In this document: piece after piece, positions 1-64,000 of the stretch
Layout: each line of letters starts with the position of its first letter
How positions within the stretch are numbered: the first letter of the stretch is position 1
NCBI GenBank assembly: GCA_010672825.2
Contig: JAAHFU020000004.1
Coordinates: forward strand, 744,001 to 808,000
Direction of reading: 5' to 3'
Length of the DNA stretch: 64,000 bases
Origin: Leptolyngbya sp. SIO1E4
GTDB lineage: Bacteria > Cyanobacteriota > Cyanobacteriia > Phormidesmidales > Phormidesmidaceae
Program-made: the position numbers and the translations under genes
Notes under the pieces: generated by a model
The model's input: only the letters and a program-made list of their open reading frames with translations
Database searches by the model: none
Told to the model about the DNA's origin: nothing

Positions 1-472
1 CGCGGAAAATAGGCAGACTGTGCTCATAGAACTCAATGGCGCGGCGATAGTCCTCAAGGTCGCGGTAAGCAAGGCCCAAATTATTCAGGGCATTTCCTTC
101 GCTACGCCGGTCGTCAAGCTCACGGAAAATAGGCAGGCTTTGCTCAAGAAACTCAATGGCGCGGCGATAGTCTCCCAAGCTGTAGTATGCACCGCTTAAG
201 TTGCCCAGGACCTGCCCTTCACTTCTGCGATCCTGGATATCACGATAGATCTCCAGCGCCTGTTCCCAAGACTGCAAGGCCTCACGAAACTGGCTACGGT
301 TGACTTGCTCGAAGCCCTGCTGAACGAGGCGATCTGCTTCGGATGCGCGATCTGCTGGGGTACTTTGTGCCAGTACGGAGGTGGTGGGTAGGAGGGTAAG
401 GGTGACAGGTAGGGCAATGATGAGTAGAGCGGTGACGGTGGCGAGGCCGAGCAGCCGAGCAGGGTGGCGCAT
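1..472 (-). CDS. TPR protein with signal peptide, cut by window edge
   Basis: The minus strand is open from the ATG at 470-472 to position 1, so only about 157 N-terminal residues are visible. Residues 1-36 form a signal peptide (hydrophobic core, then VLAQ). From about residue 40 there are TPR units of 40 residues (QALEIYRDI, LSGAYYSLGDYRRAIEFLEQ). The N-terminus matches the layout of the TPR-CHAT proteins elsewhere in the window, so a C-terminal CHAT domain probably lies beyond the left edge (inference). It is the last gene of a minus-strand series that also contains the caspase and a TPR-CHAT gene. No clear copy of the TGAATAAGY element lies in front of it; only a degenerate one overlaps the caspase stop. 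Confidence 0.85.
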   Translation of the reverse strand, partial: MRHPARLLGLATVTALLIIALPVTLTLLPTTSVLAQSTPADRASEADRLVQQGFEQVNRSQFREALQSWEQALEIYRDIQDRRSEGQVLGNLSGAYYSLGDYRRAIEFLEQSLPIFRELDDRRSEGNALNNLGLAYRDLEDYRRAIEFYEHSLPIFR

Positions 473-592
473 GGGTTAATAGTGTTCAACAAGAATTAAT
501 GGCAGATCTCTGTGAGCTAAGCACCGCTTTTTACTAAGAGAGAATTTTGGTGCGGGGCAAGGTTGAGGCTAAATCAGCATCGGTTCAGTAAT

Positions 593-2899
593 TTATTCCA
601 CTACCTCGATCGTGGCAGAGAACGTGACGACAGAATTGTTGTCCACGACGGCATCTCGGGCTGTAGGAATTGCGGCGTTGCGGCTGACGTCACCCAGCAG
701 GCTGTCTAAAATATTACCTACGCTATCTTCAGTGCTTCTAGAGGCTTCACGAGTCGAGTCAAACACAGGAAAGACGTCGGCAGAGCGATCGCTAATGCGC
801 TTCAGCACCCGTAAGGTATCACGCAATTGCGTGCGGCTGGCAATCACCAACACATTGAAGGAGCCAGAAGGTCCTCTCAAAGGTAAATCGAAGATATCGG
901 TTGATTTGGGAATCTCAATACTTTCATTTGGACCAAGCTCCGCTTGAATCTCAGGCGCATTCCAGTCGCTGGGATGGTAGACGTACATGTCACCGTCATC
1001 TTCAGTCGCAATCACGGCAACAAATAGTGACGTCGACTCCTGATTCGTGAGCGTGAGCGACAGATTCTCGCCAGCGGTCAGGCGTGGAATGACGGGTGCT
1101 GCATCGCCCCGAGCCTTTCCACTAGAAACTACGGCTACCCCGCCCCGCTCAACAGTGCCGATTTCCATATCAAGGGCTAACTCTGTGGAGTTAGTATTCA
1201 CCATGCTTTGCAACGCTTGCTGAGCGAGTAACAGCTTGAAGCGGGGAAATAGCCGCAAGATCGCTTCCCCGGCACTTTCAAATCCAGCACCAAATGTATC
1301 GGTCAGGGGGGTGAGATTTTCTTTAAACAGGCCAAAGCTGTCAGATTCCAACTCAACAATATCGGCGCGATTTCGAATGCCGAGATTTTCTAACTGTGGC
1401 TGGATGCTGTTACTAAAGCGGCCAATCAGCACGTCGGCAGGGTTGTCAGGAATTGTCACCGGAGTCACGCGGTCAATTCGGTCTAGCTGTTGGCGAACCG
1501 TCTCTAAGTCATCCCCCAGCGACTCATGCAAACCCACCTGCAACGAGAAATCAGTCGGAATACCGCGAATTTCTTCTTGCAATAAAGTTCCTGCTGTGAC
1601 ATCAGGTGGCAAATCAATCGTATTTCCCTGGTCGTCAATACACTGAGCTTTGACTTTGAGGCCATTAAGCTGACCTTGTTGCTGCAAACGAGCAATAACG
1701 TCTCTGTTGGCATTCAACGCTTCATAAATCGAATCTTTGGCCTTCAATGCATTCGGCGTCATGCCACCCAGCCATAGCTCTACCGTTTGCCCGTCAACGA
1801 CTTCTCGCACCACCGCATCGGCAAAGGGGCGATCCGGTGTCATGAGATAAGGGGGCTGCTGGTCAAGGGCAGTTCCGGGTTGTATGAAATAAACGGGGTC
1901 TTGGGGGTCGCCTTCATCGACAGCACGAGTGATGCGGGCTAAATCTACAAACATGCTTTCCAGCGACTCTGTCTGGCCAACTTGCCAGAGATAGCGCGTG
2001 AGCAGATAGGTGAAAATCCCTGCCTTAAAACCTGCATGTTGCTTTTCAGCAGCCAGCTGATTGGCACGAGCCGAGCCCATGGCAACACCTCTGGCAATAC
2101 CAGCTTCACGGAGCTCCTTCAATTCAGTGTTATCTTCCAAAAGCAGTTCTTCCATCAGGTCTGCTTGCAAATTAAGCTCGACCTGACTAGGGTTGCGAGC
2201 TTGCCCAGCTTCGCGATCAATCGCGCGGTAGACCAAGTTGCCACGGACACCGCCACCGGCATGACAGCTATCTAAAATCGTGGTGAAGTTCTCGGTTGGC
2301 ACCAATTTGCTGAGCAGAAATATGGTGCTGCCTAAAATATCGTTGACGGTTTCTGCACTATTGGTTTCTTTGGTATCGACCGGCACTAGGGTGCCAACCA
2401 AACCCTGGAAGTTGCTGTAACCAGAGATTTGTAAGTATTCGGATTCTTCATAATCGAGCGGCTGTGGATCTTCAACGTAAGAACCATGCCCTGAATAGTG
2501 AAAAATGGCGACGTCGTCGGATTTGGCTTGGTCGATAAGATGATCACGGAATGCATCCACAATGATCTGTCGAGTGGGGGTCGTGATAATTTCACGCGCA
2601 GGCAGGTCTAAGCCGCTAGCAGATAACTCGTCGGTCACAATCAAAATGTCTTGGGGATTAAACCCGTAACGATGCACGAGTAGTTCATATTGCAAGCGCA
2701 CGTCATTAGCACACCCTGCCAGGGGGCGTTCGATATAGCCATTGATGCCAATCAAGAGGGCTAATTTACGGGAAGTGTTTTGAGCCAGGGCACGATGCAT
2801 GCGATCGCCCCGCCGCATAAAGTCCAATTGATTAAGGCCGATCGCGCCTAAGCTAGCTCCGGCGAGTTGCAAAAAGTGACGACGACGCAAACGAGACAT
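593..2899 (-). CDS. Tat-exported caspase-family (C14) protease with DUF4384-like C-terminus
   Basis: A 768-residue protein. The N-terminus has a twin-arginine signal (RRRHFLQ, hydrophobic stretch to about residue 40), implying folded export. Residues 45-260 are a caspase p20 fold: a first strand ALLIGINGY, the catalytic histidine H138 in FHYSGHGS and the catalytic cysteine C212 in LDSCHAGGG. Both dyad residues are present, so it should be active, with the arginine/lysine P1 preference usual for metacaspase-like enzymes (family knowledge). Residues about 620-720 resemble DUF4384 (VIATEDDGDMYVYHPSDW, then GPSGSFNVLVIASR). The TGAATAAGY element lies 85 bases before the ATG and overlaps the stop of the upstream TPR-CHAT gene. 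A shorter relative at 30728-31402 has lost the middle of the protein. Confidence 0.92.
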   Translation of the reverse strand: MSRLRRRHFLQLAGASLGAIGLNQLDFMRRGDRMHRALAQNTSRKLALLIGINGYIERPLAGCANDVRLQYELLVHRYGFNPQDILIVTDELSASGLDLPAREIITTPTRQIIVDAFRDHLIDQAKSDDVAIFHYSGHGSYVEDPQPLDYEESEYLQISGYSNFQGLVGTLVPVDTKETNSAETVNDILGSTIFLLSKLVPTENFTTILDSCHAGGGVRGNLVYRAIDREAGQARNPSQVELNLQADLMEELLLEDNTELKELREAGIARGVAMGSARANQLAAEKQHAGFKAGIFTYLLTRYLWQVGQTESLESMFVDLARITRAVDEGDPQDPVYFIQPGTALDQQPPYLMTPDRPFADAVVREVVDGQTVELWLGGMTPNALKAKDSIYEALNANRDVIARLQQQGQLNGLKVKAQCIDDQGNTIDLPPDVTAGTLLQEEIRGIPTDFSLQVGLHESLGDDLETVRQQLDRIDRVTPVTIPDNPADVLIGRFSNSIQPQLENLGIRNRADIVELESDSFGLFKENLTPLTDTFGAGFESAGEAILRLFPRFKLLLAQQALQSMVNTNSTELALDMEIGTVERGGVAVVSSGKARGDAAPVIPRLTAGENLSLTLTNQESTSLFVAVIATEDDGDMYVYHPSDWNAPEIQAELGPNESIEIPKSTDIFDLPLRGPSGSFNVLVIASRTQLRDTLRVLKRISDRSADVFPVFDSTREASRSTEDSVGNILDSLLGDVSRNAAIPTARDAVVDNNSVVTFSATIEVVE

Positions 2900-2958
2900 G
2901 GTAAATCAGACTCCTTTTTCCCACGTGAGCAAATGATTATTGCAGTTCTGAGCACATC

Positions 2959-2984
2959 TATTTCTTGACGGGCAAAGCTTATTC
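2959..2984 (-). promoter_or_regulatory. TGAATAAGY promoter-like element, before the caspase gene
   Basis: TGAATAAGC, 10 bases, AAG (usually CAG), 2 bases, ATA. GAATAAG starts 85 bases before the ATG at 2899. The TAA inside it is also the stop codon of the TPR-CHAT gene, so element and gene end are fused. Confidence 0.6.
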
Positions 2985-5900
2985 ACTTTCACCAATTAAC
3001 GTAAACGCCGCCCAATCTTTCAGATCAGGATGGTCTTGCATCGTAATCAGCATCGCCTGTCGCAATGCCTGAGCTTTAGTTTGCCCCTGGTCAAGCTGGC
3101 GGTAAAACTCGGTCATCAAGTCAGCCGTTGGCGCATCGGGCACGGCCCACAGGGACACCACGACGCTGGGCACCCCAGCCGCAATAAATGAACGGGATAA
3201 GCCAATCACCCCATCGCCCGTAATACGTCCGCGTCCGGTATCGCAGGCACTCAGCACGACGAGATCGGCCTGCAAGTCCATCTGCAAAATCTCAGCAGAG
3301 GTGAGCAAGCCGTCTTCGCCACTGCCGGGAGTGAGAGCAATGGCTCCCGGCACATCTCGCGTCCCGGTTTCGCGCGGGTCACCGTATTCGAGTAAGCCGT
3401 GGGTGGCCAGGTGAATCAGGTCGGCACCGGCAATCTGCTGTTTGACGGCAGCTTCAGTGGCTTGGTCACCCGTCAACGCTGACGCACCGAGAAACTCCGA
3501 GACGGCATTAGCTTCTTGCAGTGCGCCATATAGCGGCGAGAGTTGTGTGTCGACGAATTCGCCATCGTCTGTGAGGAAGGTGACGGTGGGCATAGTGGGA
3601 TTACCGACAATCACAGGTTTATCGATTGAGGCCCCATCGCGTCTAGTAGCAATATTGTTAGTCAATTGCAGTACCTGAATGGATGGGGCCGTGAGGATGG
3701 TGTGGTTTTCGATCAGATAGTCGCCGTTGTCGTCGATCAGTGCTGGAAAGGGAACGAGGAACAGTTCGCCTTGGGGAATGAAGACAACGGGTTGATTCGG
3801 ATCGTCGGGGAGGAGATCGGTGATCGGGTCAATGAGAATATCGTGAAGCTGTCTAAGCTGTTCGTCTTGCTCGGCTTGCAGTTGAGCGAGCTGTTCCGGT
3901 GAATAGGTGGGGACAGGTGCATTGCGATCCGTACCACGAACTCCCATCGCTTGCCGCGTATTAGTCACCAGACTAGCTAAATCAATACCTTCAAGTGATT
4001 TCTGACGAAAAGTAATTTCCCCCTGCGGTGACACCACCCACACATAGAGAGTTCGTTCGAATCCGTCAAGGTTGACATCAATTATGGAGTACTCGATGAA
4101 GGTAGTTTGCTTTTGTTGAGCAAAAGCTGCGATGCTATCGATATCAGTTTGTGCTTCGCTCACTTCAGAAAAACCTGTTGGTAACTGCTGGCTTAATAAA
4201 TCTAAGAAAGCTCCTGTTCTTCCTCTCTCTGAAAAGCTCAATGCATCCAACTCTTTACCTTGTTCGACCAAAGATACCTGAAGTGATTTATAGGTGTTTT
4301 GCTGTCTGTTCAACAAAGAGATTTTGCTGAAGTCGTTTAAGCTTTCGTTTCTCATCTCTTCAAACAAGTCAGAAGCTTTTAGCAAATGCTCCTCGGCTGC
4401 TGCGAATTCCTCAAGAGAGATATATAAGGTTCCAAGATTATGAAGTGTATCAGCTTCGCCTATGAGATTATCATTTGACTGAGATATACGGAGACTCCTA
4501 CTGTAGATGTCTAAAGCTTGCTCTGCTTGTCCACTTTCTTCAAACGCGACACCTAAATTCACTAGCGCCACCAAGATCCCTTGTTCATCATCTAATGACT
4601 CTGAAAGCGATAAGCTTTCTCTGAGAAGTTCAATCGCCTTAATATATTCACCATTTTCTCGATACAAGTCACCAAGGTTTGCTAAAATTGCGGCCCTACT
4701 ATTACTTCCAGCAAGTTCTGAAAACTGTAGTGCAGTTTCAAACAGTTCTACAGCGCTATCAAATTCATCCAAATACTTATATGCCAATCCAAGGGCAGAA
4801 ATCACAGCAGAAAAATTGTGATTTTCAGCATATACGTCACGATACAAACTGCTTGAAGGTTCTTCTTCGCATACTTCGCATAACAAACTGAGAGCCTCTT
4901 GCAACTGTTCCACTGCAGTTATTGGAGCACCAATTTCTATATTCAGACTTCCTTCGCCAAAAAGCAGCCTAAACGTAGTATCAGAATTACAGTGATCTTG
5001 ACTACATATATCCTTGGCTCTTTCGAAGTAGTTAAAGGATTGAATGTAATCGCCAACTGGACTATAAGAGGTGGCAATGTCAATTAAGAGGGAAGCTATA
5101 AGATCTGAATAATTTTGGTCGCTATCTTCCAATAAATCTATAGCCTCTTCGCGAATAGAGTTTGACTCGGCAAGGAGCCCAATAGATTCTTTATTGTTAG
5201 CAATTTCTTGAAGGATATTGGCTGCCGCTTTAATGTCGCCTAAAGCCTCTGCAAGATCAAAGGCTTCTTCGTAGTATGTGTTCGAAGTGGTTGGCTGTTC
5301 GCGATTCCTATACAAAGTGCCTAGATTCCTTAGAAAGCTAATTTGTGCAGAAAAATAATTGATTTCTCGAGCGATTTCAAGACCTTCAATAAACTGCTCA
5401 GAAGCTTTATCGGATTCTCTTTGATTTGCGCCATTAATTCCAGACTCACTGAGCTCAGTTAAGTGATTTATTACTTTTGCTCCATCGGACAGATAATTTA
5501 TCTCAAAATAGAATTCTCCTACGGCATTTTCCTGTTGACTCGTAACAAACACAAAATGTTCTGTGCTGTTACTAGGTGTGAAAATAACTTCGTTAGCACC
5601 TCTAACTATCAGACGTGTATCTGGATTGCCGCGTTCAAGAATAATTATGAATGGTGTGAAATCAGTACTAGTGGCTTTCAAGTTAATTGGAATTCCAGAT
5701 TGCAACTGAATTACAAAGCCTTCTGTTCTGTTGTTTGAATCAGGTAAAAAATAATCTTCACTATCTAACTCTCCATTATGAAGAAATATGCTACCTTCAT
5801 TTGAAGGATTAATATCCTCTTTTAAACTCGCACTCTGATAAATTTTCTGTATGATTTCTGAGGTGCTTGAATCCGTGAGTTCAGTGTGCATAGGAAAACT

Positions 5901-6011
5901 CTCACTTTTCACTTCTTCAGCTATAGATGCTTGAAAAGTGAACAGAGGTTGAAAAATGGTAAGTACAACTGCGAAAGCCGTTAAATTGATTCGCTTTGGG
6001 TATGAGCGCAT
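2979..6011 (-). CDS. Exported TPR-CHAT protease, subtype I
   Basis: About 1010 residues from the ATG at 6009-6011. A TTG further upstream is unlikely as start because it would lie inside the promoter-like element. A signal peptide spans residues 1-32. A beta-rich region to about 170 (weakly PPC-like) is followed by TPRs at about 195-580 and a CHAT domain at about 690-1008. The catalytic pair is H871 in HLATHGLLEYGD and C923 in LSACDTGRGRI. CHAT is a caspase-fold cysteine protease, and TPRs usually bind the substrate or activator. The TPR half (4150-5950) is visibly more AT-rich than the CHAT half, suggesting modules of different history. The CHAT domain is closely similar to those at 21653-26668 and 47062-50046. 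Confidence 0.9.
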   Translation of the reverse strand: MRSYPKRINLTAFAVVLTIFQPLFTFQASIAEEVKSESFPMHTELTDSSTSEIIQKIYQSASLKEDINPSNEGSIFLHNGELDSEDYFLPDSNNRTEGFVIQLQSGIPINLKATSTDFTPFIIILERGNPDTRLIVRGANEVIFTPSNSTEHFVFVTSQQENAVGEFYFEINYLSDGAKVINHLTELSESGINGANQRESDKASEQFIEGLEIAREINYFSAQISFLRNLGTLYRNREQPTTSNTYYEEAFDLAEALGDIKAAANILQEIANNKESIGLLAESNSIREEAIDLLEDSDQNYSDLIASLLIDIATSYSPVGDYIQSFNYFERAKDICSQDHCNSDTTFRLLFGEGSLNIEIGAPITAVEQLQEALSLLCEVCEEEPSSSLYRDVYAENHNFSAVISALGLAYKYLDEFDSAVELFETALQFSELAGSNSRAAILANLGDLYRENGEYIKAIELLRESLSLSESLDDEQGILVALVNLGVAFEESGQAEQALDIYSRSLRISQSNDNLIGEADTLHNLGTLYISLEEFAAAEEHLLKASDLFEEMRNESLNDFSKISLLNRQQNTYKSLQVSLVEQGKELDALSFSERGRTGAFLDLLSQQLPTGFSEVSEAQTDIDSIAAFAQQKQTTFIEYSIIDVNLDGFERTLYVWVVSPQGEITFRQKSLEGIDLASLVTNTRQAMGVRGTDRNAPVPTYSPEQLAQLQAEQDEQLRQLHDILIDPITDLLPDDPNQPVVFIPQGELFLVPFPALIDDNGDYLIENHTILTAPSIQVLQLTNNIATRRDGASIDKPVIVGNPTMPTVTFLTDDGEFVDTQLSPLYGALQEANAVSEFLGASALTGDQATEAAVKQQIAGADLIHLATHGLLEYGDPRETGTRDVPGAIALTPGSGEDGLLTSAEILQMDLQADLVVLSACDTGRGRITGDGVIGLSRSFIAAGVPSVVVSLWAVPDAPTADLMTEFYRQLDQGQTKAQALRQAMLITMQDHPDLKDWAAFTLIGESE

Positions 6012-6048
6012 AGGTGTTGTCCCCGCGTTTGTTATTGACAACAGCGTA

Positions 6049-6074
6049 TAGCTCTGGGCGGTGATAGCTTATTC
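6049..6074 (-). promoter_or_regulatory. TGAATAAGY promoter-like element, before TPR-CHAT gene
   Basis: TGAATAAGC, 10 bases, CAG, 2 bases, then CTATACGCTGTTGTCA, the extended downstream form shared with four other CHAT genes. GAATAAG starts 63 bases before the ATG at 6011. Confidence 0.65.
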
Positions 6075-6103
6075 ACTTTTATAGAATCTTTTGCTACACA
6101 ATA

Positions 6104-6874
6104 TTATGTGGAGCGATCGCCCCAACCCCCTCGCCCTAATGTTCTCGTTGGCAAGGACTGCCGAGACTGTTGCAGGTGAGTCGCAACTTGTAGATGATAG
6201 GCCACCAGACTGTACTCTTTGAGCACGGATTGAAACGCTGCTATCGCCTCTCTCCTGGCTTGTTTGTGTTGGCTGAGGTGCGCCAGTGCCTGCACCACAG
6301 CACTCAATATCTCGCAGCGATTCTCCAGAAATGGGTTGACAATCAAGCTGTCGAAAACCGACTCATAGCAGGCCAAAGCAAAGAGAAACTTGTGCTGCTG
6401 GGCATAAACGCGTCCAAGGTAGATCAGGATGCGGTTTTCGTAGTCAATATCTGACAGGTTGCAAAACTGCTTGAGCGCGTTTTCCAAGCTTCGCTCAGCT
6501 TGGGCGATATGCTGCAACTCAAAATGGCTGATACTCAGTTGGTAGAGGGCGATCTCATAGTCATACCTACCATCAGTGTCTTCCAGAATCGCGGCGGCGG
6601 CTTGGCTACAAATCAGCGATCGCTCATACTGCTGTGTTTGCAGATAAACTGCACCTAGCCCATTGAAGCAACGACCGATACCGGTATCATCTCGAAGGGC
6701 GCTGTAGCCGACGAGGGCGGATTCGAAGAGTAGGAGCGCTTGGGGCAATTTTCCGGCGTGGCAGTATTGGAACCCTGTGGGGACTAACCCAGCCAGAGTC
6801 GGCGCCGCTGGGATTAGCAATGCCCCATTCGATATGGGCAGGGTAAGTCGTGGGAAAGATACACATCGTGACAC
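6104..6874 (-). CDS. Small TPR-repeat protein, no catalytic domain
   Basis: 256 residues from a GTG start (GTG TCA CGA). The sequence is a run of degenerate TPR helices: GFQYCHAGKLPQALLLFESA near residue 35, GLGAVYLQTQQYERSLICSQ near 72, then ALYQLSISHFELQHIAQAER and YLGRVYAQQHKFLFALACYE. There is no CHAT domain or obvious signal peptide, and the last 15 residues look like low-complexity read-through. It has its own TGAATAAGY element 52 bases upstream and lies 63 bases before the element of the next TPR-CHAT gene. It may be an adaptor for the neighbouring proteases (inference) or the relic of a larger TPR gene. Confidence 0.65.
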   Translation of the reverse strand: MSRCVSFPRLTLPISNGALLIPAAPTLAGLVPTGFQYCHAGKLPQALLLFESALVGYSALRDDTGIGRCFNGLGAVYLQTQQYERSLICSQAAAAILEDTDGRYDYEIALYQLSISHFELQHIAQAERSLENALKQFCNLSDIDYENRILIYLGRVYAQQHKFLFALACYESVFDSLIVNPFLENRCEILSAVVQALAHLSQHKQARREAIAAFQSVLKEYSLVAYHLQVATHLQQSRQSLPTRTLGRGGWGDRST

Positions 6875-6900
6875 CTGTTGAGCCCGGTTACACTAAGGCA

Positions 6901-6926
6901 TCTATCTGGTGCGGGTGAACTTATTC
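6901..6926 (-). promoter_or_regulatory. TGAATAAGY promoter-like element, before small TPR gene
   Basis: TGAATAAGT, 10 bases, CAG, 2 bases, then AGA where most copies have ATA. It lies 52 bases before the GTG start at 6874. Confidence 0.5.
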
Positions 6927-6959
6927 AGGTTTTGCCTGGTCGCACCAATTTTTCTTTGA

Positions 6960-7484
6960 TTGCTGAAGGGGCAAAAGGCGGAACAGGTGGCGCGTCATTG
7001 GTCTACAGTGCAGGGCAGCATTGCCGAGGGCTATCGAGTGGCTTCGGGGCTAACGGAGAGTAGTCCCTATCCTGGCGGGGCGTTGGCGATGCAGTTGCCG
7101 CACTTTTTGGCGCGCGGGTTTGATTTGCGGCCCTATTATTTGGGGACGCTGAATGTGACGATCGCCCCCTACCAGTTCCGCCTGGTGCAGCCCGAAGTCA
7201 CGCTAGAGCAAGTGGCGTGGACCGATGCCCACGGTCCCGAGACGTTTTCGTTTTCGCGCTGTCGGTTGACCTGGAATGGCGACACGTTCGGCGGCTGGGT
7301 TTACTATCCCCATCCAGAGACGAAGCCAATGCACTTTCAGCAGCCAGATTTGATTGAGGTTCTGATGCCGAAGATTGACGGCATTGGGTACGGCGATCTC
7401 GTGGAATTGTCGGTGTTGGCTGATGAGATTCATATCGCTGGGCCAACTACTGACTTCGACTCTGCTCAGCCAGCAAAACCTTGA
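6960..7484 (+). CDS. Conserved hypothetical, resembles CTP-dependent riboflavin kinase (DUF120) fold
   Basis: Up to 174 residues. The start is uncertain: TTG at 6960, or GTG just before QGSIAEGYRVASG near 7009. The order of motifs (G-x-I-x-EGYRVASG, then LPHFLARGFDL, then YYLGTLNVTI) recalls the archaeal DUF120 riboflavin kinase, where an SG-GEG loop and PGTLNV bind nucleotide and flavin. This is pattern resemblance only, so a kinase activity is not claimed. A downstream block (SRCRLTW, GWVYYPHPETKPMHF) looks conserved and may define a cyanobacterial family. It sits divergently from the TPR gene and convergently with the split CHAT gene, and shares no element with them. It looks like a housekeeping gene inside the protease cluster. 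Confidence 0.6.
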   Translation: MLKGQKAEQVARHWSTVQGSIAEGYRVASGLTESSPYPGGALAMQLPHFLARGFDLRPYYLGTLNVTIAPYQFRLVQPEVTLEQVAWTDAHGPETFSFSRCRLTWNGDTFGGWVYYPHPETKPMHFQQPDLIEVLMPKIDGIGYGDLVELSVLADEIHIAGPTTDFDSAQPAKP

Positions 7485-7513
7485 TGAAGTCAATAACGCG
7501 AAGGCGATTTCGC

Positions 7514-10327
7514 TTACTCCAACGGTCGCCAGTCACCAGTTAAGACAAAAGCCGCCCAGTAGTAAGGATGGCTATACTCCCCGCCCTGCTCAATCATCTC
7601 GAGCTGCACCTCTCGCAGCGCTCCACTACGGCCCATGCCAGCGGTGAGGTTTTCGTAGTAGCGGGCCATTAGGCTTTGGGTGCCGAAGTCGTCCACCTGC
7701 CAAAGGCTCAGTAGCTGGCTTTCAGCTCCGGCCAGGGCAAAGGCCCGCCGCAATCCGTAGACGCCTTCGCCGTTGCTGATGTCACCGAGGCCAGTGTCGC
7801 AGGCAGAGAGGACGACGAGCTGAGTGCCGAAGAGGTTGAGTTGAGACGCTTCGAGCGCGGTGAAGACGCCATCTTCATCGCCGCTGCTGCGGGTGTTGAA
7901 CCCAGCCAAGGCGAGGCCAGAGCGCAGCAGGGGATTTTCTACCACTACGCCTGTGGTGGGCACAGCGCCAAACGAGTTATTGCTGGCCAACAGACCACTA
8001 CTATCGATGTCGGGGCGATCGACGTTGGGCAAAAAGAAGCCGTGGGTGGCGATGTGCAAAATGCGCGGCGACTGTACTGACTTAATCAGGTTTTCGGTGG
8101 CTTCATCCTCGGTGCGAATTTCGGCATTGGGAAGGAGGGGACGAATGGCTTCAGCTTCAGCGGCAGTGCCGGGGAGGGGGCCGACCTGAAGCTGGCTCAG
8201 TTCGGTGGAGCGACGATTGTCGCTCGTGCTGCGTCCCTGAGCGACGACCGTGCCGTCAGCAGTTTCGTAATCAGGATTGGCGACGATGACGGCAGGATTT
8301 TGGCTAGGCTCGATGACATCAAACTTCAGTAGGTCGCGCCCAGAGTTGAGGTAGCTGATTTGGTATTGCTGCACCAAGTACTCGCCGCTCGCTTCAGTTT
8401 GCAGCGCTTCGAAAGGCAGCAGGTTGAGTTGGCCGTCGGGGGAGATGAGGAGATGGTCAGTGTCTTGGAGGTAAGGGGCGATCGGGTCGAAAACCAGTTC
8501 TTTGATATTGCCAGTAATCTGCTCGACATCTTCTTCACGCAACGTTGGAACAGGCGCATTGCGTTGAAACTGCGCACTGCGATTTTGCAGTAGTCCGACA
8601 AAGGACTGCACCGCAGCATCAATTTCAGCGGCATCCCCCAGATCAATGACTTCGATACGGCCATTAGGGAAGAGGAGGTAGGCAGCGTAGCGGGGTTGTT
8701 TCCACTGATTTGCGTCAGCATCAAAAGGCGAATAGCGCACGTACTCCAGCAGCGTACTATCGTCAGGTAATCGGGCTTGAACAGGGGCAATCTCTGCCGG
8801 AGTAGACTCTGCCGCAAAAAGGGCGCTGAGGCGGGCAAGGGTAGACGCCAGTTCGTTGTCTCGAGCCTGAAGTTCGTTGAGTATTGCCCGGTACTGCTCA
8901 GGCGGCAGATTTCTGGGGCGGTTAAATATTAGTGCAGCAAGTTGCTGGCGAACCTCAACCAGTTCATCTAAAAGTGCCTGATCTGCGGCTGTCAGTTTTT
9001 GGCGAACGGATTGAAAATCATTTGTACTGGCATCTAAGATGCGTCCTTTGCGACGAAGTAGTGTTGTAAGTGCCAGTCGAGCCGCTGGACGAGACTCGGG
9101 AGCCGCTTCGACCGATAGCGAAATAGCCTGATCGGTTGTTTCTGAAAGCGTTGCTGCGTAAGTTTGCCGCTGAGCATCGGCAGTAGTCGCAAGGTTGAGA
9201 TTCAGATATCTTTCCTGAATATTCAAGGCCTCCTGAAGTCTGCCAATGGCTTGGTCAATATTTTCTAGTGCTGTGTAGAGCTTAGCTAGTTCGATGAGTG
9301 GATCGTCAACAACGTAGGTCTCCCCTGTTATTAACGAAAATTCGCGCCGAATTGCCAGCGCTTCTATGAGTGATAATTCAGCAGCTTCAAAGCGTTGCTG
9401 CTCATAATAAAGACTAGCCAAATTATTAAGTGTTTGGGCAACAGCGTACTGACTACTTTCCGATTCTCTTCTGATAGATAAAGCTTCTTGTAAAGCAGCT
9501 TCAGCTTGCTCATATTGTTGTTGAGCTCGGTAAATTGTCCCTAAATTATTTAAGCTATCTCCAACACTAGAATGACGACTAGACAACCTCTCACGTTTAA
9601 TTTCTATGGCTTCTCGAAGGAAGTTTTCAGCATCTGTGTACTGGCCGCGACGGTAGTAGATTATGCCCAAATTACTAAGGCTATTGGCTATCCCTAAGGG
9701 CCGGTTTTGCTGTTGATAAATTGATAGAGCCTCTTGCACTAGAGGTTCTACGCCAGAGTATCTACCCTGAAGCACGTAAATTCCTGCCAGTGCTTGAAGG
9801 CTATCTGCGACACGAAGATCATTTCTTGGTAGCTCACGCCAAATATCGAGAGATGCTTGATACGAAGCTACTGCTTCTCCGTAGCGACCTTGACTTTCAT
9901 AAACGGCTGCCAAGTTACTCAAATTCTGGGCCACATCTGGATGGCGCTCACCTAAATTTTCACGGTCAATTGATAAGGCTTCTTGATATAAGGATACTGA
10001 TTCTTCAAAGCGTCCCTGAGTGCGGTAGATCAAAGCTAGACCACTTAGACCATTGGACATTCCTGGGCCACGATCACCGACTTCTGCCCGCCAAATTGCG
10101 ACTGATTCTTCCATCAGCGGAGCTGCTTCGTCATATCGCCCTGCTTGATAAAGTGCGATCGCCTGCTGATTTAGTGTCGATGCTCTCTGCAGTGCGTCAC
10201 TACCTTGATTAGTGTTAGATGGAGAATTACTGTTAGCACCGGCAATCGGCTGTTGAGAAAGAACTTCTCCCAGAATAGCTTCAGCTAAAGCGTCCTCTGG
10301 CGATTCTGTTGATTGCCCTAGTAAGTA
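7514..10327 (-). CDS. C-terminal TPR-CHAT part of an IS-split PPC-TPR-CHAT protease, subtype II
   Basis: The open frame runs upstream into the IS630 element (to 10444), but native sequence begins at about 10327. From there it has TPRs of 42 residues (LSGLALIYRTQGRFEESVSL) and a CHAT domain with a complete pair: the histidine in HIATHGFF (codon 8042-8044) and the cysteine in LSACDTGLGD (codon 7799-7801). The signal peptide and PPC domain lie across the insertion at 11503-12009. The intact paralogue at 27340-30513 shows the original layout. Joining the two parts at the TA target leaves them one base out of frame by my reading, so the gene was either broken before insertion or has decayed since. 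If transcribed from inside the IS, the remaining protein would stay in the cytoplasm. Confidence 0.85.
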   Translation of the reverse strand, partial: YLLGQSTESPEDALAEAILGEVLSQQPIAGANSNSPSNTNQGSDALQRASTLNQQAIALYQAGRYDEAAPLMEESVAIWRAEVGDRGPGMSNGLSGLALIYRTQGRFEESVSLYQEALSIDRENLGERHPDVAQNLSNLAAVYESQGRYGEAVASYQASLDIWRELPRNDLRVADSLQALAGIYVLQGRYSGVEPLVQEALSIYQQQNRPLGIANSLSNLGIIYYRRGQYTDAENFLREAIEIKRERLSSRHSSVGDSLNNLGTIYRAQQQYEQAEAALQEALSIRRESESSQYAVAQTLNNLASLYYEQQRFEAAELSLIEALAIRREFSLITGETYVVDDPLIELAKLYTALENIDQAIGRLQEALNIQERYLNLNLATTADAQRQTYAATLSETTDQAISLSVEAAPESRPAARLALTTLLRRKGRILDASTNDFQSVRQKLTAADQALLDELVEVRQQLAALIFNRPRNLPPEQYRAILNELQARDNELASTLARLSALFAAESTPAEIAPVQARLPDDSTLLEYVRYSPFDADANQWKQPRYAAYLLFPNGRIEVIDLGDAAEIDAAVQSFVGLLQNRSAQFQRNAPVPTLREEDVEQITGNIKELVFDPIAPYLQDTDHLLISPDGQLNLLPFEALQTEASGEYLVQQYQISYLNSGRDLLKFDVIEPSQNPAVIVANPDYETADGTVVAQGRSTSDNRRSTELSQLQVGPLPGTAAEAEAIRPLLPNAEIRTEDEATENLIKSVQSPRILHIATHGFFLPNVDRPDIDSSGLLASNNSFGAVPTTGVVVENPLLRSGLALAGFNTRSSGDEDGVFTALEASQLNLFGTQLVVLSACDTGLGDISNGEGVYGLRRAFALAGAESQLLSLWQVDDFGTQSLMARYYENLTAGMGRSGALREVQLEMIEQGGEYSHPYYWAAFVLTGDWRPLE

Positions 10328-10394
10328 GGGGAGCAGAATTAAACGTAGCAGTGGAGGTATGCTGAAGAGCCTTCTTATTGAGGTTATCTGAACG

Positions 10395-10829
10395 ATGTCA
10401 ACCCCAATCTTGCGAGCCGAACTGAGCCGAGAGGAAGATCGCACCCTGCAAGAGCTCCGCGCGGCATCGAGCGTGCCTCAACGGACGAAAGATCGAGCAG
10501 AGGCCCTGCGCTTAAGCCATCGAGGATGGACGCCACACCAGATTGCCGAATATCTGGGCTGGCAAGTTGCCACTGCCCGTAAGGCGATTCATCGGTGGCA
10601 ACAGGACGGGTTGTATGGGTTATGGGATCAGCCCCGCGGCGGTCGACCGCCGCGCTGTTCGAGCGCGGTGATGACGGCGTTGAGGCAGCACATATCCACT
10701 GAGGAAGGCACCGTCAACAGTCGTCAACTGGTGGAACATCTGGCTGAGGCCCATGGGATTCACCTGAGCCGGAGCCATCTGAGACGCCTCCTCAAAAAAA
10801 CGATATCGGTGGAAACGCACTCGTCATAG
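10395..10829 (+). CDS. IS630 transposase, N-terminal frame (helix-turn-helix)
   Basis: 144 residues with a winged helix-turn-helix of the IS630 type (LRLSHRGWTPHQIAEYLG, ARKAIHRWQQDGLYGLWDQP). The frame ends shortly after a run of seven A at 10794-10800. The natural continuation (LLKKRYRWKRTRH) lies one base further on, in the frame of the next ORF. Either an extra A has disabled the transposase, or slippage on the A run makes a fused product. Confidence 0.85.
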   Translation: MSTPILRAELSREEDRTLQELRAASSVPQRTKDRAEALRLSHRGWTPHQIAEYLGWQVATARKAIHRWQQDGLYGLWDQPRGGRPPRCSSAVMTALRQHISTEEGTVNSRQLVEHLAEAHGIHLSRSHLRRLLKKTISVETHSS

Positions 10830-10851
10830 CCATCGCCGTCGCCAAGACCCA

Positions 10852-11487
10852 GTGCTGCGAGCCCGAAAACAGGCAGACTTAGAGCTGCTTGAGCAAGCGG
10901 CTCAAGATGGCTATATTCGGTTGCAGTACCTTGATGAGTCGGGTTTCGATAGCTGGAGTCCCGTCAGCTACAGTTGGTCGTTAGTCGGCACTCAGAAGCG
11001 CCAAGAGCAGACCGGCAAACGCAGCCGGCGACTGAGTATTCTGGGCCTTTGGGAACCGGGACGCCAGATGAGCTACGGCTTAGTCGTGGGTAGTCTCACC
11101 AGTGCCACCTATATCCGCTTCATGGATTGGCAAGCCACTCGCGCCCACCGCCTGTTTCAGCGCACAGGTATCGCCACAGTCATTGTCCAAGATAATGCCT
11201 CAATCCATACCAGCAAAGCGGTTCGACAGCGGCTCCCGATTTGGCAGGCTCAGGGACTGGAGTTCTTTCAGCTGCCCCCTTATTGCTCGGAGATGAACCC
11301 GATTGAGACCGAATGGCATCAACTCAAAGCCCATGGGATGCGCGGAGAGATGTTTGAAGATACCTATGACTTAGCCATCGGCGTCATTGCCGGATTGAAT
11401 GGCAGAGGCGCGAAGGCTGGCTATGTCCTCAAACGGTTTAATTTCGCTTCCAAACGTCAAGCCAACCCCAACTTTCTCACCACTTAG
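10852..11487 (+). CDS. IS630 transposase, C-terminal frame (DDE catalytic domain)
   Basis: The frame is open from 10801, directly after the A7 run; the GTG at 10852 is only a nominal start. All three catalytic acids are visible: D in YLDESGF, D in VQDNASIHTSK and E in NPIETEWHQLK. The domain therefore looks intact, and only the frame break separates it from its DNA-binding part. Confidence 0.85.
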   Translation: MLRARKQADLELLEQAAQDGYIRLQYLDESGFDSWSPVSYSWSLVGTQKRQEQTGKRSRRLSILGLWEPGRQMSYGLVVGSLTSATYIRFMDWQATRAHRLFQRTGIATVIVQDNASIHTSKAVRQRLPIWQAQGLEFFQLPPYCSEMNPIETEWHQLKAHGMRGEMFEDTYDLAIGVIAGLNGRGAKAGYVLKRFNFASKRQANPNFLTT

Positions 11488-11502
11488 CAGGGCGACGTTT
11501 AT

Positions 11503-12009
11503 TTAAGGGCATCTACTTATTGCTTCAGTAATTATGTCTGCAACGGATGCTGGTGGCCTGGAGTTTAATTCTTGTGAGGTCGCTGGCCTCCACGTCACGG
11601 TGTATTGTCCAGTCTCACCGGCACGATAGGCGTTTGCAGCGATTTGATAGTTTCCGGTTGCTGGCAGAGTTGCAATGATAGTTGCGTTACTGCCACTACC
11701 ACCATCATCATTTTGAGTGACACGCCCTCCCTGCGGGCCAAAAAGAATTAGGTACGCATCGAAATCGTTACTAACCATATCGATGCGAACAGTCTCACCA
11801 GCTTGACCTTCGAAAGTGTGGATATTGTAATAGCTGCCATCCCAGTGAACCTGGCTGCTACGATCAAGACGACCAGTAACAGTGTTGGGAGTGACTTGAG
11901 CAAGCTGTTCAGATGAGGCTAACGCTGTTGGGGTGGGAAAAAAAGGTGAACCGCCGATCGCCAGCACTAATGACATCAAGCTACTGGTCAGTTTCTTGTT
12001 CAGCGCCAT
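11503..12009 (-). CDS. N-terminal signal peptide plus PPC domain, severed half of the split CHAT gene
   Basis: 168 residues: a signal peptide at 1-31 (ending TALAS) and a pre-peptidase C-terminal (PPC) beta-sandwich at about 40-140 (HTFEGQAGETVRIDMVSNDF, FGPQGGRVTQNDDGG, TLPATGNYQIAANAY). The last residues before the stop are encoded by the IS630 end. The same signal-PPC arrangement starts the CHAT proteins at 21653, 27340 and 39567. Because it keeps its own promoter-like element (12040-12065) and start, it may still be made as a small exported PPC protein. Confidence 0.8.
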   Translation of the reverse strand: MALNKKLTSSLMSLVLAIGGSPFFPTPTALASSEQLAQVTPNTVTGRLDRSSQVHWDGSYYNIHTFEGQAGETVRIDMVSNDFDAYLILFGPQGGRVTQNDDGGSGSNATIIATLPATGNYQIAANAYRAGETGQYTVTWRPATSQELNSRPPASVADIITEAISRCP

Positions 12010-12039
12010 TTTTTTCTCTCAGTCCACTACTTAGCAGCC

Positions 12040-12065
12040 TATCTCTGAAGGTTGCCAGCTTATTC
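12040..12065 (-). promoter_or_regulatory. TGAATAAGY promoter-like element, before the split PPC-TPR-CHAT gene
   Basis: TGAATAAGC, 10 bases, CAG, 2 bases, ATA. GAATAAG starts 56 bases before the ATG at 12009. The first bases of the element belong to the last unit of a 17-bp tandem repeat. Confidence 0.6.
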
Positions 12066-12112
12066 ATCTTCACAAAGGATTCATCTTCACAAAGGATTCA
12101 TCTTCACAAAGG
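12062..12112. repeat. Three perfect tandem copies of a 17-bp unit
   Basis: ATTCATCTTCACAAAGG occurs at 12062-12078, 12079-12095 and 12096-12112 without mismatch. It lies directly upstream (minus-strand sense) of GAATAAG, so it would place repeated sequence just behind the promoter. It could be an activator-binding array or simple slippage expansion. Confidence 0.9.
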
Positions 12113-12156
12113 TCGATTGGGGTTTTATTCAATAAAGACACGTTTCGACATCAGGT

Positions 12157-12840
12157 CTATTCACACAAATGTTCAACGCTAGTGGCGACCGCCTCAGCCA
12201 CTTCTGGAGACTCTTTTTGCAACGGCCAAATAGCGGCCCACGCCTCAGCCTCTAACTCAAATCGCCAAAAATAGTCAGCCTTGGCGATCGCGATGTCAGT
12301 TTCGGTTACGGACTCCCCGTTACGCATTTCCCCTTCCAGGGATAATAAGTTAGCTGTTGTCTGCGCCTCTTCATCGAAGCTCATCGTCCGCAATTCTCGC
12401 TCTTCATAAATGGAGGATGCGAAGCGGGAATGCTGCGCTCGGAAGGTGTACACGGTATCAGGTTCCAGCGGTGGCCCGGTGTACACGACCACCTCAGCAT
12501 CATTGACCGGATGTTCCCAAATGGGATCTTGAGACGTGTCACGATAGAGGGCTAAGCTACGGGGGCCGCCCTGAATGATGAAGGTGGGGCGATCGCTCCA
12601 CACCTGATTGACAACGTTTGGCTCAAAGTTAACCAAACAAAAATCATCGCCCCGTTTTGTGCGCGGGTTTTCGTTGCCGTCTTGATTGTCGGACTCCAAT
12701 AGCCAATCTAAGAAGCCAAAGTCGTTTCTCAATGTAGGTCTAGCTCCACTCGCAAGACCCGATTCTGCAACGACACCATTAATTGAAACGCCCGAAATGC
12801 TCAAGGCGACGATTCCTCTTGCAAACCATGCACTCCTCAT
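12157..12840 (-). CDS. Secreted protein of the sigma/DUF1822/CHAT-CHASE2 operon, copy 1
   Basis: About 227 residues from the ATG at 12838-12840, which overlaps the TGA of the preceding gene as ATGA, so translation is probably coupled. A signal peptide spans residues 1-25. The mature part has a beta-rich region (FCLVNFEPNVVNQVWSDRPT, then a VYTFRAQ strand) and a helical tail (IAIAKADYFWRFELEAEAW ... VEHLCE). The paralogue at 37016-37714 has the same layout, including the two end cysteines (CLV and C near the end). It may be a surface or periplasmic ligand of the CHASE2 sensor (inference from operon position). I recognise no named family with certainty; a remote DUF928-like relation is possible. 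Confidence 0.75.
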   Translation of the reverse strand: MRSAWFARGIVALSISGVSINGVVAESGLASGARPTLRNDFGFLDWLLESDNQDGNENPRTKRGDDFCLVNFEPNVVNQVWSDRPTFIIQGGPRSLALYRDTSQDPIWEHPVNDAEVVVYTGPPLEPDTVYTFRAQHSRFASSIYEERELRTMSFDEEAQTTANLLSLEGEMRNGESVTETDIAIAKADYFWRFELEAEAWAAIWPLQKESPEVAEAVATSVEHLCE

Positions 12841-15296
12841 GTCGGTAACCTCCAAATCTTAGGCAATACGTAAATCCAAACTGTGGCACTGGGCAATAGC
12901 CAGGGCAGCAAAAGGCCAGTACCAATCATCAATTGAAAACTGAGCCAGCCATACCCAGCTGTTGCCCCGGCCAACAGCCAAAGTCCTTGACGGCTGCTAT
13001 TGAGTTGGGGAATGCCGTACAGGGTAATCCCGGCCCCCAACCCAGCGGCAATGCCAACCACCCATAGCGCAGGCACTGGAGTCACGTAGTGCGACTGCAA
13101 AAAATGATGCACATCGTAGGCGATCGCTTCAACACCGGCAAATGTCTTTTCTTCACTGTCGTCGCGTTTCCACTGTCGCCAGTAGGCGATCGTAGGAGGA
13201 TTTGGAGAAATATCTGTTGAGAGTGGATCGACGCCCCCTTCGACATAACCGACCCCGCCGATCAAAACTACAGATGACTGAGCGATTGCCTCAGCTGTCT
13301 CATCATCAACGGTATCCACCAGCAGTTCGTAGGCCGATACCCGGTGAAAGATGCGATCAGGTGGCAGTGAAAAGTCAAGAATCGGTCTTAGCCAGCGCTG
13401 TCTAAACTTGCCCCCAATGGTCGTGACGGGTAAGATGCGACGGCGGGCCAAGGTTTGATGAGACGGGATGTCAGAGTCGAGCAGGGTCGTGATTAACTCC
13501 GATCTCAGCGAAGTCTGACGAGTTAAGGCTGGTTGAGGAAAGGCTTGAGAATCCGATGCTTGAGCCGCAGCGGCAAGCAGATATGGAAACGGACATTCCC
13601 GTTGACAGGTTTCTGTGCCCCAAGGAAGTGCCATATACCAATTGGGAGCATTGGTATAACCGGCCATGGCCCAGTTGGGGCTGATGATTTGTGAGTCGGC
13701 ATGAGTGCTGATTTCTCGCCCTCCTTCCAAAATGGCACTGAAAATCAGCCACATTTCTGACTCGCCGACCGCACGGCGCGTTGCTGCCGCTAACACCTGA
13801 GACTGTTCGGGATTGGGTAAATCCAGCAAATAATCGATGCCGACGACAGTCGCGTCAAGTCGACTCAAACTATCCACCAAATCAGCCAAATATTCCTGAT
13901 TAATGGGCGAGATATTCACCAGCTCAGGTGCTCTTCGCCGAGACGCTTCATCCACTTGCACGAGTACAACTTCAGGCGGTGCAGTGGGCATTTGTCCCGT
14001 CAGGTTACGATACATCGCCTGCGCCAGTAGCCGACCAGACAGTAAAGCCTCTTGAGCACCAGGTATCACACTCAACACGAGAACGCTGCCGAGGGCGATC
14101 GCCTGTTGTTTGCTGGGAAGCCAGCGACGTAGTTCCTGTCGCCAACCCCGTTCAGGAATATGAAACGGCACCGAGTCAGGATGCCGAAATAGAGAGGGTA
14201 CCAGATACGCCGAGGGAAAGGTGAGGTGCTGCTCTAACTTGAGATATCGGCAGGCCGCCTGCAATGCCGTATGGGCATCTTCGTGATGGGCAAGAGACTG
14301 CAAGAACGTCAGCAAGAAAGCGTGGGCCACCTGGTTGTGAATCGGCTCGCGCATGACGGCCACTTGACTCAAACCCAATTCAATCAAGGCGTCGGCAATG
14401 GTGAGACCAGAGCAGGAGTTGAAAAAGGCAAACTGCAATCCATTTTCCTGGGCGGCTTGTAGGTAGGGCTTGAGCTCGTAGATGGAAAGGGCCGTATTGG
14501 GAGCCACGTAAATGTGGCCCGCGACGACATCGGCTTCGTTGCTGTGTCCGGCAAAAAAGAGGACATCCCACCCCTGCGGATCGGCGATCGCCTGACAAAT
14601 TGCTGTCCTCAATGCCGTCGCATCTTGCCCCGGTGTCCAGCCAATGAAGGTGATATCCAGTAGGCGTTCTAGGGATTGCAGCGCGGCGCGATCTCCCGAA
14701 AAATCAAGTCCGGTTTCGTCACCGATAATCGCCAGCACACGAGTTTTGCCTGATTGAGCGGCGGGCGCAGTCGCGGTAACGGGAATGTTGATGGGCGATC
14801 TCGATATGCGGATGGGGACACCGCCATATTCTGCACCAATTTCCCAGGTCTCCCAGGGCAAGCGGGCAATCTCAATCGGGGTGCAGGTGAGAAAGAGATC
14901 GACGGGCGCTTCCTTCGCGGTAATGCTTAGGGTGCGACGAATGTCTGTGAGTTCTCCTTGCTTTAGCCAGCGATGAAACTCCAGTAGTAATTGCCCCTCC
15001 GCATCGACGAGATGCTGATGCCAGTCCACCGGAGTTGCCGCTACCCCGGTGGCTCCGGGTCTTCCCCGCAAGGCTGTTTTTTCTCCCAGTTGCTCGCCTT
15101 CGACTGGAGCCGCGGTCCCCGCCTGCCCTCGCAGGGCTTGTCGATAAAAGTTGAGATAGGCCCGCTGCCACTGCTGATAGCGAGTCTCTAGCTGAGCCGG
15201 ATAGAACACCTGGGCTTGCAGGCACTGCGATCGCCCCCAAGTCAGCTCAAAGAGACAGACCGAGTGGATTTGTTGGATTTTGAGTCGATACACCAT
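12837..15296 (-). CDS. CHAT-CHASE2 transmembrane sensor protease, copy 1
   Basis: 819 residues. The N-terminal half is a CHAT protease with H251 in LFFAGHSNE and C295 in FFNSCSGL. Next come a first membrane helix (about 395-412), a CHASE2 extracellular sensor (about 415-700; EVVLVQVDEASRR, VVGIDYLL) and three C-terminal membrane helices ending in a short tail. By topology the CHAT domain is cytoplasmic and CHASE2 periplasmic, so an outside signal could switch a cytoplasmic protease. It starts 6 bases after the DUF1822 gene and its stop overlaps the next start. No kinase or cyclase follows the CHASE2 domain as it would in classic CHASE2 proteins; the CHAT domain seems to be the output. The paralogue is at 34558-37002. 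Confidence 0.92.
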   Translation of the reverse strand: MVYRLKIQQIHSVCLFELTWGRSQCLQAQVFYPAQLETRYQQWQRAYLNFYRQALRGQAGTAAPVEGEQLGEKTALRGRPGATGVAATPVDWHQHLVDAEGQLLLEFHRWLKQGELTDIRRTLSITAKEAPVDLFLTCTPIEIARLPWETWEIGAEYGGVPIRISRSPINIPVTATAPAAQSGKTRVLAIIGDETGLDFSGDRAALQSLERLLDITFIGWTPGQDATALRTAICQAIADPQGWDVLFFAGHSNEADVVAGHIYVAPNTALSIYELKPYLQAAQENGLQFAFFNSCSGLTIADALIELGLSQVAVMREPIHNQVAHAFLLTFLQSLAHHEDAHTALQAACRYLKLEQHLTFPSAYLVPSLFRHPDSVPFHIPERGWRQELRRWLPSKQQAIALGSVLVLSVIPGAQEALLSGRLLAQAMYRNLTGQMPTAPPEVVLVQVDEASRRRAPELVNISPINQEYLADLVDSLSRLDATVVGIDYLLDLPNPEQSQVLAAATRRAVGESEMWLIFSAILEGGREISTHADSQIISPNWAMAGYTNAPNWYMALPWGTETCQRECPFPYLLAAAAQASDSQAFPQPALTRQTSLRSELITTLLDSDIPSHQTLARRRILPVTTIGGKFRQRWLRPILDFSLPPDRIFHRVSAYELLVDTVDDETAEAIAQSSVVLIGGVGYVEGGVDPLSTDISPNPPTIAYWRQWKRDDSEEKTFAGVEAIAYDVHHFLQSHYVTPVPALWVVGIAAGLGAGITLYGIPQLNSSRQGLWLLAGATAGYGWLSFQLMIGTGLLLPWLLPSATVWIYVLPKIWRLPT

Positions 15297-15301
15297 GACC
15301 G

Positions 15302-16387
15302 CTATGTCTCCGGCTGAAATCCAAAGGCTGGCAAGGTCAAGGGTTCATCGCTATGGGGGGCAAAAATCTCCAAATCAAAGGTTTCATCCCAGCGACCAAA
15401 CACCTGGGCATACAAATAGGCAGCCTCAGAGCGGGCTGAAAAGGTTTCTTCTACCAGCACTGACTCCGCATCCCGAATCCGGATCCGGATGCCAGCGGGC
15501 AAGATTTCCCCCGGCATAGGGCCGAGAAACACGAGCAAACTCCACTCAGGAGTTGGGCCTTCTAAAACACTCCAGATGAGGGCATAAAGACGCAAAGGCA
15601 CCGCCGCCACAGAGACTTCCTTATAGGCGGCTCGGGCTCGTTGAGGAACCTGCAAACTGCGGGGCTGCACCTCTTGCAAAATGGACTCCAGTTCTTGGGT
15701 GGGCGATCGCAGTTCACTGGCGGGCATGAGCGGATCTAGCAGCGTCCAGGCAAACTGTTGGGCAACGTCATCGAGTTGGTTGTTGAGCCAGCGACCGGCA
15801 TTCATCACTGCTTGGCCTAGGGCTTGGGGACGAGGTTGGTGCGCTGCCTGGGTGTCCAAAGCCGGTAAGTGATTGAGCTGAAACAAGACCCGATCCGGCG
15901 GCAGAGTAAAGGCTGTGAGGGGCAAAACGTATTCGCCAGCGGTACTGAGCACGGTGGAACGAGCGGCAATGTGCTGACTTTCGAGGCCGCGCAGCACCTT
16001 AATTTGACTCAGTTCTTCTTGCACTTCGACCAGGAGCCAAAGGTCAATGGCGGTGGCACCGGCGATCGCGGCTCGGGGAATTGCAACGGCTTCGGTGGGT
16101 AGGCTGCGCACGATCGCCACGCCGACCCGCCAGCCATTCACTTGCAGCATCGAGGTGATGGTAGCCGGTTGGCGATCGCTGAGCCGAATATTGAAGGGGA
16201 TACTGCCCGTTTCGAGCCAGTGACGTACGCCAACTAACGCCAGCGATCGCAGGTAGCAGTCCCACTGCTTGTCGCCATCGGGAACGCCCTGGCAGCGGCG
16301 CAAAGCCTGCTCGATTAGGGGTTCTGGTAAGACCGTGACCTCTGCTAAGGAGGAGAAATCGGGTCGGGTAGACAAGAGACTAACCAT
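15302..16387 (-). CDS. DUF1822-family protein, copy 1
   Basis: 361 residues, soluble, no signal peptide. The family signature is visible: WDCYLRSLALVGVRHWLETG at about 42-62, then INLWLLVEVQEE-like strands (DLWLLVEVQEELSQIKVLRGL) and a C-terminal beta-sandwich-like part ending in FGFQPET. The function of DUF1822 is unknown. It lies 38 bases after the sigma-like gene and 5 bases before the CHAT-CHASE2 gene in a tight operon. A role as regulator of the sigma-like protein or as CHAT substrate is plausible from position alone. The paralogue at 33314-34501 ends in the same motif (FGFQPDA). Confidence 0.85.
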   Translation of the reverse strand: MVSLLSTRPDFSSLAEVTVLPEPLIEQALRRCQGVPDGDKQWDCYLRSLALVGVRHWLETGSIPFNIRLSDRQPATITSMLQVNGWRVGVAIVRSLPTEAVAIPRAAIAGATAIDLWLLVEVQEELSQIKVLRGLESQHIAARSTVLSTAGEYVLPLTAFTLPPDRVLFQLNHLPALDTQAAHQPRPQALGQAVMNAGRWLNNQLDDVAQQFAWTLLDPLMPASELRSPTQELESILQEVQPRSLQVPQRARAAYKEVSVAAVPLRLYALIWSVLEGPTPEWSLLVFLGPMPGEILPAGIRIRIRDAESVLVEETFSARSEAAYLYAQVFGRWDETFDLEIFAPHSDEPLTLPAFGFQPET

Positions 16388-16425
16388 GATGTGTGCTCAC
16401 TCAAAGAATAACGACAGGGGGACAA

Positions 16426-17763
16426 TTAAGGAGAAATTGTCAGGTGCTGTAGACTGGCGCAAAGCTGCCGTGCAAAGCGGCTGTTAGCAGTGCGGTTGTG
16501 GGGGATTTTGGCTTCGGACTCGGCTTCGTCAATCAGCCGGTCCGCTTCTTCAGCTAGCAAAGCGTCCAGGCGATCGCCCAGCGCCTGCAACTGTTCGGCA
16601 GAGGTAAAGTCCAGGGCGGTCTCGCGCACGCGAGATTGGAGCTGGCTCAGCAGCGCACTCCGCACGTCGGCCCGAAAGCGTTTCAAATTCATCAGGCGAG
16701 TGACGGCGACTTGATTGGTCAGGCCTAGTTTGGGGGCGATCGCTTTCATTCCCTCGCCTTCGCAGTGAAACAGGTGCAGCGCTTTGAGAAAGGCGTCCGC
16801 TTTCGGAGGCCGTTTGCACCGAAACTGGTCACAGTAGGCTTGCAGCGTGTCGCTCATAGCGACGGCCAGAGCGGCCTCGAACTGTTGGCGATAGGCCTGC
16901 AAAAAGTCATCTTGCTGCACGTCGCTGTCGCTGGGTTCGGGAGCGGGCAGTTCCGGGCTTGTTTCAGCGTCTAGAGGTTCTAGCAGCGGCAACCCACCCC
17001 GCACATGAATGCGGTACTGCCGCAGCCAGTAGGCTAACTGTCGCAACTGGCCCAGTACTATTCGAGGGGGTAGTTTGGCATTGATGGCGTGCAGTTGGCG
17101 ATCACTGGGCATCTGACACCGCCCTCGGTTGCGACCGGCAGCCAGTTTGAGGCGATCGCGGCGATAGACGGCGTGATAGCGGCTGAGCAACGTTTCCGCA
17201 GCGGTGATTTCGGCTTCGGTCAGGCGATGAAACTCGCCCAGAATTCGCGCTAGCTGGCTCACCTGGGTATCGTTCAAAATGGCCCAGTCGCTGACTCGAT
17301 AGAGCCCCCGCTCAATCAGGAATTGGTTGAGTTCGCGATGATTGCGCGTCAGGTGAGCGGCCCAGCCTTCTAAACTGGCGCGGCCTGGGGTGTAGGTCTC
17401 AACGATGTGAACGCCAAATGGCTGATAGTCCTTCAGGGGCTGACCTGCGTCATCCAACACAAAGGGCAGCAGGTCGGCACTGCGAAACTGGTAGTAATCG
17501 CCAAACTGACTGACCAACTGAAAGCAGGCGCGGAGGACGGCATGGGAGACCGCGCAGCGCAAACACAACAGCGCTAGGGCCATCTGCCCCTGCTGCCAAT
17601 CACTCAGCAATCGCGCCTGCAACAGGCGATGATCGTCATCATTCTCTTCGACGGCGTTGGGGGCTTGCTCCAGCAACCAGGTGTAGGCCGCATTTAATTG
17701 CTGTCGCCGACTTTGCCCGGTGCTGTCAAGCTTTTGTAAATGCCAGTAGTCAGAAACACTCAT
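16426..17763 (-). CDS. Divergent sigma-70-like protein heading the CHAT-CHASE2 operon, copy 1
   Basis: 445 residues. Residues about 58-100 (LCLRCAVSHAVLRACFQLVSQFGD) and about 120-165 (ETYTPGRASLEGWAAHLTRN, then ERGLYRVSDWAILND) can be read as stretched sigma regions 2.1-2.4; the second resembles the FDP-x-KG-x-F-x-TW motif. Residues about 325-380 (LFHCEGEGMKAIAPKLGLTN, VTRLMNLKRFRADVR) look like a region-4 helix-turn-helix. The sigma assignment is inference from these resemblances; an unrelated DNA-binding protein is the alternative. The TGAATAAGY element stands 80 bases upstream, so it may drive its own gene. First gene of a four-gene operon ending at 12157; the paralogue is at 31959-33308. 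Confidence 0.7.
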   Translation of the reverse strand: MSVSDYWHLQKLDSTGQSRRQQLNAAYTWLLEQAPNAVEENDDDHRLLQARLLSDWQQGQMALALLCLRCAVSHAVLRACFQLVSQFGDYYQFRSADLLPFVLDDAGQPLKDYQPFGVHIVETYTPGRASLEGWAAHLTRNHRELNQFLIERGLYRVSDWAILNDTQVSQLARILGEFHRLTEAEITAAETLLSRYHAVYRRDRLKLAAGRNRGRCQMPSDRQLHAINAKLPPRIVLGQLRQLAYWLRQYRIHVRGGLPLLEPLDAETSPELPAPEPSDSDVQQDDFLQAYRQQFEAALAVAMSDTLQAYCDQFRCKRPPKADAFLKALHLFHCEGEGMKAIAPKLGLTNQVAVTRLMNLKRFRADVRSALLSQLQSRVRETALDFTSAEQLQALGDRLDALLAEEADRLIDEAESEAKIPHNRTANSRFARQLCASLQHLTISP

Positions 17764-17817
17764 AAAGTCAAAACCTAAAGGCGATCGCTCAAACCGTTTC
17801 CGGCTGGCAATGATGAC

Positions 17818-17843
17818 TATCTCTGGCAGTGTAGGGCTTATTC
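17818..17843 (-). promoter_or_regulatory. TGAATAAGY promoter-like element, before sigma-like operon 1
   Basis: TGAATAAGC, 10 bases, CAG, 2 bases, ATA. GAATAAG starts 80 bases before the ATG at 17763. This is the only candidate promoter seen for the four-gene operon. Confidence 0.6.
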
Positions 17844-17924
17844 AGGTGACCTCATCGCTTACGCAGTCATGGTTTTAATAGACTGTTCTGGCCTAATCTG
17901 TCTGTTCGGCATCCACGCGATCTC

Positions 17925-20690
17925 CTATTGTCCATTGCCGATGAGAATGAACGGTGCCCAGTAGTAGGGATGACTGTAGCCGGGATAGGCGTCGCTAACT
18001 GACGTACCATCTCGACTCATGGGTGGGGCACCGGCACGGACGCTGCCCTCACCCCCGACCAGGCTCAGGTCATCAGCCATTAATGCTTGCTGTGCCCGCT
18101 TCAGGGCTTCTGCTTTAGAAAACCCATTGTCTATAGCTGTGTAGAACGCATTCATGAGCACCTGAGTGCCGTTATCACTGACCTGCCAGAGAGAGGCCAT
18201 TACCGCTTTGGCCCCGACTCGCTGTAGCTGAAAGCCGAGTCCCAAGATTTCGACCCCATCACCGAGTTGAGGACTGCCTAGGGCCGTTTCACAGGCACTC
18301 AACACCACTAAATCGGCATCCAGCTGCGACCACTCTCGCCGCATTTGCCGCAGGTTGACGGTCTGACCATTGCCAAACAGCACGAACGACTCATCGGGAG
18401 CACCTGAAACAAACTTGCCGTGGGTCGCTAGATGAATCAAGGTTGAGCTGCCCAACAAACGCTTGAATTGTTCGGGGGTAAAGTCGTCGTTGATCAGGAC
18501 TTCTGCTCCCGGCACTTGTGCAGCCAACAGTTCGACCTCTTGCAGGGTCGCGGGCAAATCTAAAAAGTCGAAGGCATCATCCCCAACGTTGACGGTAAAG
18601 GCACAATCGGCACAGGCGGCGGCCAGCAAGGAGCGATCGTCTCGGGGGTGGGCGGCAAAATCGGCTTCCGAGGCTGCGGTGATTTGACTAAAGCTAAAGC
18701 GTTCGGCTAGCCATTGCTCACCGTCGTAAAGGGCGGTCAAAGGCACATAGCGCAACACGCCATCTGGGGCAAAGATGATGTGCTCAGCACCCACGGCAGC
18801 CAAATCATTCTCCAACGGGGCAATCACCCATTCATAAAGCTGCTGCGCCAATTCACGCGGGTCGCTGCGGCGATCTTTCAGGGCTTGCCCAAAGGCCACG
18901 ACGGTGCGGTTGAGTTCCAGCGCATCAACCTCTATGGGGTAGCGCACAGGAGGCGCATCGGCAGAGACCAGCACCAGTTCCAACCGATCTTCGAGCACAA
19001 GGGGATACAGAATCACGCTGGTTTGAGGCAGTTGCCGCAGGCTAGCCTGCAGATCGGTGAAGTTCCCAATATCGACCGTGGCGCGAGTCTCGGCCCGCAG
19101 TTGGTCAACGGCGGCGATGATCTGGGGATGATCAAGCCAGTCGATGAAGCTGGTATAGACGACATCCTGCTGAGCTTCGAGTTCTGCGAGGCGAGCTTGT
19201 TCGTCGGGGGTAAGGGTGTCGAGGGCTTGCAGGCGTTGGAGTTCGGTGCCGGTGAGCAGCACATCTTCATAAAGCGCTAGCACGTCTTCTTCCGGTTGCC
19301 AAAACTCCACTCCGGTTTCGGTTTGGGCGTTGCGTTGCACGTCGTCCAGGTAATCGTCGAGTTCTTGCACTTTCAGCAGGTCGAGGACGCGCTGGGCTTC
19401 GATGATACGGTCTTGTTGCAGCAGCAGATCGGCCAGCAGGCGGTAGTCATCGGCGACGGTGTCGGTGTAAGACTGTTGCAGCCCAACATCCAACTCTCGG
19501 ATATCCCCCCGGATAGATTCGTGCACCTCGACCGACGCTTTGAGGAAAATGATGGCCAACTCTGGCTGCGCTTGAGCACTGAGTAGTTTGCCAATATCAC
19601 CCAACGTTCTAGCTTCCCCAGCCCGAATATCCAGTTCTCGTTTAATGAATAGACTTTGTTCAAAATACTCCAGTGCTGTGGAGTAGTTCTCGAGTGATTG
19701 ATAGGCAATCCCGATATTCCCTAAAACACGCACTTCACTGGCCCTGTCTCCTAGATCACGAAAAAGAGAAAGACTTTGTTCAAAATACTCCAGCGATGTG
19801 GGATGTTCTTCAATTAATCCATAGAGACTACCGATATTCCCCAGCGTAAGCGCTTCTGCAGCCTGATCGTCCATTTCTCTTGCGAGGGACAGACTTTGTT
19901 GGTAGTAGTTCAGCACTTCTGAGTAGTTTCTGAGTAATAGATAAGCACTGCCGATATTTGCAAGGGTAGTGGCTTCTCCAAGTTGATCTCCCGATTCTCT
20001 TGTAAGGGCCAGGCTGCGCTCGAAATACTCCAGTGCTCTGAAGGAGTTTCCGAGTAAATAGTAGACAAGACCAAGATTATTGAGGATATCGGCTTCCCCA
20101 ACCTGGTCACCTAGCAATTGAAAAAGGGGCAGACCTTGCTCAAAATGCTCTATTGCTTCGGGATAGTTGCCGAGTGAAGAGTAGACAAGACCAAGATTAT
20201 TGAGGATATCGGCTTCCCCAACCTGGTCACCTAGCAATTGAAAGAGGGGCAAACCTTGCTCAAAATGCTCTATTGCTTCGGGGTAGTTGCCGAGTAATGA
20301 ATATGTAGTGCCAATTTTGTAGAGAGTGGTGGCTTCCCCAGACAGATGTCCCAGTTCTTGATAGATTTCCAGTGCCCGTTGCCAAAGCAGTAAAGCTTCT
20401 TGAAACTGTCTGGCGTTGTACTGTCTATTCCCCTCTTGTAAGAGGGAGTTCGCTTCAGCTTGGCGTTCATAATCAAATGTTTGAGCAAGCTGAAGCGGGA
20501 CTGGTCTGAGCGATTCGGGTGCTTTGGAGAAATCGGGTTGCTGGAATGCGGTGGGCTCAGTTTGTACTAAGAGAAACCGAGTTTCTTTGAAGGAACTCGG
20601 TCTCTGCACGGCAGTGGCGGAGACCTGCAGGGCGGGGACGAGAAGGGCGGTGAAGGTGGCGAGGCTGAGGAAGTTGGCGGCGCGGCGCAT
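17925..20690 (-). CDS. Exported TPR-CHAT protease, subtype III
   Basis: About 921 residues from the ATG at 20688-20690; an upstream ATG would lie inside the promoter-like element. A signal peptide spans residues 1-27, TPRs about 75-400 and CHAT about 590-920. The catalytic pair is H757 in HLATHGKF and C800 in LSACETALG. Two neighbouring TPR units are identical over 40 residues (NYPEAIEHFEQGLPLFQLLG block), and their DNA at about 20071-20310 is almost the same, indicating a recent duplication. The CHAT part matches 39567-42737: both have the extra cysteines AAxCAxCxFTV and the GLGFQL/GLGYQI motif. It has its own element 60 bases upstream, divergent from the lipoprotein gene. Confidence 0.9.
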   Translation of the reverse strand: MRRAANFLSLATFTALLVPALQVSATAVQRPSSFKETRFLLVQTEPTAFQQPDFSKAPESLRPVPLQLAQTFDYERQAEANSLLQEGNRQYNARQFQEALLLWQRALEIYQELGHLSGEATTLYKIGTTYSLLGNYPEAIEHFEQGLPLFQLLGDQVGEADILNNLGLVYSSLGNYPEAIEHFEQGLPLFQLLGDQVGEADILNNLGLVYYLLGNSFRALEYFERSLALTRESGDQLGEATTLANIGSAYLLLRNYSEVLNYYQQSLSLAREMDDQAAEALTLGNIGSLYGLIEEHPTSLEYFEQSLSLFRDLGDRASEVRVLGNIGIAYQSLENYSTALEYFEQSLFIKRELDIRAGEARTLGDIGKLLSAQAQPELAIIFLKASVEVHESIRGDIRELDVGLQQSYTDTVADDYRLLADLLLQQDRIIEAQRVLDLLKVQELDDYLDDVQRNAQTETGVEFWQPEEDVLALYEDVLLTGTELQRLQALDTLTPDEQARLAELEAQQDVVYTSFIDWLDHPQIIAAVDQLRAETRATVDIGNFTDLQASLRQLPQTSVILYPLVLEDRLELVLVSADAPPVRYPIEVDALELNRTVVAFGQALKDRRSDPRELAQQLYEWVIAPLENDLAAVGAEHIIFAPDGVLRYVPLTALYDGEQWLAERFSFSQITAASEADFAAHPRDDRSLLAAACADCAFTVNVGDDAFDFLDLPATLQEVELLAAQVPGAEVLINDDFTPEQFKRLLGSSTLIHLATHGKFVSGAPDESFVLFGNGQTVNLRQMRREWSQLDADLVVLSACETALGSPQLGDGVEILGLGFQLQRVGAKAVMASLWQVSDNGTQVLMNAFYTAIDNGFSKAEALKRAQQALMADDLSLVGGEGSVRAGAPPMSRDGTSVSDAYPGYSHPYYWAPFILIGNGQ

Positions 20691-20724
20691 GGTGGGCTTT
20701 CCTTTCAGAGATGACAACAGCATA

Positions 20725-20750
20725 TCGCTCTGAACCAGGAACACTTATTC
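20725..20750 (-). promoter_or_regulatory. TGAATAAGY promoter-like element, before TPR-CHAT gene
   Basis: TGAATAAGT, 10 bases, CAG, 2 bases, then CGATATGCTGTTGTCA, the extended form. GAATAAG starts 60 bases before the ATG at 20690. A second copy pointing the other way begins 51 bases away at 20801. Confidence 0.65.
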
Positions 20751-20800
20751 ACCTTCAAATTATCTTTTGCGGATGAGCAATCCCGCTAGTCGAGCTGGAT

Positions 20801-20826
20801 GAATAAGTCTCAGCAGCGCAGCCATA
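20801..20826 (+). promoter_or_regulatory. TGAATAAGY promoter-like element, before pilin-like lipoprotein gene
   Basis: TGAATAAGT, 10 bases, CAG, 2 bases, ATA. GAATAAG starts 81 bases before the ATG at 20882. It is divergent from the element at 20725-20750. Confidence 0.6.
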
Positions 20827-20881
20827 GAGCGTGACAGCAGCGGACGTGACTACTCGCTGTGTTGTCATTAGGAGCATTCTC

Positions 20882-21388
20882 ATGCATCAGCCAAAGTCTC
20901 GAAATAAACAACGTCTGGCTCTTTGGGGGCTGGGCGGCGTGTTCTTGCTCGTCGGCTGTAGCCACATCGTAGGTACGGCATTTGAAAACCAAGCCAACCG
21001 AGCCCGCGAATCGGAAGCCGATAATTACGTGGGGGCGATGTTGCGAGGGCAGCAGGCCTACTTTATCGAAGCAGAACAGTTCACCGATGATCTGGCCAGC
21101 CTAGAAATTAATATTCCACCTGAAACCGAGAACTACCGTTACGAGATCGCGCTCGATGCGACGGGGCAGGCCGCTCTGGTGACTGCCACAGCAAAGCTGC
21201 CAGAGCTGCGGAGTTTTACCGGAGTTGCCTATGCGATCGCGGATGCTCCAGATGAGTTTCCTAACCTCGACACGATACTGTGCATTAGCGACGAGCCTCA
21301 ACAGTCGCCACCAGCACCGCCGCAGTTTGTGCAAACCGGGGAGCAAGTCGAAGTGGTTTGTGCAGTAGGCTCCCAGGTAGCCGAGTAG
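20882..21388 (+). CDS. Putative lipoprotein with type IV pilin-like (G/H) mature domain
   Basis: 168 residues from the ATG at 20882, chosen because AGGAG stands 9 bases before it and the promoter-like element lies upstream. The N-terminus MHQPKSRNKQ is followed by a hydrophobic stretch ending in the lipobox LLVGC, predicting a lipoprotein. The following region (ESEADNYVGAMLRGQQAYFI, then INIPPETENYRY) closely resembles the mature part of cyanobacterial type IV pilin-like proteins. The GFTLIE prepilin peptidase site of real pilins is absent. So this looks like a pilin domain re-targeted to a membrane as a lipoprotein. It is part of the element-linked gene set, perhaps a substrate or sensor of the exported proteases (inference). 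Confidence 0.7.
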   Translation: MHQPKSRNKQRLALWGLGGVFLLVGCSHIVGTAFENQANRARESEADNYVGAMLRGQQAYFIEAEQFTDDLASLEINIPPETENYRYEIALDATGQAALVTATAKLPELRSFTGVAYAIADAPDEFPNLDTILCISDEPQQSPPAPPQFVQTGEQVEVVCAVGSQVAE

Positions 21389-21435
21389 CCCCTGGCAGAA
21401 GCACCAAAAACACTTTCCGCTCAAAACATTTCTCC

Positions 21436-21473
21436 ACTTGGCTTAACCACAATTGCTGTGCGTTGAGCCAAGT
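21436..21473. terminator. Long stem-loop after the pilin-like gene
   Basis: ACTTGGCTTAAC and GTTGAGCCAAGT form a 12-pair stem with one wobble pair around a 14-base loop. There is no T tract after it, so it may be an RNA-stability or attenuation hairpin rather than a simple intrinsic terminator. Confidence 0.5.
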
Positions 21474-21591
21474 CAGAACTGACTTGAATAGTACGTCGTT
21501 GAACCCGCGTCTATTGGCCAGACAGATAGACGCGGTTGAAGCAATTGCTCATTGGGATATCGTTCAACACGCCATCACGTTTTGTCCATAT

Positions 21592-21617
21592 GAATAAGCT
21601 CCCCAGGCTCAGAACTA
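21592..21617 (+). promoter_or_regulatory. TGAATAAGY promoter-like element, before the 1671-residue CHAT gene
   Basis: TGAATAAGC, 10 bases, CAG, 2 bases, then CTATATGCTGATG, the extended form. GAATAAG starts 61 bases before the ATG at 21653. Confidence 0.65.
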
Positions 21618-21652
21618 TATGCTGATGAAGACACTGAGCCTCAGAATCATCA

Positions 21653-24600
21653 ATGCATCCAGCCACCCGACTCTACGCAAATGTGATCGCCCTGGCCCTC
21701 GTCTTTCCCACCCTCACCACTGCCCAAGCGGTGGAACTCACCCAAGCGCCTGCGAGAGAAGCTGAAGAACGGCGATCGCAGTCAATTAACGGCACTCTAG
21801 GCACGGATGATGCGGTTCTCGATGGCGGTGAGTATTACGAGATTCATACCTTTGAAGGTGCTGAGGGACAGACGATCACCATTGATCTCGTCAGCGAGGA
21901 GTTTGATACCTACCTGGTGGTGTTTGGGCCAGAGGGAGATCGGGTGGGTGAAAACGATGATGGCGACAACAGCAATGCCCAAATTTGGTTGACGCTGCCT
22001 AGCACCGGAACCTATACCGTTTGGGCGACCTCGTACAGTGCGGGAGAAGTGGGTAGCTATCAGCTCAGTTGGCAGGAAGATACGACACTAGCGGAATTGC
22101 AACAGGCATTGCGGGAGGCGAGGGAAGGGGGCGATACTCCAGAGGAGTCGCTACGCGATCGCACTGCCGAATTGAAGGCATTATTTGATGTCGCAGATTT
22201 CTACCAAGATCGCGATCAGAATCTTGAAGCACTGGAGACGTATCAAGCGGTCTTAGAACTGTCTCAAGAACTGGGTGATAGCAATTATGAGTTGATTAGC
22301 TACCAGGTAATGTCCGGCATATATAACGGCATTGGTATCGACAAAAATCGTGAAGCGTCAGAACTGTACCGCGCTGAACAGTGGCAACAAGCTTTGGAGT
22401 CAGCCCAGCAAGGACTGATGGCGGCGGAGCAAGCGGTGCAGCTTGCCAGACAAGGAAAAGCCAGAGCAGAAGCAATTAATAGTGAAATATTTATCCCTGA
22501 TTTGACACTAGCCGTTCCACGCTCTTTGGTAACGTTGGCTGGTTCTTATCAAAACATCAGTAATAGTCAGCAGGAACAGGCAAGAGGTTTAATTGCTGAA
22601 CAAGATTATCGACAGGCTGAATCTTTGGAAGCAGAAAGTATTGCTGCTTCGGAAAAGGCTGTGGAGGCAGCTCAAGAATCACTTATTTTGATGAGGAATA
22701 GTGAAAGTCTCAATGATATCTACGCACTTGATTTGCTCAACGCGGTAGCTGCTGTGGCGCTGAGTCACGATATGGTTGGCTCAGCACACTACAGAGTTCG
22801 TTCTTTAAGGCTAAACAATGAAGGAGAATTTGAACACCAGGTAGATGCACTTGAGCAGGCGCTAGTAGCTTATGAAACAGCATTGCCATTCCACCGTGAA
22901 AGTGAACAGCTACGGGAACATGATGAGGTCATTGAACGCATTGGTATATCTGAAGTTCAACAGGTAAAGTTTACACTTTTGGGTATTATCAATGTTCGTC
23001 AAAGCCTCAGCAGGGCTTATGGCGAATTGGGTCAGTATTTAGAGGGGATATCTGTAGCCGAACGGACAATTGAGCTTTCTCGCCAACTTCCTGACCGTGA
23101 ATCTGAGTTGACTGCTCTTATTGACCTGAGCAATCTTTATGATTATCTGGGTGAACAGTATCTTGAAGAAGAAGCTTACGAGGAAGCCCTTGCGGCTCAG
23201 GAGAAAAGTCTTTTTTATGCTCAAGAGCGACTGAAAGTAGCTCAATCCCTTGTTGATTCCCCAGAACTCTCCGATTTTGAGTCTAATACCTATGCTGAAA
23301 GAGGCATTGATATTGTTAAAAACGCCCTCCAATCAATCTCTACAGCCTATGCGGGGATCCGTTGGGTCTACGTAGCACAGGATGATTATGAATCAGCTTT
23401 AGAAATTACCCTCAAAATATTAGAAATTGATGAGCAAATAGGAAACCCTGTATTTATTTTTTCCACACTGAGAGCGCTATTCGTCGATTACGATCGCCTG
23501 GGTCGTTATCAAGAAGCATTAGAGGTTATGGAACGCAGCCTTGAATTGGCACGCCAATTTGACAATCAGGGAGAGGAGTTGTCAGCGATCACAACAATTG
23601 CATCCCTTCAACAAGATTTGGGTCAATATCCAGAAGCAATTGCAAATTATGAAGAAGCCTGGTTGCTAACAATAGAAAATGAAATTCCAGAAGAGCAAAT
23701 AGGTATTCTACTAAATTTAGGTGTGTTGTATGGAACTCAAGGCGATCACGAGAAAGCATCAGAAAATTATGAGCAAGCACTCGAAATGGCGAGGGCAGCG
23801 CGTCAGAATTTAGAAACAGCAAGTGTCGGTGCATTGGAATCGTTAGCCCCAGAATGTTCGCTATTGTCACCGATTGACCCATCTCTCGATATAGAGCTAC
23901 CGCCAGAACTTCCTGGAGTTGATGAGCGAGACGATATAGAACGACTTGAGAGAAATCGACAGCGGTGCATCAGACAAACTTGGGATGTAGAGCAAAAAGC
24001 ATTATCCAGCCAAGCCGCAGGCTATGCAGAACAAGGGCGCTACACAGAGGCAATTGAATTACATAGACGTTCACTAGAAATTATCAGAACCCATCGTCCT
24101 GATCGGGTTCAAGAAGTTAGCGCTCTCAATGGAATTGGAGCGACCTATGCTGATCGTGGCGACTATTCAATCGCAATAGAAGAGTATTTACAGGCATTAG
24201 ACATTGCATTAGACATTAATCATCAACCCAGCATTCTCTTACTCCGCAATAATCTTGGCGCTACATTCTTCGGGCAAGGAGATTATCCGACCGCATTAGA
24301 GCACCTTCGAGAAGCTTTAACTCTGGTACAAGAAACTCGCCTACGGCCTCAAGAAGTTTACATCCTAAGTAATATTGGGAGAACATACTACGACCAAGGC
24401 GAATATGAAAAAGCGTTAGAGTTCTTTCAAAAGGGGCTTGTTCTGAGTGAACAGTTAGGCCAGAAACAAGATCAAGCATCCGTTCTTTCTGGTTTGAGCA
24501 TCGTTAGCCTTGATCAGGGGCAATATGATCAAGCTTTAGATTACGCCCAACAATCCTTGGAGCTTTTTCAAGAAACGGGAGTAAAAGCCAGCGAAGCAGG

Positions 24601-26668
24601 TTTATTGGTGCTGATCGGGCGAATTCACTTTATCCGAGGTAATTATGCCGAAGCGCTTGATGTAAAACAACAAGCACTCACCATCAACCAAGAGATTGGC
24701 GACCAAGACGGAGAAGCCTACGCCCTCCAACAATTGGGAACACTCTACAGCCAACTAGGACAATACGATCGCGCCCTCGCCCTCAATCAACAAGCGTTGG
24801 AGATTTCGCAGCGGATTGGCGATCGCTCTCGTGAAGCCTCAACCTTTGATATCATCGGCAGTCTGTACGCTGAGCAGGGCAAATCCCAGGAAGCGCTGGA
24901 TGCCTACGCTCAAGCACTCGCAATTTGGCAAGACATCGGCAGCCCTGTCGGAGAGGCGCGCAGTCTTCGCAACGTCGGTTCCCTTCGAGAACAGCTTGGC
25001 GACTATGCGGATGCTAAGCAAGCCTTGCAACAAGCGCTGGATCTTCAGCGACGCGTTGGCGCACAAGGCCATGAGGGGCTAACGCTTAACGGATTGGCAA
25101 AAGCTCAGACCGGCGAAGGCAACTTGGACGAAGCCACTACACTGCTGCGACAGGCCATCGCTCTGCATCAAGAAACCGGCGATCGCCCTGGTCGGGCTCA
25201 GGCGCTCAGTGATTTGGGGGCAGTGTTGCTACAGACGGGTCAGCTTACCGAGGCCGAAACGACCCTCTATGAGACGATCTCACTGCTGGAATCTCTCCGC
25301 CCCTCGGAACTCAAAGACACCGACAAAATTGCCCTGTTTGATACCCAACTCGAAGCTTACGACACCCTACAGCGCGTGCTGGTGGCCCAGAACGACCCGG
25401 CGAAAGCGCTGGCAGCACTAGAAGTGGCCGAACGGGGACGGGCGCGGGCGTTTGTGGAGTCGTTAACCGTGCGACTGGGCGATCGCTCGGACCTGGAGAT
25501 TGATACAGACTCGCCCGATCTCGACCAGATGCGACAGATTGCCCAACAGCAAAACGCCACCCTCATCGAATACTCCATCGTCAGTGCCGATGATGCCCCG
25601 GAACTATACATCTGGGTGATTGCGCCGGATGGTGACATCGCCTTTCGGCAACAATCGTTAGCGGAGGTTGAGTTAGCCGACCTGGTGATTGATGCGCGGG
25701 ATGCGATCAGGGTGCGGGGTGGCCGCGCCGGTGCACCGCCTCAACCGAGATCGGAAACCCTGGCCCAGCGCCGCGCCGAAACCAACGCCAAGCTCACTCA
25801 ACTGCATGAGTTGCTGATTGCCCCCATTGCTGATTTACTCCCCACCGATCCAGAGCAGCGGGTGATCATGATTCCCCAGGGCGATTTGTTTTTGGTGCCC
25901 TTTCCGGCCCTGATAAATACTGATGGCAATTACCTGATTGAGCAGCACACGCTCCTGACTGCCCCCTCCATTCACGTGCTGGATTTAACCCGACAGCAGC
26001 GACGGCAGCGGAGCGATGTCACCTCACCCAACGACGTGCTGGTCGTGGGGAATCCCGACATGCCAACGGTGAAGATTCCCTCTGAAGATTGGGAAGGAGA
26101 ACTTTCCAGCTTGTTCTGGGCAGAGCAAGAGGCCATAGAAATTGCCGATTTGTTTGGGGCAGAAGCGTTAATAGGGGATGCCGCCACCGAAGCCTACATC
26201 AAGCAGCAAATGGCTGAGTCGCGATTGTTGCATTTAGCGACCCACGGCTTGTTAGAGTACGGCTTTCCCGACGAGTCTGGGGTGCGAGATTTGCCAGGGG
26301 CGATCGCCCTCACCCCTGGCTATGGTGAAGACGGTTTGCTCACCGCCGCTGAAATCTACGGGATGGATCTTAATGCCGACCTTGTTGTGCTGAGCGCCTG
26401 CGACACCGGGCGCGGCAGAATCACCGGCGATGGCGTGGTGGGCTTGTCTCGTGCCTTCATCAGTGCCGGGGCTCCCAGCGTGGTGGTGTCACTCTGGGCC
26501 GTACCAGATGCTTCCACGGCTGAACTCATGGTGGAGTTCTATAACCAGCTTGAGCAAGGGCAGGATAAAGCCCAAGCACTGCGTCAGGCCATGCTCACCA
26601 CGATGCAGCAGTATCCCGATGATCCTAAACACTGGGCAGCCTTTACCCTGATTGGCGAAGCCAACTGA
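21653..26668 (+). CDS. Giant exported PPC-TPR-CHAT protease, subtype I
   Basis: 1671 residues, the largest gene here. A signal peptide (1-26) is followed by a PPC domain at about 45-145 (IHTFEGAEGQTITIDLVSEEF, NDDGDNSNAQIW, TLPSTGTYTVWA). A very long helical TPR array runs from about 165 to 1250, interrupted by a charged segment near 740-790 (DERDDIERLERNRQRCIRQ). The CHAT domain is at about 1350-1668, with H1531 in HLATHGLLEYG and C1583 in LSACDTGRGRI. The middle of the array (about 22400-24600) is clearly more AT-rich than the two ends. The CHAT domain is a close relative of those at 2979-6011 and 47062-50046, so the same catalytic head is attached to very different TPR arms. Confidence 0.92.
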   Translation: MHPATRLYANVIALALVFPTLTTAQAVELTQAPAREAEERRSQSINGTLGTDDAVLDGGEYYEIHTFEGAEGQTITIDLVSEEFDTYLVVFGPEGDRVGENDDGDNSNAQIWLTLPSTGTYTVWATSYSAGEVGSYQLSWQEDTTLAELQQALREAREGGDTPEESLRDRTAELKALFDVADFYQDRDQNLEALETYQAVLELSQELGDSNYELISYQVMSGIYNGIGIDKNREASELYRAEQWQQALESAQQGLMAAEQAVQLARQGKARAEAINSEIFIPDLTLAVPRSLVTLAGSYQNISNSQQEQARGLIAEQDYRQAESLEAESIAASEKAVEAAQESLILMRNSESLNDIYALDLLNAVAAVALSHDMVGSAHYRVRSLRLNNEGEFEHQVDALEQALVAYETALPFHRESEQLREHDEVIERIGISEVQQVKFTLLGIINVRQSLSRAYGELGQYLEGISVAERTIELSRQLPDRESELTALIDLSNLYDYLGEQYLEEEAYEEALAAQEKSLFYAQERLKVAQSLVDSPELSDFESNTYAERGIDIVKNALQSISTAYAGIRWVYVAQDDYESALEITLKILEIDEQIGNPVFIFSTLRALFVDYDRLGRYQEALEVMERSLELARQFDNQGEELSAITTIASLQQDLGQYPEAIANYEEAWLLTIENEIPEEQIGILLNLGVLYGTQGDHEKASENYEQALEMARAARQNLETASVGALESLAPECSLLSPIDPSLDIELPPELPGVDERDDIERLERNRQRCIRQTWDVEQKALSSQAAGYAEQGRYTEAIELHRRSLEIIRTHRPDRVQEVSALNGIGATYADRGDYSIAIEEYLQALDIALDINHQPSILLLRNNLGATFFGQGDYPTALEHLREALTLVQETRLRPQEVYILSNIGRTYYDQGEYEKALEFFQKGLVLSEQLGQKQDQASVLSGLSIVSLDQGQYDQALDYAQQSLELFQETGVKASEAGLLVLIGRIHFIRGNYAEALDVKQQALTINQEIGDQDGEAYALQQLGTLYSQLGQYDRALALNQQALEISQRIGDRSREASTFDIIGSLYAEQGKSQEALDAYAQALAIWQDIGSPVGEARSLRNVGSLREQLGDYADAKQALQQALDLQRRVGAQGHEGLTLNGLAKAQTGEGNLDEATTLLRQAIALHQETGDRPGRAQALSDLGAVLLQTGQLTEAETTLYETISLLESLRPSELKDTDKIALFDTQLEAYDTLQRVLVAQNDPAKALAALEVAERGRARAFVESLTVRLGDRSDLEIDTDSPDLDQMRQIAQQQNATLIEYSIVSADDAPELYIWVIAPDGDIAFRQQSLAEVELADLVIDARDAIRVRGGRAGAPPQPRSETLAQRRAETNAKLTQLHELLIAPIADLLPTDPEQRVIMIPQGDLFLVPFPALINTDGNYLIEQHTLLTAPSIHVLDLTRQQRRQRSDVTSPNDVLVVGNPDMPTVKIPSEDWEGELSSLFWAEQEAIEIADLFGAEALIGDAATEAYIKQQMAESRLLHLATHGLLEYGFPDESGVRDLPGAIALTPGYGEDGLLTAAEIYGMDLNADLVVLSACDTGRGRITGDGVVGLSRAFISAGAPSVVVSLWAVPDASTAELMVEFYNQLEQGQDKAQALRQAMLTTMQQYPDDPKHWAAFTLIGEAN

Positions 26669-26794
26669 CAACCCACATGAGAGCAATATCAGCGACTGTA
26701 TGACTTGAATGAGTCTGGGGGAGTCAGCAATAGACAACATCAGCAGCAACCAGTATTTTCTCGCTGCCATGGATGTCCTTTATTGCCCTCTATC

Positions 26795-27298
26795 ATGACA
26801 AAAGCAACAGACTCCAAATCTCAAAAATCTAGCTGCGGTGGCTGCTTGAGCCTCATCTTGATGGGCTTTGTTGCCTTCGGTGTCCATAACTGTAAGATCA
26901 CCCATAGCGGGCCGATGAACGCCGAAAATGCGGCAGCGCTAGAGCAAGTCGCAGCACCAGTGCGCACTTATCTGCGCCAGGGAGACTGCGATCGCCTCTA
27001 CCAAGAGTTCTTTCAAGCACTGCATGCCGAGCTATCGAGTGAAGACTTTGCTCCTATCTGCAACGACATGAGTGCCGAATATCAGGCGGTTGAGTCCGCC
27101 ACACAAGTTTCTACCCACTGCGAAACTACCCGTTATCTGTTCAAAGGCGAAGAATATGGCAACTGCGTCGTGAACTATCGTCTAGCACTGAACGATGGCA
27201 CTACCGTTCGAGAAATTCATGAACTGTACCTGGAGAATGGTGAATATCAATTAATCGGTTTCTACTGGCCAGAGGAAGAAGAGCAAGCCTCCAATTAA
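26795..27298 (+). CDS. Small membrane-anchored hypothetical protein
   Basis: About 167 residues from the ATG at 26795; the longer frame upstream has no obvious start signal. A single membrane helix at about residues 14-34 (CGGCLSLILMGFVAFGVHNC) is followed by a globular domain (VRTYLRQGDCDRLYQEF, then a strand-rich end YRLALNDGTTVREIHELYL, YQLIGFYW). The pattern of helices and then strands recalls NTF2-like or DUF3887/DUF4864 proteins, but this is not secure. Several cysteines (positions near the C and NC motifs) may form disulfides outside the cell. It lies 126 bases after the giant CHAT gene and may share its transcript; no element precedes it. Confidence 0.6.
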   Translation: MTKATDSKSQKSSCGGCLSLILMGFVAFGVHNCKITHSGPMNAENAAALEQVAAPVRTYLRQGDCDRLYQEFFQALHAELSSEDFAPICNDMSAEYQAVESATQVSTHCETTRYLFKGEEYGNCVVNYRLALNDGTTVREIHELYLENGEYQLIGFYWPEEEEQASN

Positions 27299-27299
27299 G

Positions 27300-27329
27300 T
27301 TTACTAGGGGGCGATCGCTCCCTAGTAAA
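27300..27329. terminator. Bidirectional hairpin terminator between convergent genes
   Basis: TTTACTAGGG and CCCTAGTAAA form a perfect 10-pair stem around a 10-base loop holding GCGATCGC. CATTCTTTT follows on the plus strand and A-rich sequence lies on the other side. It sits exactly between the convergent genes ending at 27298 and 27340. Confidence 0.7.
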
Positions 27330-27339
27330 CATTCTTTTG

Positions 27340-30300
27340 TCAGTCAAGGGGTTGCCAGTTACCTGCCAGGATGAAAGCCGCCCAGTAGTAAGGATGGCTG
27401 TACTGTCCACCTTCTGCAATCATCTCTAACTGCACTTCCCGCAGGGCTTCACTGCGCCCCATACCATCTGTGAGATTTTCGTAGTAGCGGGCCATCAGGC
27501 TTTGGGTGCCAAAGTCGCTGACCTGCCACAGGCTCATCAACTGGGTCTCAGCGCCTGCAATGGAAAAAGCGCGCCGCAGACCGTAGACCCCTTCCCCGCT
27601 GGCAATATCACCCAAACCGGTGTCGCAGGCCGAAAGCACCACCAACTGCGTGCCAAAAAGGTTAAGATTAGCGGCTTCTAGGGCGGTAAAAACGCCGTCT
27701 TCGTTACCACTGGTGCGAGTGTTAAACCCAGCCAGAGCTAGCCCCGACCGCAGCAGGGGATTCTCGATCGGCCTCCCCACGGGTGCAGCACTGGCCAGGG
27801 AATTGTCGCTGGTGATCGCCCCTAACCCACTACTGCCGCCAGCAATAGGAGGCTCCACATCGGCCAGAAAGAAACCGTGGGTGGCGATGTGCAGAATGCG
27901 AGGGGACTGCACGGTTTTGAGCACGTTTTCGGTGGCTTGGCCTTCGGTGAGAAAGGTGGCATTGGGCAGCAGGGGTTCTATGGCTCTGGCCTCAGCAGCA
28001 GTACCCGGGAGAGGGCCAACCTGTAACTGGCTCAGTTCAGTAGAACGGCGCCCTGCGACTCCAGTAGCCCTCTCCTCTTGCCCCTCTCCCAAACTTCGGG
28101 AAAGAGCATCAGTTGCGGTGTCGTAATCGGGATTGGCCACAATCACTGCTGGGTTACGACTAGGTTCGGTGAGGTTGAATTTCAGCAGGTCGCGACCGGA
28201 GTTGAGGTAACTAATCTGATACTGCTGTACCAGGTAGTCGCCGCCAGTTTCGGGCTGGAGCGCTTCGAAGGGCAGCAGGTTGAGCTGGCCGTCGGGGGAG
28301 ATGAGGAGATGCTTGGTGTCTTGTAGATAAGGAGCGATCGGGTCAAATACCAGTGTTTTGATGTCGCCTGTCACCTGCTCAACTACACCAGGCCGTATCC
28401 TGGGTGCTGCGCCCGTCCTTTTTAGGTCGGTGCTGCGGTCTTGCAACAGTCGAGTGAAGGATTGCACAGCAGCATCAATTTCAGCTGCATCACCCAGGTC
28501 TATGGCTTCGATGCGGCCATCGGGGAAAAGTAGGTAGACGGCGTAGCGATCATTGCCCCAGAAATTGGTGGGGTTAGCGGCGTTGAAAGGCCGGTAGCGG
28601 GTGAACTCGATCAGGACGCCGTTGGCAGGAATCTGGGCCTGAACCGCTGCAATCTCAACGGGTTCGGTTTCAGCGCGGAAGACGGCACTGCGTTGTGCCA
28701 GGGTTTTCTCTAGGTCAGCAGCCTGGGCTTCGAGTTGGGCGAGTTGCGATCGATATTGCTCTGGGGGCAGATCAGCGGGAGGGTTGAAGGTGAGGGTGGC
28801 GAGTTGTTGACGGACTGTGGTGAACTCATCCAGGGTGACCTGGTCGGCAGGGGTGAGGTTTTGGCGCAAAACCTGGAGGCTGTTGGTGCCTGTATCCAGG
28901 ACGCGGCCCTTGCGACGGAGTAGGGTGGTGAGGGCTAGAGGTTGGGCGTCAGGGGCAGCGTCATTAGCTTGTAGTGAGAGAGAGACAGCCCTGTCAGTTG
29001 TGTGTGCGATCGTGGCTGCATAGGCTTGACGTTGGGTTTCTGTCAGGGTAACTAGATTGAGTTCTAGATTCCATTCCTCAATCTCTAGTCCTGCTTTCAA
29101 ATAGGGAATGGCTTCTCCATGGCGTCCTTGGGCATCGTATAGCCCTGCCAGGTTATTGAGGCTGGTGGCGACATCCGGATAGTGCTCGCCCAAATGTTCC
29201 CGACGAATCTCTAGGGCTTGTTGAAAAAGCGGTTCGGCTTCCCCAAAGCGCCCTTGTTCATGGTAGAGCAATGCCAGGTTGTTGAGGCTGGTGGCGACAT
29301 CTGGATGGTGCTCGCCCAACTGCTCACGCTGAATTTCTAGGGCTTGTTGAAAAAGCGGTTCGGCTTCTCTATAGTATCCTTGGTCTGTGTAAAGCACTGC
29401 CAGGTTATTAAGGCTGGTGGCAAGAATGGGATGGTGCTCGCCCAAATGTTCCCGACGAATCTCTAGGGCTTGTTGGAAGAGAGGTTCGGCTTCCCCATAG
29501 CGCCCTTGAACTTGGTATAATGCTGCCAGATTATTGAGGCTGGTGGCTACATCAGGGTGGTGTTTGCCCAACTGTTCCTGGTAAATTTCTAGGGCTTGTT
29601 GAAAGAGGGTTTCGGCTTCCCCATAGCGCCCTTGAAGTCGATGTAGATTTGCCAGGTTGTTGAGACTAGTGGCAAAATTGGGATCGTGTTCTTCCAACTG
29701 CTCACGCTGAATTTCTAGAGCTTGTTGAAAGAGGGTTTCGGCTTCCCCATAGCGCCCTTGCACTTGGTATAACCCTGCCAGGTTACTGAGATTGGTGGCC
29801 ACATCAGGGTGGTGCTTGCCCAACTGTTCCTGGTAAATTTCTAGGGCTTGTTGAAAGAGGGTTTCGGCTTCCCCATAGCGCCCTTGCACTTGGTATAGCC
29901 CTGCCAGGTTATTGAGGTTGGTGGCCACATCAGGATGGCGCTCTCCTAATTGTCCACGGAGAATTTCCAGAGATTGTTGCAAGAAGGATTCGGCTTCCTC
30001 ATAGCGCCCTTGTTGATAGCGTTCGAACGCCTGCTGATTAAGGTGTATAGCTCGCTGTTGTGCCTGTTCAGCAGCAGAGGCTAAACGCAGACTCAGCGTA
30101 TATTGCCCAATCTCGCCAGGGATATTAGAAATAACCCCAATCTGATACGTTCCGGTTTCGGGGAGCTCAATAGTGAATTGGGCATTGGTGCCATCGCCAC
30201 TGTTGTCATCACGTCTGAGTAATTCACCTGTAGGGCTAACAAGAAAAATAAACGTGTCAAAGTCTTCACTCACCAGTTCTAATGTCACGATCTCACCTGC

Positions 30301-30513
30301 AGTCCCTTCGTAGGAATGAACTGCGAAATAGGCCCCATCCTCTAACGTTTGGCTGGTCTCATCCAGTTGCCCGGTCACGGAACCGGGTGTCACTTGCGCC
30401 AACTGTCGGGGTTGGGGGGTGGCCCACAAAATTTCGGGGAGCGTTAGGCTACTGCCCCCTGCTAGCAGCAATACAATCAGCAACCGACCAAAAATGTTTG
30501 AGGAAACTTGCAT
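27340..30513 (-). CDS. Exported PPC-TPR-CHAT protease, subtype II
   Basis: About 1057 residues from the ATG at 30511-30513, which begins a proper signal peptide (LLIVLLLAGGSSLTLPEILW); the longer frame upstream would bury it. PPC lies at about 50-145 (FAVHSYEGTAGEIVTLELVS, LRRDDNSGDGTNAQF). Eight or nine near-identical 42-residue TPR units of the kinesin-light-chain type follow (PDVATNLNNLAGLYQVQGRY). The CHAT domain is at about 730-1055, with H879 in HIATHGFFL and C963 in LSACDTGLGD. It is the intact counterpart of the IS-split gene. Unlike most relatives it has no TGAATAAGY element in front, so it may be read from the caspase-remnant transcript 215 bases upstream or from another promoter. 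Confidence 0.92.
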   Translation of the reverse strand: MQVSSNIFGRLLIVLLLAGGSSLTLPEILWATPQPRQLAQVTPGSVTGQLDETSQTLEDGAYFAVHSYEGTAGEIVTLELVSEDFDTFIFLVSPTGELLRRDDNSGDGTNAQFTIELPETGTYQIGVISNIPGEIGQYTLSLRLASAAEQAQQRAIHLNQQAFERYQQGRYEEAESFLQQSLEILRGQLGERHPDVATNLNNLAGLYQVQGRYGEAETLFQQALEIYQEQLGKHHPDVATNLSNLAGLYQVQGRYGEAETLFQQALEIQREQLEEHDPNFATSLNNLANLHRLQGRYGEAETLFQQALEIYQEQLGKHHPDVATSLNNLAALYQVQGRYGEAEPLFQQALEIRREHLGEHHPILATSLNNLAVLYTDQGYYREAEPLFQQALEIQREQLGEHHPDVATSLNNLALLYHEQGRFGEAEPLFQQALEIRREHLGEHYPDVATSLNNLAGLYDAQGRHGEAIPYLKAGLEIEEWNLELNLVTLTETQRQAYAATIAHTTDRAVSLSLQANDAAPDAQPLALTTLLRRKGRVLDTGTNSLQVLRQNLTPADQVTLDEFTTVRQQLATLTFNPPADLPPEQYRSQLAQLEAQAADLEKTLAQRSAVFRAETEPVEIAAVQAQIPANGVLIEFTRYRPFNAANPTNFWGNDRYAVYLLFPDGRIEAIDLGDAAEIDAAVQSFTRLLQDRSTDLKRTGAAPRIRPGVVEQVTGDIKTLVFDPIAPYLQDTKHLLISPDGQLNLLPFEALQPETGGDYLVQQYQISYLNSGRDLLKFNLTEPSRNPAVIVANPDYDTATDALSRSLGEGQEERATGVAGRRSTELSQLQVGPLPGTAAEARAIEPLLPNATFLTEGQATENVLKTVQSPRILHIATHGFFLADVEPPIAGGSSGLGAITSDNSLASAAPVGRPIENPLLRSGLALAGFNTRTSGNEDGVFTALEAANLNLFGTQLVVLSACDTGLGDIASGEGVYGLRRAFSIAGAETQLMSLWQVSDFGTQSLMARYYENLTDGMGRSEALREVQLEMIAEGGQYSHPYYWAAFILAGNWQPLD

Positions 30514-30544
30514 GGTATTGACCTGAGAGTGTGGTTTGGAATTT

Positions 30545-30590
30545 GGATGGGTGAATGAGTGGATGAGTGGGAGGGTGGATGGGTGCGCAG
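30545..30590. repeat. Low-complexity GGATGRGTG-type repeat tract
   Basis: A purine/T-rich tract of imperfect units such as GGATGGGTG, AATGAGTG, GATGAGTGGG and GTGGATGGGTG just upstream of the subtype II CHAT gene. It resembles the short repeats common in cyanobacterial intergenic DNA. Confidence 0.7.
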
Positions 30591-30727
30591 TTGCCAGTCT
30601 GATCAGGGCAAGACTGTGAGCCATTTTGATGCTGTGGCGAACATCGGAACAACGCTGGGTGTCTTAATCAAGATGGCCTGCGCTATGTGTTGTTGGTTCT
30701 TGAGACGGGAGCGATCGCGCCTTAACC

Positions 30728-31402
30728 CTAGGCCCCTTCACCGTTGGGGATTTCAACGACCTCAATGATGGTAGAGAAAGCCGCGATCGCCCCCGAATCC
30801 ACTGCTGAAGACTCCTCCACCGTCTCAGAAATAATGCTGGCGTTGTTGCCTGAGCGAGACAGCGAGTCTAAATCTCCCAGCAAATCCGTTACCAGGTCTA
30901 AGGGATCCCCCTCTTCTAAGCCCACAAATCCGCGACTGCGACCTGCCCCTCTGGAGATAATTTGTAGACTTCGCAGCAGTCCCCTCAGCGGGGCTTGACT
31001 AACCAGGGTCATGAGTTCTGCATAACCTGTTCCCGCCACTCTAAAGCGGACGCCATCTTCTTGAGTTGGCACAATCAGCTCTTCATCTAAGATATTGGCC
31101 CGAGATGGCGGCATGGCAGAGTCATCGGTCAGCCTGAGGATGTTGCTGGGGCTAAAGCCAAATCGATTCACCAAAAGCTGAGACTGCATGTCAACATCGG
31201 TCAGGCAGCCTGATAAGTCGCTGATCTTGGGATCGGGGTAGGTATTAATCCTGATCAGTAGAGCGAGCTTGCGAGATGTGCTCTGAGCTAAAACCTGGCC
31301 ATAACGATTAGCCTGACGCAGAAATCCGGTTTGGCTCAGACCCATTGCAGTCAGGACAGAACCGGCGAACTGGAGGAAGTGACGGCGTTTCATTTGGGAC
31401 AT
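30728..31402 (-). CDS. Caspase-family remnant lacking the catalytic core
   Basis: 224 residues. The N-terminus matches the caspase at 593-2899: Tat motif KRRHFLQ, then SRKLALLIRINTY and LLVNRFGFSPSNILRLTDD. After about residue 115 it jumps to sequence matching the very C-terminus of that protein (LLGDLDSLSRSGNNASI, FSTIIEVVE). Roughly 540 residues are missing, including the catalytic His and Cys segments and the DUF4384-like part. The frame is kept and both ends are conserved, so the product would be an exported, catalytically dead mini-caspase. It may be a pseudogene from an in-frame deletion, or a decoy or inhibitor (inference). Its ATG overlaps the end of the small secreted-protein gene upstream. 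Confidence 0.8.
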   Translation of the reverse strand: MSQMKRRHFLQFAGSVLTAMGLSQTGFLRQANRYGQVLAQSTSRKLALLIRINTYPDPKISDLSGCLTDVDMQSQLLVNRFGFSPSNILRLTDDSAMPPSRANILDEELIVPTQEDGVRFRVAGTGYAELMTLVSQAPLRGLLRSLQIISRGAGRSRGFVGLEEGDPLDLVTDLLGDLDSLSRSGNNASIISETVEESSAVDSGAIAAFSTIIEVVEIPNGEGA

Positions 31403-31608
31403 GACTCACGGAAGTCCAACGACAATAGCTGGAAGCTCTCAATGCTCAGTATTGAGGGCCACAATGCGAAAGCGGTTTGCTGTACCTGACTCAGCAGAGT
31501 GGCGATCGGGGTGTGGGCCCGGGCCGTCAATGCAGGGGTAGTCAGCAGCGCAGACGCTGCGCTGAGGGCAATCAGCAGAGAATAACTAGCGGGGTGATTG
31601 AGTTTCAT
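31390..31608 (-). CDS. Small secreted peptide gene, coupled to the mini-caspase
   Basis: 72 residues with a clear signal peptide (residues 1-31: SLLIALSAASALLTTPALTARA) and a 40-residue mature part with no recognised motif (LLSQVQQTAFALWPSILSI). The stop lies 13 bases inside the mini-caspase gene, so the two are probably co-translated. The TGAATAAGY element is 66 bases upstream. It could be a true small exported protein or the stub of a larger decayed gene. Confidence 0.5.
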   Translation of the reverse strand: MKLNHPASYSLLIALSAASALLTTPALTARAHTPIATLLSQVQQTAFALWPSILSIESFQLLSLDFRESCPK

Positions 31609-31648
31609 GGCAAGTGAAGAGAAACGGATGAGCGATTGTGCTTATCCA

Positions 31649-31674
31649 TATGGCTGGCAGGGACGAACTTATTC
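31649..31674 (-). promoter_or_regulatory. TGAATAAGY promoter-like element, before small peptide and mini-caspase
   Basis: TGAATAAGT, 10 bases, CAG, 2 bases, ATA. GAATAAG starts 66 bases before the ATG at 31608. It is divergent from the copy at 31770-31795, about 96 bases away. Confidence 0.6.
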
Positions 31675-31769
31675 ACTCAGGGGTTAGTGTTTCACGCTGG
31701 TTGCAGGGCAGCAGTGTGAAGGCTAAAGCGACGCGCGATCGCCCCAATCACACGGATCCCACAGGGAGT

Positions 31770-31795
31770 GAATAAGTCCTTCCGGTGCAGCAATA
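31770..31795 (+). promoter_or_regulatory. TGAATAAGY promoter-like element, before sigma-like operon 2
   Basis: TGAATAAGT, 10 bases, CAG, 2 bases, ATA. GAATAAG starts 189 bases before the ATG at 31959, the longest spacing in the set. The leader holds a 21-codon ORF at 31832-31897 (MKIISLLARADQ...), possibly a leader peptide or chance. Confidence 0.55.
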
Positions 31796-31958
31796 CCTGG
31801 GTGTGACAGCCCACCTCAGGACAATGACGCCATGAAGATTATTTCTCTGCTGGCCCGCGCCGATCAGCCCAATTGCCGTCCGCCCCCTTTTTCCTGACTG
31901 CGATTGGATTTCCTTTTACTCGATGCAAAACTAATAACAGCCTGCCCCTGCAAACTCC

Positions 31959-33308
31959 ATGGAAACTGCATTTCGATACTGGCAACTGGTGCGCCTTGAC
32001 AGCTCAGGTCACTGTTACACCCAAGTGATGTCTCAGGTGCAAACTTGGCTGCAAGCAACCTTTGCTGATTTAATCAGCGACCCAGCAACCCCTGATCGGC
32101 AACTGCAGACAGCACTCCTTGCTATCTACCAAGCCAAACAGGCCAGCGCAGACCTGGCCGAACTCAGTCTGCGCTGCTACATCAGCCATCGGATACGCCT
32201 CGTCTGCCTGCAGTTGGCCAGCCAGTTTGGTGACAACTATGGCTTTACCACGGCAGACCTGTTGCCGCTGGTTCTAGACGATGACGGCAAGCTGTTGACC
32301 CCCTATCTTCCCCTCAGTCTAAAAATTTTGGATACCTACGATCCGACCAAGGCGCAGCTCAATACTTGGGTGACTCGGCTGGTGAAAAACCATCCTGAAC
32401 TTGACCGAGCATTGCTTGAGCGCGGGCTCTATCGGGCCAGCGACTGGGCGATTCTAAATGACACCAACCTGGAGCAGCTGCAGCGTATTCTGCGGCAGTA
32501 TCACCTGTGTAGCGAAACCGAGGTTGCCCTGGCCAGCCAACTCTTGGAGCAGTATCACCAGGTGTATCGGCAAGACCGTTTGCAGCAGCGGAGAGCCGGT
32601 CAGCGTGGGCGCTGTCTGCCCCCGACCCCAGAGCAGCTGAAGCGCATGGATACCCAACAGTCAGCCAAGACGGTGTTAACCCAACTCAAAGCTCTGGCGG
32701 CGCAGCTGCGACACTATCGCATTCATGTCCGCAGTGGTCGCCCCATCCCCTACCGTGACGAGACTGACTGGGAAAATCACGTCCCTGACGGCCTCGGGGG
32801 CCAATCCTCAGAAGCTGAAGAGAATCAAGATGCCTTTTTAAAGGCCTATCGACAAGCTCTCCAAGACTGTCTAGAGAACGTGCTAACCCAGGTCATGCAA
32901 GCCAACATCGCGAAGCTCCAGAAACGTCGACCGCCTAAGAATGAGGCCTATGTGCGAGGGCTTTACCTCTTCCACTGTGAGGGGCTATCCATGGGAAATT
33001 TGGCTGCTCAGGTGGGGTTAGCGACCCAGGTGCAGGTTAATCGTCTATTGCAGCTCAAGCGCCTTCGGGCTGATGTGCGTCATCTGCTGATTCAGCAGCT
33101 ACAAGTGCGGGTTCGAATGGAGGCCCTCGACTACATCTCTGCAGAGCGGCTGAATCAGATTGATCAGACCCTGGAGCATCTGCTGACGGAACGGGTTGAT
33201 CAGGTGATCAACGAAGCCGCCAGCGAAGCTCAGATCCCCCAGGGTCGTACGGCCAAGAGCGTATTTGCCCATCAGCTCTGTCAAACCATCCATCACTTTA
33301 TGGAGTGA
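31959..33308 (+). CDS. Divergent sigma-70-like protein heading the CHAT-CHASE2 operon, copy 2
   Basis: 449 residues, alignable by eye over its whole length with 16426-17763. Shared blocks are SLRCYISHRIRLVCLQLASQ with FGDNYGFTTADLLPLVLDDD, then DTYDPTKAQLNTWVTRLVKN and ERGLYRASDWAILNDT. The C-terminal block LFHCEGLSMGNLAAQVGLAT with LLQLKRLRADVRHLL is shared too. YDPTKAQLNTW is close to the region-2 consensus of sigma factors, and the C-terminal block resembles a region-4 helix-turn-helix. The assignment remains inference. The next gene begins 6 bases after its stop, and the order of the following genes repeats operon 1. Confidence 0.7.
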   Translation: METAFRYWQLVRLDSSGHCYTQVMSQVQTWLQATFADLISDPATPDRQLQTALLAIYQAKQASADLAELSLRCYISHRIRLVCLQLASQFGDNYGFTTADLLPLVLDDDGKLLTPYLPLSLKILDTYDPTKAQLNTWVTRLVKNHPELDRALLERGLYRASDWAILNDTNLEQLQRILRQYHLCSETEVALASQLLEQYHQVYRQDRLQQRRAGQRGRCLPPTPEQLKRMDTQQSAKTVLTQLKALAAQLRHYRIHVRSGRPIPYRDETDWENHVPDGLGGQSSEAEENQDAFLKAYRQALQDCLENVLTQVMQANIAKLQKRRPPKNEAYVRGLYLFHCEGLSMGNLAAQVGLATQVQVNRLLQLKRLRADVRHLLIQQLQVRVRMEALDYISAERLNQIDQTLEHLLTERVDQVINEAASEAQIPQGRTAKSVFAHQLCQTIHHFME

Positions 33309-33313
33309 TCATC

Positions 33314-34501
33314 ATGTTCTTTCCCTCACACACCCCTCTCAAAGTGCACGCTATGAGTAACGCCCAAGAGCCACAAGACTTCGAATTCGACCCCTTACAG
33401 TCAACCACTGTCACGCTTTCTCCCGCAGCGGTAGACTGGGCCGTTCGGATGGGACAACTAGAAACAACGGTGGCCTACCAGTGGCCAAGTTTTCTCAGAG
33501 CGATGGCTCTCAGAGGATTTCAAGCATGGGTTGAAGCTGGCGCTCTAGATGTTGCCGTGTACTACGATACTGAGCAAACCCCGCCAGCTGGGATTACCTG
33601 CCGCGTCGGTGATTTCCGCCTCTGTTTAATTGCCCAGGGCAACCTGAGCGATGAGGTGGTGCGAATTCCTCGGGGGACGCTCGATGACCCGGACAATTTT
33701 GCCCACCTTTATGTGCTTGTGGATGTGCAGGAAGAGGAGGATCGAGTCACGATTCTGAGTGGTCTCCGTCGCGATCTCGTGTTGGCTGATCACCCCACCG
33801 CTGAGCGATCGCTCAACGCAGATGACACCTATACTGTGCCGGTGCAACTATTCAACACCCCGCCCGAGCAGCTGCGGCTCTATCTCAATTGCCTGAATCC
33901 AGCCAGGCTGACGGCGAGGGTTAACGCAGACGCCGAATCACTATTGCCTACTGTCGCCTCAACAGCGTTACTGTCTAACGTGGGGGGTGAGCTGATCAAT
34001 GTCGGGCGCTGGTTGCGTGACCAAATCGGAGAAGTGGCCGATCGTCTGGCTTGGACGCTCTTACCGCCCCTGGCCCAGAGGGAAGCTGCGATGGCCTTCC
34101 GCAGCCCAGTGGAAGAAATCGAAGAGATTTTGATGGAAATGCCGCCAACCGTCACGGTGCCCCCCCACGCCAGAGGTGCCTATACCGATTGTCAGTCATG
34201 GGGGTTGCCGTTTCGACTCTATGCCCTCACCTGGACTGTCTTTGAAACGGATGTGCCGGAGTGGTCTCTCCTGTTGTGTTTAGGCCCCAGTGGCGGCAAC
34301 CAGCTGCCCCCTGGCATTCAATTAAAGATTCGCGATCGCACTTCAGTCCTCGTCGAGCAAACCCTCGCGCCCAATTCTGAATCGACCTACTTGTATGGCC
34401 AAGTTGTCGGTACATGGGATGAACAGTTTGTGGCCACCATCGAACTGCCAAATGGAACGGTGCTGAATTGGCCCCCGTTTGGGTTTCAGCCCGATGCGTA
34501 G
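33314..34501 (+). CDS. DUF1822-family protein, copy 2
   Basis: About 395 residues from the ATG at 33314, supported by GGAG 6-10 bases before it; MSNAQEP at 33352 is the alternative start. Family features: SFLRAMALRGFQAWVEAG near residue 60, YVLVDVQEEEDRVTILSGL near 130, VSFETDVPEWSLLLCLGPSG-like strands and the FGFQPDA end. It is soluble and has no catalytic signature. It sits between the sigma-like and CHAT-CHASE2 genes as in operon 1, so the three products probably work together. Function unknown. Confidence 0.85.
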   Translation: MFFPSHTPLKVHAMSNAQEPQDFEFDPLQSTTVTLSPAAVDWAVRMGQLETTVAYQWPSFLRAMALRGFQAWVEAGALDVAVYYDTEQTPPAGITCRVGDFRLCLIAQGNLSDEVVRIPRGTLDDPDNFAHLYVLVDVQEEEDRVTILSGLRRDLVLADHPTAERSLNADDTYTVPVQLFNTPPEQLRLYLNCLNPARLTARVNADAESLLPTVASTALLSNVGGELINVGRWLRDQIGEVADRLAWTLLPPLAQREAAMAFRSPVEEIEEILMEMPPTVTVPPHARGAYTDCQSWGLPFRLYALTWTVFETDVPEWSLLLCLGPSGGNQLPPGIQLKIRDRTSVLVEQTLAPNSESTYLYGQVVGTWDEQFVATIELPNGTVLNWPPFGFQPDA

Positions 34502-34557
34502 AGTCGCCTAATCAGAGCCCGAGGGGTTCCCTGCACTGTTAATTGAGTGGATTTGAG

Positions 34558-37002
34558 ATGACCTATCGACTCAGCGTTCACAAAATTGAGCAAAGCTGCT
34601 TGTTTGAACTGACTTGGGGACAAGGACAGCGAATCTCTGCCAGTTTGCCCTATCCCAATCACTTAACCACGGTGTATCAAACCTGGCGCCGGGCATACAT
34701 CAGCTATTATCGGCAGGCGTTGCGCGGTCGCCTGGCGGCAGAGGGGCAGGTTGCCTCAAAAAATGTCGATTGGCACAGCCAGGTCGTGCAAGCAGAGGCG
34801 CGATTGCTGTTGGAGTTTCATAAGTGGCTGCGCCATGAAGCCCTCTTTGAGCTGCGGGCTGAACTGGTGAAAGGTCAGACGACCCGCCTGGAGCAGCAGA
34901 CCCCAACTCAGTCTGCCAGCATGAGCCTTTTTCTGGCGTGCTCGCCGCTAGAAATTGCCCGCTTGCCCTGGGAGACCTGGGAAATGGGGGCAGACTTGGG
35001 CCAGCAAGGTCAGATTCAAATGGTGCGATCGCCTTCGACCATTCGCTCGGCTACCGTTGACCGACAGGCATTTCGCAAAGGCAAGACTCGGGTGCTCACG
35101 ATTTTGGGGGATGAGCGAGGGCTGAACTTAGCGGGCGATCGCGCGGCCCTAGAGGCACAGAAAAACCGGCTGGAGGTACACTATGTGGGCTGGCACCCCC
35201 ATGAGGAGACCGGAGCACTCAAGGAGAGAATCTGCCAGGCCATTGCCGACCCGAAAGGGTGGGATGTGCTATTTTTTGCCGGTCATAGCAATGAAGCAGC
35301 ACTCGTCGATGGGCAAATTGCGATCGCGCCCAACACGGCCATTGCCATTCGAGAACTGACCCCCTACTTAAACCAGGCTAAACAGCGAGGATTGCAGTTT
35401 GCGCTCTTTAACTCCTGCAGCGGTTTAGATATTGCCAGCAGGTTAATTGATTTGGGCCTGAGTCAGGTCGCTATTATGCGAGAGCCCATTCACAATGATG
35501 TGGCTCAGGCATTTTTGGTGCAGTTTTTGCAGCGGCTGGCCCGGTTTGAAGATGTGGAATCGGCCCTAGTGGGGGCCTGTCAGTTTCTCAAGCTGGAGAA
35601 AAATCTCACCTATCCTTCTGCATATCTGGTGCCATCCCTGTTTCGCCATCCAGACTCCGTGCCGTATCAGATTCAGCCCACAGGCTGGCGGACAGTCATG
35701 CGGCGCTGGCTGCCTAACAAACGAGAAGCCTTGGCGGTTGGGGTATTGGCCTTATTGAGCCTGTTTCCTCCAGTACACCATAGGCTCTTAAACTATAGAA
35801 TGGGCATTCAAGCCCGATATCGTGACTGGACGGCGCAGCTAGCCTCTACTGAGACCCCTGTCGTGCTGGTGCAGATTGACGATCGCACCCTGCAAGAACA
35901 ACGCATTGCTGTGCCCAATCCGATTGATCGCACCCTATTGGCGGATATTGTAACCACGCTGACTCGCTTAGACGCTAACGTCATTAGCATTGACTACGTA
36001 TTAGATCGGCCTCAGCCAGCGGTAGACTCCGAACTCAAACAAGCCTTTGAACAAGCGGTATCGCAGCAAAGCTGGATTGTTTTGGCGCAAAAGCGGAGTC
36101 ACTTGGGGGAATGGCTCCCTATTTCTGCTAGCGTGGCCTCACCCAATTGGAGTCTGCAAGGGGATATTTGGTCTCCCCTGTGGCATATTCGCCCCCGAGG
36201 ATGGTCAGACCAGCGACCGTTCCCCTTTAGTTATCAGGCAGCAACGGCCTATCATCTGGCACTCAGAGCAACTGAGGCTTCAGTGCCCCGCCCCAGTTTA
36301 GACAGTTCGCAATCTCTGCAGTCTCTGGTTGCCAGTTATGCAGAGACGCTGAATCCAGAACCTGTAATTTTGCCTCAGCGGGCAATGCTGCATCCAATTA
36401 CGAATGCAGCCTATCCCATGCACCAGCGGTGGCTGCAGCCGCTGCTGGATTTTTCCTTACCCCCTAATCAGGTGTATCACACGGTTCCAGCCTGGCAGCT
36501 GCTTCAAAACCCAGAGCAGACGCTGCAAGGGCTGGGGCTTTCTTCCCTTCAGGATCAATTGATAATTGTGGCACCAGGGGGGTATGACGAAGCAGGTTTT
36601 ACCCAGAGTGGAGAAGATAATCTCGAGCGACCTCAGGCGATCGCCTATTGGCACCAGCGAAGAAACGATACCCCTGCGAGACGGGGCTTTACCGGGGGTG
36701 AAATCCATGCTTACATGGCCCATCACTTTCTCAGCAATCACCTAGTGGTGCCAATTCCTGATTTTTGGATGGTGCTGTTGGCGGTACTCATTGGTAAGGG
36801 GCTGACCGTTCAATTGGCATCCAGTCTGCAAAGCCCTTTCAGACTCGGGTTGATTTTGTCTGGGGCGACGATGACCTATGGCTTAGTCAGCCTACAACTC
36901 TATGTCAGTGGCGCTGTAATGCTGCCCTGGCTGTTGCCGTCACTGACGCTTGTGTTCTATGGCGTGCAACTGATTCAAAGCACTCATCATGATTCAAAGT
37001 AA
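34558..37002 (+). CDS. CHAT-CHASE2 transmembrane sensor protease, copy 2
   Basis: 814 residues from the ATG at 34558 (MTYRLSV, matching MVYRLKI of copy 1). The cytoplasmic CHAT domain has H243 in LFFAGHSNE and C287 in LFNSCSGL. A membrane helix near 390-405, the CHASE2 sensor at about 410-700 (VVLVQIDDRTLQEQRI, VISIDYVLD) and three C-terminal helices (FWMVLLAVLIGKG, LGLILSGATMTYGLVSLQ, LPWLLPSLTLVFY) follow. Same gene order and topology as 12837-15296, but the two are well diverged, so the operons may sense different signals. Confidence 0.92.
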   Translation: MTYRLSVHKIEQSCLFELTWGQGQRISASLPYPNHLTTVYQTWRRAYISYYRQALRGRLAAEGQVASKNVDWHSQVVQAEARLLLEFHKWLRHEALFELRAELVKGQTTRLEQQTPTQSASMSLFLACSPLEIARLPWETWEMGADLGQQGQIQMVRSPSTIRSATVDRQAFRKGKTRVLTILGDERGLNLAGDRAALEAQKNRLEVHYVGWHPHEETGALKERICQAIADPKGWDVLFFAGHSNEAALVDGQIAIAPNTAIAIRELTPYLNQAKQRGLQFALFNSCSGLDIASRLIDLGLSQVAIMREPIHNDVAQAFLVQFLQRLARFEDVESALVGACQFLKLEKNLTYPSAYLVPSLFRHPDSVPYQIQPTGWRTVMRRWLPNKREALAVGVLALLSLFPPVHHRLLNYRMGIQARYRDWTAQLASTETPVVLVQIDDRTLQEQRIAVPNPIDRTLLADIVTTLTRLDANVISIDYVLDRPQPAVDSELKQAFEQAVSQQSWIVLAQKRSHLGEWLPISASVASPNWSLQGDIWSPLWHIRPRGWSDQRPFPFSYQAATAYHLALRATEASVPRPSLDSSQSLQSLVASYAETLNPEPVILPQRAMLHPITNAAYPMHQRWLQPLLDFSLPPNQVYHTVPAWQLLQNPEQTLQGLGLSSLQDQLIIVAPGGYDEAGFTQSGEDNLERPQAIAYWHQRRNDTPARRGFTGGEIHAYMAHHFLSNHLVVPIPDFWMVLLAVLIGKGLTVQLASSLQSPFRLGLILSGATMTYGLVSLQLYVSGAVMLPWLLPSLTLVFYGVQLIQSTHHDSK

Positions 37003-37015
37003 GGAGTACAGCGTT

Positions 37016-37714
37016 ATGACTGGAGTACTACAAACCCTGGGACTTGGCCTTGGTGTATTCAGCGTTATTGGTTGGGGTTGGGCAGAGACGGCACTCTCTC
37101 AGCCTTCAGAAACCTCTTCTCCTGCAATCTCTCTGAGCTGGCAGCGCATTCGAGAGTTTTTCAGCCAAGAAAATGACGATCCAGGCAGTGGAGGCAATCA
37201 TGGCTCTCGTCCGCCGGTGGGGCTTTGTCTGGTGAGCCCGAGACAGGGAGAAACCCTCTGGCATCGAAATCCGGTGATGGTTTGGCAAGGATATGCCACC
37301 GTTGGGGTGCGTCTTCAGGGGGACGGGGAGACTGTGCTGTGGAAGGAAACGGCCAGTGAGCCGGAAACTGATGTTTATCGAGCCTATTACCAAGGCGAAC
37401 AGCTGCAGCTGGGGGAAGAATATGAATGGTTGTTCTATATCATTAGCCAAGGCTCGCCTGCTATTTGGTTTCCCTTTGAGGTGATGGCAGCGGATATGTA
37501 TGAACAACACGCCGCTGAATTGGCCGCATTGCAAAGCGAGCTAGAGGCTGAGGGAGCCGATGAAGAGGCTATTGCCCTGGCCCGAGCAAACTATTTCTTA
37601 GACAACGGCCTGTCTTCTGATGCGCTGCAAGCAGTGTTTGCCGTAGGTGAACCGTCGGAGGCATTGCTTGAAACGCGGGCTGCGCTAGTCGAGGAGATTT
37701 GCGCTATTGAATAG
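37016..37714 (+). CDS. Secreted protein of the sigma/DUF1822/CHAT-CHASE2 operon, copy 2
   Basis: About 232 residues from the ATG at 37016, chosen because AAGGAG lies 9 bases upstream. A signal peptide spans residues 1-28 (LGLGLGVFSVIGWGWAETAL). The mature part has GLCLVSPRQGETLWHRNPV, a GEEYEWLFY strand and a helical tail (AIALARANYFLDNGLSSDALQ ... EICAIE). Paired features with copy 1 are CLV near the start of the beta region, IA-AxYF in the tail and a cysteine six or fewer residues from the end. Probably periplasmic, perhaps a partner of the CHASE2 domain (inference). Confidence 0.75.
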   Translation: MTGVLQTLGLGLGVFSVIGWGWAETALSQPSETSSPAISLSWQRIREFFSQENDDPGSGGNHGSRPPVGLCLVSPRQGETLWHRNPVMVWQGYATVGVRLQGDGETVLWKETASEPETDVYRAYYQGEQLQLGEEYEWLFYIISQGSPAIWFPFEVMAADMYEQHAAELAALQSELEAEGADEEAIALARANYFLDNGLSSDALQAVFAVGEPSEALLETRAALVEEICAIE

Positions 37715-37835
37715 GCCTGCCTGTTGTGGGACCTAAATTTTGCAAGGTTCCCTTCGTCACTATTGGGCACCGGTCATTCTCATCGGGAAGAGTTTGTAGA
37801 CAAGATAGACTGGAGTGTCCTCACCGCCGACGTCC

Positions 37836-39377
37836 ATGACCCGCTGGTTTAACACGGCTGGTCCCTGCCAGCCTGACATCCATTACATGCTGCCCTCTCT
37901 AGAGCGACTGCCCTCTGTGCAGCGGCTGATTGCCCAGCGCGGCTACTTTGTCATCCATGCCCCCCGGCAAACGGGTAAAACCACGGCCATGCTAACCCTG
38001 GCGCAGCAGCTCACTGCTGAAGGGCAATACGCCGCTGTCATGGTGTCTGTAGAAGCAGGTGCTGCTTATGCCCACTTTCCCCACCAGGCTAAGGCGGCTA
38101 TTTTAAGGGCTTGGCAAGATGCCGCTCGGTTTTGGTTGCCGCCAGAGCTACACCCCCCTGACTGGTCAGCGTGTGAGGCCATTGGCCAGGCATTACAGCT
38201 GTGGGCGCAGCAGTGCCCTCGCCCCATTGTCCTCTTCATCGACGAAATTGACGCCCTTCAGGATGAGGCCCTGATTGCCGTGCTTCGCCAATTACGAGAT
38301 GGCTACCCTCGGCGTCCTAAGGCATTTCCTCAGTCTCTGGCTCTGATTGGGTTGCGGGATGTGCGGGATTATAAAGTGGCGGCAGGCGGTCGCGATCGCT
38401 TGGGTACCGCCAGTCCGTTCAACATCAAGGTCGAATCGCTGACGCTGCGAAACTTCACCCTGGCTGAGGTATCGAACCTGTATGGTCAACATACGGCTGA
38501 GACGGGGCAGGCCTTTACGCCCACAGCCATAGAACGAGCGTTTGCCCTGACCCAAGGGCAGCCCTGGCTGGTGAATGCCTTGGCTCGGCAATTAGTCGAG
38601 CGAGTTGTGCCGGATGCCCACATCACCCTGACCCCAGAGCATGTGGATCAGGCAAAAGAAATCCTCATTCAGCGGCAAGATACTCACCTGGATAGTTTGG
38701 CAGAACGGCTACGGGAGCCCAGGGTGCGAGCCATTATTGAACCCATGCTGGCGGGTCGAGAATTGGGGAATGTCCCCAATGAAGATATTCAGTTTGTCCT
38801 AGATTTGGGGTTATGCGTGATGAGTCCCTTGGGGGGGCTAGTGATTGCGAATCCTATCTACCGTGAAGTGTTGCCCCGGGTTTTAACCGTGACGCCGATG
38901 GCTTCTTTGCCTCAGATTGCTCCCAGCTGGCTCACCTCAGCTGGGGAAATCAATTCAGAGGGGTTGCTGCAGGCCTTTCTCAGTTTTTGGCGGCAGCATG
39001 GCGAGCCGCTGCTGGGCAGCGCCCCGTATCACGAGATTGCTCCTCATTTGGTGCTGATGGCCTTTTTACATCGAGTCGTGAATGGAGGGGGGACTCTAGA
39101 GCGGGAATATGCGCTGGGGTCTGGTCGTATGGATTTGTGTTTACGCTACCGGAGCGTCACCTTGGGGATTGAACTGAAGGTCTGGCGCGATGGACGCCCT
39201 GACCCTTTGCAGCAAGGGCTATCCCAATTGGATGGGTATTTGGCCCGATTAGATGTGGCAACCGGTTGGCTGGTGATTTTCGATCGCCGCAGCGGACTCC
39301 CTGCTATTGAGGAGCGTACGACAACAGAGATGGCGCAAACCCCTAGTGGGCGATCGGTCACCGTAGTGCGGGGCTAG
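37836..39377 (+). CDS. AAA ATPase with C-terminal PD-(D/E)XK nuclease-like domain
   Basis: About 513 residues from the ATG at 37836. Walker A is APRQTGKTT near residue 45 and Walker B is IVLFIDEIDAL near 130. A winged-helix part follows (ALTQGQPWLVNALARQLVE). The C-terminus has the PD-(D/E)XK pattern GRMDLCLRY near 430 and GIELKVWR near 445, with an upstream glutamate and downstream QLDGYLARL. Such ATPases are common in cyanobacteria and archaea; their role is unclear but nuclease or defence-related activity is suspected. It lies 120 bases after the operon on the same strand and has no TGAATAAGY element of its own, so a link to the CHAT system is uncertain. Confidence 0.85.
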   Translation: MTRWFNTAGPCQPDIHYMLPSLERLPSVQRLIAQRGYFVIHAPRQTGKTTAMLTLAQQLTAEGQYAAVMVSVEAGAAYAHFPHQAKAAILRAWQDAARFWLPPELHPPDWSACEAIGQALQLWAQQCPRPIVLFIDEIDALQDEALIAVLRQLRDGYPRRPKAFPQSLALIGLRDVRDYKVAAGGRDRLGTASPFNIKVESLTLRNFTLAEVSNLYGQHTAETGQAFTPTAIERAFALTQGQPWLVNALARQLVERVVPDAHITLTPEHVDQAKEILIQRQDTHLDSLAERLREPRVRAIIEPMLAGRELGNVPNEDIQFVLDLGLCVMSPLGGLVIANPIYREVLPRVLTVTPMASLPQIAPSWLTSAGEINSEGLLQAFLSFWRQHGEPLLGSAPYHEIAPHLVLMAFLHRVVNGGGTLEREYALGSGRMDLCLRYRSVTLGIELKVWRDGRPDPLQQGLSQLDGYLARLDVATGWLVIFDRRSGLPAIEERTTTEMAQTPSGRSVTVVRG

Positions 39378-39505
39378 GCACGGGGGTATCAGTTAAGCAG
39401 ATTGCTACCGCGTTAGGGCTGCTCGTGGAGGGGGTGGACAAGCTGTTGGAGGGGCGATCGTAAGGTTCAGCCAACCAGGGACTCTCCTGAAATTTACGTA
39501 AACCT

Positions 39506-39531
39506 GAATAAGTCTCCCCCACCCAGCCCTA
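39506..39531 (+). promoter_or_regulatory. TGAATAAGY promoter-like element, before PPC-TPR-CHAT gene
   Basis: TGAATAAGT, 10 bases, CAG, 2 bases, then CTATATGCTGATGTCA, the extended form. GAATAAG starts 61 bases before the ATG at 39567. Confidence 0.65.
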
Positions 39532-39566
39532 TATGCTGATGTCATCCTCAGGACTGGAGCTTGTCT

Positions 39567-42500
39567 ATGCGTCGTCTTGCAAAGCTGCTGGGTTTAGTTG
39601 TGGTCACTGCGTTAGCTGTAATTGCTTTCCAATCCCCGGGATTCTCCAGAGAACCCTGGGGATTGGCACAACCACGACCAGATTTAACCAAACAGGCTAG
39701 CGAGTTAGCCGTCATATCTTTAGAAGTAGAAGGTATTTTAGAAAATGGGGATGGAATCCTAGCTGATGGCAGTTTGTATGACGCTTACCCTCTGGAAGGG
39801 CAGGCTGGGCAAACCATCGCAATCACCCTGGAAAGTATTGAATTTGACACGTTTTTGCTGGTTTTAGATGCCCAGGGTAACGAACTTGCCCGCAATGATG
39901 ATATTGATCGCGACACAGGCAACTACCATTCTTTCGTGACGTTAACGTTGCCTGTAAATGGCACTTGTATCATTTTAGCTAACGGGGCCGATGTATCGTC
40001 TCGTGGGCGTTATCGTCTGGTTGCTGTAGAGGTGTCACCAGGACAGGCTGTACCGGCACTAAGTCCAGCAGCATTTGTGGCTGTAGAGGCCAATAGACTA
40101 CTCCAACAAGGTATTCAACAGCATAACATCGCCCAATTTCGGGAGGCATTGCAGTCCTTTAGTCAGGCGTTGGCCATCTATCGTGAAATTGGAAACCGCC
40201 AGGGAGAGGCCAATACCCTCGGTAGTCTAGGTCGTGCTTATCATTCCCTAGGCGATTATGAGCAAGCCATTAACTTCCAGCAGCAATCTTTAGCCATTGC
40301 TCAAGAAATTGGAGATCGCAGGAGAGAGGCTATATCACTACGCAACCTGGGTCTTACCCAGCGCATCCTAGGCGATTATGAGCAAGCCATTAACTTCCAT
40401 CAGAGAGCTTTAGCCATTGCTCAGGAAACTGGCAATCATGGCGATGAGGCTGGCTTTCTAAACGATCTAGGTCTTGTTTACTTGTTGCAAGGTGATTATC
40501 AACGTGCTGTTGATTTACATCAGCAAACTTTATTCATTGCTCAGGAAATTGGCAATCATGGCGACGAGGCTAACGCTCTAGGTAACCTAGGCCTTGCTTA
40601 CTATTCGCTAGGTGACTACGAACGTGCCCTTGACTTTCATCAGCAACAGTTAGTGATTGTTCAGAAGATGGGTAATCTTCAAGGCGAAGCTAACGCTCTA
40701 GGCAGCTTAGGCCTTGCTTACTATTCGCTAAATGATTATAGACGTACCATTGACGTCTACCAGCAAGCTTTAACTATCTTTCAGGAAATTGGTGATCGTT
40801 TCGGGGAATCGATCACGCTAAGCAACCTCGGTAATGTCTACAATTCTTTAGGTAACTATAGGCAAGCTGTTGACCTCCATCAACAAGCTTTAGCCATTGC
40901 TGAAGAAATTGGTGATCGTCAGGGAGAAGCAATAGTACTAAATAACCTAGGCGACTCGCTAGCTCTCCTGAGAGATGATGAGCGCGCTATTGATTTTTAC
41001 CAACAGTCGCTCATTTTGGCACAAACCATTGGCAGCCAAAGCGTGACGGGTACTGTCCTCAGTAACCTAGGTCATGCGTTTTCCCGCCTAGAACAGCCTG
41101 AACTCGCCATCGTTTTCTATAAACAATCCGTCAATGTGCGCGAGTCCATTCGCGATGACTTGAAAGAGCTGCCTCAGGAACTGCAGCAGTCTTTTGCCGA
41201 CTCGGTCGCAGGTTCTTACCGGGCACTGGCTGACCTCCTGCTCCAACAAAACCGTATCCTCGAGGCCCAGCGCGTCCTTGATCTCCTCAAAGTTCAAGAA
41301 CTTGATGAGTACTTCCAAGATGTTCAGCGCAGTGCCCAAACCGAAACTGGAATTGATTTCTGGCAAGTTGAAACCGACCTGCTGGCCCTCTATCAGCAAG
41401 TGCTTGACCAGGCAACGGAGCTAGCGGAGCTAGAAGCGAAGCCCCCCGCTTCCCGTACGGCAGCGGAACAACAACGGCTGGCTGACCTGCGCGCGATTCG
41501 CGATGAAGCTGAAGGCTGGTTTGAGGGCTTTTTGGACGACCCCGACGTCATCGCCACGGTAGACGAAATCCGAGCCAGTACTAAAGGGCAAAACCTGGAA
41601 CCGGAAAACTTCGAAGACCTGCCCAATAACCTGCGTCAGCTGCCCCAGAAAACCGCTGCCCTCTATCCCCTCATTCTGGAAGATCGCCTCGAACTGGTGC
41701 TGATTATGCCCGATGGGCCGCCGCTGCGTTATCCCATTGCGGTATCTTCCACCGAACTCAAAGAGACCATCGTTGCCTTTGGGCAAGCCCTGAACTCCCC
41801 GGTTAGCAATATTGAACCCCTGGCCCAGCAGCTCTACACCTGGCTCATTGGCCCCATGGCTCAGCAGCTCGACCAGGCTGGGATTGAGTCGCTTATCTAC
41901 GCCCCGGATGGTGTCTTGCGCTACATTCCCCTGGCTGCCCTCCACGATGGTGAGCAGTACCTGGCGCAGCGATTCAGCATCAGCCATGTCACCGCCGCCT
42001 CCCTCACCGACCTCAACCTGAAACCCCAGGAGACCGAGGGACGGCTGCTGGCAGCCGCTTGTGCCGAGTGCAGTTTTACGGTCACGATCGCTGACCAAGC
42101 CTTTCCCTTTGCCGATTTGCCCTTTACCCAAACGGAAGTGGAGATCCTGGCCGAGCAGGTGGATGAAGTTGATGTGCTCCTTAATCAGGCCTTTAACCCC
42201 GCTGCCATGGCAGATTTGCCCAGCTACCGCATTGTTCACCTGGCCACCCATGCGGCTTTTGTCACCGGGGCACCGGAGGAATCCTTCATTGTCTTTGGCA
42301 GTGGCGACATCATCAACCTGCGAGACATCCGCCGCGATTGGCAGTTAGACAATGCGGAGTTGGTAGTGCTGAGCGCCTGTGAAACGGCGGTGGGCAGTGC
42401 TGAACTGGGCAGCGGCATCGAGATTTTGGGGCTGGGCTACCAGATTGAGCGAGCCGGAGCCCAGGCCACCCTAGCCTCCTTGTGGAAAGTCAGTGATGGC

Positions 42501-42737
42501 GGCACCCAGGCATTGATGAATGCTTTTTACGGGGCGTTGCAGCAAGCGGATATGACCAAAACCGAAGCCCTGCGACAGGCGCAGATTGCCCTGATTACCG
42601 ATGACTTTACAGCCGTGGGGGGCGAGCGGGGCACCATCGAAATCATCAGCACTGAAACCGGCCAGCCCCTGACCGGCAATGACCTCAGCCACCCCTACTA
42701 CTGGGCACCCTTCATCCTGATCGGTAACGGGCTGTAA
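39567..42737 (+). CDS. Exported PPC-TPR-CHAT protease, subtype III
   Basis: 1056 residues from the ATG at 39567 (GGACTGGAG upstream). A signal peptide (1-30) precedes a PPC domain at about 60-155 (YDAYPLEGQAGQTIAITLES, ARNDDIDRDTGNYHSF). About nine 40-residue TPR units lie at 175-540 (NLGLAYYSLGDYERALDFHQ). The CHAT domain is at about 720-1055, with H895 in HLATHAAF (alanine replaces the usual glycine after the histidine) and C938 in LSACETAVG. The CHAT half closely follows 17925-20690, including CAECSFTV and GLGYQIERAGAQA. The last residues, YYWAPFILIGNG, are the usual CHAT end. Confidence 0.92.
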   Translation: MRRLAKLLGLVVVTALAVIAFQSPGFSREPWGLAQPRPDLTKQASELAVISLEVEGILENGDGILADGSLYDAYPLEGQAGQTIAITLESIEFDTFLLVLDAQGNELARNDDIDRDTGNYHSFVTLTLPVNGTCIILANGADVSSRGRYRLVAVEVSPGQAVPALSPAAFVAVEANRLLQQGIQQHNIAQFREALQSFSQALAIYREIGNRQGEANTLGSLGRAYHSLGDYEQAINFQQQSLAIAQEIGDRRREAISLRNLGLTQRILGDYEQAINFHQRALAIAQETGNHGDEAGFLNDLGLVYLLQGDYQRAVDLHQQTLFIAQEIGNHGDEANALGNLGLAYYSLGDYERALDFHQQQLVIVQKMGNLQGEANALGSLGLAYYSLNDYRRTIDVYQQALTIFQEIGDRFGESITLSNLGNVYNSLGNYRQAVDLHQQALAIAEEIGDRQGEAIVLNNLGDSLALLRDDERAIDFYQQSLILAQTIGSQSVTGTVLSNLGHAFSRLEQPELAIVFYKQSVNVRESIRDDLKELPQELQQSFADSVAGSYRALADLLLQQNRILEAQRVLDLLKVQELDEYFQDVQRSAQTETGIDFWQVETDLLALYQQVLDQATELAELEAKPPASRTAAEQQRLADLRAIRDEAEGWFEGFLDDPDVIATVDEIRASTKGQNLEPENFEDLPNNLRQLPQKTAALYPLILEDRLELVLIMPDGPPLRYPIAVSSTELKETIVAFGQALNSPVSNIEPLAQQLYTWLIGPMAQQLDQAGIESLIYAPDGVLRYIPLAALHDGEQYLAQRFSISHVTAASLTDLNLKPQETEGRLLAAACAECSFTVTIADQAFPFADLPFTQTEVEILAEQVDEVDVLLNQAFNPAAMADLPSYRIVHLATHAAFVTGAPEESFIVFGSGDIINLRDIRRDWQLDNAELVVLSACETAVGSAELGSGIEILGLGYQIERAGAQATLASLWKVSDGGTQALMNAFYGALQQADMTKTEALRQAQIALITDDFTAVGGERGTIEIISTETGQPLTGNDLSHPYYWAPFILIGNGL

Positions 42738-42750
42738 ATGGCGCTGATTA

Positions 42751-42950
42751 AGCGGTATGCAGGCTGAGCAAGCACACCCTATTGCACCTGAAGTGCCGGT
42801 TAGGACAGTCAGATTTCCTGGAATCCTTATGCAGCAAGGCTTTGATTTCTGCCTTCTGCCTTCTGCCTTCTGATTTCTGCCTTTTGCTATAGCCCCCAAA
42901 CCCTAGCCCCCTGTCTTGACCCAGATGTCCTGGACTCAACTGAACAAAGC
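42751..42950. repeat. Dispersed intergenic repeat, expanded copy
   Basis: Begins AGCGGTATGCAGGCTGAGCA and ends with CTTGACCCAGATGTCCTGGA plus CTCAACTGAACAAAGC. The compact copy at 59698-59785 has the same two ends. This copy carries about 110 extra bases, including heptamer repeats. Confidence 0.75.
42847..42888. repeat. Heptamer tandem repeat TTCTGCC
   Basis: Six consecutive 7-base units: three perfect TTCTGCC, TTCTGAT, TTCTGCC and TTTTGCT. This is a typical short tandemly repeated repetitive sequence of cyanobacteria, lying inside the dispersed repeat. Confidence 0.85.
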
Positions 42951-42981
42951 CATCGTGTCGGCATTCTTCAACGCCCTAACC

Positions 42982-43007
42982 GAATAAGTCCACCGCCTTT
43001 AGCAATA
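42982..43007 (+). promoter_or_regulatory. TGAATAAGY-type promoter-like element, before subtilase gene
   Basis: CGAATAAGT (C instead of the first T), 10 bases, TAG, 2 bases, ATA. GAATAAG starts 61 bases before the ATG at 43043. Confidence 0.55.
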
Positions 43008-43042
43008 AGGGATGACAGAATCCACTGAGGAGTGAATCATCC

Positions 43043-45232
43043 ATGCGCAAAAAAGTTGTCTCTGGTCTGCTGTTGACGGGTTTGGTGTTGGGAGCGTTGC
43101 CGTTGTCTCAGATGCAAACTCAACCCACAGGTATGACCTCATTTTTCGCGCCAGCCGCTGCTCAGGCGCAAGCTGATGGCGACGAACTTTACTACACTTT
43201 TTACGGCCAGCGGGTGCCGCTCACCGTCAGGCAAGATCAAATTGCCGTGGTGTTGCAGACCCAAGTGAGGGGGGCGCGGGGGAGTCAATCGGCGTTTCAA
43301 CAGCTGCAGCGGGCGCTCTCTGGGCAAGGTAACGGCAGCCGCGATCTCGAGACGGCTGCAGCACTGGATGTGACAGTGCGCCCCTTAGGCGATCGCTATG
43401 CGGTGATTGAGTTAGCAAACGCCACCCCCGAATTAACGACTGCCGTCCAGGAACGGCTACAGCAACCCTACGTGGAAGAAACGCTACCCGTCCTGAGTCG
43501 GGTAGACCAGGACGAAACCATCGTGTTGCCTAATCAGATTATCGTCAGTTTTGAGCCCGATACCCCTCAAAGTCAGGTGCAGCTCACCCTCAACCGCTAT
43601 GGGCTAGAGGTGGTAAGGCCCTTGCGCTTTACCCAAAATCGTTATCTGGTCAGTGCCCGTGATGGGGGTGGGTTGCGGGTGCTCGCGATCGCCAACCAGC
43701 TCAATGGGGTGGCGGGCATTCAATCAGCGACGCCTAATTTTGTGCAGACTGCTTCTGACCGGGCTGTGCCGCAAAACTTACCCGCTTTGGCAACAGACAT
43801 CGCGCCACATCACAGCGATTTAGACAACCTGCTTGCTCGCCTCACTGGCTCACAAGACTGGCCGATAGCCACCGACCTTTTTCCCCTGCACTGGCATCTG
43901 GATAGTACGGCTTTAAGAGGGCGGTACCAGTCACGCACAGATATCCGGGCGGCAGAAGCCTGGGTCCAGGGTAGCCAGGGAGACGACGTGGTCGTGGCTG
44001 TAATTGACAGCCTGATTCAGTGGGATCATCCCGATTTAGCCAGTAGCCTCTATACCGTGTCAGAGACTACAGAGAACCGCCTACCCGGGGAGATCCACGG
44101 TTGGGACTTTTCCAACCCTGAGATCACGTGTCGCAATGAACGCTGCGCCATGGGCGATCCAGATACTCGCATCAGTCAGGCTGAGCTAGACCTGCTACGG
44201 GGGGATTTTCAAAATGCCTTGACTCTCTCTGATGGGGCACTGCTGGCAAACTATGAGGATTTGGCAGGTCGGGTTGGGGAAGCCTACCCAGAATTTACCC
44301 CTGGGCAGATTGCGCGCGTCATTCGCAACTGGATTTTGAATGAAGTGGCGGCAGAGTTTCACGGCACCTGGGCCAGTGGTGTGGTAGCGGCAAATCCTGC
44401 CAGCGATCGCGGCGCTGTGGGTGTGGCGCCGGGGGCTAAAATTTTGCCGGTGCGCGTGTTTGGGCTGGGGGGTGAAATCACAGTCGCGGCCCTTGTGGAG
44501 GCGATCGGCTATGCCGCTGAACGCGGTGCCGATGTGATTAACCTGAGTCTGGGAGGGCTGCTACCCGATCGCGAACTCACAGATCAGGTAATGGCGGTGC
44601 TGGATGCCCATCCTGATTTAGTGATCGTGGCATCTGCAGGCAATGCCAGCTTAGATGGCGTCGGTTTTCCAGCGGCCATTCCCGGCGTGATTTCGGTTGG
44701 GGCCACGACCCTAGAAGGCAAGCGCACATCCTACAGTAGCTATGGCGGCAGGCTAGATGTGGTCGCCCCCGGTGGAGATATCAGCCAGGTGCCGATGTTT
44801 GGCATTTTGACGACAGGGGGTACCTGGCAGCCAGGCTTTTGGGAAGGCATTGAGCCCCCCACCCAAGCCTGGGGACTTGGCCTAGATCCCCTCGGAAGCT
44901 ATGTGCAGGTGCAGGGGACGTCGTTCTCAGCCCCAGCGGTATCAGGTGTGGTGGCCTTGGTGCAGGCGACCAATGGCGCGTTAGATCGGGCGCAGATAAC
45001 GGAGATTCTCGCCTCTACTGCCAGTTATGAGGGGCTCGCGTTGACCCAGTCAGAAACAAACCACTATCGCCTACAGGCAGAAGTCGGGTTGGGAACCGTG
45101 ATAGATAACCAGATCCTGCGCCCAACGGGCATTTTCAACTTACCGCAGCCGATTTCGCCAGAGCAGTACTACTTTGGGGAAGGACTGGTCAATGCAGCGG
45201 CAGCGGTGGAAAAGGCGCGGAAGATACGTTAG
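43043..45232 (+). CDS. Secreted subtilisin-like serine protease (S8)
   Basis: 729 residues. A signal peptide ends near AAAQAQA (about residue 41). A long prodomain follows (about 45-300; QIIVSFEPDTPQSQVQLTLN is inhibitor-I9-like). The catalytic triad is complete: D322 in VIDSLIQWDHPDL, H440 in FHGTWASGVVAA and S627 in GTSFSAPAVSG. An unusual insertion of about 60 residues (CRNERCAMGDPDTR to the helix before H440) separates Asp from His and contains two cysteines. It shares the TGAATAAGY-type element with the CHAT genes, which puts a serine protease in the same presumed regulon as the caspase-fold proteases. Confidence 0.92.
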   Translation: MRKKVVSGLLLTGLVLGALPLSQMQTQPTGMTSFFAPAAAQAQADGDELYYTFYGQRVPLTVRQDQIAVVLQTQVRGARGSQSAFQQLQRALSGQGNGSRDLETAAALDVTVRPLGDRYAVIELANATPELTTAVQERLQQPYVEETLPVLSRVDQDETIVLPNQIIVSFEPDTPQSQVQLTLNRYGLEVVRPLRFTQNRYLVSARDGGGLRVLAIANQLNGVAGIQSATPNFVQTASDRAVPQNLPALATDIAPHHSDLDNLLARLTGSQDWPIATDLFPLHWHLDSTALRGRYQSRTDIRAAEAWVQGSQGDDVVVAVIDSLIQWDHPDLASSLYTVSETTENRLPGEIHGWDFSNPEITCRNERCAMGDPDTRISQAELDLLRGDFQNALTLSDGALLANYEDLAGRVGEAYPEFTPGQIARVIRNWILNEVAAEFHGTWASGVVAANPASDRGAVGVAPGAKILPVRVFGLGGEITVAALVEAIGYAAERGADVINLSLGGLLPDRELTDQVMAVLDAHPDLVIVASAGNASLDGVGFPAAIPGVISVGATTLEGKRTSYSSYGGRLDVVAPGGDISQVPMFGILTTGGTWQPGFWEGIEPPTQAWGLGLDPLGSYVQVQGTSFSAPAVSGVVALVQATNGALDRAQITEILASTASYEGLALTQSETNHYRLQAEVGLGTVIDNQILRPTGIFNLPQPISPEQYYFGEGLVNAAAAVEKARKIR

Positions 45233-45351
45233 CGCTATCAAACTGCAGCAGACTCACCTGCCAGATAAACTGTGTTTTTGTTTGGCGGGTATATAGCAAT
45301 CCGTAGAAGGGTCAGGTCGGTTAGAGTGGATGAAAGTTGGGAGAACTGCCG

Positions 45352-45744
45352 ATGCCTGCTGCCTATAGTCTTGACCTGCGCCAGAAAGCAATCGCCGCGC
45401 TCGAAGCAGGGCACTCCAAAGCCTCGGTCAGTCGGTTCATGGGCATTGGCACCACCACTCTGACGGAGTGGCATAATCGGTATCGCGCGAGCGGCGAGGT
45501 TGCCGCTAAGCAGGGCTACCAACGGGGCCATAGTCATAAAATTACCGACTGGGAAGCGTTTCGCGTTTTTGCCGCAAGGCACGGAGACAAGACGCAAGCC
45601 GAGATGGCCCAGTTATGGCCCGAGGAGATTAGTGAAGATACGATTGGGCGGGCGCTCAAGCGGATTGGCTTCACGCGAAAAAAAAGACGTATCTCTATGC
45701 TGAAAGAGACCCCGAAAAACGCCAAGCCTACGACACTGAGTTAG
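45352..45744 (+). CDS. IS630 transposase OrfA
   Basis: 130 residues from the ATG at 45352, with two helix-turn-helix parts (YSLDLRQKAIAALEAGHSKA, then DKTQAEMAQLWPEEISEDTI). A run of eight A followed by G (45678-45686) gives the classic A-AAA-AAG slippery site. A -1 shift there joins it to OrfB. Confidence 0.85.
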   Translation: MPAAYSLDLRQKAIAALEAGHSKASVSRFMGIGTTTLTEWHNRYRASGEVAAKQGYQRGHSHKITDWEAFRVFAARHGDKTQAEMAQLWPEEISEDTIGRALKRIGFTRKKRRISMLKETPKNAKPTTLS

Positions 45745-46217
45745 CGCAATTCGAGGCCTACCAACGGGTTTATCTTGACGAGGCGGGCATCAATAATACC
45801 GAAGACTATGCCTATGGCTGGTGTGCCAAAGGCGAACGCTTTGCTGCCGAGCGCCGTGGCCATCGCACCGAACGGGTGAGTTTTATGGCCGCCTGGTATC
45901 AGCATCAACGGGTGGCTCCGCTCACCTATGAGGGGTACTGTAACCGCGCAGTCTTCGAAACCTGGCTAGAAGAACAGCTCTTGCCGGCACTGCCCTACGG
46001 GAGTGTCATCATTTGTGACAATGCCTCATTTCACAAAGGCGGGCGCATTGAAGCGTTGATTCAACAGGCGGGCTGTCATCTCTTGTATCTCCCGCCTTAC
46101 TCCCCAGATTTGAATCCGATTGAGCATCAATGGTTTGTTCTGAAGAACCGCATGCGAAAACAGATTCAGTCTGGTCAACCGTTTCGCCAAGTCGTTGACC
46201 AAGCCTTCATTACCTGA
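45684..46217 (+). CDS. IS630 transposase OrfB (DDE domain)
   Basis: 178 residues read after a -1 shift at the A8G site. The catalytic acids are present: D in YLDEAGINN, D in IICDNASFHKG and E in NPIEHQWFVLK. The frame break is probably programmed rather than damage, because the site is canonical and the rest is intact. Confidence 0.8.
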   Translation, partial: KTYLYAERDPEKRQAYDTELAQFEAYQRVYLDEAGINNTEDYAYGWCAKGERFAAERRGHRTERVSFMAAWYQHQRVAPLTYEGYCNRAVFETWLEEQLLPALPYGSVIICDNASFHKGGRIEALIQQAGCHLLYLPPYSPDLNPIEHQWFVLKNRMRKQIQSGQPFRQVVDQAFIT

Positions 46218-46271
46218 CCAGATCTATCCGCGGATTGCTATACCAGTTCTCAGTTTTGAGTATTGAGTGTC

Positions 46272-46315
46272 GAGTTGTAGAATTCCCGTACACCAGGGTC
46301 TGTGTGGATTTCATC
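46272..46315. repeat. Dispersed 44-bp intergenic repeat, copy 1
   Basis: Runs from GAGTTGTAGAATTCCC to GTGTGGATTTCATC. A matching copy is at 53126-53169. It lies just outside the IS630 right end. Confidence 0.7.
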
Positions 46316-46405
46316 TGTAGTCGATGTTGAGAGATTTGGTATTAACCGGTTAATGACTGATTTCAGAATTGGCTTGATAATGAAACTACTAAGCTGCCAT
46401 TGCCT

Positions 46406-46987
46406 ATGACGGGTTTTGTCGTTGCGATTCCACCCTCCACTCAACTGACGGATGATCAGTTCTATGACCTGTGTCGGGCAAATCCTGACCTTAAGATTGA
46501 GCGTACTGCAAAGGGAGAACTGATTCTGATGCCTCCGACAGGTGGCGAAACCGGGCAATACAATTTTGAGATTGCAGTCGATTTTGGTATTTGGAATCGT
46601 CAGGCTAAGTTAGGGGTTGCGTTTGATTCTTCGACCTGTTTCAAACTCCCCAATGGAGCTGATCGCTCTCCCGATATCGCTTGGGTTCGTCAAGCCCGTT
46701 GGGATGCTTTATCGCCGGAAGCCCGCGAAAAGTTTCCGCCCCTTGCCCCAGATTTTGTTTTGGAGCTGATGTCGCCTTCTGATGCTTTGGCAACGGTTCA
46801 GGCCAAGATGCAGGAGTATCTCGACAATGGGGTTCAATTAGGCTGGTTGATTAACCGTAAAGACCAGCAGGTAGAAATTTATTGCCCTGAGCGCCCGATC
46901 GAAACGCTAACAGCCCCCGCTACCCTTTCTGGCGAAGCGGTACTGCCTGGATTTGTGCTCGATTTGAGCCGCTTGTGGGTGGGCTAA
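46406..46987 (+). CDS. Uma2-family (DUF820) PD-(D/E)XK protein
   Basis: 193 residues from the ATG at 46406. It shows the restriction-endonuclease-like fold of the family: E in IERTAKGELILMPPTGG, then DRSPDIAWV (catalytic Asp), PDFVLELMSPSD (E-x-S) and the lysine-bearing helix VQAKMQEYLDNGVQLGWLI. The family is greatly expanded in cyanobacteria and its targets are mostly unknown. It is complete, unlike the fragment at 53396-53730. It ends 11 bases before the next TGAATAAGY element but shows no element of its own. Confidence 0.9.
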   Translation: MTGFVVAIPPSTQLTDDQFYDLCRANPDLKIERTAKGELILMPPTGGETGQYNFEIAVDFGIWNRQAKLGVAFDSSTCFKLPNGADRSPDIAWVRQARWDALSPEAREKFPPLAPDFVLELMSPSDALATVQAKMQEYLDNGVQLGWLINRKDQQVEIYCPERPIETLTAPATLSGEAVLPGFVLDLSRLWVG

Positions 46988-46998
46988 ATTGAGGGACT

Positions 46999-47024
46999 GA
47001 ATAAGCTTATCTATTCCAGCTCTA
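46999..47024 (+). promoter_or_regulatory. TGAATAAGY promoter-like element, before TPR-CHAT gene
   Basis: TGAATAAGC, 10 bases, CAG, 2 bases, then CTATATGCTGATGTCA, identical over 16 bases to the copy before 39567. GAATAAG starts 63 bases before the ATG at 47062. Confidence 0.65.
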
Positions 47025-47061
47025 TATGCTGATGTCACCCCCCATCTGGAGAGGATCTCCC

Positions 47062-50046
47062 ATGCGATATTCGGCAAAGTGGCTGGGCTTGGTTGTGCTG
47101 ACTGCGTTGATGGTGCCCGCTATCCAACTTCCAGGGTTGGCACAAAACCCTACAGACTTTACTCAACTACAGATAGCTCCTACCCTGGCCCAAACTGAAA
47201 GCGCCGAAGACCGTAAAGCCCGGGCCGATGCGCTGTTTGCTGAAGCCTTGCAACTCTGGCGCATCAGCCAGTTTAAAGCAGCCCAGGAAAAGCTGCAGCA
47301 AGCGCTAGCGCTTTATCAAGTTATTGGTGATAAAAGCGGTGAAGCCAGAACCTTGAGCGGATTAGGGACTATCGCAGAGAGCCTAGGCCAATTTTCTCAA
47401 GCACTAGACTACCTGCAATCTGCTTTAAGCATCCAGCAAAGTATTGATGATCCTCGCGGTGAGGCCGCTATTCTGAACAATATTGGAGCAGTGTACGAAA
47501 GTTTAGGCGATTATGAGGAAGCACTTTCAATTCATCAGGATGCTCTCAGCATCTACCGAGCAATTGGTGACCGCACTGGAGAGGGAACTTCGCTTAACAA
47601 TATTGGATCCGTACATAAGACTCTGACTCAATACGAACAGGCGTTGACCTTTTTTCGAGATGCTCTCGCCATCTATCAGGATATTGATAATCGCTTAGGC
47701 GAAGGAGGTGTGCTTAATAATATTGGCTCAGTTTATCGTGCGCTAGGCCAATATGAGCAGGCGCTTCGTTTTTTCCAAGATGCTCTCAGCATTCGCCAGG
47801 AGATTGGTGATCGAGCAGGCGAGGGAACCAGCCTGAACAATATCGGCGCGGTTTATCGTGCGCTAGGCCAATATGAGCAAGCGCTTCGTTTTTACCAAGA
47901 TGCCCTTACGATTCGCCAGGAGATTGGTGATCGGGCTGGTGAAAGTGCTGCCCTTAACGGTCTTGGGCTGGTCTACAACGACCTAGGACACTACAATCAG
48001 GCGCTGGCCTTTTATCAAGATGCCCTTACCATTAGCCAGGTCATAGGCGATCGCAGGCGCGAGGCGACTATCCTCAACAATATGGGTGCGACTTACCATT
48101 TCCTAGGTCAGCGTGAGCGAGCTTTGTCCTTCTATCAAAACGCTTTAGCTATCCACCAAGCAAGTCGCGATCGCTTAAGCAAAGCGACTACTCTTATCAA
48201 TTTGGGATTGTTACACACCGATCTAGGCCAGTATGAACAAGCGCTTACGTTCTACAACGATGCTCTGGTTATCTATCAAGTGCTGGGTGAGCGTGAGGGG
48301 ATCGGGCAAGCTTTGCATAGTCTCGGAATCGTACACGATAGTCTGGGACAGTACGAACAGGCATTAGCCTTCTACCAAGACGCCCTTGCCATTCGCCGCA
48401 GTCTAGGAGACCTTCCAGGCGAAGGGATTACCCTCGGCAATCTGGGAACGGTTCACCACAAGCTCAAGCAGTATGAGCAAGCGCTCTCTTTTCATCAGGA
48501 TGCTCAGGATGTCTTAAGCGAAGTTGGCGATCTCAGAGGACAGGCTATTGCTCTAAACAATCAAGGTTTCGCCTTTATTGAGATAGGGCAGTTACCCAAG
48601 GCAGAATTGGTTTTACGCCAGTCTATTGAATTCTTCGAATCTCTCCGCACGGCTCTCCCAGACGATCAACTGATTGCCATCGCCGACACGCAGGCAAGCG
48701 CCTATGCTGCGTTGGAGGTCGCTTTATTGGCTCAAGGTAAAACCGCAGAGGCACTTGCGATTACTGAACGAGGTCGTGCTCAGGCTTTTGCCCTGCAACT
48801 GGCTAGCCGTCTCCCGACATCAAGCGAACAGGCAGATTTAGCCAATCCGCCCATCGCCGATCCTTATACCATTGCCGAAATTCAACAGACTGCCCGCGAT
48901 ACCAATAGCACGCTGGTTACCTATTCCCTTATCTTCGACCAGCTCCTTTTCATCTGGGTTGTCCAATCCTCTGGCACCATTGAGTTCCGCTCTGTCGAGT
49001 TGGGTGATTCTCGTGACTCAGGGCTTGCCTTCAACCCCATTGCTGCCATCGACGGCCCTGTCTACCGCAGCGCCGCAGACGAATCTGAACTTACAGAACT
49101 GGTGGCCGATTCCAGAGCCAGCATCATTGTCGAAAGCATTGATACCCAACCAGATCAGCTCAAAGAACTGCACAAGGTTCTGATCGACCCCATTGCTGAC
49201 CTGCTACCCCCTGACCCAGAGGCCAAAGTCGTCTTCGTACCCCAGGACAGCTTGTTCTTAGTGCCCTTTCCAGCTTTGCAAGCTGAAGATGGCACTTACC
49301 TGATTGAGGAACACACGATTCTGACGGCCCCGTCAATTGAGGTGTTTGGCTTAGCGAATGAGGTCGCAGCCGCCCGCAGCAGCCGTGCATCCCGACAATC
49401 CGACAACGCTCTCATCGTCGGCGACCCCGTGATGCCAACGGTGTGGACACCGACCGCCAGCGGTGACTTCAGTGAAGCTCAGCTCTCTGCGCTGCCCGGT
49501 GCCAAGACTGAAGCGGAAGAAATTGGCGACTTTTTGAAGGTCACTCCCCTGATTGGCGACCAGGCGACTGAAGCGCAGATCAAGCAACAGCTTCCTTCCG
49601 CATCGCTCATCCACCTGGCGACCCACGGGCTGCTGGACTACGGCGATCCTCGTGCCTACGGAACCCTGGACTTTCCCGGTGCAATTGCCCTAACTCCCGG
49701 TGATGGTGAAGATGGGCTGCTCACGTCTGCCGAAATTTTAGAGATGGAGTTGCAGGCCGACCTGGCCATTCTTAGCGCCTGCGATACTGGCCGGGGGCGG
49801 ATTATCGGCGATGGCGTGGTGGGGCTGTCGCGGTCTTTGATTACTGCTGGAGTCCCCAGTGTGGTGGTATCTCTTTGGCAGGTGCCAGATGCCCCGACAG
49901 CAGAGCTGATGACAGAGTTTTACCGCCAGCTTGACCAAGGGCACGATAACGCACAGGCACTGCGGCAGGCGATGTTAATGACGCTGAAACAGCGTCCTAA
50001 TCCGAGAAATTGGGCCGCATTTACCCTCATGGGCGCAGCTAATTAA
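47062..50046 (+). CDS. Exported TPR-CHAT protease, subtype I
   Basis: 994 residues from the ATG at 47062; the ATG at 47026 lies inside the conserved promoter-like element. A signal peptide ends at QLPGLAQ (about residue 28). There is no PPC domain. About twelve 40-residue TPR units cover residues 60-530, several nearly identical (NNIGSVYRALGQYEQALRFF, QDALSIRQEIGDRAGEG). The CHAT domain is at about 660-992, with H855 in HLATHGLLDYGD and C907 in LSACDTGRGRI. It is the third member of the subtype with the GDGVVGLSRSLITAGVPSVV motif. Confidence 0.92.
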   Translation: MRYSAKWLGLVVLTALMVPAIQLPGLAQNPTDFTQLQIAPTLAQTESAEDRKARADALFAEALQLWRISQFKAAQEKLQQALALYQVIGDKSGEARTLSGLGTIAESLGQFSQALDYLQSALSIQQSIDDPRGEAAILNNIGAVYESLGDYEEALSIHQDALSIYRAIGDRTGEGTSLNNIGSVHKTLTQYEQALTFFRDALAIYQDIDNRLGEGGVLNNIGSVYRALGQYEQALRFFQDALSIRQEIGDRAGEGTSLNNIGAVYRALGQYEQALRFYQDALTIRQEIGDRAGESAALNGLGLVYNDLGHYNQALAFYQDALTISQVIGDRRREATILNNMGATYHFLGQRERALSFYQNALAIHQASRDRLSKATTLINLGLLHTDLGQYEQALTFYNDALVIYQVLGEREGIGQALHSLGIVHDSLGQYEQALAFYQDALAIRRSLGDLPGEGITLGNLGTVHHKLKQYEQALSFHQDAQDVLSEVGDLRGQAIALNNQGFAFIEIGQLPKAELVLRQSIEFFESLRTALPDDQLIAIADTQASAYAALEVALLAQGKTAEALAITERGRAQAFALQLASRLPTSSEQADLANPPIADPYTIAEIQQTARDTNSTLVTYSLIFDQLLFIWVVQSSGTIEFRSVELGDSRDSGLAFNPIAAIDGPVYRSAADESELTELVADSRASIIVESIDTQPDQLKELHKVLIDPIADLLPPDPEAKVVFVPQDSLFLVPFPALQAEDGTYLIEEHTILTAPSIEVFGLANEVAAARSSRASRQSDNALIVGDPVMPTVWTPTASGDFSEAQLSALPGAKTEAEEIGDFLKVTPLIGDQATEAQIKQQLPSASLIHLATHGLLDYGDPRAYGTLDFPGAIALTPGDGEDGLLTSAEILEMELQADLAILSACDTGRGRIIGDGVVGLSRSLITAGVPSVVVSLWQVPDAPTAELMTEFYRQLDQGHDNAQALRQAMLMTLKQRPNPRNWAAFTLMGAAN

Positions 50047-50078
50047 AAATAGAAATGCTCAATCTTTTTTTGATTAAT

Positions 50079-50104
50079 GAATAAGTCTGGCACTCCCAGC
50101 AATA
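50079..50104 (+). promoter_or_regulatory. TGAATAAGY promoter-like element, before anchored secreted protein
   Basis: TGAATAAGT, 10 bases, CAG, 2 bases, ATA. GAATAAG starts 99 bases before the ATG at 50178. Confidence 0.55.
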
Positions 50105-50177
50105 CGGATTTGTAGAACGTCACACAGTTAATTCTGTTGCGTTCTACGACTTCATTTTTTATAGCTGGTGAGTTCCT

Positions 50178-51059
50178 ATGATTCCACCGAATATTTCCCG
50201 TTTGCTACGCAGGATAGGCATTCCAGCAGGTATCGCATTATCTGTCTCTGGTGCGCTAGGGCTAACTTTATTCTCGAATATTTCACTGACATTTAACCTG
50301 TTCAGCCGTGATATCAATATCACGACTGGTGATATCACAATCAATACACCAGACGCTGATGAGGAACCGACTTCAGAGCCTTCTAACCCTGAAATTGTGT
50401 TTAATCCTGTCATCACGATTACGATGCCTGACGTCGTTTTTACCCCAGAGATTTTAGTTGACAATACTGACAGCACAAACATTGAGTTTGATGGCAGTGA
50501 TATCCAGCTAAATTTCCCGTCGCCGGAGGTGCCGGATCTGCAATTTGACCCCAATATCGACATTGACAATAACAACCAGATTGATCTGCAAACTCCGGTT
50601 TCTCTAGAGGGTGAAATGCCTTGGCCTCAGCTCTATCCGCCGAATAAGCGCCCAAAACCTGAGGTTCCCTTAGCGATCTCCCTCACCCAATTGCCTAAGG
50701 GCGCTTTACCTGGTGAACCAGCCAGCACTCTTGTTCCAAAGGCAGAGCCCGTTAAAGCGCAACCCCAGGCCGATGGGGAAACTCCCCTGCCAGTGCAGAC
50801 TGAGAACCCGTCAGATGGGTTTGAGCCCACGCGGCTAGACGCTGAGCCAGCACTGCTTAAGTTGGTTCCGCCTGACCCGAATGAAGCCCGCATCTTGCCC
50901 ACACTGCAAAGACAACCCATGCTGGCGGCTGAGAAGATTCCAGAGACTCCTTTCATGCTGGCGACTGAGAAGATTCCAGAGACTCCGTTACGGGCAGGTC
51001 TGGCTGTCTGTGGGGGGTGGCTCTTGCTACGGAGACGGGGGAAGCGAAGTAGAAGGTAG
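50178..51059 (+). CDS. Secreted protein with PEP-CTERM-like C-terminal anchor
   Basis: 293 residues. An N-terminal hydrophobic stretch (15-38) is followed by a low-complexity, acidic, Ile/Asp/Asn-rich segment (FNPVITITMPDVVFTPEI, DLQFDPNIDIDNNNQIDL) that may form a beta-helix-like stalk. A proline-rich linker and a short duplication (TEKIPETP motif twice) come next. The end, IPETP, then about 12 hydrophobic residues, then RRRGKRSRR, resembles a short PEP-CTERM sorting tail, suggesting surface retention after processing. The TGAATAAGY element makes it a presumed member of the protease regulon and a possible surface substrate (inference). No named family recognised. Confidence 0.7.
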   Translation: MIPPNISRLLRRIGIPAGIALSVSGALGLTLFSNISLTFNLFSRDINITTGDITINTPDADEEPTSEPSNPEIVFNPVITITMPDVVFTPEILVDNTDSTNIEFDGSDIQLNFPSPEVPDLQFDPNIDIDNNNQIDLQTPVSLEGEMPWPQLYPPNKRPKPEVPLAISLTQLPKGALPGEPASTLVPKAEPVKAQPQADGETPLPVQTENPSDGFEPTRLDAEPALLKLVPPDPNEARILPTLQRQPMLAAEKIPETPFMLATEKIPETPLRAGLAVCGGWLLLRRRGKRSRR

Positions 51060-51072
51060 AAGGCAGCTCATA

Positions 51073-51329
51073 AAGGGACAAATAGTCCCTTAGAAATGGA
51101 AGAAACGCCAAAGAAGCCGCTGTTGCCTATTATCTGGCATAAGAGTATGGATGGACTCTGACAGTGAAACCGATGTTTCAGTGGTGTTGAGCAATACCCG
51201 TAAGGCAGCTTGGTTCTGACCCTGTCAGGCTTAGAAAATTGGTGAAGCGATGGAGCTATCCCGTTTAGGAGAATCAGAGTGTCCTGAGGTGTCAGGCAGA
51301 GTCCTTTGCCCCCAAAGAGAGTGAATGCC
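51073..51329 (+). ncRNA. Candidate IS110 bridge-RNA region
   Basis: About 250 non-coding bases between the left end and the transposase start. They open with the hairpin AAGGGAC-AAATA-GTCCCTT (51073-51091). In IS110-type elements this region is transcribed as the bridge RNA that pairs with target and donor DNA (established for IS621). Position and length fit; I have not folded it. Confidence 0.45.
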
Positions 51330-52700
51330 ATGTCCCCTAATCCTCCGAAGCCGCTTGAGGTGATAGCGGCTCACGCGGCCGGTATTGATGTCGGTGCAGC
51401 CGAGCATTGGGTCTGTGTGCCCACCGGTGATGATAGGTGCGTCCGGTGCTTCGGCTGCTATACCCGCGACCTAGAAGCCATCGCCGATTGGCTAGAGTCG
51501 TATAGGGTGAGCACGGTCGCGATGGAATCAACCGGCGTCTACTGGCTGCCCCTATTCGAGGTGCTGGAAAGTCGAGGCTTCGAGGTTTGCCTGGTGAATG
51601 CCCGTCATCTCAAGAGTGTGCCAGGACGCAAAAGCGATATGCTCGATTGTCAATGGTTGCAGCAACTCCATAGCTACGGCTTGCTGCAAGGGTCTTTTCA
51701 TCCCGCACCAGCGATGCGAGTTTTGCGCAGCTATATCCGTCACCGGGAGAAGCTGGTGCGCAGTGGCATCGTCCATATTCAGCGGATGCAGAAGGCCCTG
51801 GAGCAGATGAATGTGCAACTGCATCGAGTGATTAGCGACATTACGGGCAAAACGGGCCTGAGCATTCTCCAGGCAATGATTGCGGGCGAGCGGGACCCGG
51901 TGAAGCTGGCCCAGTTGCGAGACCCGCGTATCAAAAGCTCGCCGGAGGAGATAGCGGCGGCTTTGACAGGAACTTATCGCGAAGACCTGCTGTTTGTCTT
52001 AAGGCAGGAGATGGGGTTGTACCAAACCTACCAGCGTCACATTCAGCAGTGCGACCAGCAAATCGAAGCTTACCTCAAGCAGTTGGAAGCCCAGAGAGAC
52101 AGTCCGCCGCGTCCGCCGTTACCGCCCTCTACCTCGAAGCGCAAAAAACCGAAGGGGAATGCGCCTGCCTTTGACCTGCGGAGTTATCTTTACCAGCTCA
52201 GTGGGGTAGATTTCACTCAAGTGGATGGTCTCGATGCCCTCTCAGTGGTCAATATCCTCTCCGAAGTGGGGCTTGACCCTTCCCGCTTTCCCTCCAGCAA
52301 GCACTTTACCTCTTGGTTGGGCCTCTCACCTGGCTCGCGCATCTCGGGGGGCAAGGTGCTCAGTTCTCGCACCCGCAAGGTGGTCAACCGCGCTGCCACT
52401 GCTTTTCGCATTGCAGCCCAGACCCTCTACCGCTCAGATTCAGCCTTAGGCGCTTTTTACCGACGCTTGAAAAGTCGCTTAGGGCCAGCCAAAGCCATTA
52501 CGGCGACAGCCCACAAATTAGCTCGCATCTTCTATAGACTCTGGCGCGACGGCACTGCCTACGAAGACCCCGGGGCCGATGTCTATGAAAAACGCTATCG
52601 GCAACGACTGGTCAAAAACTTACAACGAAAAGCTCACAGCCTTGGCCTCATGCTTGTTACAGACACTAGGGCTGACCTTGTCCCGGAGAGTGTTTCTTAG
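51330..52700 (+). CDS. IS110-family transposase (DEDD recombinase)
   Basis: 456 residues from the ATG at 51330 (GAGAGTG upstream). The RuvC-like N-terminal domain shows D in AGIDVGAAEHW, E in VAMESTGVYW, and the paired acids near GRKSDMLDCQWLQQL. The C-terminal Transposase_20 domain with its serine follows (LSVVNILSEVGLDPSRFPSS, WLGLSPGSRISGGKVLS). It appears full length and intact. The element ends are not marked by inverted repeats, as is normal for IS110. Confidence 0.92.
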   Translation: MSPNPPKPLEVIAAHAAGIDVGAAEHWVCVPTGDDRCVRCFGCYTRDLEAIADWLESYRVSTVAMESTGVYWLPLFEVLESRGFEVCLVNARHLKSVPGRKSDMLDCQWLQQLHSYGLLQGSFHPAPAMRVLRSYIRHREKLVRSGIVHIQRMQKALEQMNVQLHRVISDITGKTGLSILQAMIAGERDPVKLAQLRDPRIKSSPEEIAAALTGTYREDLLFVLRQEMGLYQTYQRHIQQCDQQIEAYLKQLEAQRDSPPRPPLPPSTSKRKKPKGNAPAFDLRSYLYQLSGVDFTQVDGLDALSVVNILSEVGLDPSRFPSSKHFTSWLGLSPGSRISGGKVLSSRTRKVVNRAATAFRIAAQTLYRSDSALGAFYRRLKSRLGPAKAITATAHKLARIFYRLWRDGTAYEDPGADVYEKRYRQRLVKNLQRKAHSLGLMLVTDTRADLVPESVS

Positions 52701-52789
52701 GAGAAGTCGGCTGTAGATCGACTAGCGGTTTCTTTTAGGGAATAGACCGCTCTCTGGCTTACAGAGTCGGAGAGCCCCGGCTGTCGCCG

Positions 52790-52849
52790 CCCCCTTTCAA
52801 AAGGGGGCTATTCACCTTCTGAAATGGAATGCCCCCTTTTGAAAGGGGG
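52790..52849. repeat. 19-bp perfect inverted repeat, MITE-like
   Basis: CCCCCTTTCAAAAGGGGGC at 52790-52808 is the exact reverse complement of 52831-52849. Each arm is itself nearly palindromic. It could be a small mobile repeat or a strong hairpin after the IS110 gene. Confidence 0.85.
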
Positions 52850-52914
52850 TTGGGGGGATCTCCAGGGGATTCGAGTTGTCGTCTGATTTTGTCGAATGGG
52901 TATAACCCAGCCTT

Positions 52915-53135
52915 TCATTCATCCTTGCGAAAGTTACTTAGATTCCGGTGAGCAACGCCCAGATTATTAAGTGTATTGGCTTGGCCTTGGGGATCTTCGA
53001 GCTCGTTGTAGAGAGCGAGTGCCTGTTCGAAGAACGGTAGTGATTCGCGAAACTGGCTGGTTTGGAGTCGCTGAATTCCTTGTTGAAAGAACCGTTCGGC
53101 TTCGGCTTGGCGAGCTTCAACTTTTGAGTTGTAGA
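52915..53135 (-). pseudogene. TPR gene fragment
   Basis: About 70 residues on the minus strand: VEARQAEAERFFQQGIQ, then SQFRESLPFFEQALALYNEL and ANTLNNLGVAHRNL, ending at the TGA at 52915. This is the first TPR and the linker of a TPR-CHAT-type protein (compare residues 35-110 of the gene at 1-472). It has neither signal peptide nor further repeats. It shows that the TPR-CHAT family once extended further right. Confidence 0.7.
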
Positions 53136-53169
53136 ATTCCCATGCAGCGGGGGCTGTGGGGATTTCATC
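53126..53169. repeat. Dispersed 44-bp intergenic repeat, copy 2
   Basis: GAGTTGTAGAATTCCC to GTGGGGATTTCATC, matching 46272-46315 with about seven differences. It adjoins the broken end of the TPR fragment. Confidence 0.7.
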
Positions 53170-53395
53170 TTTGCCCGTCTACCCTTCCGCGAGGTTCAGG
53201 ATGGCGAACCTGATCGACAGGGTCTGAAGGCAGCGAAATGCTCCCAGTCACGTGACTATGCTCCTCCTGAATATTCGCCTTACTGCCCTCACCGAAAGAT
53301 TAACCCCTCTCAATCGATCGCACTCACGTCAGGGTGCGGACGCAGCCACTCTGCAGGTGTAATAGAGCAAGACTGGATAGCTTGGCCTATCTGGT

Positions 53396-53730
53396 TCAGC
53401 CGTTCAACAGAGTATCTGGATCGATGCCCAACTCCCCCAGCTTGGCGGCTAGCACTTCACTCCGTTGCTGCTCTGTCACGGCCACTTCCTCAGGAGTTGG
53501 TATCAACTGCCCCTCTGCAGAGAAAAACCGCAGCTGATTTTCATAGACTCCTAGAAACAGCTGCAGTTGCTGACTCCATAACCAGCCTTCTGGTGTGGGT
53601 TCCAGTGCAACATATTGCCCATCCACCAGGTGAAATCCTTGAAACTCCAGCGTGTTAGGGTCAAACCAGAAGTAATCCGGCGTGCGGAAAGTATCTTGTG
53701 AATATCGGGCGAGCTGCGAGGCATTCAGGA
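53396..53730 (-). pseudogene. C-terminal fragment of a Uma2-family gene
   Basis: Minus-strand frame: RTPDYFWFDPNTLEFQGFHL, then GWLWSQQLQLFLGVYENQLR, TPEEVAVTEQQRSEVLAAKL and ELGIDPDTLL. This is the typical tail of long Uma2 proteins (strand domain plus coiled coil). The nuclease core that should come before YFWFDP is missing and no start is seen, so it is a decayed remnant. Confidence 0.7.
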
Positions 53731-53836
53731 CGTTTCGAGAATGCCCTCATCCACCCCTCGATCGCGGTTACTCTCCTGGCCAGTGGCCAAATTTCCCAGA
53801 CTCTAGAGCAAGCCCTAGGCACCAGCCATCCTGCCG

Positions 53837-54382
53837 TTAGAAGCGATCGCCGCCATTGAGCTCAGCTTCCATTTCATCGGCAGTTGTGAGAACCGCATAA
53901 AGAGCTGACCGCAGCTGTTCGGGGCTGCTATTGGCCTCAATTTGAGCAGTGAAGATAGTCAGATGCCGCTGATCCTGTAGTTCAACTGTCTGCCAGGCGC
54001 CCAGCTTTTTGTTGGCATTATCCTTCAAGAGCTGATTCGCCATTTCAGACGGCAATGCCCCCTCGCTCATGTTGGCTGGGGATGCAATGGTGCGAATTTC
54101 CATTTCCCCGAGGGTGCTCGTCGTAGAGCTGATATAGGCTACCTGAGTGCGATCGCCGTCAAACCGCATCCCAACCTTAATGACACCGCTCTCCTCAATC
54201 TCATAGTTAAATCCCAAACTGTCCAAAGCTTCTTGCACCCTAGAATCAGGCTCACCCTCCGTCGTCGCTTGCTGGGGTAATACTTGGGCATGAGCAGGCA
54301 AAACCACAGTTTCAGTAGGCTGCAACATGATGAGGGCTAGCGTTGCGGTGGCAAGGGTGATAAAGCTCTCAAGGAGTTTCAT
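53837..54382 (-). CDS. Secreted YbjN-like protein
   Basis: 181 residues with a signal peptide (1-33, ending LPAHAQ). The mature part (VQEALDSLGFNYEIEESGVI, VAYISSTTSTLGEMEIRTIA, then NKKLGAWQTV and PEQLRSALYAVLTTADEME) follows the strand-helix plan of YbjN / type III chaperone-like domains. These usually bind other proteins; the assignment is by pattern only. It has the TGAATAAGY element 67 bases upstream, the right-most copy in the window. It lies isolated between a Uma2 remnant and IS1. Confidence 0.65.
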   Translation of the reverse strand: MKLLESFITLATATLALIMLQPTETVVLPAHAQVLPQQATTEGEPDSRVQEALDSLGFNYEIEESGVIKVGMRFDGDRTQVAYISSTTSTLGEMEIRTIASPANMSEGALPSEMANQLLKDNANKKLGAWQTVELQDQRHLTIFTAQIEANSSPEQLRSALYAVLTTADEMEAELNGGDRF

Positions 54383-54423
54383 AATAAATAGTCTCCAGGG
54401 GTTTTGTCGCGTTCACCTCCTCA

Positions 54424-54449
54424 TACCTCTGGAGCAGCAGAACTTATTC
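54424..54449 (-). promoter_or_regulatory. TGAATAAGY promoter-like element, before YbjN-like gene
   Basis: TGAATAAGT, 10 bases, CAG, 2 bases, then GTATGA. GAATAAG starts 67 bases before the ATG at 54382. Confidence 0.55.
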
Positions 54450-54644
54450 ACGAGACCGCTTGCATCAATCCTGGGTGGCCCTCTGATATCAACTCTCCAA
54501 AGCAGCGCTACCTATCGCCACCCCACCGCCTGCGGCACCGGTTGGGAGGGGTTTGATCTGTCGCTTTAGAAACGGGAACTGGTATGAGATATTTTTGAAG
54601 TCCCATAGGTCTCGCGGGTAGTGTTCTAGACCTGTGGAAAGCAG

Positions 54645-55139
54645 TCATATAGCTCGGCCAAATTCGTAGCGGTTAATGAACACCCCAATGACAGTGTCAT
54701 GCATCAGCACCGATTTGGAAAAGCAAATAGTTTTGCGGGCTAACCGCTTGATGCGAGTGCGTAAAGTGAGGTGCTTACGCTCAATTTTCTGGGTATGGGC
54801 TTTGCCAATGGTGTGCTTTTGGGCGTCGAGTTGCCCTGAGTCAGTCCCCCAGTTGTCGGGGTAGAACTGCTGAATGCCAAAGGGGGTAAGTAACTCCATG
54901 AGGGTAGAGAGGGCGGTATTTTCATGGGGGGCGAGCACATAGGCGAGGACTTCATCGCTGGAATGATCCATCGCGTGCCAGAGCGATCGTTGCTGCCGCT
55001 TCGATTGCACAAAACTCCACATCTCATCCATCTCGGCTTCCACTCGCACGACCACGACCGCTGGTGGCGAGCTTTGGTGACGTTCGAGAGCCCTCTGATT
55101 AACCGGCTCCAAGTGACGATGGTTTTTTGAGTTCTTCAA
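54645..55139 (-). CDS. insB: IS1 transposase InsB frame
   Basis: 164 residues. It contains the catalytic part of IS1: D in VEAEMDEMWSFVQSK, D in YPDNWGTDSG, and the KIERKHLTLRTRIKRL motif. It is read by a -1 shift from InsA at a run of six A followed by C. Confidence 0.85.
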   Translation of the reverse strand: MKNSKNHRHLEPVNQRALERHQSSPPAVVVVRVEAEMDEMWSFVQSKRQQRSLWHAMDHSSDEVLAYVLAPHENTALSTLMELLTPFGIQQFYPDNWGTDSGQLDAQKHTIGKAHTQKIERKHLTLRTRIKRLARKTICFSKSVLMHDTVIGVFINRYEFGRAI

Positions 55140-55386
55140 TTACCGTTGTGGGGCTAATCTGCAACACCCGGGCGGTATCGCGGATGCCACTGCCGTTCAT
55201 GGCCAGTTCGCTGACTTGCTGTTTCACTGCCGGGACATGGCCGCGATAGGTATAGTCCAGGATGAAGGAGGCGCGGGTACAGTTCGTATTCCGGCAGCGA
55301 TAACGCTGTTTGCCTTCAGCGCTTTTGCCGTTTTTAACCCCATCCGTTGTGTGGCAGTGCGGACAACAGACCGGTTCTAAAACCAT
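55099..55386 (-). CDS. insA: IS1 InsA (zinc-finger/HTH) frame
   Basis: 95 residues with the zinc finger CCPHCHTTDGVKNG-RYRCRNTNC and a helix-turn-helix (NGSGIRDTARVLQISPTTVI). The frame overlaps InsB at A-AAA-AAC, the standard IS1 slippery site, so InsAB is probably made by programmed frameshift. Confidence 0.85.
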   Translation of the reverse strand: MVLEPVCCPHCHTTDGVKNGKSAEGKQRYRCRNTNCTRASFILDYTYRGHVPAVKQQVSELAMNGSGIRDTARVLQISPTTVIEELKKPSSLGAG

Positions 55387-55449
55387 GGAAAGTGATTACA
55401 GAGGGGACCACGTCCATCTTGCCTCAATACACAGGTCTAGAACATCACC

Positions 55450-55630
55450 GGGTGTTCCTCCCATACAGGTTCATGGGGAACCCCGCGAGCGTGACGATCA
55501 GTGGCTTGGCCGGGTAAAAGACGAATTACGCACGTCGTTTCCGATGGCCACCGGGCCGCTCGTACGAGCTACACTCATCCACTCAGAGAGTACCTGTGAC
55601 ATCATCCTGTGCGGGCATCATGCCATCTGC
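55450..55630 (+). pseudogene. Fragment of a condensation-domain (NRPS/acyltransferase-like) gene
   Basis: One frame gives DELRTSFPMATGPLVRATLI and CDIILCGHHAIC. That is the GPLVRA strand followed by the HHxxxDG active-site region of condensation-type domains, broken off before the DG. IS1 cuts the left side and the IS6 end (GGTTCTGCCGCAAA) cuts the right side. Only about 60 residues remain. Confidence 0.55.
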
Positions 55631-56083
55631 GGTTCTGCCGCAAAAACAAGGGGATGATACAGTTGAACGCTTATTCTCTCGATGTCATCGACCGACCGTT
55701 CTGAGTTCATGTCCCATCCGTCCTTGTTCAAGTGGAAACACTTCCAGCCTGAAATCATTCTGCTCAATGTCCGTTGGTATTGCCGCTATGCCTTGAGTTA
55801 TCGAGACTTGGAAGAAATGATGGCGGAGCGCGGTCTGCCCGTTGACCACAGTACGATTAACCGATGGGTTTTGCAGTATGGTCCGGAATTGGACAAACGC
55901 TGTCGGTCTCATTTGCATCCGACCAACGACTCGTCGCGGGTGGATGAAACCGACATCAACATCCGCAAACAATGGACGTATCTGTATCGCGTGGTAGATT
56001 CGAGCAGTCAAGCCTTAGACTTCATGCTGAGTAACAAGTGCGATGCTAAAACAGAACTGGTTAAGTTAACATCACTGTTCTGA
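55631..56083 (+). mobile_element. IS6-family remnant, right part lost
   Basis: It begins with an IS6-type end, GGTTCTGCCGCAAAAACAAG, then the transposase start. Similarity to the family stops near 56050 (after the NKCDAK motif) and no right end was found. Confidence 0.7.
55712..56083 (+). pseudogene. Truncated IS6-family transposase
   Basis: About 123 residues: FKWKHFQPEIILLNVRWYCR, RYALSYRDLEEMMAERGLPV, DHSTINRWVLQYGPELDKR, with the first catalytic Asp in SSRVDETDINIRKQWTYLYR. The second Asp and the Glu of the DDE triad are missing, and the last residues (ELVKLTSLF) come from unrelated sequence. Inactive. Confidence 0.8.
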
Positions 56084-56195
56084 AACTTGGAACTATGACT
56101 ATTCCTCTTGGTCTTGTCACAATAATTAAGTTGACAAGGCCAATTAGACCTATCAAACTTTTGAATAGTCCCAAGTACTGCCAACTAGCGATAAT

Positions 56196-57275
56196 ATGAT
56201 GGCCTTTTCAAATCGCCTGAATGAGCTTCTTGAAAATGAGAGCCAACGGCATCAATTTTCTGGAGCTGTCCTCATTAAACATCATGTGAATGAGTTATTT
56301 AAAGCGGCCTATGGCGATGCCAACAAGTCCTGGGGAATCAAAAATGAAACAAACACCCGTTTCCGTATAGCCTCTGTTTCTAAACTTTTTACAGCAGTAG
56401 CTATCCTACAGCTCATAGACAGCAAAAAGCTCAGTGTAGATACATGCATCGTTGACTGTCTTGACTTAGAAAACACGACAATTCCATACACGGTTACTAT
56501 CGGCCATTTGCTGACCATGACGGCTGGTATCGCCGATTGGTTTGAAGAGTCGGGTGACTGGGCTCAAGATTGGGCAGCTTTGTGCCGTGAATATTCTATT
56601 TATCAATTCAGGCATAACGAAGATTACCTGCCCCTGTTTATTAACAAGCCTCCTAATGCCCCTGTCGGTCAGCAGCATCAGTACAACAATGCCAGCTATA
56701 TTCTGTTAGGGCTGGCGATCGCTAAACTTTCGGGCCTGTCATATTTTGACTATGTAAGAACCCATATCTTTGCCAAAGCAAATATGATAAGCTCCGATTT
56801 TGTTGCCCTGGATGGAGTCGATAAAAACGTGGCTGAAGGCTACGTTCCAATCACCAACGCTGAAGAGGACGTTATCAACTGGCAGAAAAATATCTATTCC
56901 GCTACCCCTGAAGCGGCTGCCGACGGAGGAGCCACATCGACAGTAGAGGATTTAGCTCGTTTTGCTCATGCGCTCAGATCCGGACAGCTTTTATCCGCTG
57001 AAATGACATCAGCCATGCTCACTCCTAAAGTATTGGAAGATGATGAACCCTTCGACGGTTATATCTGGAAGTATGGCTACGGTAATCAGTTTTTAGAAGA
57101 TGAAGCCGGTACGATTGTTCGCTGGGGCCACACGGGTGAAGAGGATGGGGTTAGCTGTCGCTTTTACTACTATCCACAACAAAACATTGATGTGATTATC
57201 CTGGCCAATCAAAGTGAATGTGCCGGAAACATTGGATGGGAGATTCATGACCTTATCCTTGAAACTACCCCGTGA
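56196..57275 (+). CDS. Serine hydrolase, class C beta-lactamase-like (beta-lactamase/transpeptidase fold)
   Basis: 359 residues, no signal peptide, so probably cytoplasmic. The three family motifs are in order: S60-x-x-K63 in ASVSKLF, Y163-N-N in QYNNASYIL, and H312-T-G (in place of KTG) in WGHTGEEDG. Such proteins include esterases, peptidases and D-aminoacylases; substrate cannot be told, and antibiotic resistance is not implied. It is the only complete non-IS gene between 55 and 60 kb and is flanked by an IS6 remnant and IS4, so transfer as cargo is possible. Its base composition is more AT-rich than the CHAT genes. Confidence 0.9.
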   Translation: MMAFSNRLNELLENESQRHQFSGAVLIKHHVNELFKAAYGDANKSWGIKNETNTRFRIASVSKLFTAVAILQLIDSKKLSVDTCIVDCLDLENTTIPYTVTIGHLLTMTAGIADWFEESGDWAQDWAALCREYSIYQFRHNEDYLPLFINKPPNAPVGQQHQYNNASYILLGLAIAKLSGLSYFDYVRTHIFAKANMISSDFVALDGVDKNVAEGYVPITNAEEDVINWQKNIYSATPEAAADGGATSTVEDLARFAHALRSGQLLSAEMTSAMLTPKVLEDDEPFDGYIWKYGYGNQFLEDEAGTIVRWGHTGEEDGVSCRFYYYPQQNIDVIILANQSECAGNIGWEIHDLILETTP

Positions 57276-57329
57276 TCAGGATTACGTTTGATGCCAGTGT
57301 GAGTAACGCGGGTAAGAAGGGGTATGTCT

Positions 57330-58811
57330 GAATGTCACTGACGTAAGCCGAATCAAGCCACTAGTTTGGCTTTGAGAACGGAACGGGGTTGCTGCATTCT
57401 GGGGAAAGGCTTGGGTCGCCGCTTGACGACTCTGGGTTCACAGCGATGGGGTCTGAGGGGGACGACCAAGGTGCTGACGAGCAATAACAAGGTCTGGTAA
57501 AGCGGATGTCGCTTGTCACCGTGGGCTTGAGTCAGTTCTGGCCGAAAGTGGTTGAACTGTTGCCGCGTTCCCTGCAAAGACAATCGGGATGCCACCCCAG
57601 TTGCCTGCTGAGAAGCTTGCCACATCAGGGTGCGCAGTAGATTGTAGGCCAGGAGATGCATCCAGAGGTCCTTACGAACCATTGCGGGGGTTTTGACGGC
57701 AATCATCTCCATGTCTAAGGTGGTCTTGAGATGTCTGAGATTCACCTCAGTCGCCTGCCAACGGAGTTGATAGAGTTCGGCCAACTTGGCTTTGGGATAG
57801 CGTTTGGGGTCAAGCAAAGTGGTCACCAAGATGATTTGGGTGGGCCGAAATCCCGGCTGTTGGATGGACAAATGAACTTCGCGCACTGCCAGGGACATCG
57901 GCAAGGTCGCAAAGACCTCTGGCGTCATCGAGCGAGGACATTGGCTCGGGCGTTGCCAGACGACAAGATGGTCGCCAATGCCCAACTTTTTGCCCCGCCG
58001 AAAGTCACAGTGTCGGGCGTGATGCTTGCGAAAGACGCCATCGGCTCCGGCTGCTTGCACCCAAGCTAAATCGGCGTAGGTGCCGTAGGCCGAGTCGGCC
58101 ACCACGACATCGTCGCCGCTCAACTGAGCATACAACTGCCGTGCCAGCTGCCACTCACTGGTCGTAAAGGGGGCCATCGCAGCCGCTAGCACCGCTCCGG
58201 TGGTCACACAAAACCAGACGACCACGCGGGCGATGGGAAAGCCACAACCGGCTTTTTGACTACTGAGTTGGGGATACGCTTGTTGGTTAGCAACGGTATC
58301 GCTCATCTGTATCCCAGTGCCATCGAACGCTTTCACCCGCCGTCCACACCACAAGTGCTCCGGCTTGAGTTGAGCCTGCAACGCTGCCGCTGTGCGCGCC
58401 AGCAACGGGGGGAGCCCTTCAAAGGGCAGGCGTTTGCGCGCCTTGCTATACCCACCGGTATCTTCTGAAGGCAGGGTCTCGCCAGCTACCGCCAGCCAGG
58501 TGCTCACCCGTTTGACCGCCTGGCTCAGACTTTTATCGGCGTCGATGACCTGCGAGAGCCATGCCCACACCACCACTATGGGCGTATACAGCACCCGTCG
58601 ATAGCTCATAGTCTGGGCGGCGAGTACTTGAGCAATCTCACCTTCGCTGAGGACTTCAGCCAAGGGCAAACCGAGACTATCTTGGTACTTTTGCTTGAGG
58701 ATTTCCGCGCGATTCGGCATAGTCGAAGTATTGTTTGGGGCTTCAAGGCTTTGATCTTCTCAGATCACCGCTCTTGGAGCCTTTCCTTGACCGCTTACGT
58801 CAGCGCCATTC
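57330..58811 (-). mobile_element. IS4-family insertion sequence
   Basis: The terminal inverted repeat GAATGTCACTGACGTAAGC (57330-57348) pairs with GCTTACGTCAGCGCCATTC (58793-58811), 17 of 19 matching. It encloses one full-length transposase. No clear target duplication was seen by eye. Confidence 0.85.
57353..58720 (-). CDS. IS4-family transposase
   Basis: 455 residues. The DDE acids are visible: D in AFDGTGIQMSDT, D in VVVADSAYGTYAD, and E in YQLRWQATEVNLRHLKTTLD, the Y-(2)-R-(3)-E-(6)-K signature of IS4. The N-terminal helical domain is complete, so it should be functional. Confidence 0.92.
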   Translation of the reverse strand: MPNRAEILKQKYQDSLGLPLAEVLSEGEIAQVLAAQTMSYRRVLYTPIVVVWAWLSQVIDADKSLSQAVKRVSTWLAVAGETLPSEDTGGYSKARKRLPFEGLPPLLARTAAALQAQLKPEHLWCGRRVKAFDGTGIQMSDTVANQQAYPQLSSQKAGCGFPIARVVVWFCVTTGAVLAAAMAPFTTSEWQLARQLYAQLSGDDVVVADSAYGTYADLAWVQAAGADGVFRKHHARHCDFRRGKKLGIGDHLVVWQRPSQCPRSMTPEVFATLPMSLAVREVHLSIQQPGFRPTQIILVTTLLDPKRYPKAKLAELYQLRWQATEVNLRHLKTTLDMEMIAVKTPAMVRKDLWMHLLAYNLLRTLMWQASQQATGVASRLSLQGTRQQFNHFRPELTQAHGDKRHPLYQTLLLLVSTLVVPLRPHRCEPRVVKRRPKPFPRMQQPRSVLKAKLVA

Positions 58812-58985
58812 TGCTATGGCACCTTTCTCGACAAACTTGAAATCATCAAAAGTCTTTCAGGTCAATGATTTCAGAGCCCGATTTAAAAAACGTGTCGAGG
58901 CAATCATTTTTGATTTGAGTAACGAGAAGTAAGAAAAAGACGAAGTTGGTGAAAGAAGAGTTGATATAGAGCCCATTTGAGATCT

Positions 58986-59682
58986 CTAGGAAGAGGCTGC
59001 AAGCCGCTTCAGCATTAGCCTAACGAAGCACAAGTTAAGCTTGGTAGTGGCATTGTCCAAGGTCCGCTCAAAATTCTTGATCAGAATCTTGCAACGCTCC
59101 ATCCAGGCGTTAGACCGCTCAATCACCCAGCGAGCCGCTACCGGGACAAAGCCGCTCTTTCCCCGCGCTGCCTTGGCCGCTATAGATGGCTTGGGTGATA
59201 GCTCAAAGCGAATCTTGCGCCTAATCTTCGGGTACACAGCCTCCAGCGCTTCGGTCAATTTATCCGGATGATACCCGTGGTCGAGCAAGATAGTGATTTT
59301 GGGAATGTTGACCGGCTTCGCTCGAAAATAATCGATGTGCTGGGTGAGCATCTCAATCAAACCGACGTCATCCGACCGATTCGCCGGTGTGCAGTGTGTG
59401 AAGAAGGGGAATCCTAGTGTATCGACGGCGAGATGTCGTTTGATGCCATTCGTGGCTTTGTAGAAGCAAAAGCCCTTGGATTCAACGCTAGCATTGCACA
59501 TGTTCTTCACCGCTTGCGAGTCGATGATGATGAGCCGAGTCCATTTGAGACCTGCTCGCAGACTTGCCCATGCAACAGCTCCATCAGCGGCTTGATCGTT
59601 CCGGCAGCGCGCCATTGACTGTAGTGCCAGTAGACTGTTGAGTAGGGCGGTAAATCCTTATGATTATCTTCAGCTATGTGCC
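58986..59682 (-). pseudogene. IS5-family transposase, truncated and frameshifted
   Basis: The main frame (58986-59615) carries IIIDSQAVKN (first Asp), KITILLDHGYHPDKL (second Asp) and VIERSNAWMERCKILIKNFE (Glu). The part before it is in another frame (DLPPYSTVYWHYSQWRAAGT, then KPLMELLHGQVCEQ) and begins only at about 59682, so the first 50 or so residues are lost. The dispersed repeat at 59698 lies at the broken end. Confidence 0.75.
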
Positions 59683-59697
59683 TCTAGCTGAGGTTAT

Positions 59698-59785
59698 AGC
59701 GGTATGCAGGCTAATCAAGCACACCCTAGACCCCAAACCCTAGACCCTGTCTTGACCCAGATGTACTGGACTCAACTGAACAAGG
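59698..59785. repeat. Dispersed intergenic repeat, compact copy
   Basis: AGCGGTATGCAGGCTAATCA to CTCAACTGAACAAGGC, with the same ends as 42751-42950 but without the inserted heptamer tract. It adjoins the truncated IS5. Confidence 0.75.
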
Positions 59786-60112
59786 CTATAAGCAATATTT
59801 CGCCACCAGTATCAAAAGCTGATAAGAGCCCGAAGTCAGGTTTTTGCCGCATCAGCAAAGTGTAGGATAGGGTGCTAAGTCTTGCTATCTCCAAGGACGC
59901 TCGGTCAGCCCTGCCCGTTGTGAAGCCGTATTCTTGAACCGAGAGTGTCACCAAACCCAGTTGAAATAGCTAAGCACAAGCCGTAAAGTAACAGCATCAG
60001 AACTCATCTGCATTCACTAATTAAGTGACGTAGATTGTTAGACAAGTTTTGACAAGGACAAGAATGAGGTGGATCGGCATGTCAGCGATCTCGTTCTTTC
60101 AAGCTCGGATAA
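59786..60112. other. Gene-free stretch, nothing recognised
   Basis: 327 bases between the dispersed repeat and the secreted-protein gene. A 60-codon minus-strand frame here has no features of a real protein. No element, hairpin or repeat was recognised. Confidence 0.5.
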
Positions 60113-61387
60113 TCAGTTCTGACACTTAGGTTTTCTTACAGTAAGAAAACAAAGTGCTAGAAGTATAGTGAATGCTATGCCATGAGATGGCTCTGGCGTT
60201 GATGCAACAATGTCCGGATTGGCGTCAATTGACGCTAGGATTGCTCCTGCTCTAGGGTCATGGGAATAATAATAATTAGCAATCTGATAAGCATTATCAT
60301 GCCAGCGGCTGTTGCCGGTCATTGATGCCCAATAAGCAAATCCGTAAACTACATCTCGATGGTTCACCTGCTTTGTTTGACCCGATCGAGTTAGCTCTTG
60401 GTCTTGGCCAGTGCGAGCATTTCCCTCAGTACTGATTTCTCCGGTAGCTAAAATCATAGACTCTTCCCACCGAAGTGCCTGATTGATCATTTCAGCTATG
60501 TCCCTGGCCAGTGGATCGCTCTCAAAGTGTGTTAGCCAACGCATTGCAGCTAGCGCACCTGCCATTTGGTAGCTAGTATCATACCCACCTTTTTCTGGAT
60601 TTACACCATCACTTAGTTGTAAGGTAAGGCCTTGAGCAATAATGCTGTTAGCATAATTTAGCAGTTCTGAGTCTCCTGTCAGTTTACCTGTTAAACCCAG
60701 AGCGGTACCCACCAAGTAATTTCGGTGAGTATAGGGTCTGTTGTTGCTGGAGCCTCGATTCCAAACATCCTCTTGGATCATCCAGCGCGCTGCACTCTGT
60801 AAACCTGGCAGATATTGTTCAACGATGTCTGCATACTGTTCTAAGGCAGATTCCTGGAGCGTCAAAAGCCCATAGGAAACTGATTGTACAAATAACGACG
60901 TACTGTGGAATGGGTCACCTGTATAGGCAAAGCTGCCATCCTCAAGTTGCTGAGCAAAGCCCCAATCCCACATCTGTAACCCTGCATCAATGGCGAGGGC
61001 ATCATCGTGCAAGAGCCCGGCAATTAGCGCATTCGTGCCAAAACGCTGTTCACCGATATGCCAAAGTTCAGAATCTCCCAAAGCATAATCACGATTAGCG
61101 TTGTAGGCCCCATGGGTGTCCATCAAGCTATACGTGCTTGATGGTCTTGCATAGAGCAAATCAGTAATCATATCAACTGATTCATGCGAAAATCCCGTTC
61201 CCCTTGATCCTTTAATAGTATTAATACTGTTGAAAGAGGCAGCTAATGTTTGTGGTGTAATAATTAAAACTATTCCAATTGATGTTGTACTAATACTTGT
61301 CGATTGGAATAGCAAATAGAAATAACGCTTACAAAATTGATTTAAACATTCTAACAATGATTGCACGGTAGAACTCCCATAAATCAT
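60113..61387 (-). CDS. Secreted alpha/alpha-barrel-like protein with PEP-CTERM-like anchor
   Basis: 424 residues. An N-terminal signal segment (about 20-50) is followed by a helix-rich domain with the spacing of alpha/alpha-toroid glycan-active enzymes (ELWHIGEQRFGTNALIAGLL, WMIQEDVWNRGSSNNRPYTH, MAGALAAMRWLTHFESD, VVYGFAYWASMTGNSRWHD). No catalytic residues can be named. The end, STPEPSHGIAFTILLALCFL followed by TVRKPK, is a PEP-CTERM signal (PEP, membrane helix, basic tail), which is cleaved and sorted by an exosortase in EPS-making bacteria. Neighbours are polysaccharide-type membrane proteins, consistent with a role in exopolysaccharide processing (inference). Confidence 0.75.
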   Translation of the reverse strand: MIYGSSTVQSLLECLNQFCKRYFYLLFQSTSISTTSIGIVLIITPQTLAASFNSINTIKGSRGTGFSHESVDMITDLLYARPSSTYSLMDTHGAYNANRDYALGDSELWHIGEQRFGTNALIAGLLHDDALAIDAGLQMWDWGFAQQLEDGSFAYTGDPFHSTSLFVQSVSYGLLTLQESALEQYADIVEQYLPGLQSAARWMIQEDVWNRGSSNNRPYTHRNYLVGTALGLTGKLTGDSELLNYANSIIAQGLTLQLSDGVNPEKGGYDTSYQMAGALAAMRWLTHFESDPLARDIAEMINQALRWEESMILATGEISTEGNARTGQDQELTRSGQTKQVNHRDVVYGFAYWASMTGNSRWHDNAYQIANYYYSHDPRAGAILASIDANPDIVASTPEPSHGIAFTILLALCFLTVRKPKCQN

Positions 61388-61606
61388 AGAAATTTATAGC
61401 TGTCTCCGAGTTGATCTAGTACAGTCTGCATAGTGTAGAGGCAGACCCCTGAAAGGTGACAAACCTAATACAGGCGGAAACAACTAACATCTTTAGATTA
61501 AGAGGAGAGAAAATCTAGGAACAAGGGGCTATGTACGGTTATTTGAATTTACAGATTTGTAAAAATGCGGATTTTTACTTAGAACAGTATTAACTAGTCT
61601 TTGTCA

Positions 61607-62578
61607 TCAAGATAAATGTACTTTATTTCTAATGTGCTTTACCCCAGCGGAGTCAAGCAAGAGGATAACAGCACCTGGCATGCTCAGAAGCCAGCTTAAG
61701 ATCATAACAATTAGTGATAATGATAATGCCTCTTCTGCACTTTGACCTACACGTGTAAACAGATAGATCCATAGTCCTTCTTTTAGCCCTAGCCCGCCCA
61801 AAGAAATGGGCAACATCGTAATCACAACAATAATAGGAATAAATACAAGAAGCTCTAGAAATGAAATTGAGATACCGAGCTGTCGAGCTACTAAATAATG
61901 GTAGTAAACAATAGCAAACTGTAACAAGAGTGAAAGTCCTGTGGATAGAGCTAATGCCTGACGGTGCTGAGCAAATTGATGGAGGAGATGTTGAATTTTC
62001 GCCATACGAGAAATAACATTAGTCAAGCGAAGTCTCTCTAAATAAGGTGCTGTCAACCTTAAAAGAGAGCGATTGGCAATTAGTAAGGTACCTCCTACTA
62101 AAGCAATCACACAGCCGAAAAACAATACAATAATGTCCCAACGTCCTACCAGTTCAAAAGCCGGAACTAGGCCGACAACTGCCATTGCTGAAAGAGCGGC
62201 TAGTCCAGTAAATCTCTCCAGAAAAACAGAAACCAAGGCAAGCTCTGGGTCACTGGTTTCTTTAGCCACTTGATAAACACGATAGACATCCCCTCCGAGC
62301 GCACCTGGAAGAAATATATTGAGAAACATACCTGCAAAATAGCTCCCTAAAAGTTGGTAAGTAGGTAAGTCATAACCTGATGGGGAGAGAATGATCTGCC
62401 AACGAATACAGCTCAACCACTGCAGACAAGTATAGAAGGCAAGTGCATAGATGATAAAACTAATAGATAGTTGATTGAATTGCATCCATGCATGCATCCA
62501 GTCAAGTTTAGTGAAGAGAATGAAAAGAAGGACCGCACTAATAGCTACTTTTATGAAAAGCTTGACATTAATTATCAT
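61607..62578 (-). CDS. Flippase-like integral membrane protein (LPG synthase TM / UPF0104 family)
   Basis: 323 residues with about eight membrane helices. Family motifs: WLSCIRWQIILSP near residue 55, GSYFAGMFLNIFLPGALGGDVYRVY near 85-110 and LPISLGGLGLKEGLWIYLF near 255-275. Members lie next to glycosyltransferases and are thought to move or handle lipid-linked precursors. It is on the same strand as the acyltransferase and the PEP-CTERM-like protein, with gaps of 130-220 bases. Confidence 0.88.
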   Translation of the reverse strand: MIINVKLFIKVAISAVLLFILFTKLDWMHAWMQFNQLSISFIIYALAFYTCLQWLSCIRWQIILSPSGYDLPTYQLLGSYFAGMFLNIFLPGALGGDVYRVYQVAKETSDPELALVSVFLERFTGLAALSAMAVVGLVPAFELVGRWDIIVLFFGCVIALVGGTLLIANRSLLRLTAPYLERLRLTNVISRMAKIQHLLHQFAQHRQALALSTGLSLLLQFAIVYYHYLVARQLGISISFLELLVFIPIIVVITMLPISLGGLGLKEGLWIYLFTRVGQSAEEALSLSLIVMILSWLLSMPGAVILLLDSAGVKHIRNKVHLS

Positions 62579-62709
62579 GATAATAACTAGCTAGGATTCG
62601 TCAGTATTTGAGCATCTTGAAACTAATCTGAGAAAATCTAAGATGGAATTAATGCTTTAAGTTTCAAAAGTAATGTCAAAATTTAAGGCTATTTCTGTAT
62701 CAAAGTAAG

Positions 62710-63771
62710 TTATCTTACACATGCTTTTAATCCTACTCTTTCAAGGACTTTAGAAAGCCAAAGAGCTACAGTGACCAACACAATACCACCGACAATTCGA
62801 AGTATGATTGCAGCTAAAAGAGAAACTTGATTTCCCTGCAAAAGTAAGATGCCAAGTTTAAGGAATATCAGGCTTAAGATTCCGTTGATACAGAAAATTC
62901 CAAGACTGTAGGTAGATAACGTCTTAACCAGAGATACTATATGTGGCGGTAGATCATCCGGATTAATGCTAAAGAAGCAGAGGAATAAGACAAATACACT
63001 GAGTATGCAAGAAAACATTGCATACTCAAAGGGGTTAGGATGGTCTCCTATAATCGATCTCAAGTAGCCATATTCCAATAGCATGAGTGTCGCAGTGGCG
63101 ACTATCGAGGCTCCCTTGATCCATACAGGTATCTTGTGAGAGAATTTGATTAACCAGGAAGACTGTTCATAAAAGAAAATACCCATAGCCATGTAGGCAA
63201 ACCAATATATAGGTAACGGTCGCGACATTATCTTCAACCCATGAATCAGAAAAAAATCAGGTTTATAGAGAATAGAAATATAAATAAATCCAAAAACAGC
63301 AAATTGAGCAGTAATGATAAATAAAAGGCGTTTATTTGTCAGGCGATATGAAATTAGCCAAGAAAAAATTGGAATAAGTATTATCATGACTAGCAGATAG
63401 TACGCTCCAGGAAAAACCTTACCTTGAGCCATCGGAGCTAAGATAGGAGCATCTCCTAACCGCCGAAATAGCCCAGCTATACTGAACCAAAATAGGGTTG
63501 GCACCAGTAATCGAAATATCCTGCTGCCGGCAACACTAAAAATATTAGACTCTTTTGTTTTATCAAAGCTCATTCTTAAAAGAAAGAATGATATTGTAAA
63601 CAATACAGGAACACAGAAACGAAGCGGGGCAAAAGCAACGTCTACCCAATATTTTGATTTTTCATAGGCTGTTTCCGGGATAAATATTCCATGGAAAAAA
63701 ACAACGGCAAGAATGCTGAAAGCTTTGAGAAGATCTAATGAAAAGATACGATCTTTAGCTGACTTTTTCAT
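62710..63771 (-). CDS. Membrane acyltransferase, family 3 (OafA/WecH-like)
   Basis: 353 residues from the ATG at 63771 (MKKSAKDRIF). It has about ten membrane helices. The start FSLDLLKAFSILAVVFFHGI carries the conserved histidine near residue 27, and a conserved RxxRLLVP-like segment (RIFRLLVPTLFWF) follows. Such enzymes O-acetylate sugars of surface polysaccharides or lipids using acyl-CoA. It is probably part of the same polysaccharide locus. Confidence 0.88.
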   Translation of the reverse strand: MKKSAKDRIFSLDLLKAFSILAVVFFHGIFIPETAYEKSKYWVDVAFAPLRFCVPVLFTISFFLLRMSFDKTKESNIFSVAGSRIFRLLVPTLFWFSIAGLFRRLGDAPILAPMAQGKVFPGAYYLLVMIILIPIFSWLISYRLTNKRLLFIITAQFAVFGFIYISILYKPDFFLIHGLKIMSRPLPIYWFAYMAMGIFFYEQSSWLIKFSHKIPVWIKGASIVATATLMLLEYGYLRSIIGDHPNPFEYAMFSCILSVFVLFLCFFSINPDDLPPHIVSLVKTLSTYSLGIFCINGILSLIFLKLGILLLQGNQVSLLAAIILRIVGGIVLVTVALWLSKVLERVGLKACVR

Positions 63772-63851
63772 GACGAGAATCACTTCAATAAAATTCGAGA
63801 TGAGTATATGACTAAATACTGGGTGCTCTTAGGTTCAAGGAGAGCATTAAC

Positions 63852-64000
63852 TTAATAAGCTCCAAAGTTTCCCCCTCGATCAGGAATCCTTTGTAAAGTT
63901 CCTGTATTCTTTTCCCATAACTTCACCCTAGTACCGTAAGTACTAAAAACAGGTTGCCCTAGGGATTGGAGATAGTTAAAAAAGCGGGCTAGTTCTGGAT
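63852..64000 (-). CDS. C-terminal end of a gene cut by the window edge
   Basis: Minus-strand frame open from the edge to the TAA at 63852, about 48 residues (PELARFFNYLQSLGQPVFST, then TGTLQRIPDRGGNFGAY). It is too short to name. By position it probably belongs to the polysaccharide locus; it ends 81 bases before the acyltransferase start. Confidence 0.5.
   Translation of the reverse strand, partial: PELARFFNYLQSLGQPVFSTYGTRVKLWEKNTGTLQRIPDRGGNFGAY

Follow-up and report, generated by a model that had tools for sequence, protein, structure and literature searches.

Evidence for a highly divergent sigma-70 lineage of cyanobacteria with a putative bipartite promoter element of its own

In the gene neighbourhoods of EACC2 caspases, an "ECF sigma factor + DUF1822" arrangement was described in eLife in 2021, and it was proposed there that the sigma factor controls many genes (PMC8195603). 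Those neighbourhoods resemble the window (the whole 64 kb stretch of Leptolyngbya sp. SIO1E4 DNA analysed here) in that they combine a sigma gene, a DUF1822 gene, and a protein of caspase fold whose C-terminal domains vary, CHASE2 being one of them (PMC8195603). On the other hand, the main text of that paper never uses the word "promoter" and, in its accessible portions, no regulon is given and the sigma factor is assigned neither to a Pfam-visible type (represented below by the protein L183) nor to the sigma-like family described here (PMC8195603). In 2024, Gevin, Latifi and Talla published a census of sigma-70 factors in cyanobacteria, which relies on regions 2 and 4 and on Pfam thresholds, comprises 4193 homologues, and quotes a definition of ECF sigma factors in which both regions are <50 aa apart (PMC11119718). 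The sigma-like family is probably absent from this census because 0/52 scanned members appear to reach the Pfam thresholds. In the open-licence literature of PubMed Central, no account of a promoter of the form TGAATAAGY-N10-CAG-NNN-TA, the element discussed below, was found among the papers listed.

Two sigma-like proteins are encoded in the window (Table 1), with 46% identity to each other (443 columns), and a genome-wide search (8.22 Mb) returned these two as its only matches. Neither protein is named by Pfam or NCBIfam. The sequence-only reading had put their size at about 445 residues, which their lengths bear out, and had seen a YDPxKAxLxTW-like block in both, which is a good fit for copy 2 but only a loose one for copy 1. 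The C-terminal helix-turn-helix (HTH)-like block (LFHCEG...LGL...LKRxRADVR) is present in both copies and, as had been claimed, the two blocks are unusually far apart, with about 200 residues from W137 to the HTH. In a 99-row alignment, which includes both window copies (copy 2 entered twice), the L134 and W137 columns hold a single residue type in every row having a residue there; the truncated frames L067 and L068 and frames of <140 bits were left out of this alignment and of the 98-row tree. The region 2.2 motif of the family reads DL[LF]P-x-VLDD. In known sigma factors, the Q of the region 2.2 DLxQ motif is a contact to the beta-prime clamp; DLxQ is found in 12/12 sigma sequences compared, whereas in the sigma-like family the Q is replaced, mostly by P (61% of rows).

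Table 1. Positions in the window of the sigma-like genes, their putative operons, and the promoter-like elements
Feature	Position	Strand	Basis or context
Sigma-like protein, copy 1	16426..17763	-	445 aa, full-length ORF; HH bridge
Region 2.3/2.4-like block YTPGRASLEGW, copy 1	17362..17394	-	translation, alignment
Region-4-like HTH block, copy 1 (approximate limits)	16684..16800	-	alignment; helices of homologous copy
Promoter-like element of copy 1, TGAATAAGC-N10-CAG-AGA-TA	17818..17844	-	
DUF1822 protein, operon 1 (gene after sigma copy 1)	15302..16387	-	PF08852 3.6e-28
CHAT-CHASE2 membrane protein, operon 1 (third gene)	12837..15296	-	Pfam; CHAT His/Cys motifs kept
Fourth gene, operon 1	12157..12855	-	no Pfam hit (E ≤0.01); relative in same place, L035
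Sigma-like protein, copy 2	31959..33308	+	449 aa, full-length ORF; structure model and HH bridge
Region 2.3/2.4-like block YDPTKAQLNTW, copy 2 (residues 127-137)	32337..32369	+	translation, HH comparison, alignment
Region-4-like HTH block, copy 2 (residues 328-366)	32940..33056	+	model helices; HH alignment to Sigma70_r4 protein
Promoter-like element of copy 2, TGAATAAGT-N10-CAG-CAA-TA	31769..31795	+	
DUF1822 protein, operon 2	33305..34501	+	PF08852 1.2e-23
CHAT-CHASE2 membrane protein, operon 2	34543..37002	+	Pfam; His and Cys motifs
Fourth gene, operon 2	36989..37714	+	no Pfam hit (E ≤0.01); relatives in same place, L026, L028, L030, L033
Element, AAG variant	2959..2985	-	ahead of caspase (Peptidase_C14) gene 593-2899
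Element	6049..6075	-	ahead of CHAT-TPR gene 2979-6041
Element, GA not TA at 26-27	6901..6927	-	ahead of TPR gene 6104-6874
Element	12040..12066	-	ahead of PPC-domain gene 11503-12009
Element, GA not TA	20725..20751	-	ahead of CHAT-TPR gene 17925-20717
Element	20800..20826	+	ahead of type IV pilin-like G/H gene 20831-21388
Element	21591..21617	+	ahead of CHAT-TPR gene 21653-26668
Element	31649..31675	-	faces caspase-like fragment 30728-31402 (Pfam C14 E 0.006, below cut-off)
Element	39505..39531	+	ahead of CHAT-TPR gene 39561-42737
Element	46998..47024	+	ahead of CHAT-TPR gene 47032-50046
Element	50078..50104	+	ahead of gene 50178-51059 (one hydrophobic stretch at the N terminus; no Pfam hit, E ≤0.01)
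Element	54424..54450	-	ahead of gene 53837-54382 (hydrophobic stretch at the N terminus; no Pfam hit, E ≤0.01)

No sigma model of Pfam was matched at E up to 1 by any of 17 members, and the curated Pfam cut-offs for Sigma70_r2, r3, r4, and r4_2 were apparently not reached by the family (17 + 35 members scanned). Of 35 more distant members, at least five match Sigma70_r4_2 with a best E of 2.6e-4 (among the matches listed, 25/36 families), which is weaker than the match of L183 to the same model (24.6 bits, E 1.9e-5; cut-off 25.7), and nine match TIGR02937 (best 5.7e-4). HMM-HMM comparison with sigma factors is strong by way of the L183 family but not significant when made directly against ordinary sigma profiles: the profiles of the genome's group 1/2, group 3, and ECF sigma factors gave probabilities ≤18.4, and L183 alone, compared with a 17-row alignment, just 4.5. 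L183 is a protein of 425 aa encoded in the window's own genome (C1:58537-59811, minus strand), where a DUF1822 gene comes next, and it passes Pfam for both Sigma70_r4 (30.0; cut-off 24.1) and Sigma70_r2 (24.6; cut-off 24). It belongs to a 29-member family from the same genome set, against which the 99-row family profile reached an HH probability of 99.2 (E 5.9e-20) over 310 columns, with regions 2 to 4 in the right order; the 17-row alignment reached 97.2, and one reversed and ten column-shuffled controls gave ≤1.2. This bridge was found because the Sigma70_r2 search of the genome listed a weak 16th member. The other names returned when both proteins and the 17-row alignment were compared with Pfam, NCBIfam, and PDB sequences (FERM_M, MatP_C, DUF2336, and calmodulin) were weak, none being common to more than two of the 17 members, and a match to geranyl diphosphate methyltransferase was discarded at 15.1 bits against a cut-off of 400.

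The AlphaFold2 model of copy 2 has a pLDDT of 82. In Foldseek, 14 of the first 16 rows come from RNA polymerase holoenzyme or initiation-complex entries with chains read as sigma, although the best E (0.056) is weak. VIA-align returned sigma or holoenzyme entries in 50/50 of the matches listed (Z 6.9-8.2, moderate for a helical model); in seven of these, the aligned part is region 2 by itself (93-105 residues, 2.9-4.2 A). Sigma or holoenzyme entries dominate for the whole-protein model, and no confident match to an unrelated fold appeared there. For the C-terminal (region 4) fragment, modelled by itself with a pLDDT of 91, the fold search was unspecific and dominated by long helices: no sigma factor is among the 50 Foldseek matches listed, and in VIA the region 4 of SigL ranks fourth (Z 4.7, 3.6 A, 77/80 residues), tied with unrelated helical proteins. 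The divergent sigma-70 branch proposed in the sequence-only reading is supported by the profile bridge to a Pfam-recognised sigma factor and by the sigma and holoenzyme entries in the structure alignments, and together these support the view that copies 1 and 2 represent a cyanobacterial branch that has diverged far from other members of the sigma-70 superfamily, as far as profiles and models can tell.

The window contains 14 copies of the motif TGAATAAGY (0.88 expected), a number reached by 0/100 dinucleotide shuffles. As an element it is real, yet it makes up no more than the initial third of a longer signal, the full form being TGAATAAGY-N10-CAG-NNN-TA. CAG follows exactly 10 nt after TGAATAAGY at 13 of the 14 sites and AAG at the remaining one (binomial 8e-23 for one fixed place, before correction for ~50 possible places); position 26 is T in 12/14 and position 27 is A in 14/14. 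The spacing of TGAATAAG, CAG, and TA is constant and the intervening bases vary. All 14 sites point to an ORF start at most 300 nt away, and the expected copy ahead of each sigma-like gene was found, 81 nt (17844, minus strand) and 190 nt (31769, plus strand) upstream of the start codons. Each sigma-like gene would accordingly be preceded by a putative promoter of its own with fixed -35/-10 spacing. Position -7 is T in just 1/14 window sites and 6/49 homologue sites, unlike the housekeeping TATAAT. The geometry of the element fits a -35 and a -10 region and suggests a promoter role.

In the whole genome, TGAATAAGY-N10-CAG has 22 matches versus 0 for the reversed pattern, and the full motif 19 versus 3; 12 of these 19 lie inside the 64 kb window (binomial 2e-21, a value partly built in because the full motif was defined from the window itself). 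Six of the 22 lie on other contigs (C1, C2, C6), and five of them, which do not have TA at positions 26-27, were taken as chance; the one with TA is C6:317371. The genes behind the window elements encode CHAT-TPR, caspase, and other proteins, mostly of export type. In the case of the caspase-like fragment, a short frame intervenes, and its start codon is closer to the element than that of the fragment.

Across homologues, an element was found ≤350 nt upstream of 49/103 frames, with 0.25 expected, and the strict motif is missing at the other 54 (all unique frames kept, with copy 2 in and copy 1 out; a subset of the loci behind all matches). Of 46 homologue elements picked without the use of positions 26-27, 45 carry T26 and 44 carry A27, in rows that are related to one another and from a scan that stopped 60 nt short of each start. 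At least one site is present at each of the 15 named homologue loci. Three of these, L026, L028, and L030, show none within 350 nt of the frame: for L026 and L028, the site lies 0.7 kb and 2.6 kb upstream, respectively, in the same orientation, and for L030 it is a CA variant in the opposite orientation. The element was found at 0/28 members of the sister sigma family (L183 type) and at 0/15 ordinary sigma loci of the same genome. It changes along the sigma tree (a quick tree of 98 rows, with a warning of long branches that meet): base 3 is A in 36/36 elements of a 45-row clade and C in 14/14 others, a single change from TGAATA to TGCATA, and the strict motif is in none of the outermost 22 rows. 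Base 3 is fully tracked by six columns, two of which are residues 356 and 358 of the recognition helix; this is a lead and not a result because the four other columns fit as well and one change suffices.

Family genomes with the gene hold 5.4 sites on average (n=35) and those without it 1.6 (n=28), versus 0.77 and 0.68, respectively, for the reversed pattern (Mann-Whitney p 8e-6 for gene presence, uncorrected for kinship). In four genomes sharing one family code, TGAATAAG is found in 33/35 sites among the matches listed. G180 has 12 sites, with TGCATA[G/A]G in 10/10 among the matches listed and in its own sigma element; two of its sites have no frame ≥60 aa within reach. The Pfam scan of regulon genes covered all but one open frame in G064 and, in G180, all but two frames that are short or cut. 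The phylum scan, summed by hand, gave 170 sites versus 94 reversed in 43 genomes with a sigma-like match, and 100 versus 87 in 37 genomes after removal of G000, G064, G128, G180, G268, and G358. The phylum-wide excess rests on few genomes, and a regulon beyond the sigma gene is clear in some only. Homologues are also encoded on plasmids of Leptolyngbya boryana and Nostoc HK-01; at plasmid loci, the element was found in 1/3, there ahead of the sigma gene itself, in Nostoc HK-01. Taken together, the data support an element tied to the family, of fixed geometry, and changing along its tree, which the sigma-like proteins would recognise; the physical step is our inference.

We consider it likely that a diverged sigma-70 branch, a bipartite promoter of its own, a set made up of its operon and nearby genes, and a sensor step belong together in one explanation, of which descent, element, spacing, operon, and the regulon in some genomes are supported by computation. 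The protein would retain region 2 (~64-156) and region 4 (~284-389) far apart, with a conserved helical middle between them and a C-terminal extension, and as part of the RNA polymerase holoenzyme, whose binding we infer, would recognise TGAATAAGY-N10-CAG-NNN-TA. If T26-A27 correspond to -12/-11, the TGAATAAG block would span -37 to -30 as the presumed contact of region 4, CAG would fall at -18 to -16, and TA would form the -10 core. The sigma-like protein may thereby turn on its own operon (sigma, DUF1822, CHAT-CHASE2, and one more gene) as well as the nearby CHAT-TPR, caspase, TPR, pilin-like, and PPC genes, mostly of export type. The sigma-DUF1822 gene order is kept in 15/15 homologue loci, and the DUF1822 protein is a candidate regulator of the sigma-like protein. 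The CHASE2 membrane protein would be the likely sensor, and either its CHAT protease or the DUF1822 protein the likely keeper of sigma.

A sigma-derived class II activator, which would sit at the -35 and leave the -10 contact to another sigma factor, with no binding to core RNA polymerase, would likewise give a fixed distance to the -10, and the replaced Q of DLxQ speaks for it. We regard this as unlikely, since it is difficult to see why W137 and L134 of region 2.3 would be invariant if they had no role at the -10 or in RNA polymerase binding, the -10 is not the housekeeping TATAAT (T at -7 in 1/14), and L183 of the sister family has both regions at the Pfam cut-off. Less probable still is that a different sigma factor or a transcription factor reads the element and the sigma-like gene is one target only: genomes without a detected copy do exceed the reversed control (1.6 vs 0.68 sites), yet the number of sites is predicted by gene presence, the element sequence follows the sigma-like tree, and the element is missing at the sister family and at ordinary sigma loci. 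Some copies may spread by duplication, as identical 27-mers outside the cluster (C3:217515 and C6:297827) and the identity of one window site to C4:187137 suggest, and the element could then be, instead of a promoter, a repeat that acts at the DNA or RNA level, such as a mobile repeat, an attachment site, or a processing site. Against this stand the fixed spacing of TGAATAAG, CAG, and TA among varying bases, the ORF starts within 300 nt of 14/14 window sites, and the presence of at least one site at 15/15 named homologue loci, which make it highly improbable.

Returning to the sigma factor with its own bipartite promoter, we lean, if only slightly, towards a wider reading, in which a separate, uncatalogued sigma-70 group, with two domains, a long and conserved helical part between them, an altered RNA polymerase clamp contact, and an extended C terminus, would drive a private, self-amplifying transcription circuit of caspase/CHAT systems, gated by the membrane-bound CHAT-CHASE2 protease and DUF1822, on chromosomes and plasmids, with co-evolution of promoter and sigma factor. 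Should this hold, surveys that find bacterial sigma factors by domain models overlook whole branches, and for one such branch the class of promoter, the operon, and some of the regulon can be read from sequence. Furthermore, cyanobacterial caspase-like (orthocaspase, CHAT) clusters would gain a defined transcriptional switch, and it would become directly testable when and why these genes are expressed. The promoter code, with A or C at base 3 (TGAATAAG or TGCATAAG), and recognition-helix residue 358 would offer a simple specificity test.

Among known systems, the long sigma factors of the L183 type share with the sigma-like family the homologous regions 2 to 4 and the DUF1822 gene next to them, and differ from it in being recognised by Pfam and in having the TGAATAAG element at 0/28 members. 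From ECF (group 4) sigma factors the family differs by its gap of ~200 residues between regions 2 and 4, which falls outside the <50-residue definition. On the other hand, its region 2.3/2.4 sequence xxTWxxRLxKN resembles FRTWLYRIARN, the region 2.3/2.4 block of ECF sigma factors, and the -35 of the element resembles the ECF-type -35 with its GAAT core.

The two sigma-like proteins (445 and 449 amino acids, 46% mutual identity) are the only matches in the 8.22-Mb genome, of which the window is a 64-kb part of contig C4. Pfam sigma models matched none of 17 close members of the family (E up to 1). Among 35 distant members, Sigma70_r4_2 was found in five (best E 2.6e-4) and TIGR02937 sigma70-ECF in nine (best 5.7e-4); these are the commonest names there, and the matches, albeit weak, are of the right kind. 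What is decisive for the sigma identity is a bridge through L183, the weakest (27 bits) of 16 loci returned by a Sigma70_r2 search of the genome. L183 encodes 425 amino acids, is followed by a DUF1822 gene, and exceeds the cut-offs that Pfam sets for both Sigma70_r2 and Sigma70_r4. In profile-profile comparisons, whose E-values apply to single comparisons, a 99-row profile of the window family scored 96.5% (E 8.5e-10) against L183 alone. Against the 29-member L183 family it reached 99.2% (E 5.9e-20), with 310 aligned columns that span region 2, the middle, and region 4, and its controls (one reversed, ten column-shuffled) stayed at or below 1.2%. A 17-row profile gave 97.2% against the L183 family but 4.5% against L183 alone. 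The L183 family in turn matched ordinary sigma profiles at 93.6-96.9%. The divergent sigma-70 branch proposed by the sequence-only reading is supported through the L183 family; when the window family was compared directly with ordinary sigmas, the result was not significant (at most 18.4%). The genome holds two copies of the L183 type, a second long sigma type (see table).

A structure model of the sigma-like protein (pLDDT 82, pTM 0.48) points the same way. Among the best 16 Foldseek rows, 14 were chains of RNA polymerase holoenzymes or initiation complexes, read here as sigma, with a weak best E of 0.056. All 50 listed VIA-align rows, which carry entry titles without chain names, came from entries for sigma factors or holoenzymes (Z up to 8.2), including RPSD and RPSB, which we take to be Bacillus sigma-D and sigma-B. 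A structure search with region 4 folded by itself gave nothing specific. The main objection to a sigma factor is that the Q of region 2.2 is replaced in the window family; a sigma-derived activator is therefore kept as a rival, which we nevertheless consider improbable beside a sigma factor.

Coordinates of the genes and elements discussed (C1 to C6, contigs of the window's genome)
Feature	Sequence	Position	Strand
Sigma-like gene, copy 1	Window	16426-17763	-
Sigma-like gene, copy 2	Window	31959-33308	+
CHAT-TPR gene upstream of caspase gene	Window	2979-6041	
Overlap of its stop codon with element at 2985	Window	2979-2985	-
Element identical to that of L185	Window	31649-31675	-
Element of L185	C4	187137-187163	
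Identical element pair, first	C3	217515-217541	
Identical element pair, second	C6	297827-297853	
Long sigma gene L183	C1	58537-59811	-
Long sigma gene, second copy	C4	55743-56939	-

The element TGAATAAGY, as first described, is present, and a longer signal starts with it. Among the 14 sites of the window, whose bases 1-9 were set by the search pattern, CAG occupies positions 20-22 in 13, T26 is found in 12, and A27 in all 14. Taking T26-A27 as -12/-11 would put TGAATAAG at -37 to -30 and CAG at -18 to -16; as -7 is T in just one of the 14, the element is not a housekeeping -10. Genome-wide, TGAATAAGY-N10-CAG has 22 matches versus none for the reversed control. The full motif TGAATARG-N12-AG-NNN-TA has 19 versus three, of which 16 lie on contig C4 and 12 in the window, an enrichment (binomial 2e-21) that is partly built in because the motif was derived from the window itself.

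Across genomes, the strict motif lies within 350 nt upstream of 49 of 103 unique homologous frames (0.25 expected with uniform bases). Of its free positions, position 3 is always A or C and position 7 always A or G. When 46 elements, many from close kin, were picked without positions 26-27, T26 was found in 45 and A27 in 44. The element is absent from all 28 loci of the sister L183 family and from the 15 ordinary sigma loci of the window's genome. In 63 genomes of the family, the mean number of sites, uncorrected for kinship, is 5.4 with the gene (n=35) versus 1.6 without (n=28), and that of the reversed control is 0.77 and 0.68; gene-less genomes thus retain some excess. Site number follows gene presence with p 8e-6 (1.3e-5 leaving out the window's genome), likewise uncorrected for kinship.

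A quick 98-row tree requires a single change at base 3 of the element (A in 36/36 elements from one clade of 45 rows, C in the other 14). Residues 356 and 358, where the predicted recognition helix begins, belong to six columns that fully follow this change. In G180, a genome with a far-diverged sigma and 12 sites, all ten among those listed read TGCATA[G/A]G, as does the one in front of its own sigma gene, and in four genomes of the same family code (G064, G128, G268, and G358) TGAATAAG is found in 33 of the 35 sites among those listed. The outermost 22 rows lack the motif. These homologues (e.g., L126, L153, and L155) form a deeper-branching clade that lacks the TGMATA element. Several have another recognition helix, SWDQ[AT]RRILNPG[ED]LL, so this clade presumably reads another promoter.

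Each sigma-like gene heads one of two operons on opposite strands, followed by DUF1822, CHAT-CHASE2, and one more gene. DUF1822 follows the sigma-like gene in all 15 named homologue loci (records from Nodosilinea, Leptolyngbya, Phormidium, Geitlerinema, Cyanothece, and Kaiparowitsia), 12 of which also have a CHASE2 relative further downstream within the locus DNA examined. Besides both operons, window elements head five CHAT-TPR genes, two genes without Pfam match (E up to 0.01), one gene each for a caspase (Peptidase_C14), a TPR protein, a PPC-domain protein, and a type IV pilin-like protein, and a caspase-like fragment. The stop codon of one CHAT-TPR gene overlaps the promoter-like element that heads the caspase gene after it, so that the CHAT-TPR gene ends inside this element. 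Of the 12 non-sigma products, eight have an N-terminal hydrophobic stretch and two an RR-containing Tat-like start; the PPC-domain product (11503) fails this simple test, from which the TPR gene at 6104 was left out.

G064 has another family code; the ten sites read there, within 35 kb around the sigma gene, head two CHAT-TPR, three RTX-TPR, one RTX, and one TPR gene, one without Pfam match, the sigma itself, and a cut frame left out of the Pfam search. The 11 sites read in G180 have among their targets CHASE2-CHAT, RTX-CAP, TPR, DUF1194, ABC ATPase, and sigma genes and a 452-aa frame without Pfam match; the remaining four sites have no frame, or short frames left out of the Pfam search. By hand sum, 43 gene-bearing genomes of a phylum sample hold 170 sites versus 94 in the control, and 37 hold 100 versus 87 when the window's genome (G000), G064, G128, G180, G268, and G358 are removed. 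Outside genomes of the G000, G064, and G180 type, evidence for a regulon beyond self-regulation is thin.

Two elements are duplicated exactly. One window element shares 27/27 bases with that of L185, which heads a 322-aa trypsin-like protease starting MKLNHPASYSLLIALSAASAL. The same initial residues follow the window copy, with no frame of at least 100 aa, so that it looks like a truncated duplicate. The other pair, a 27-base TGAATAGG variant on two other contigs, may belong to a repeated or mobile piece.

Alongside the computed descent, element, spacing, and operon, and a regulon computed in part, we infer RNA polymerase binding, DNA contact, a sigma-holding step, and a signal. Most likely, the CHASE2 membrane protein would sense an outside signal, and the CHAT-CHASE2 protein, whose CHAT domain retains the His and Cys motifs in both copies, would hold or release the sigma together with DUF1822. 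Freed sigma would bring RNA polymerase to TGAATAAGY...CAG...TA promoters, its own first, which would raise the CHAT/caspase set.

Relatives covering at least 80% of the query were found in 18 cyanobacterial plasmid records (Tolypothrix, Nostoc, Leptolyngbya, Calothrix, Pseudanabaena, and others), of which five are typed conjugative and seven mobilizable; none was found in the phage collection. Of the 15 listed, 14 are annotated as hypothetical protein and one carries no annotation. The neighbours at three plasmid loci are annotated as in the window (DUF1822 family, CHASE2, CHAT, caspase, and TPR), and one of the three has the element, at the sigma only. A 2024 census of cyanobacterial sigma-70 factors was built on Pfam thresholds (PMC11119718) and probably missed the window family. 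Neighbourhoods of an 'ECF sigma factor' and DUF1822 adjoining EACC2-caspase proteins were reported in eLife in 2021, where transcriptional control was proposed for them in a main text that does not use the word 'promoter' (PMC8195603); the L183 type may be the 'ECF sigma + DUF1822' of that paper.
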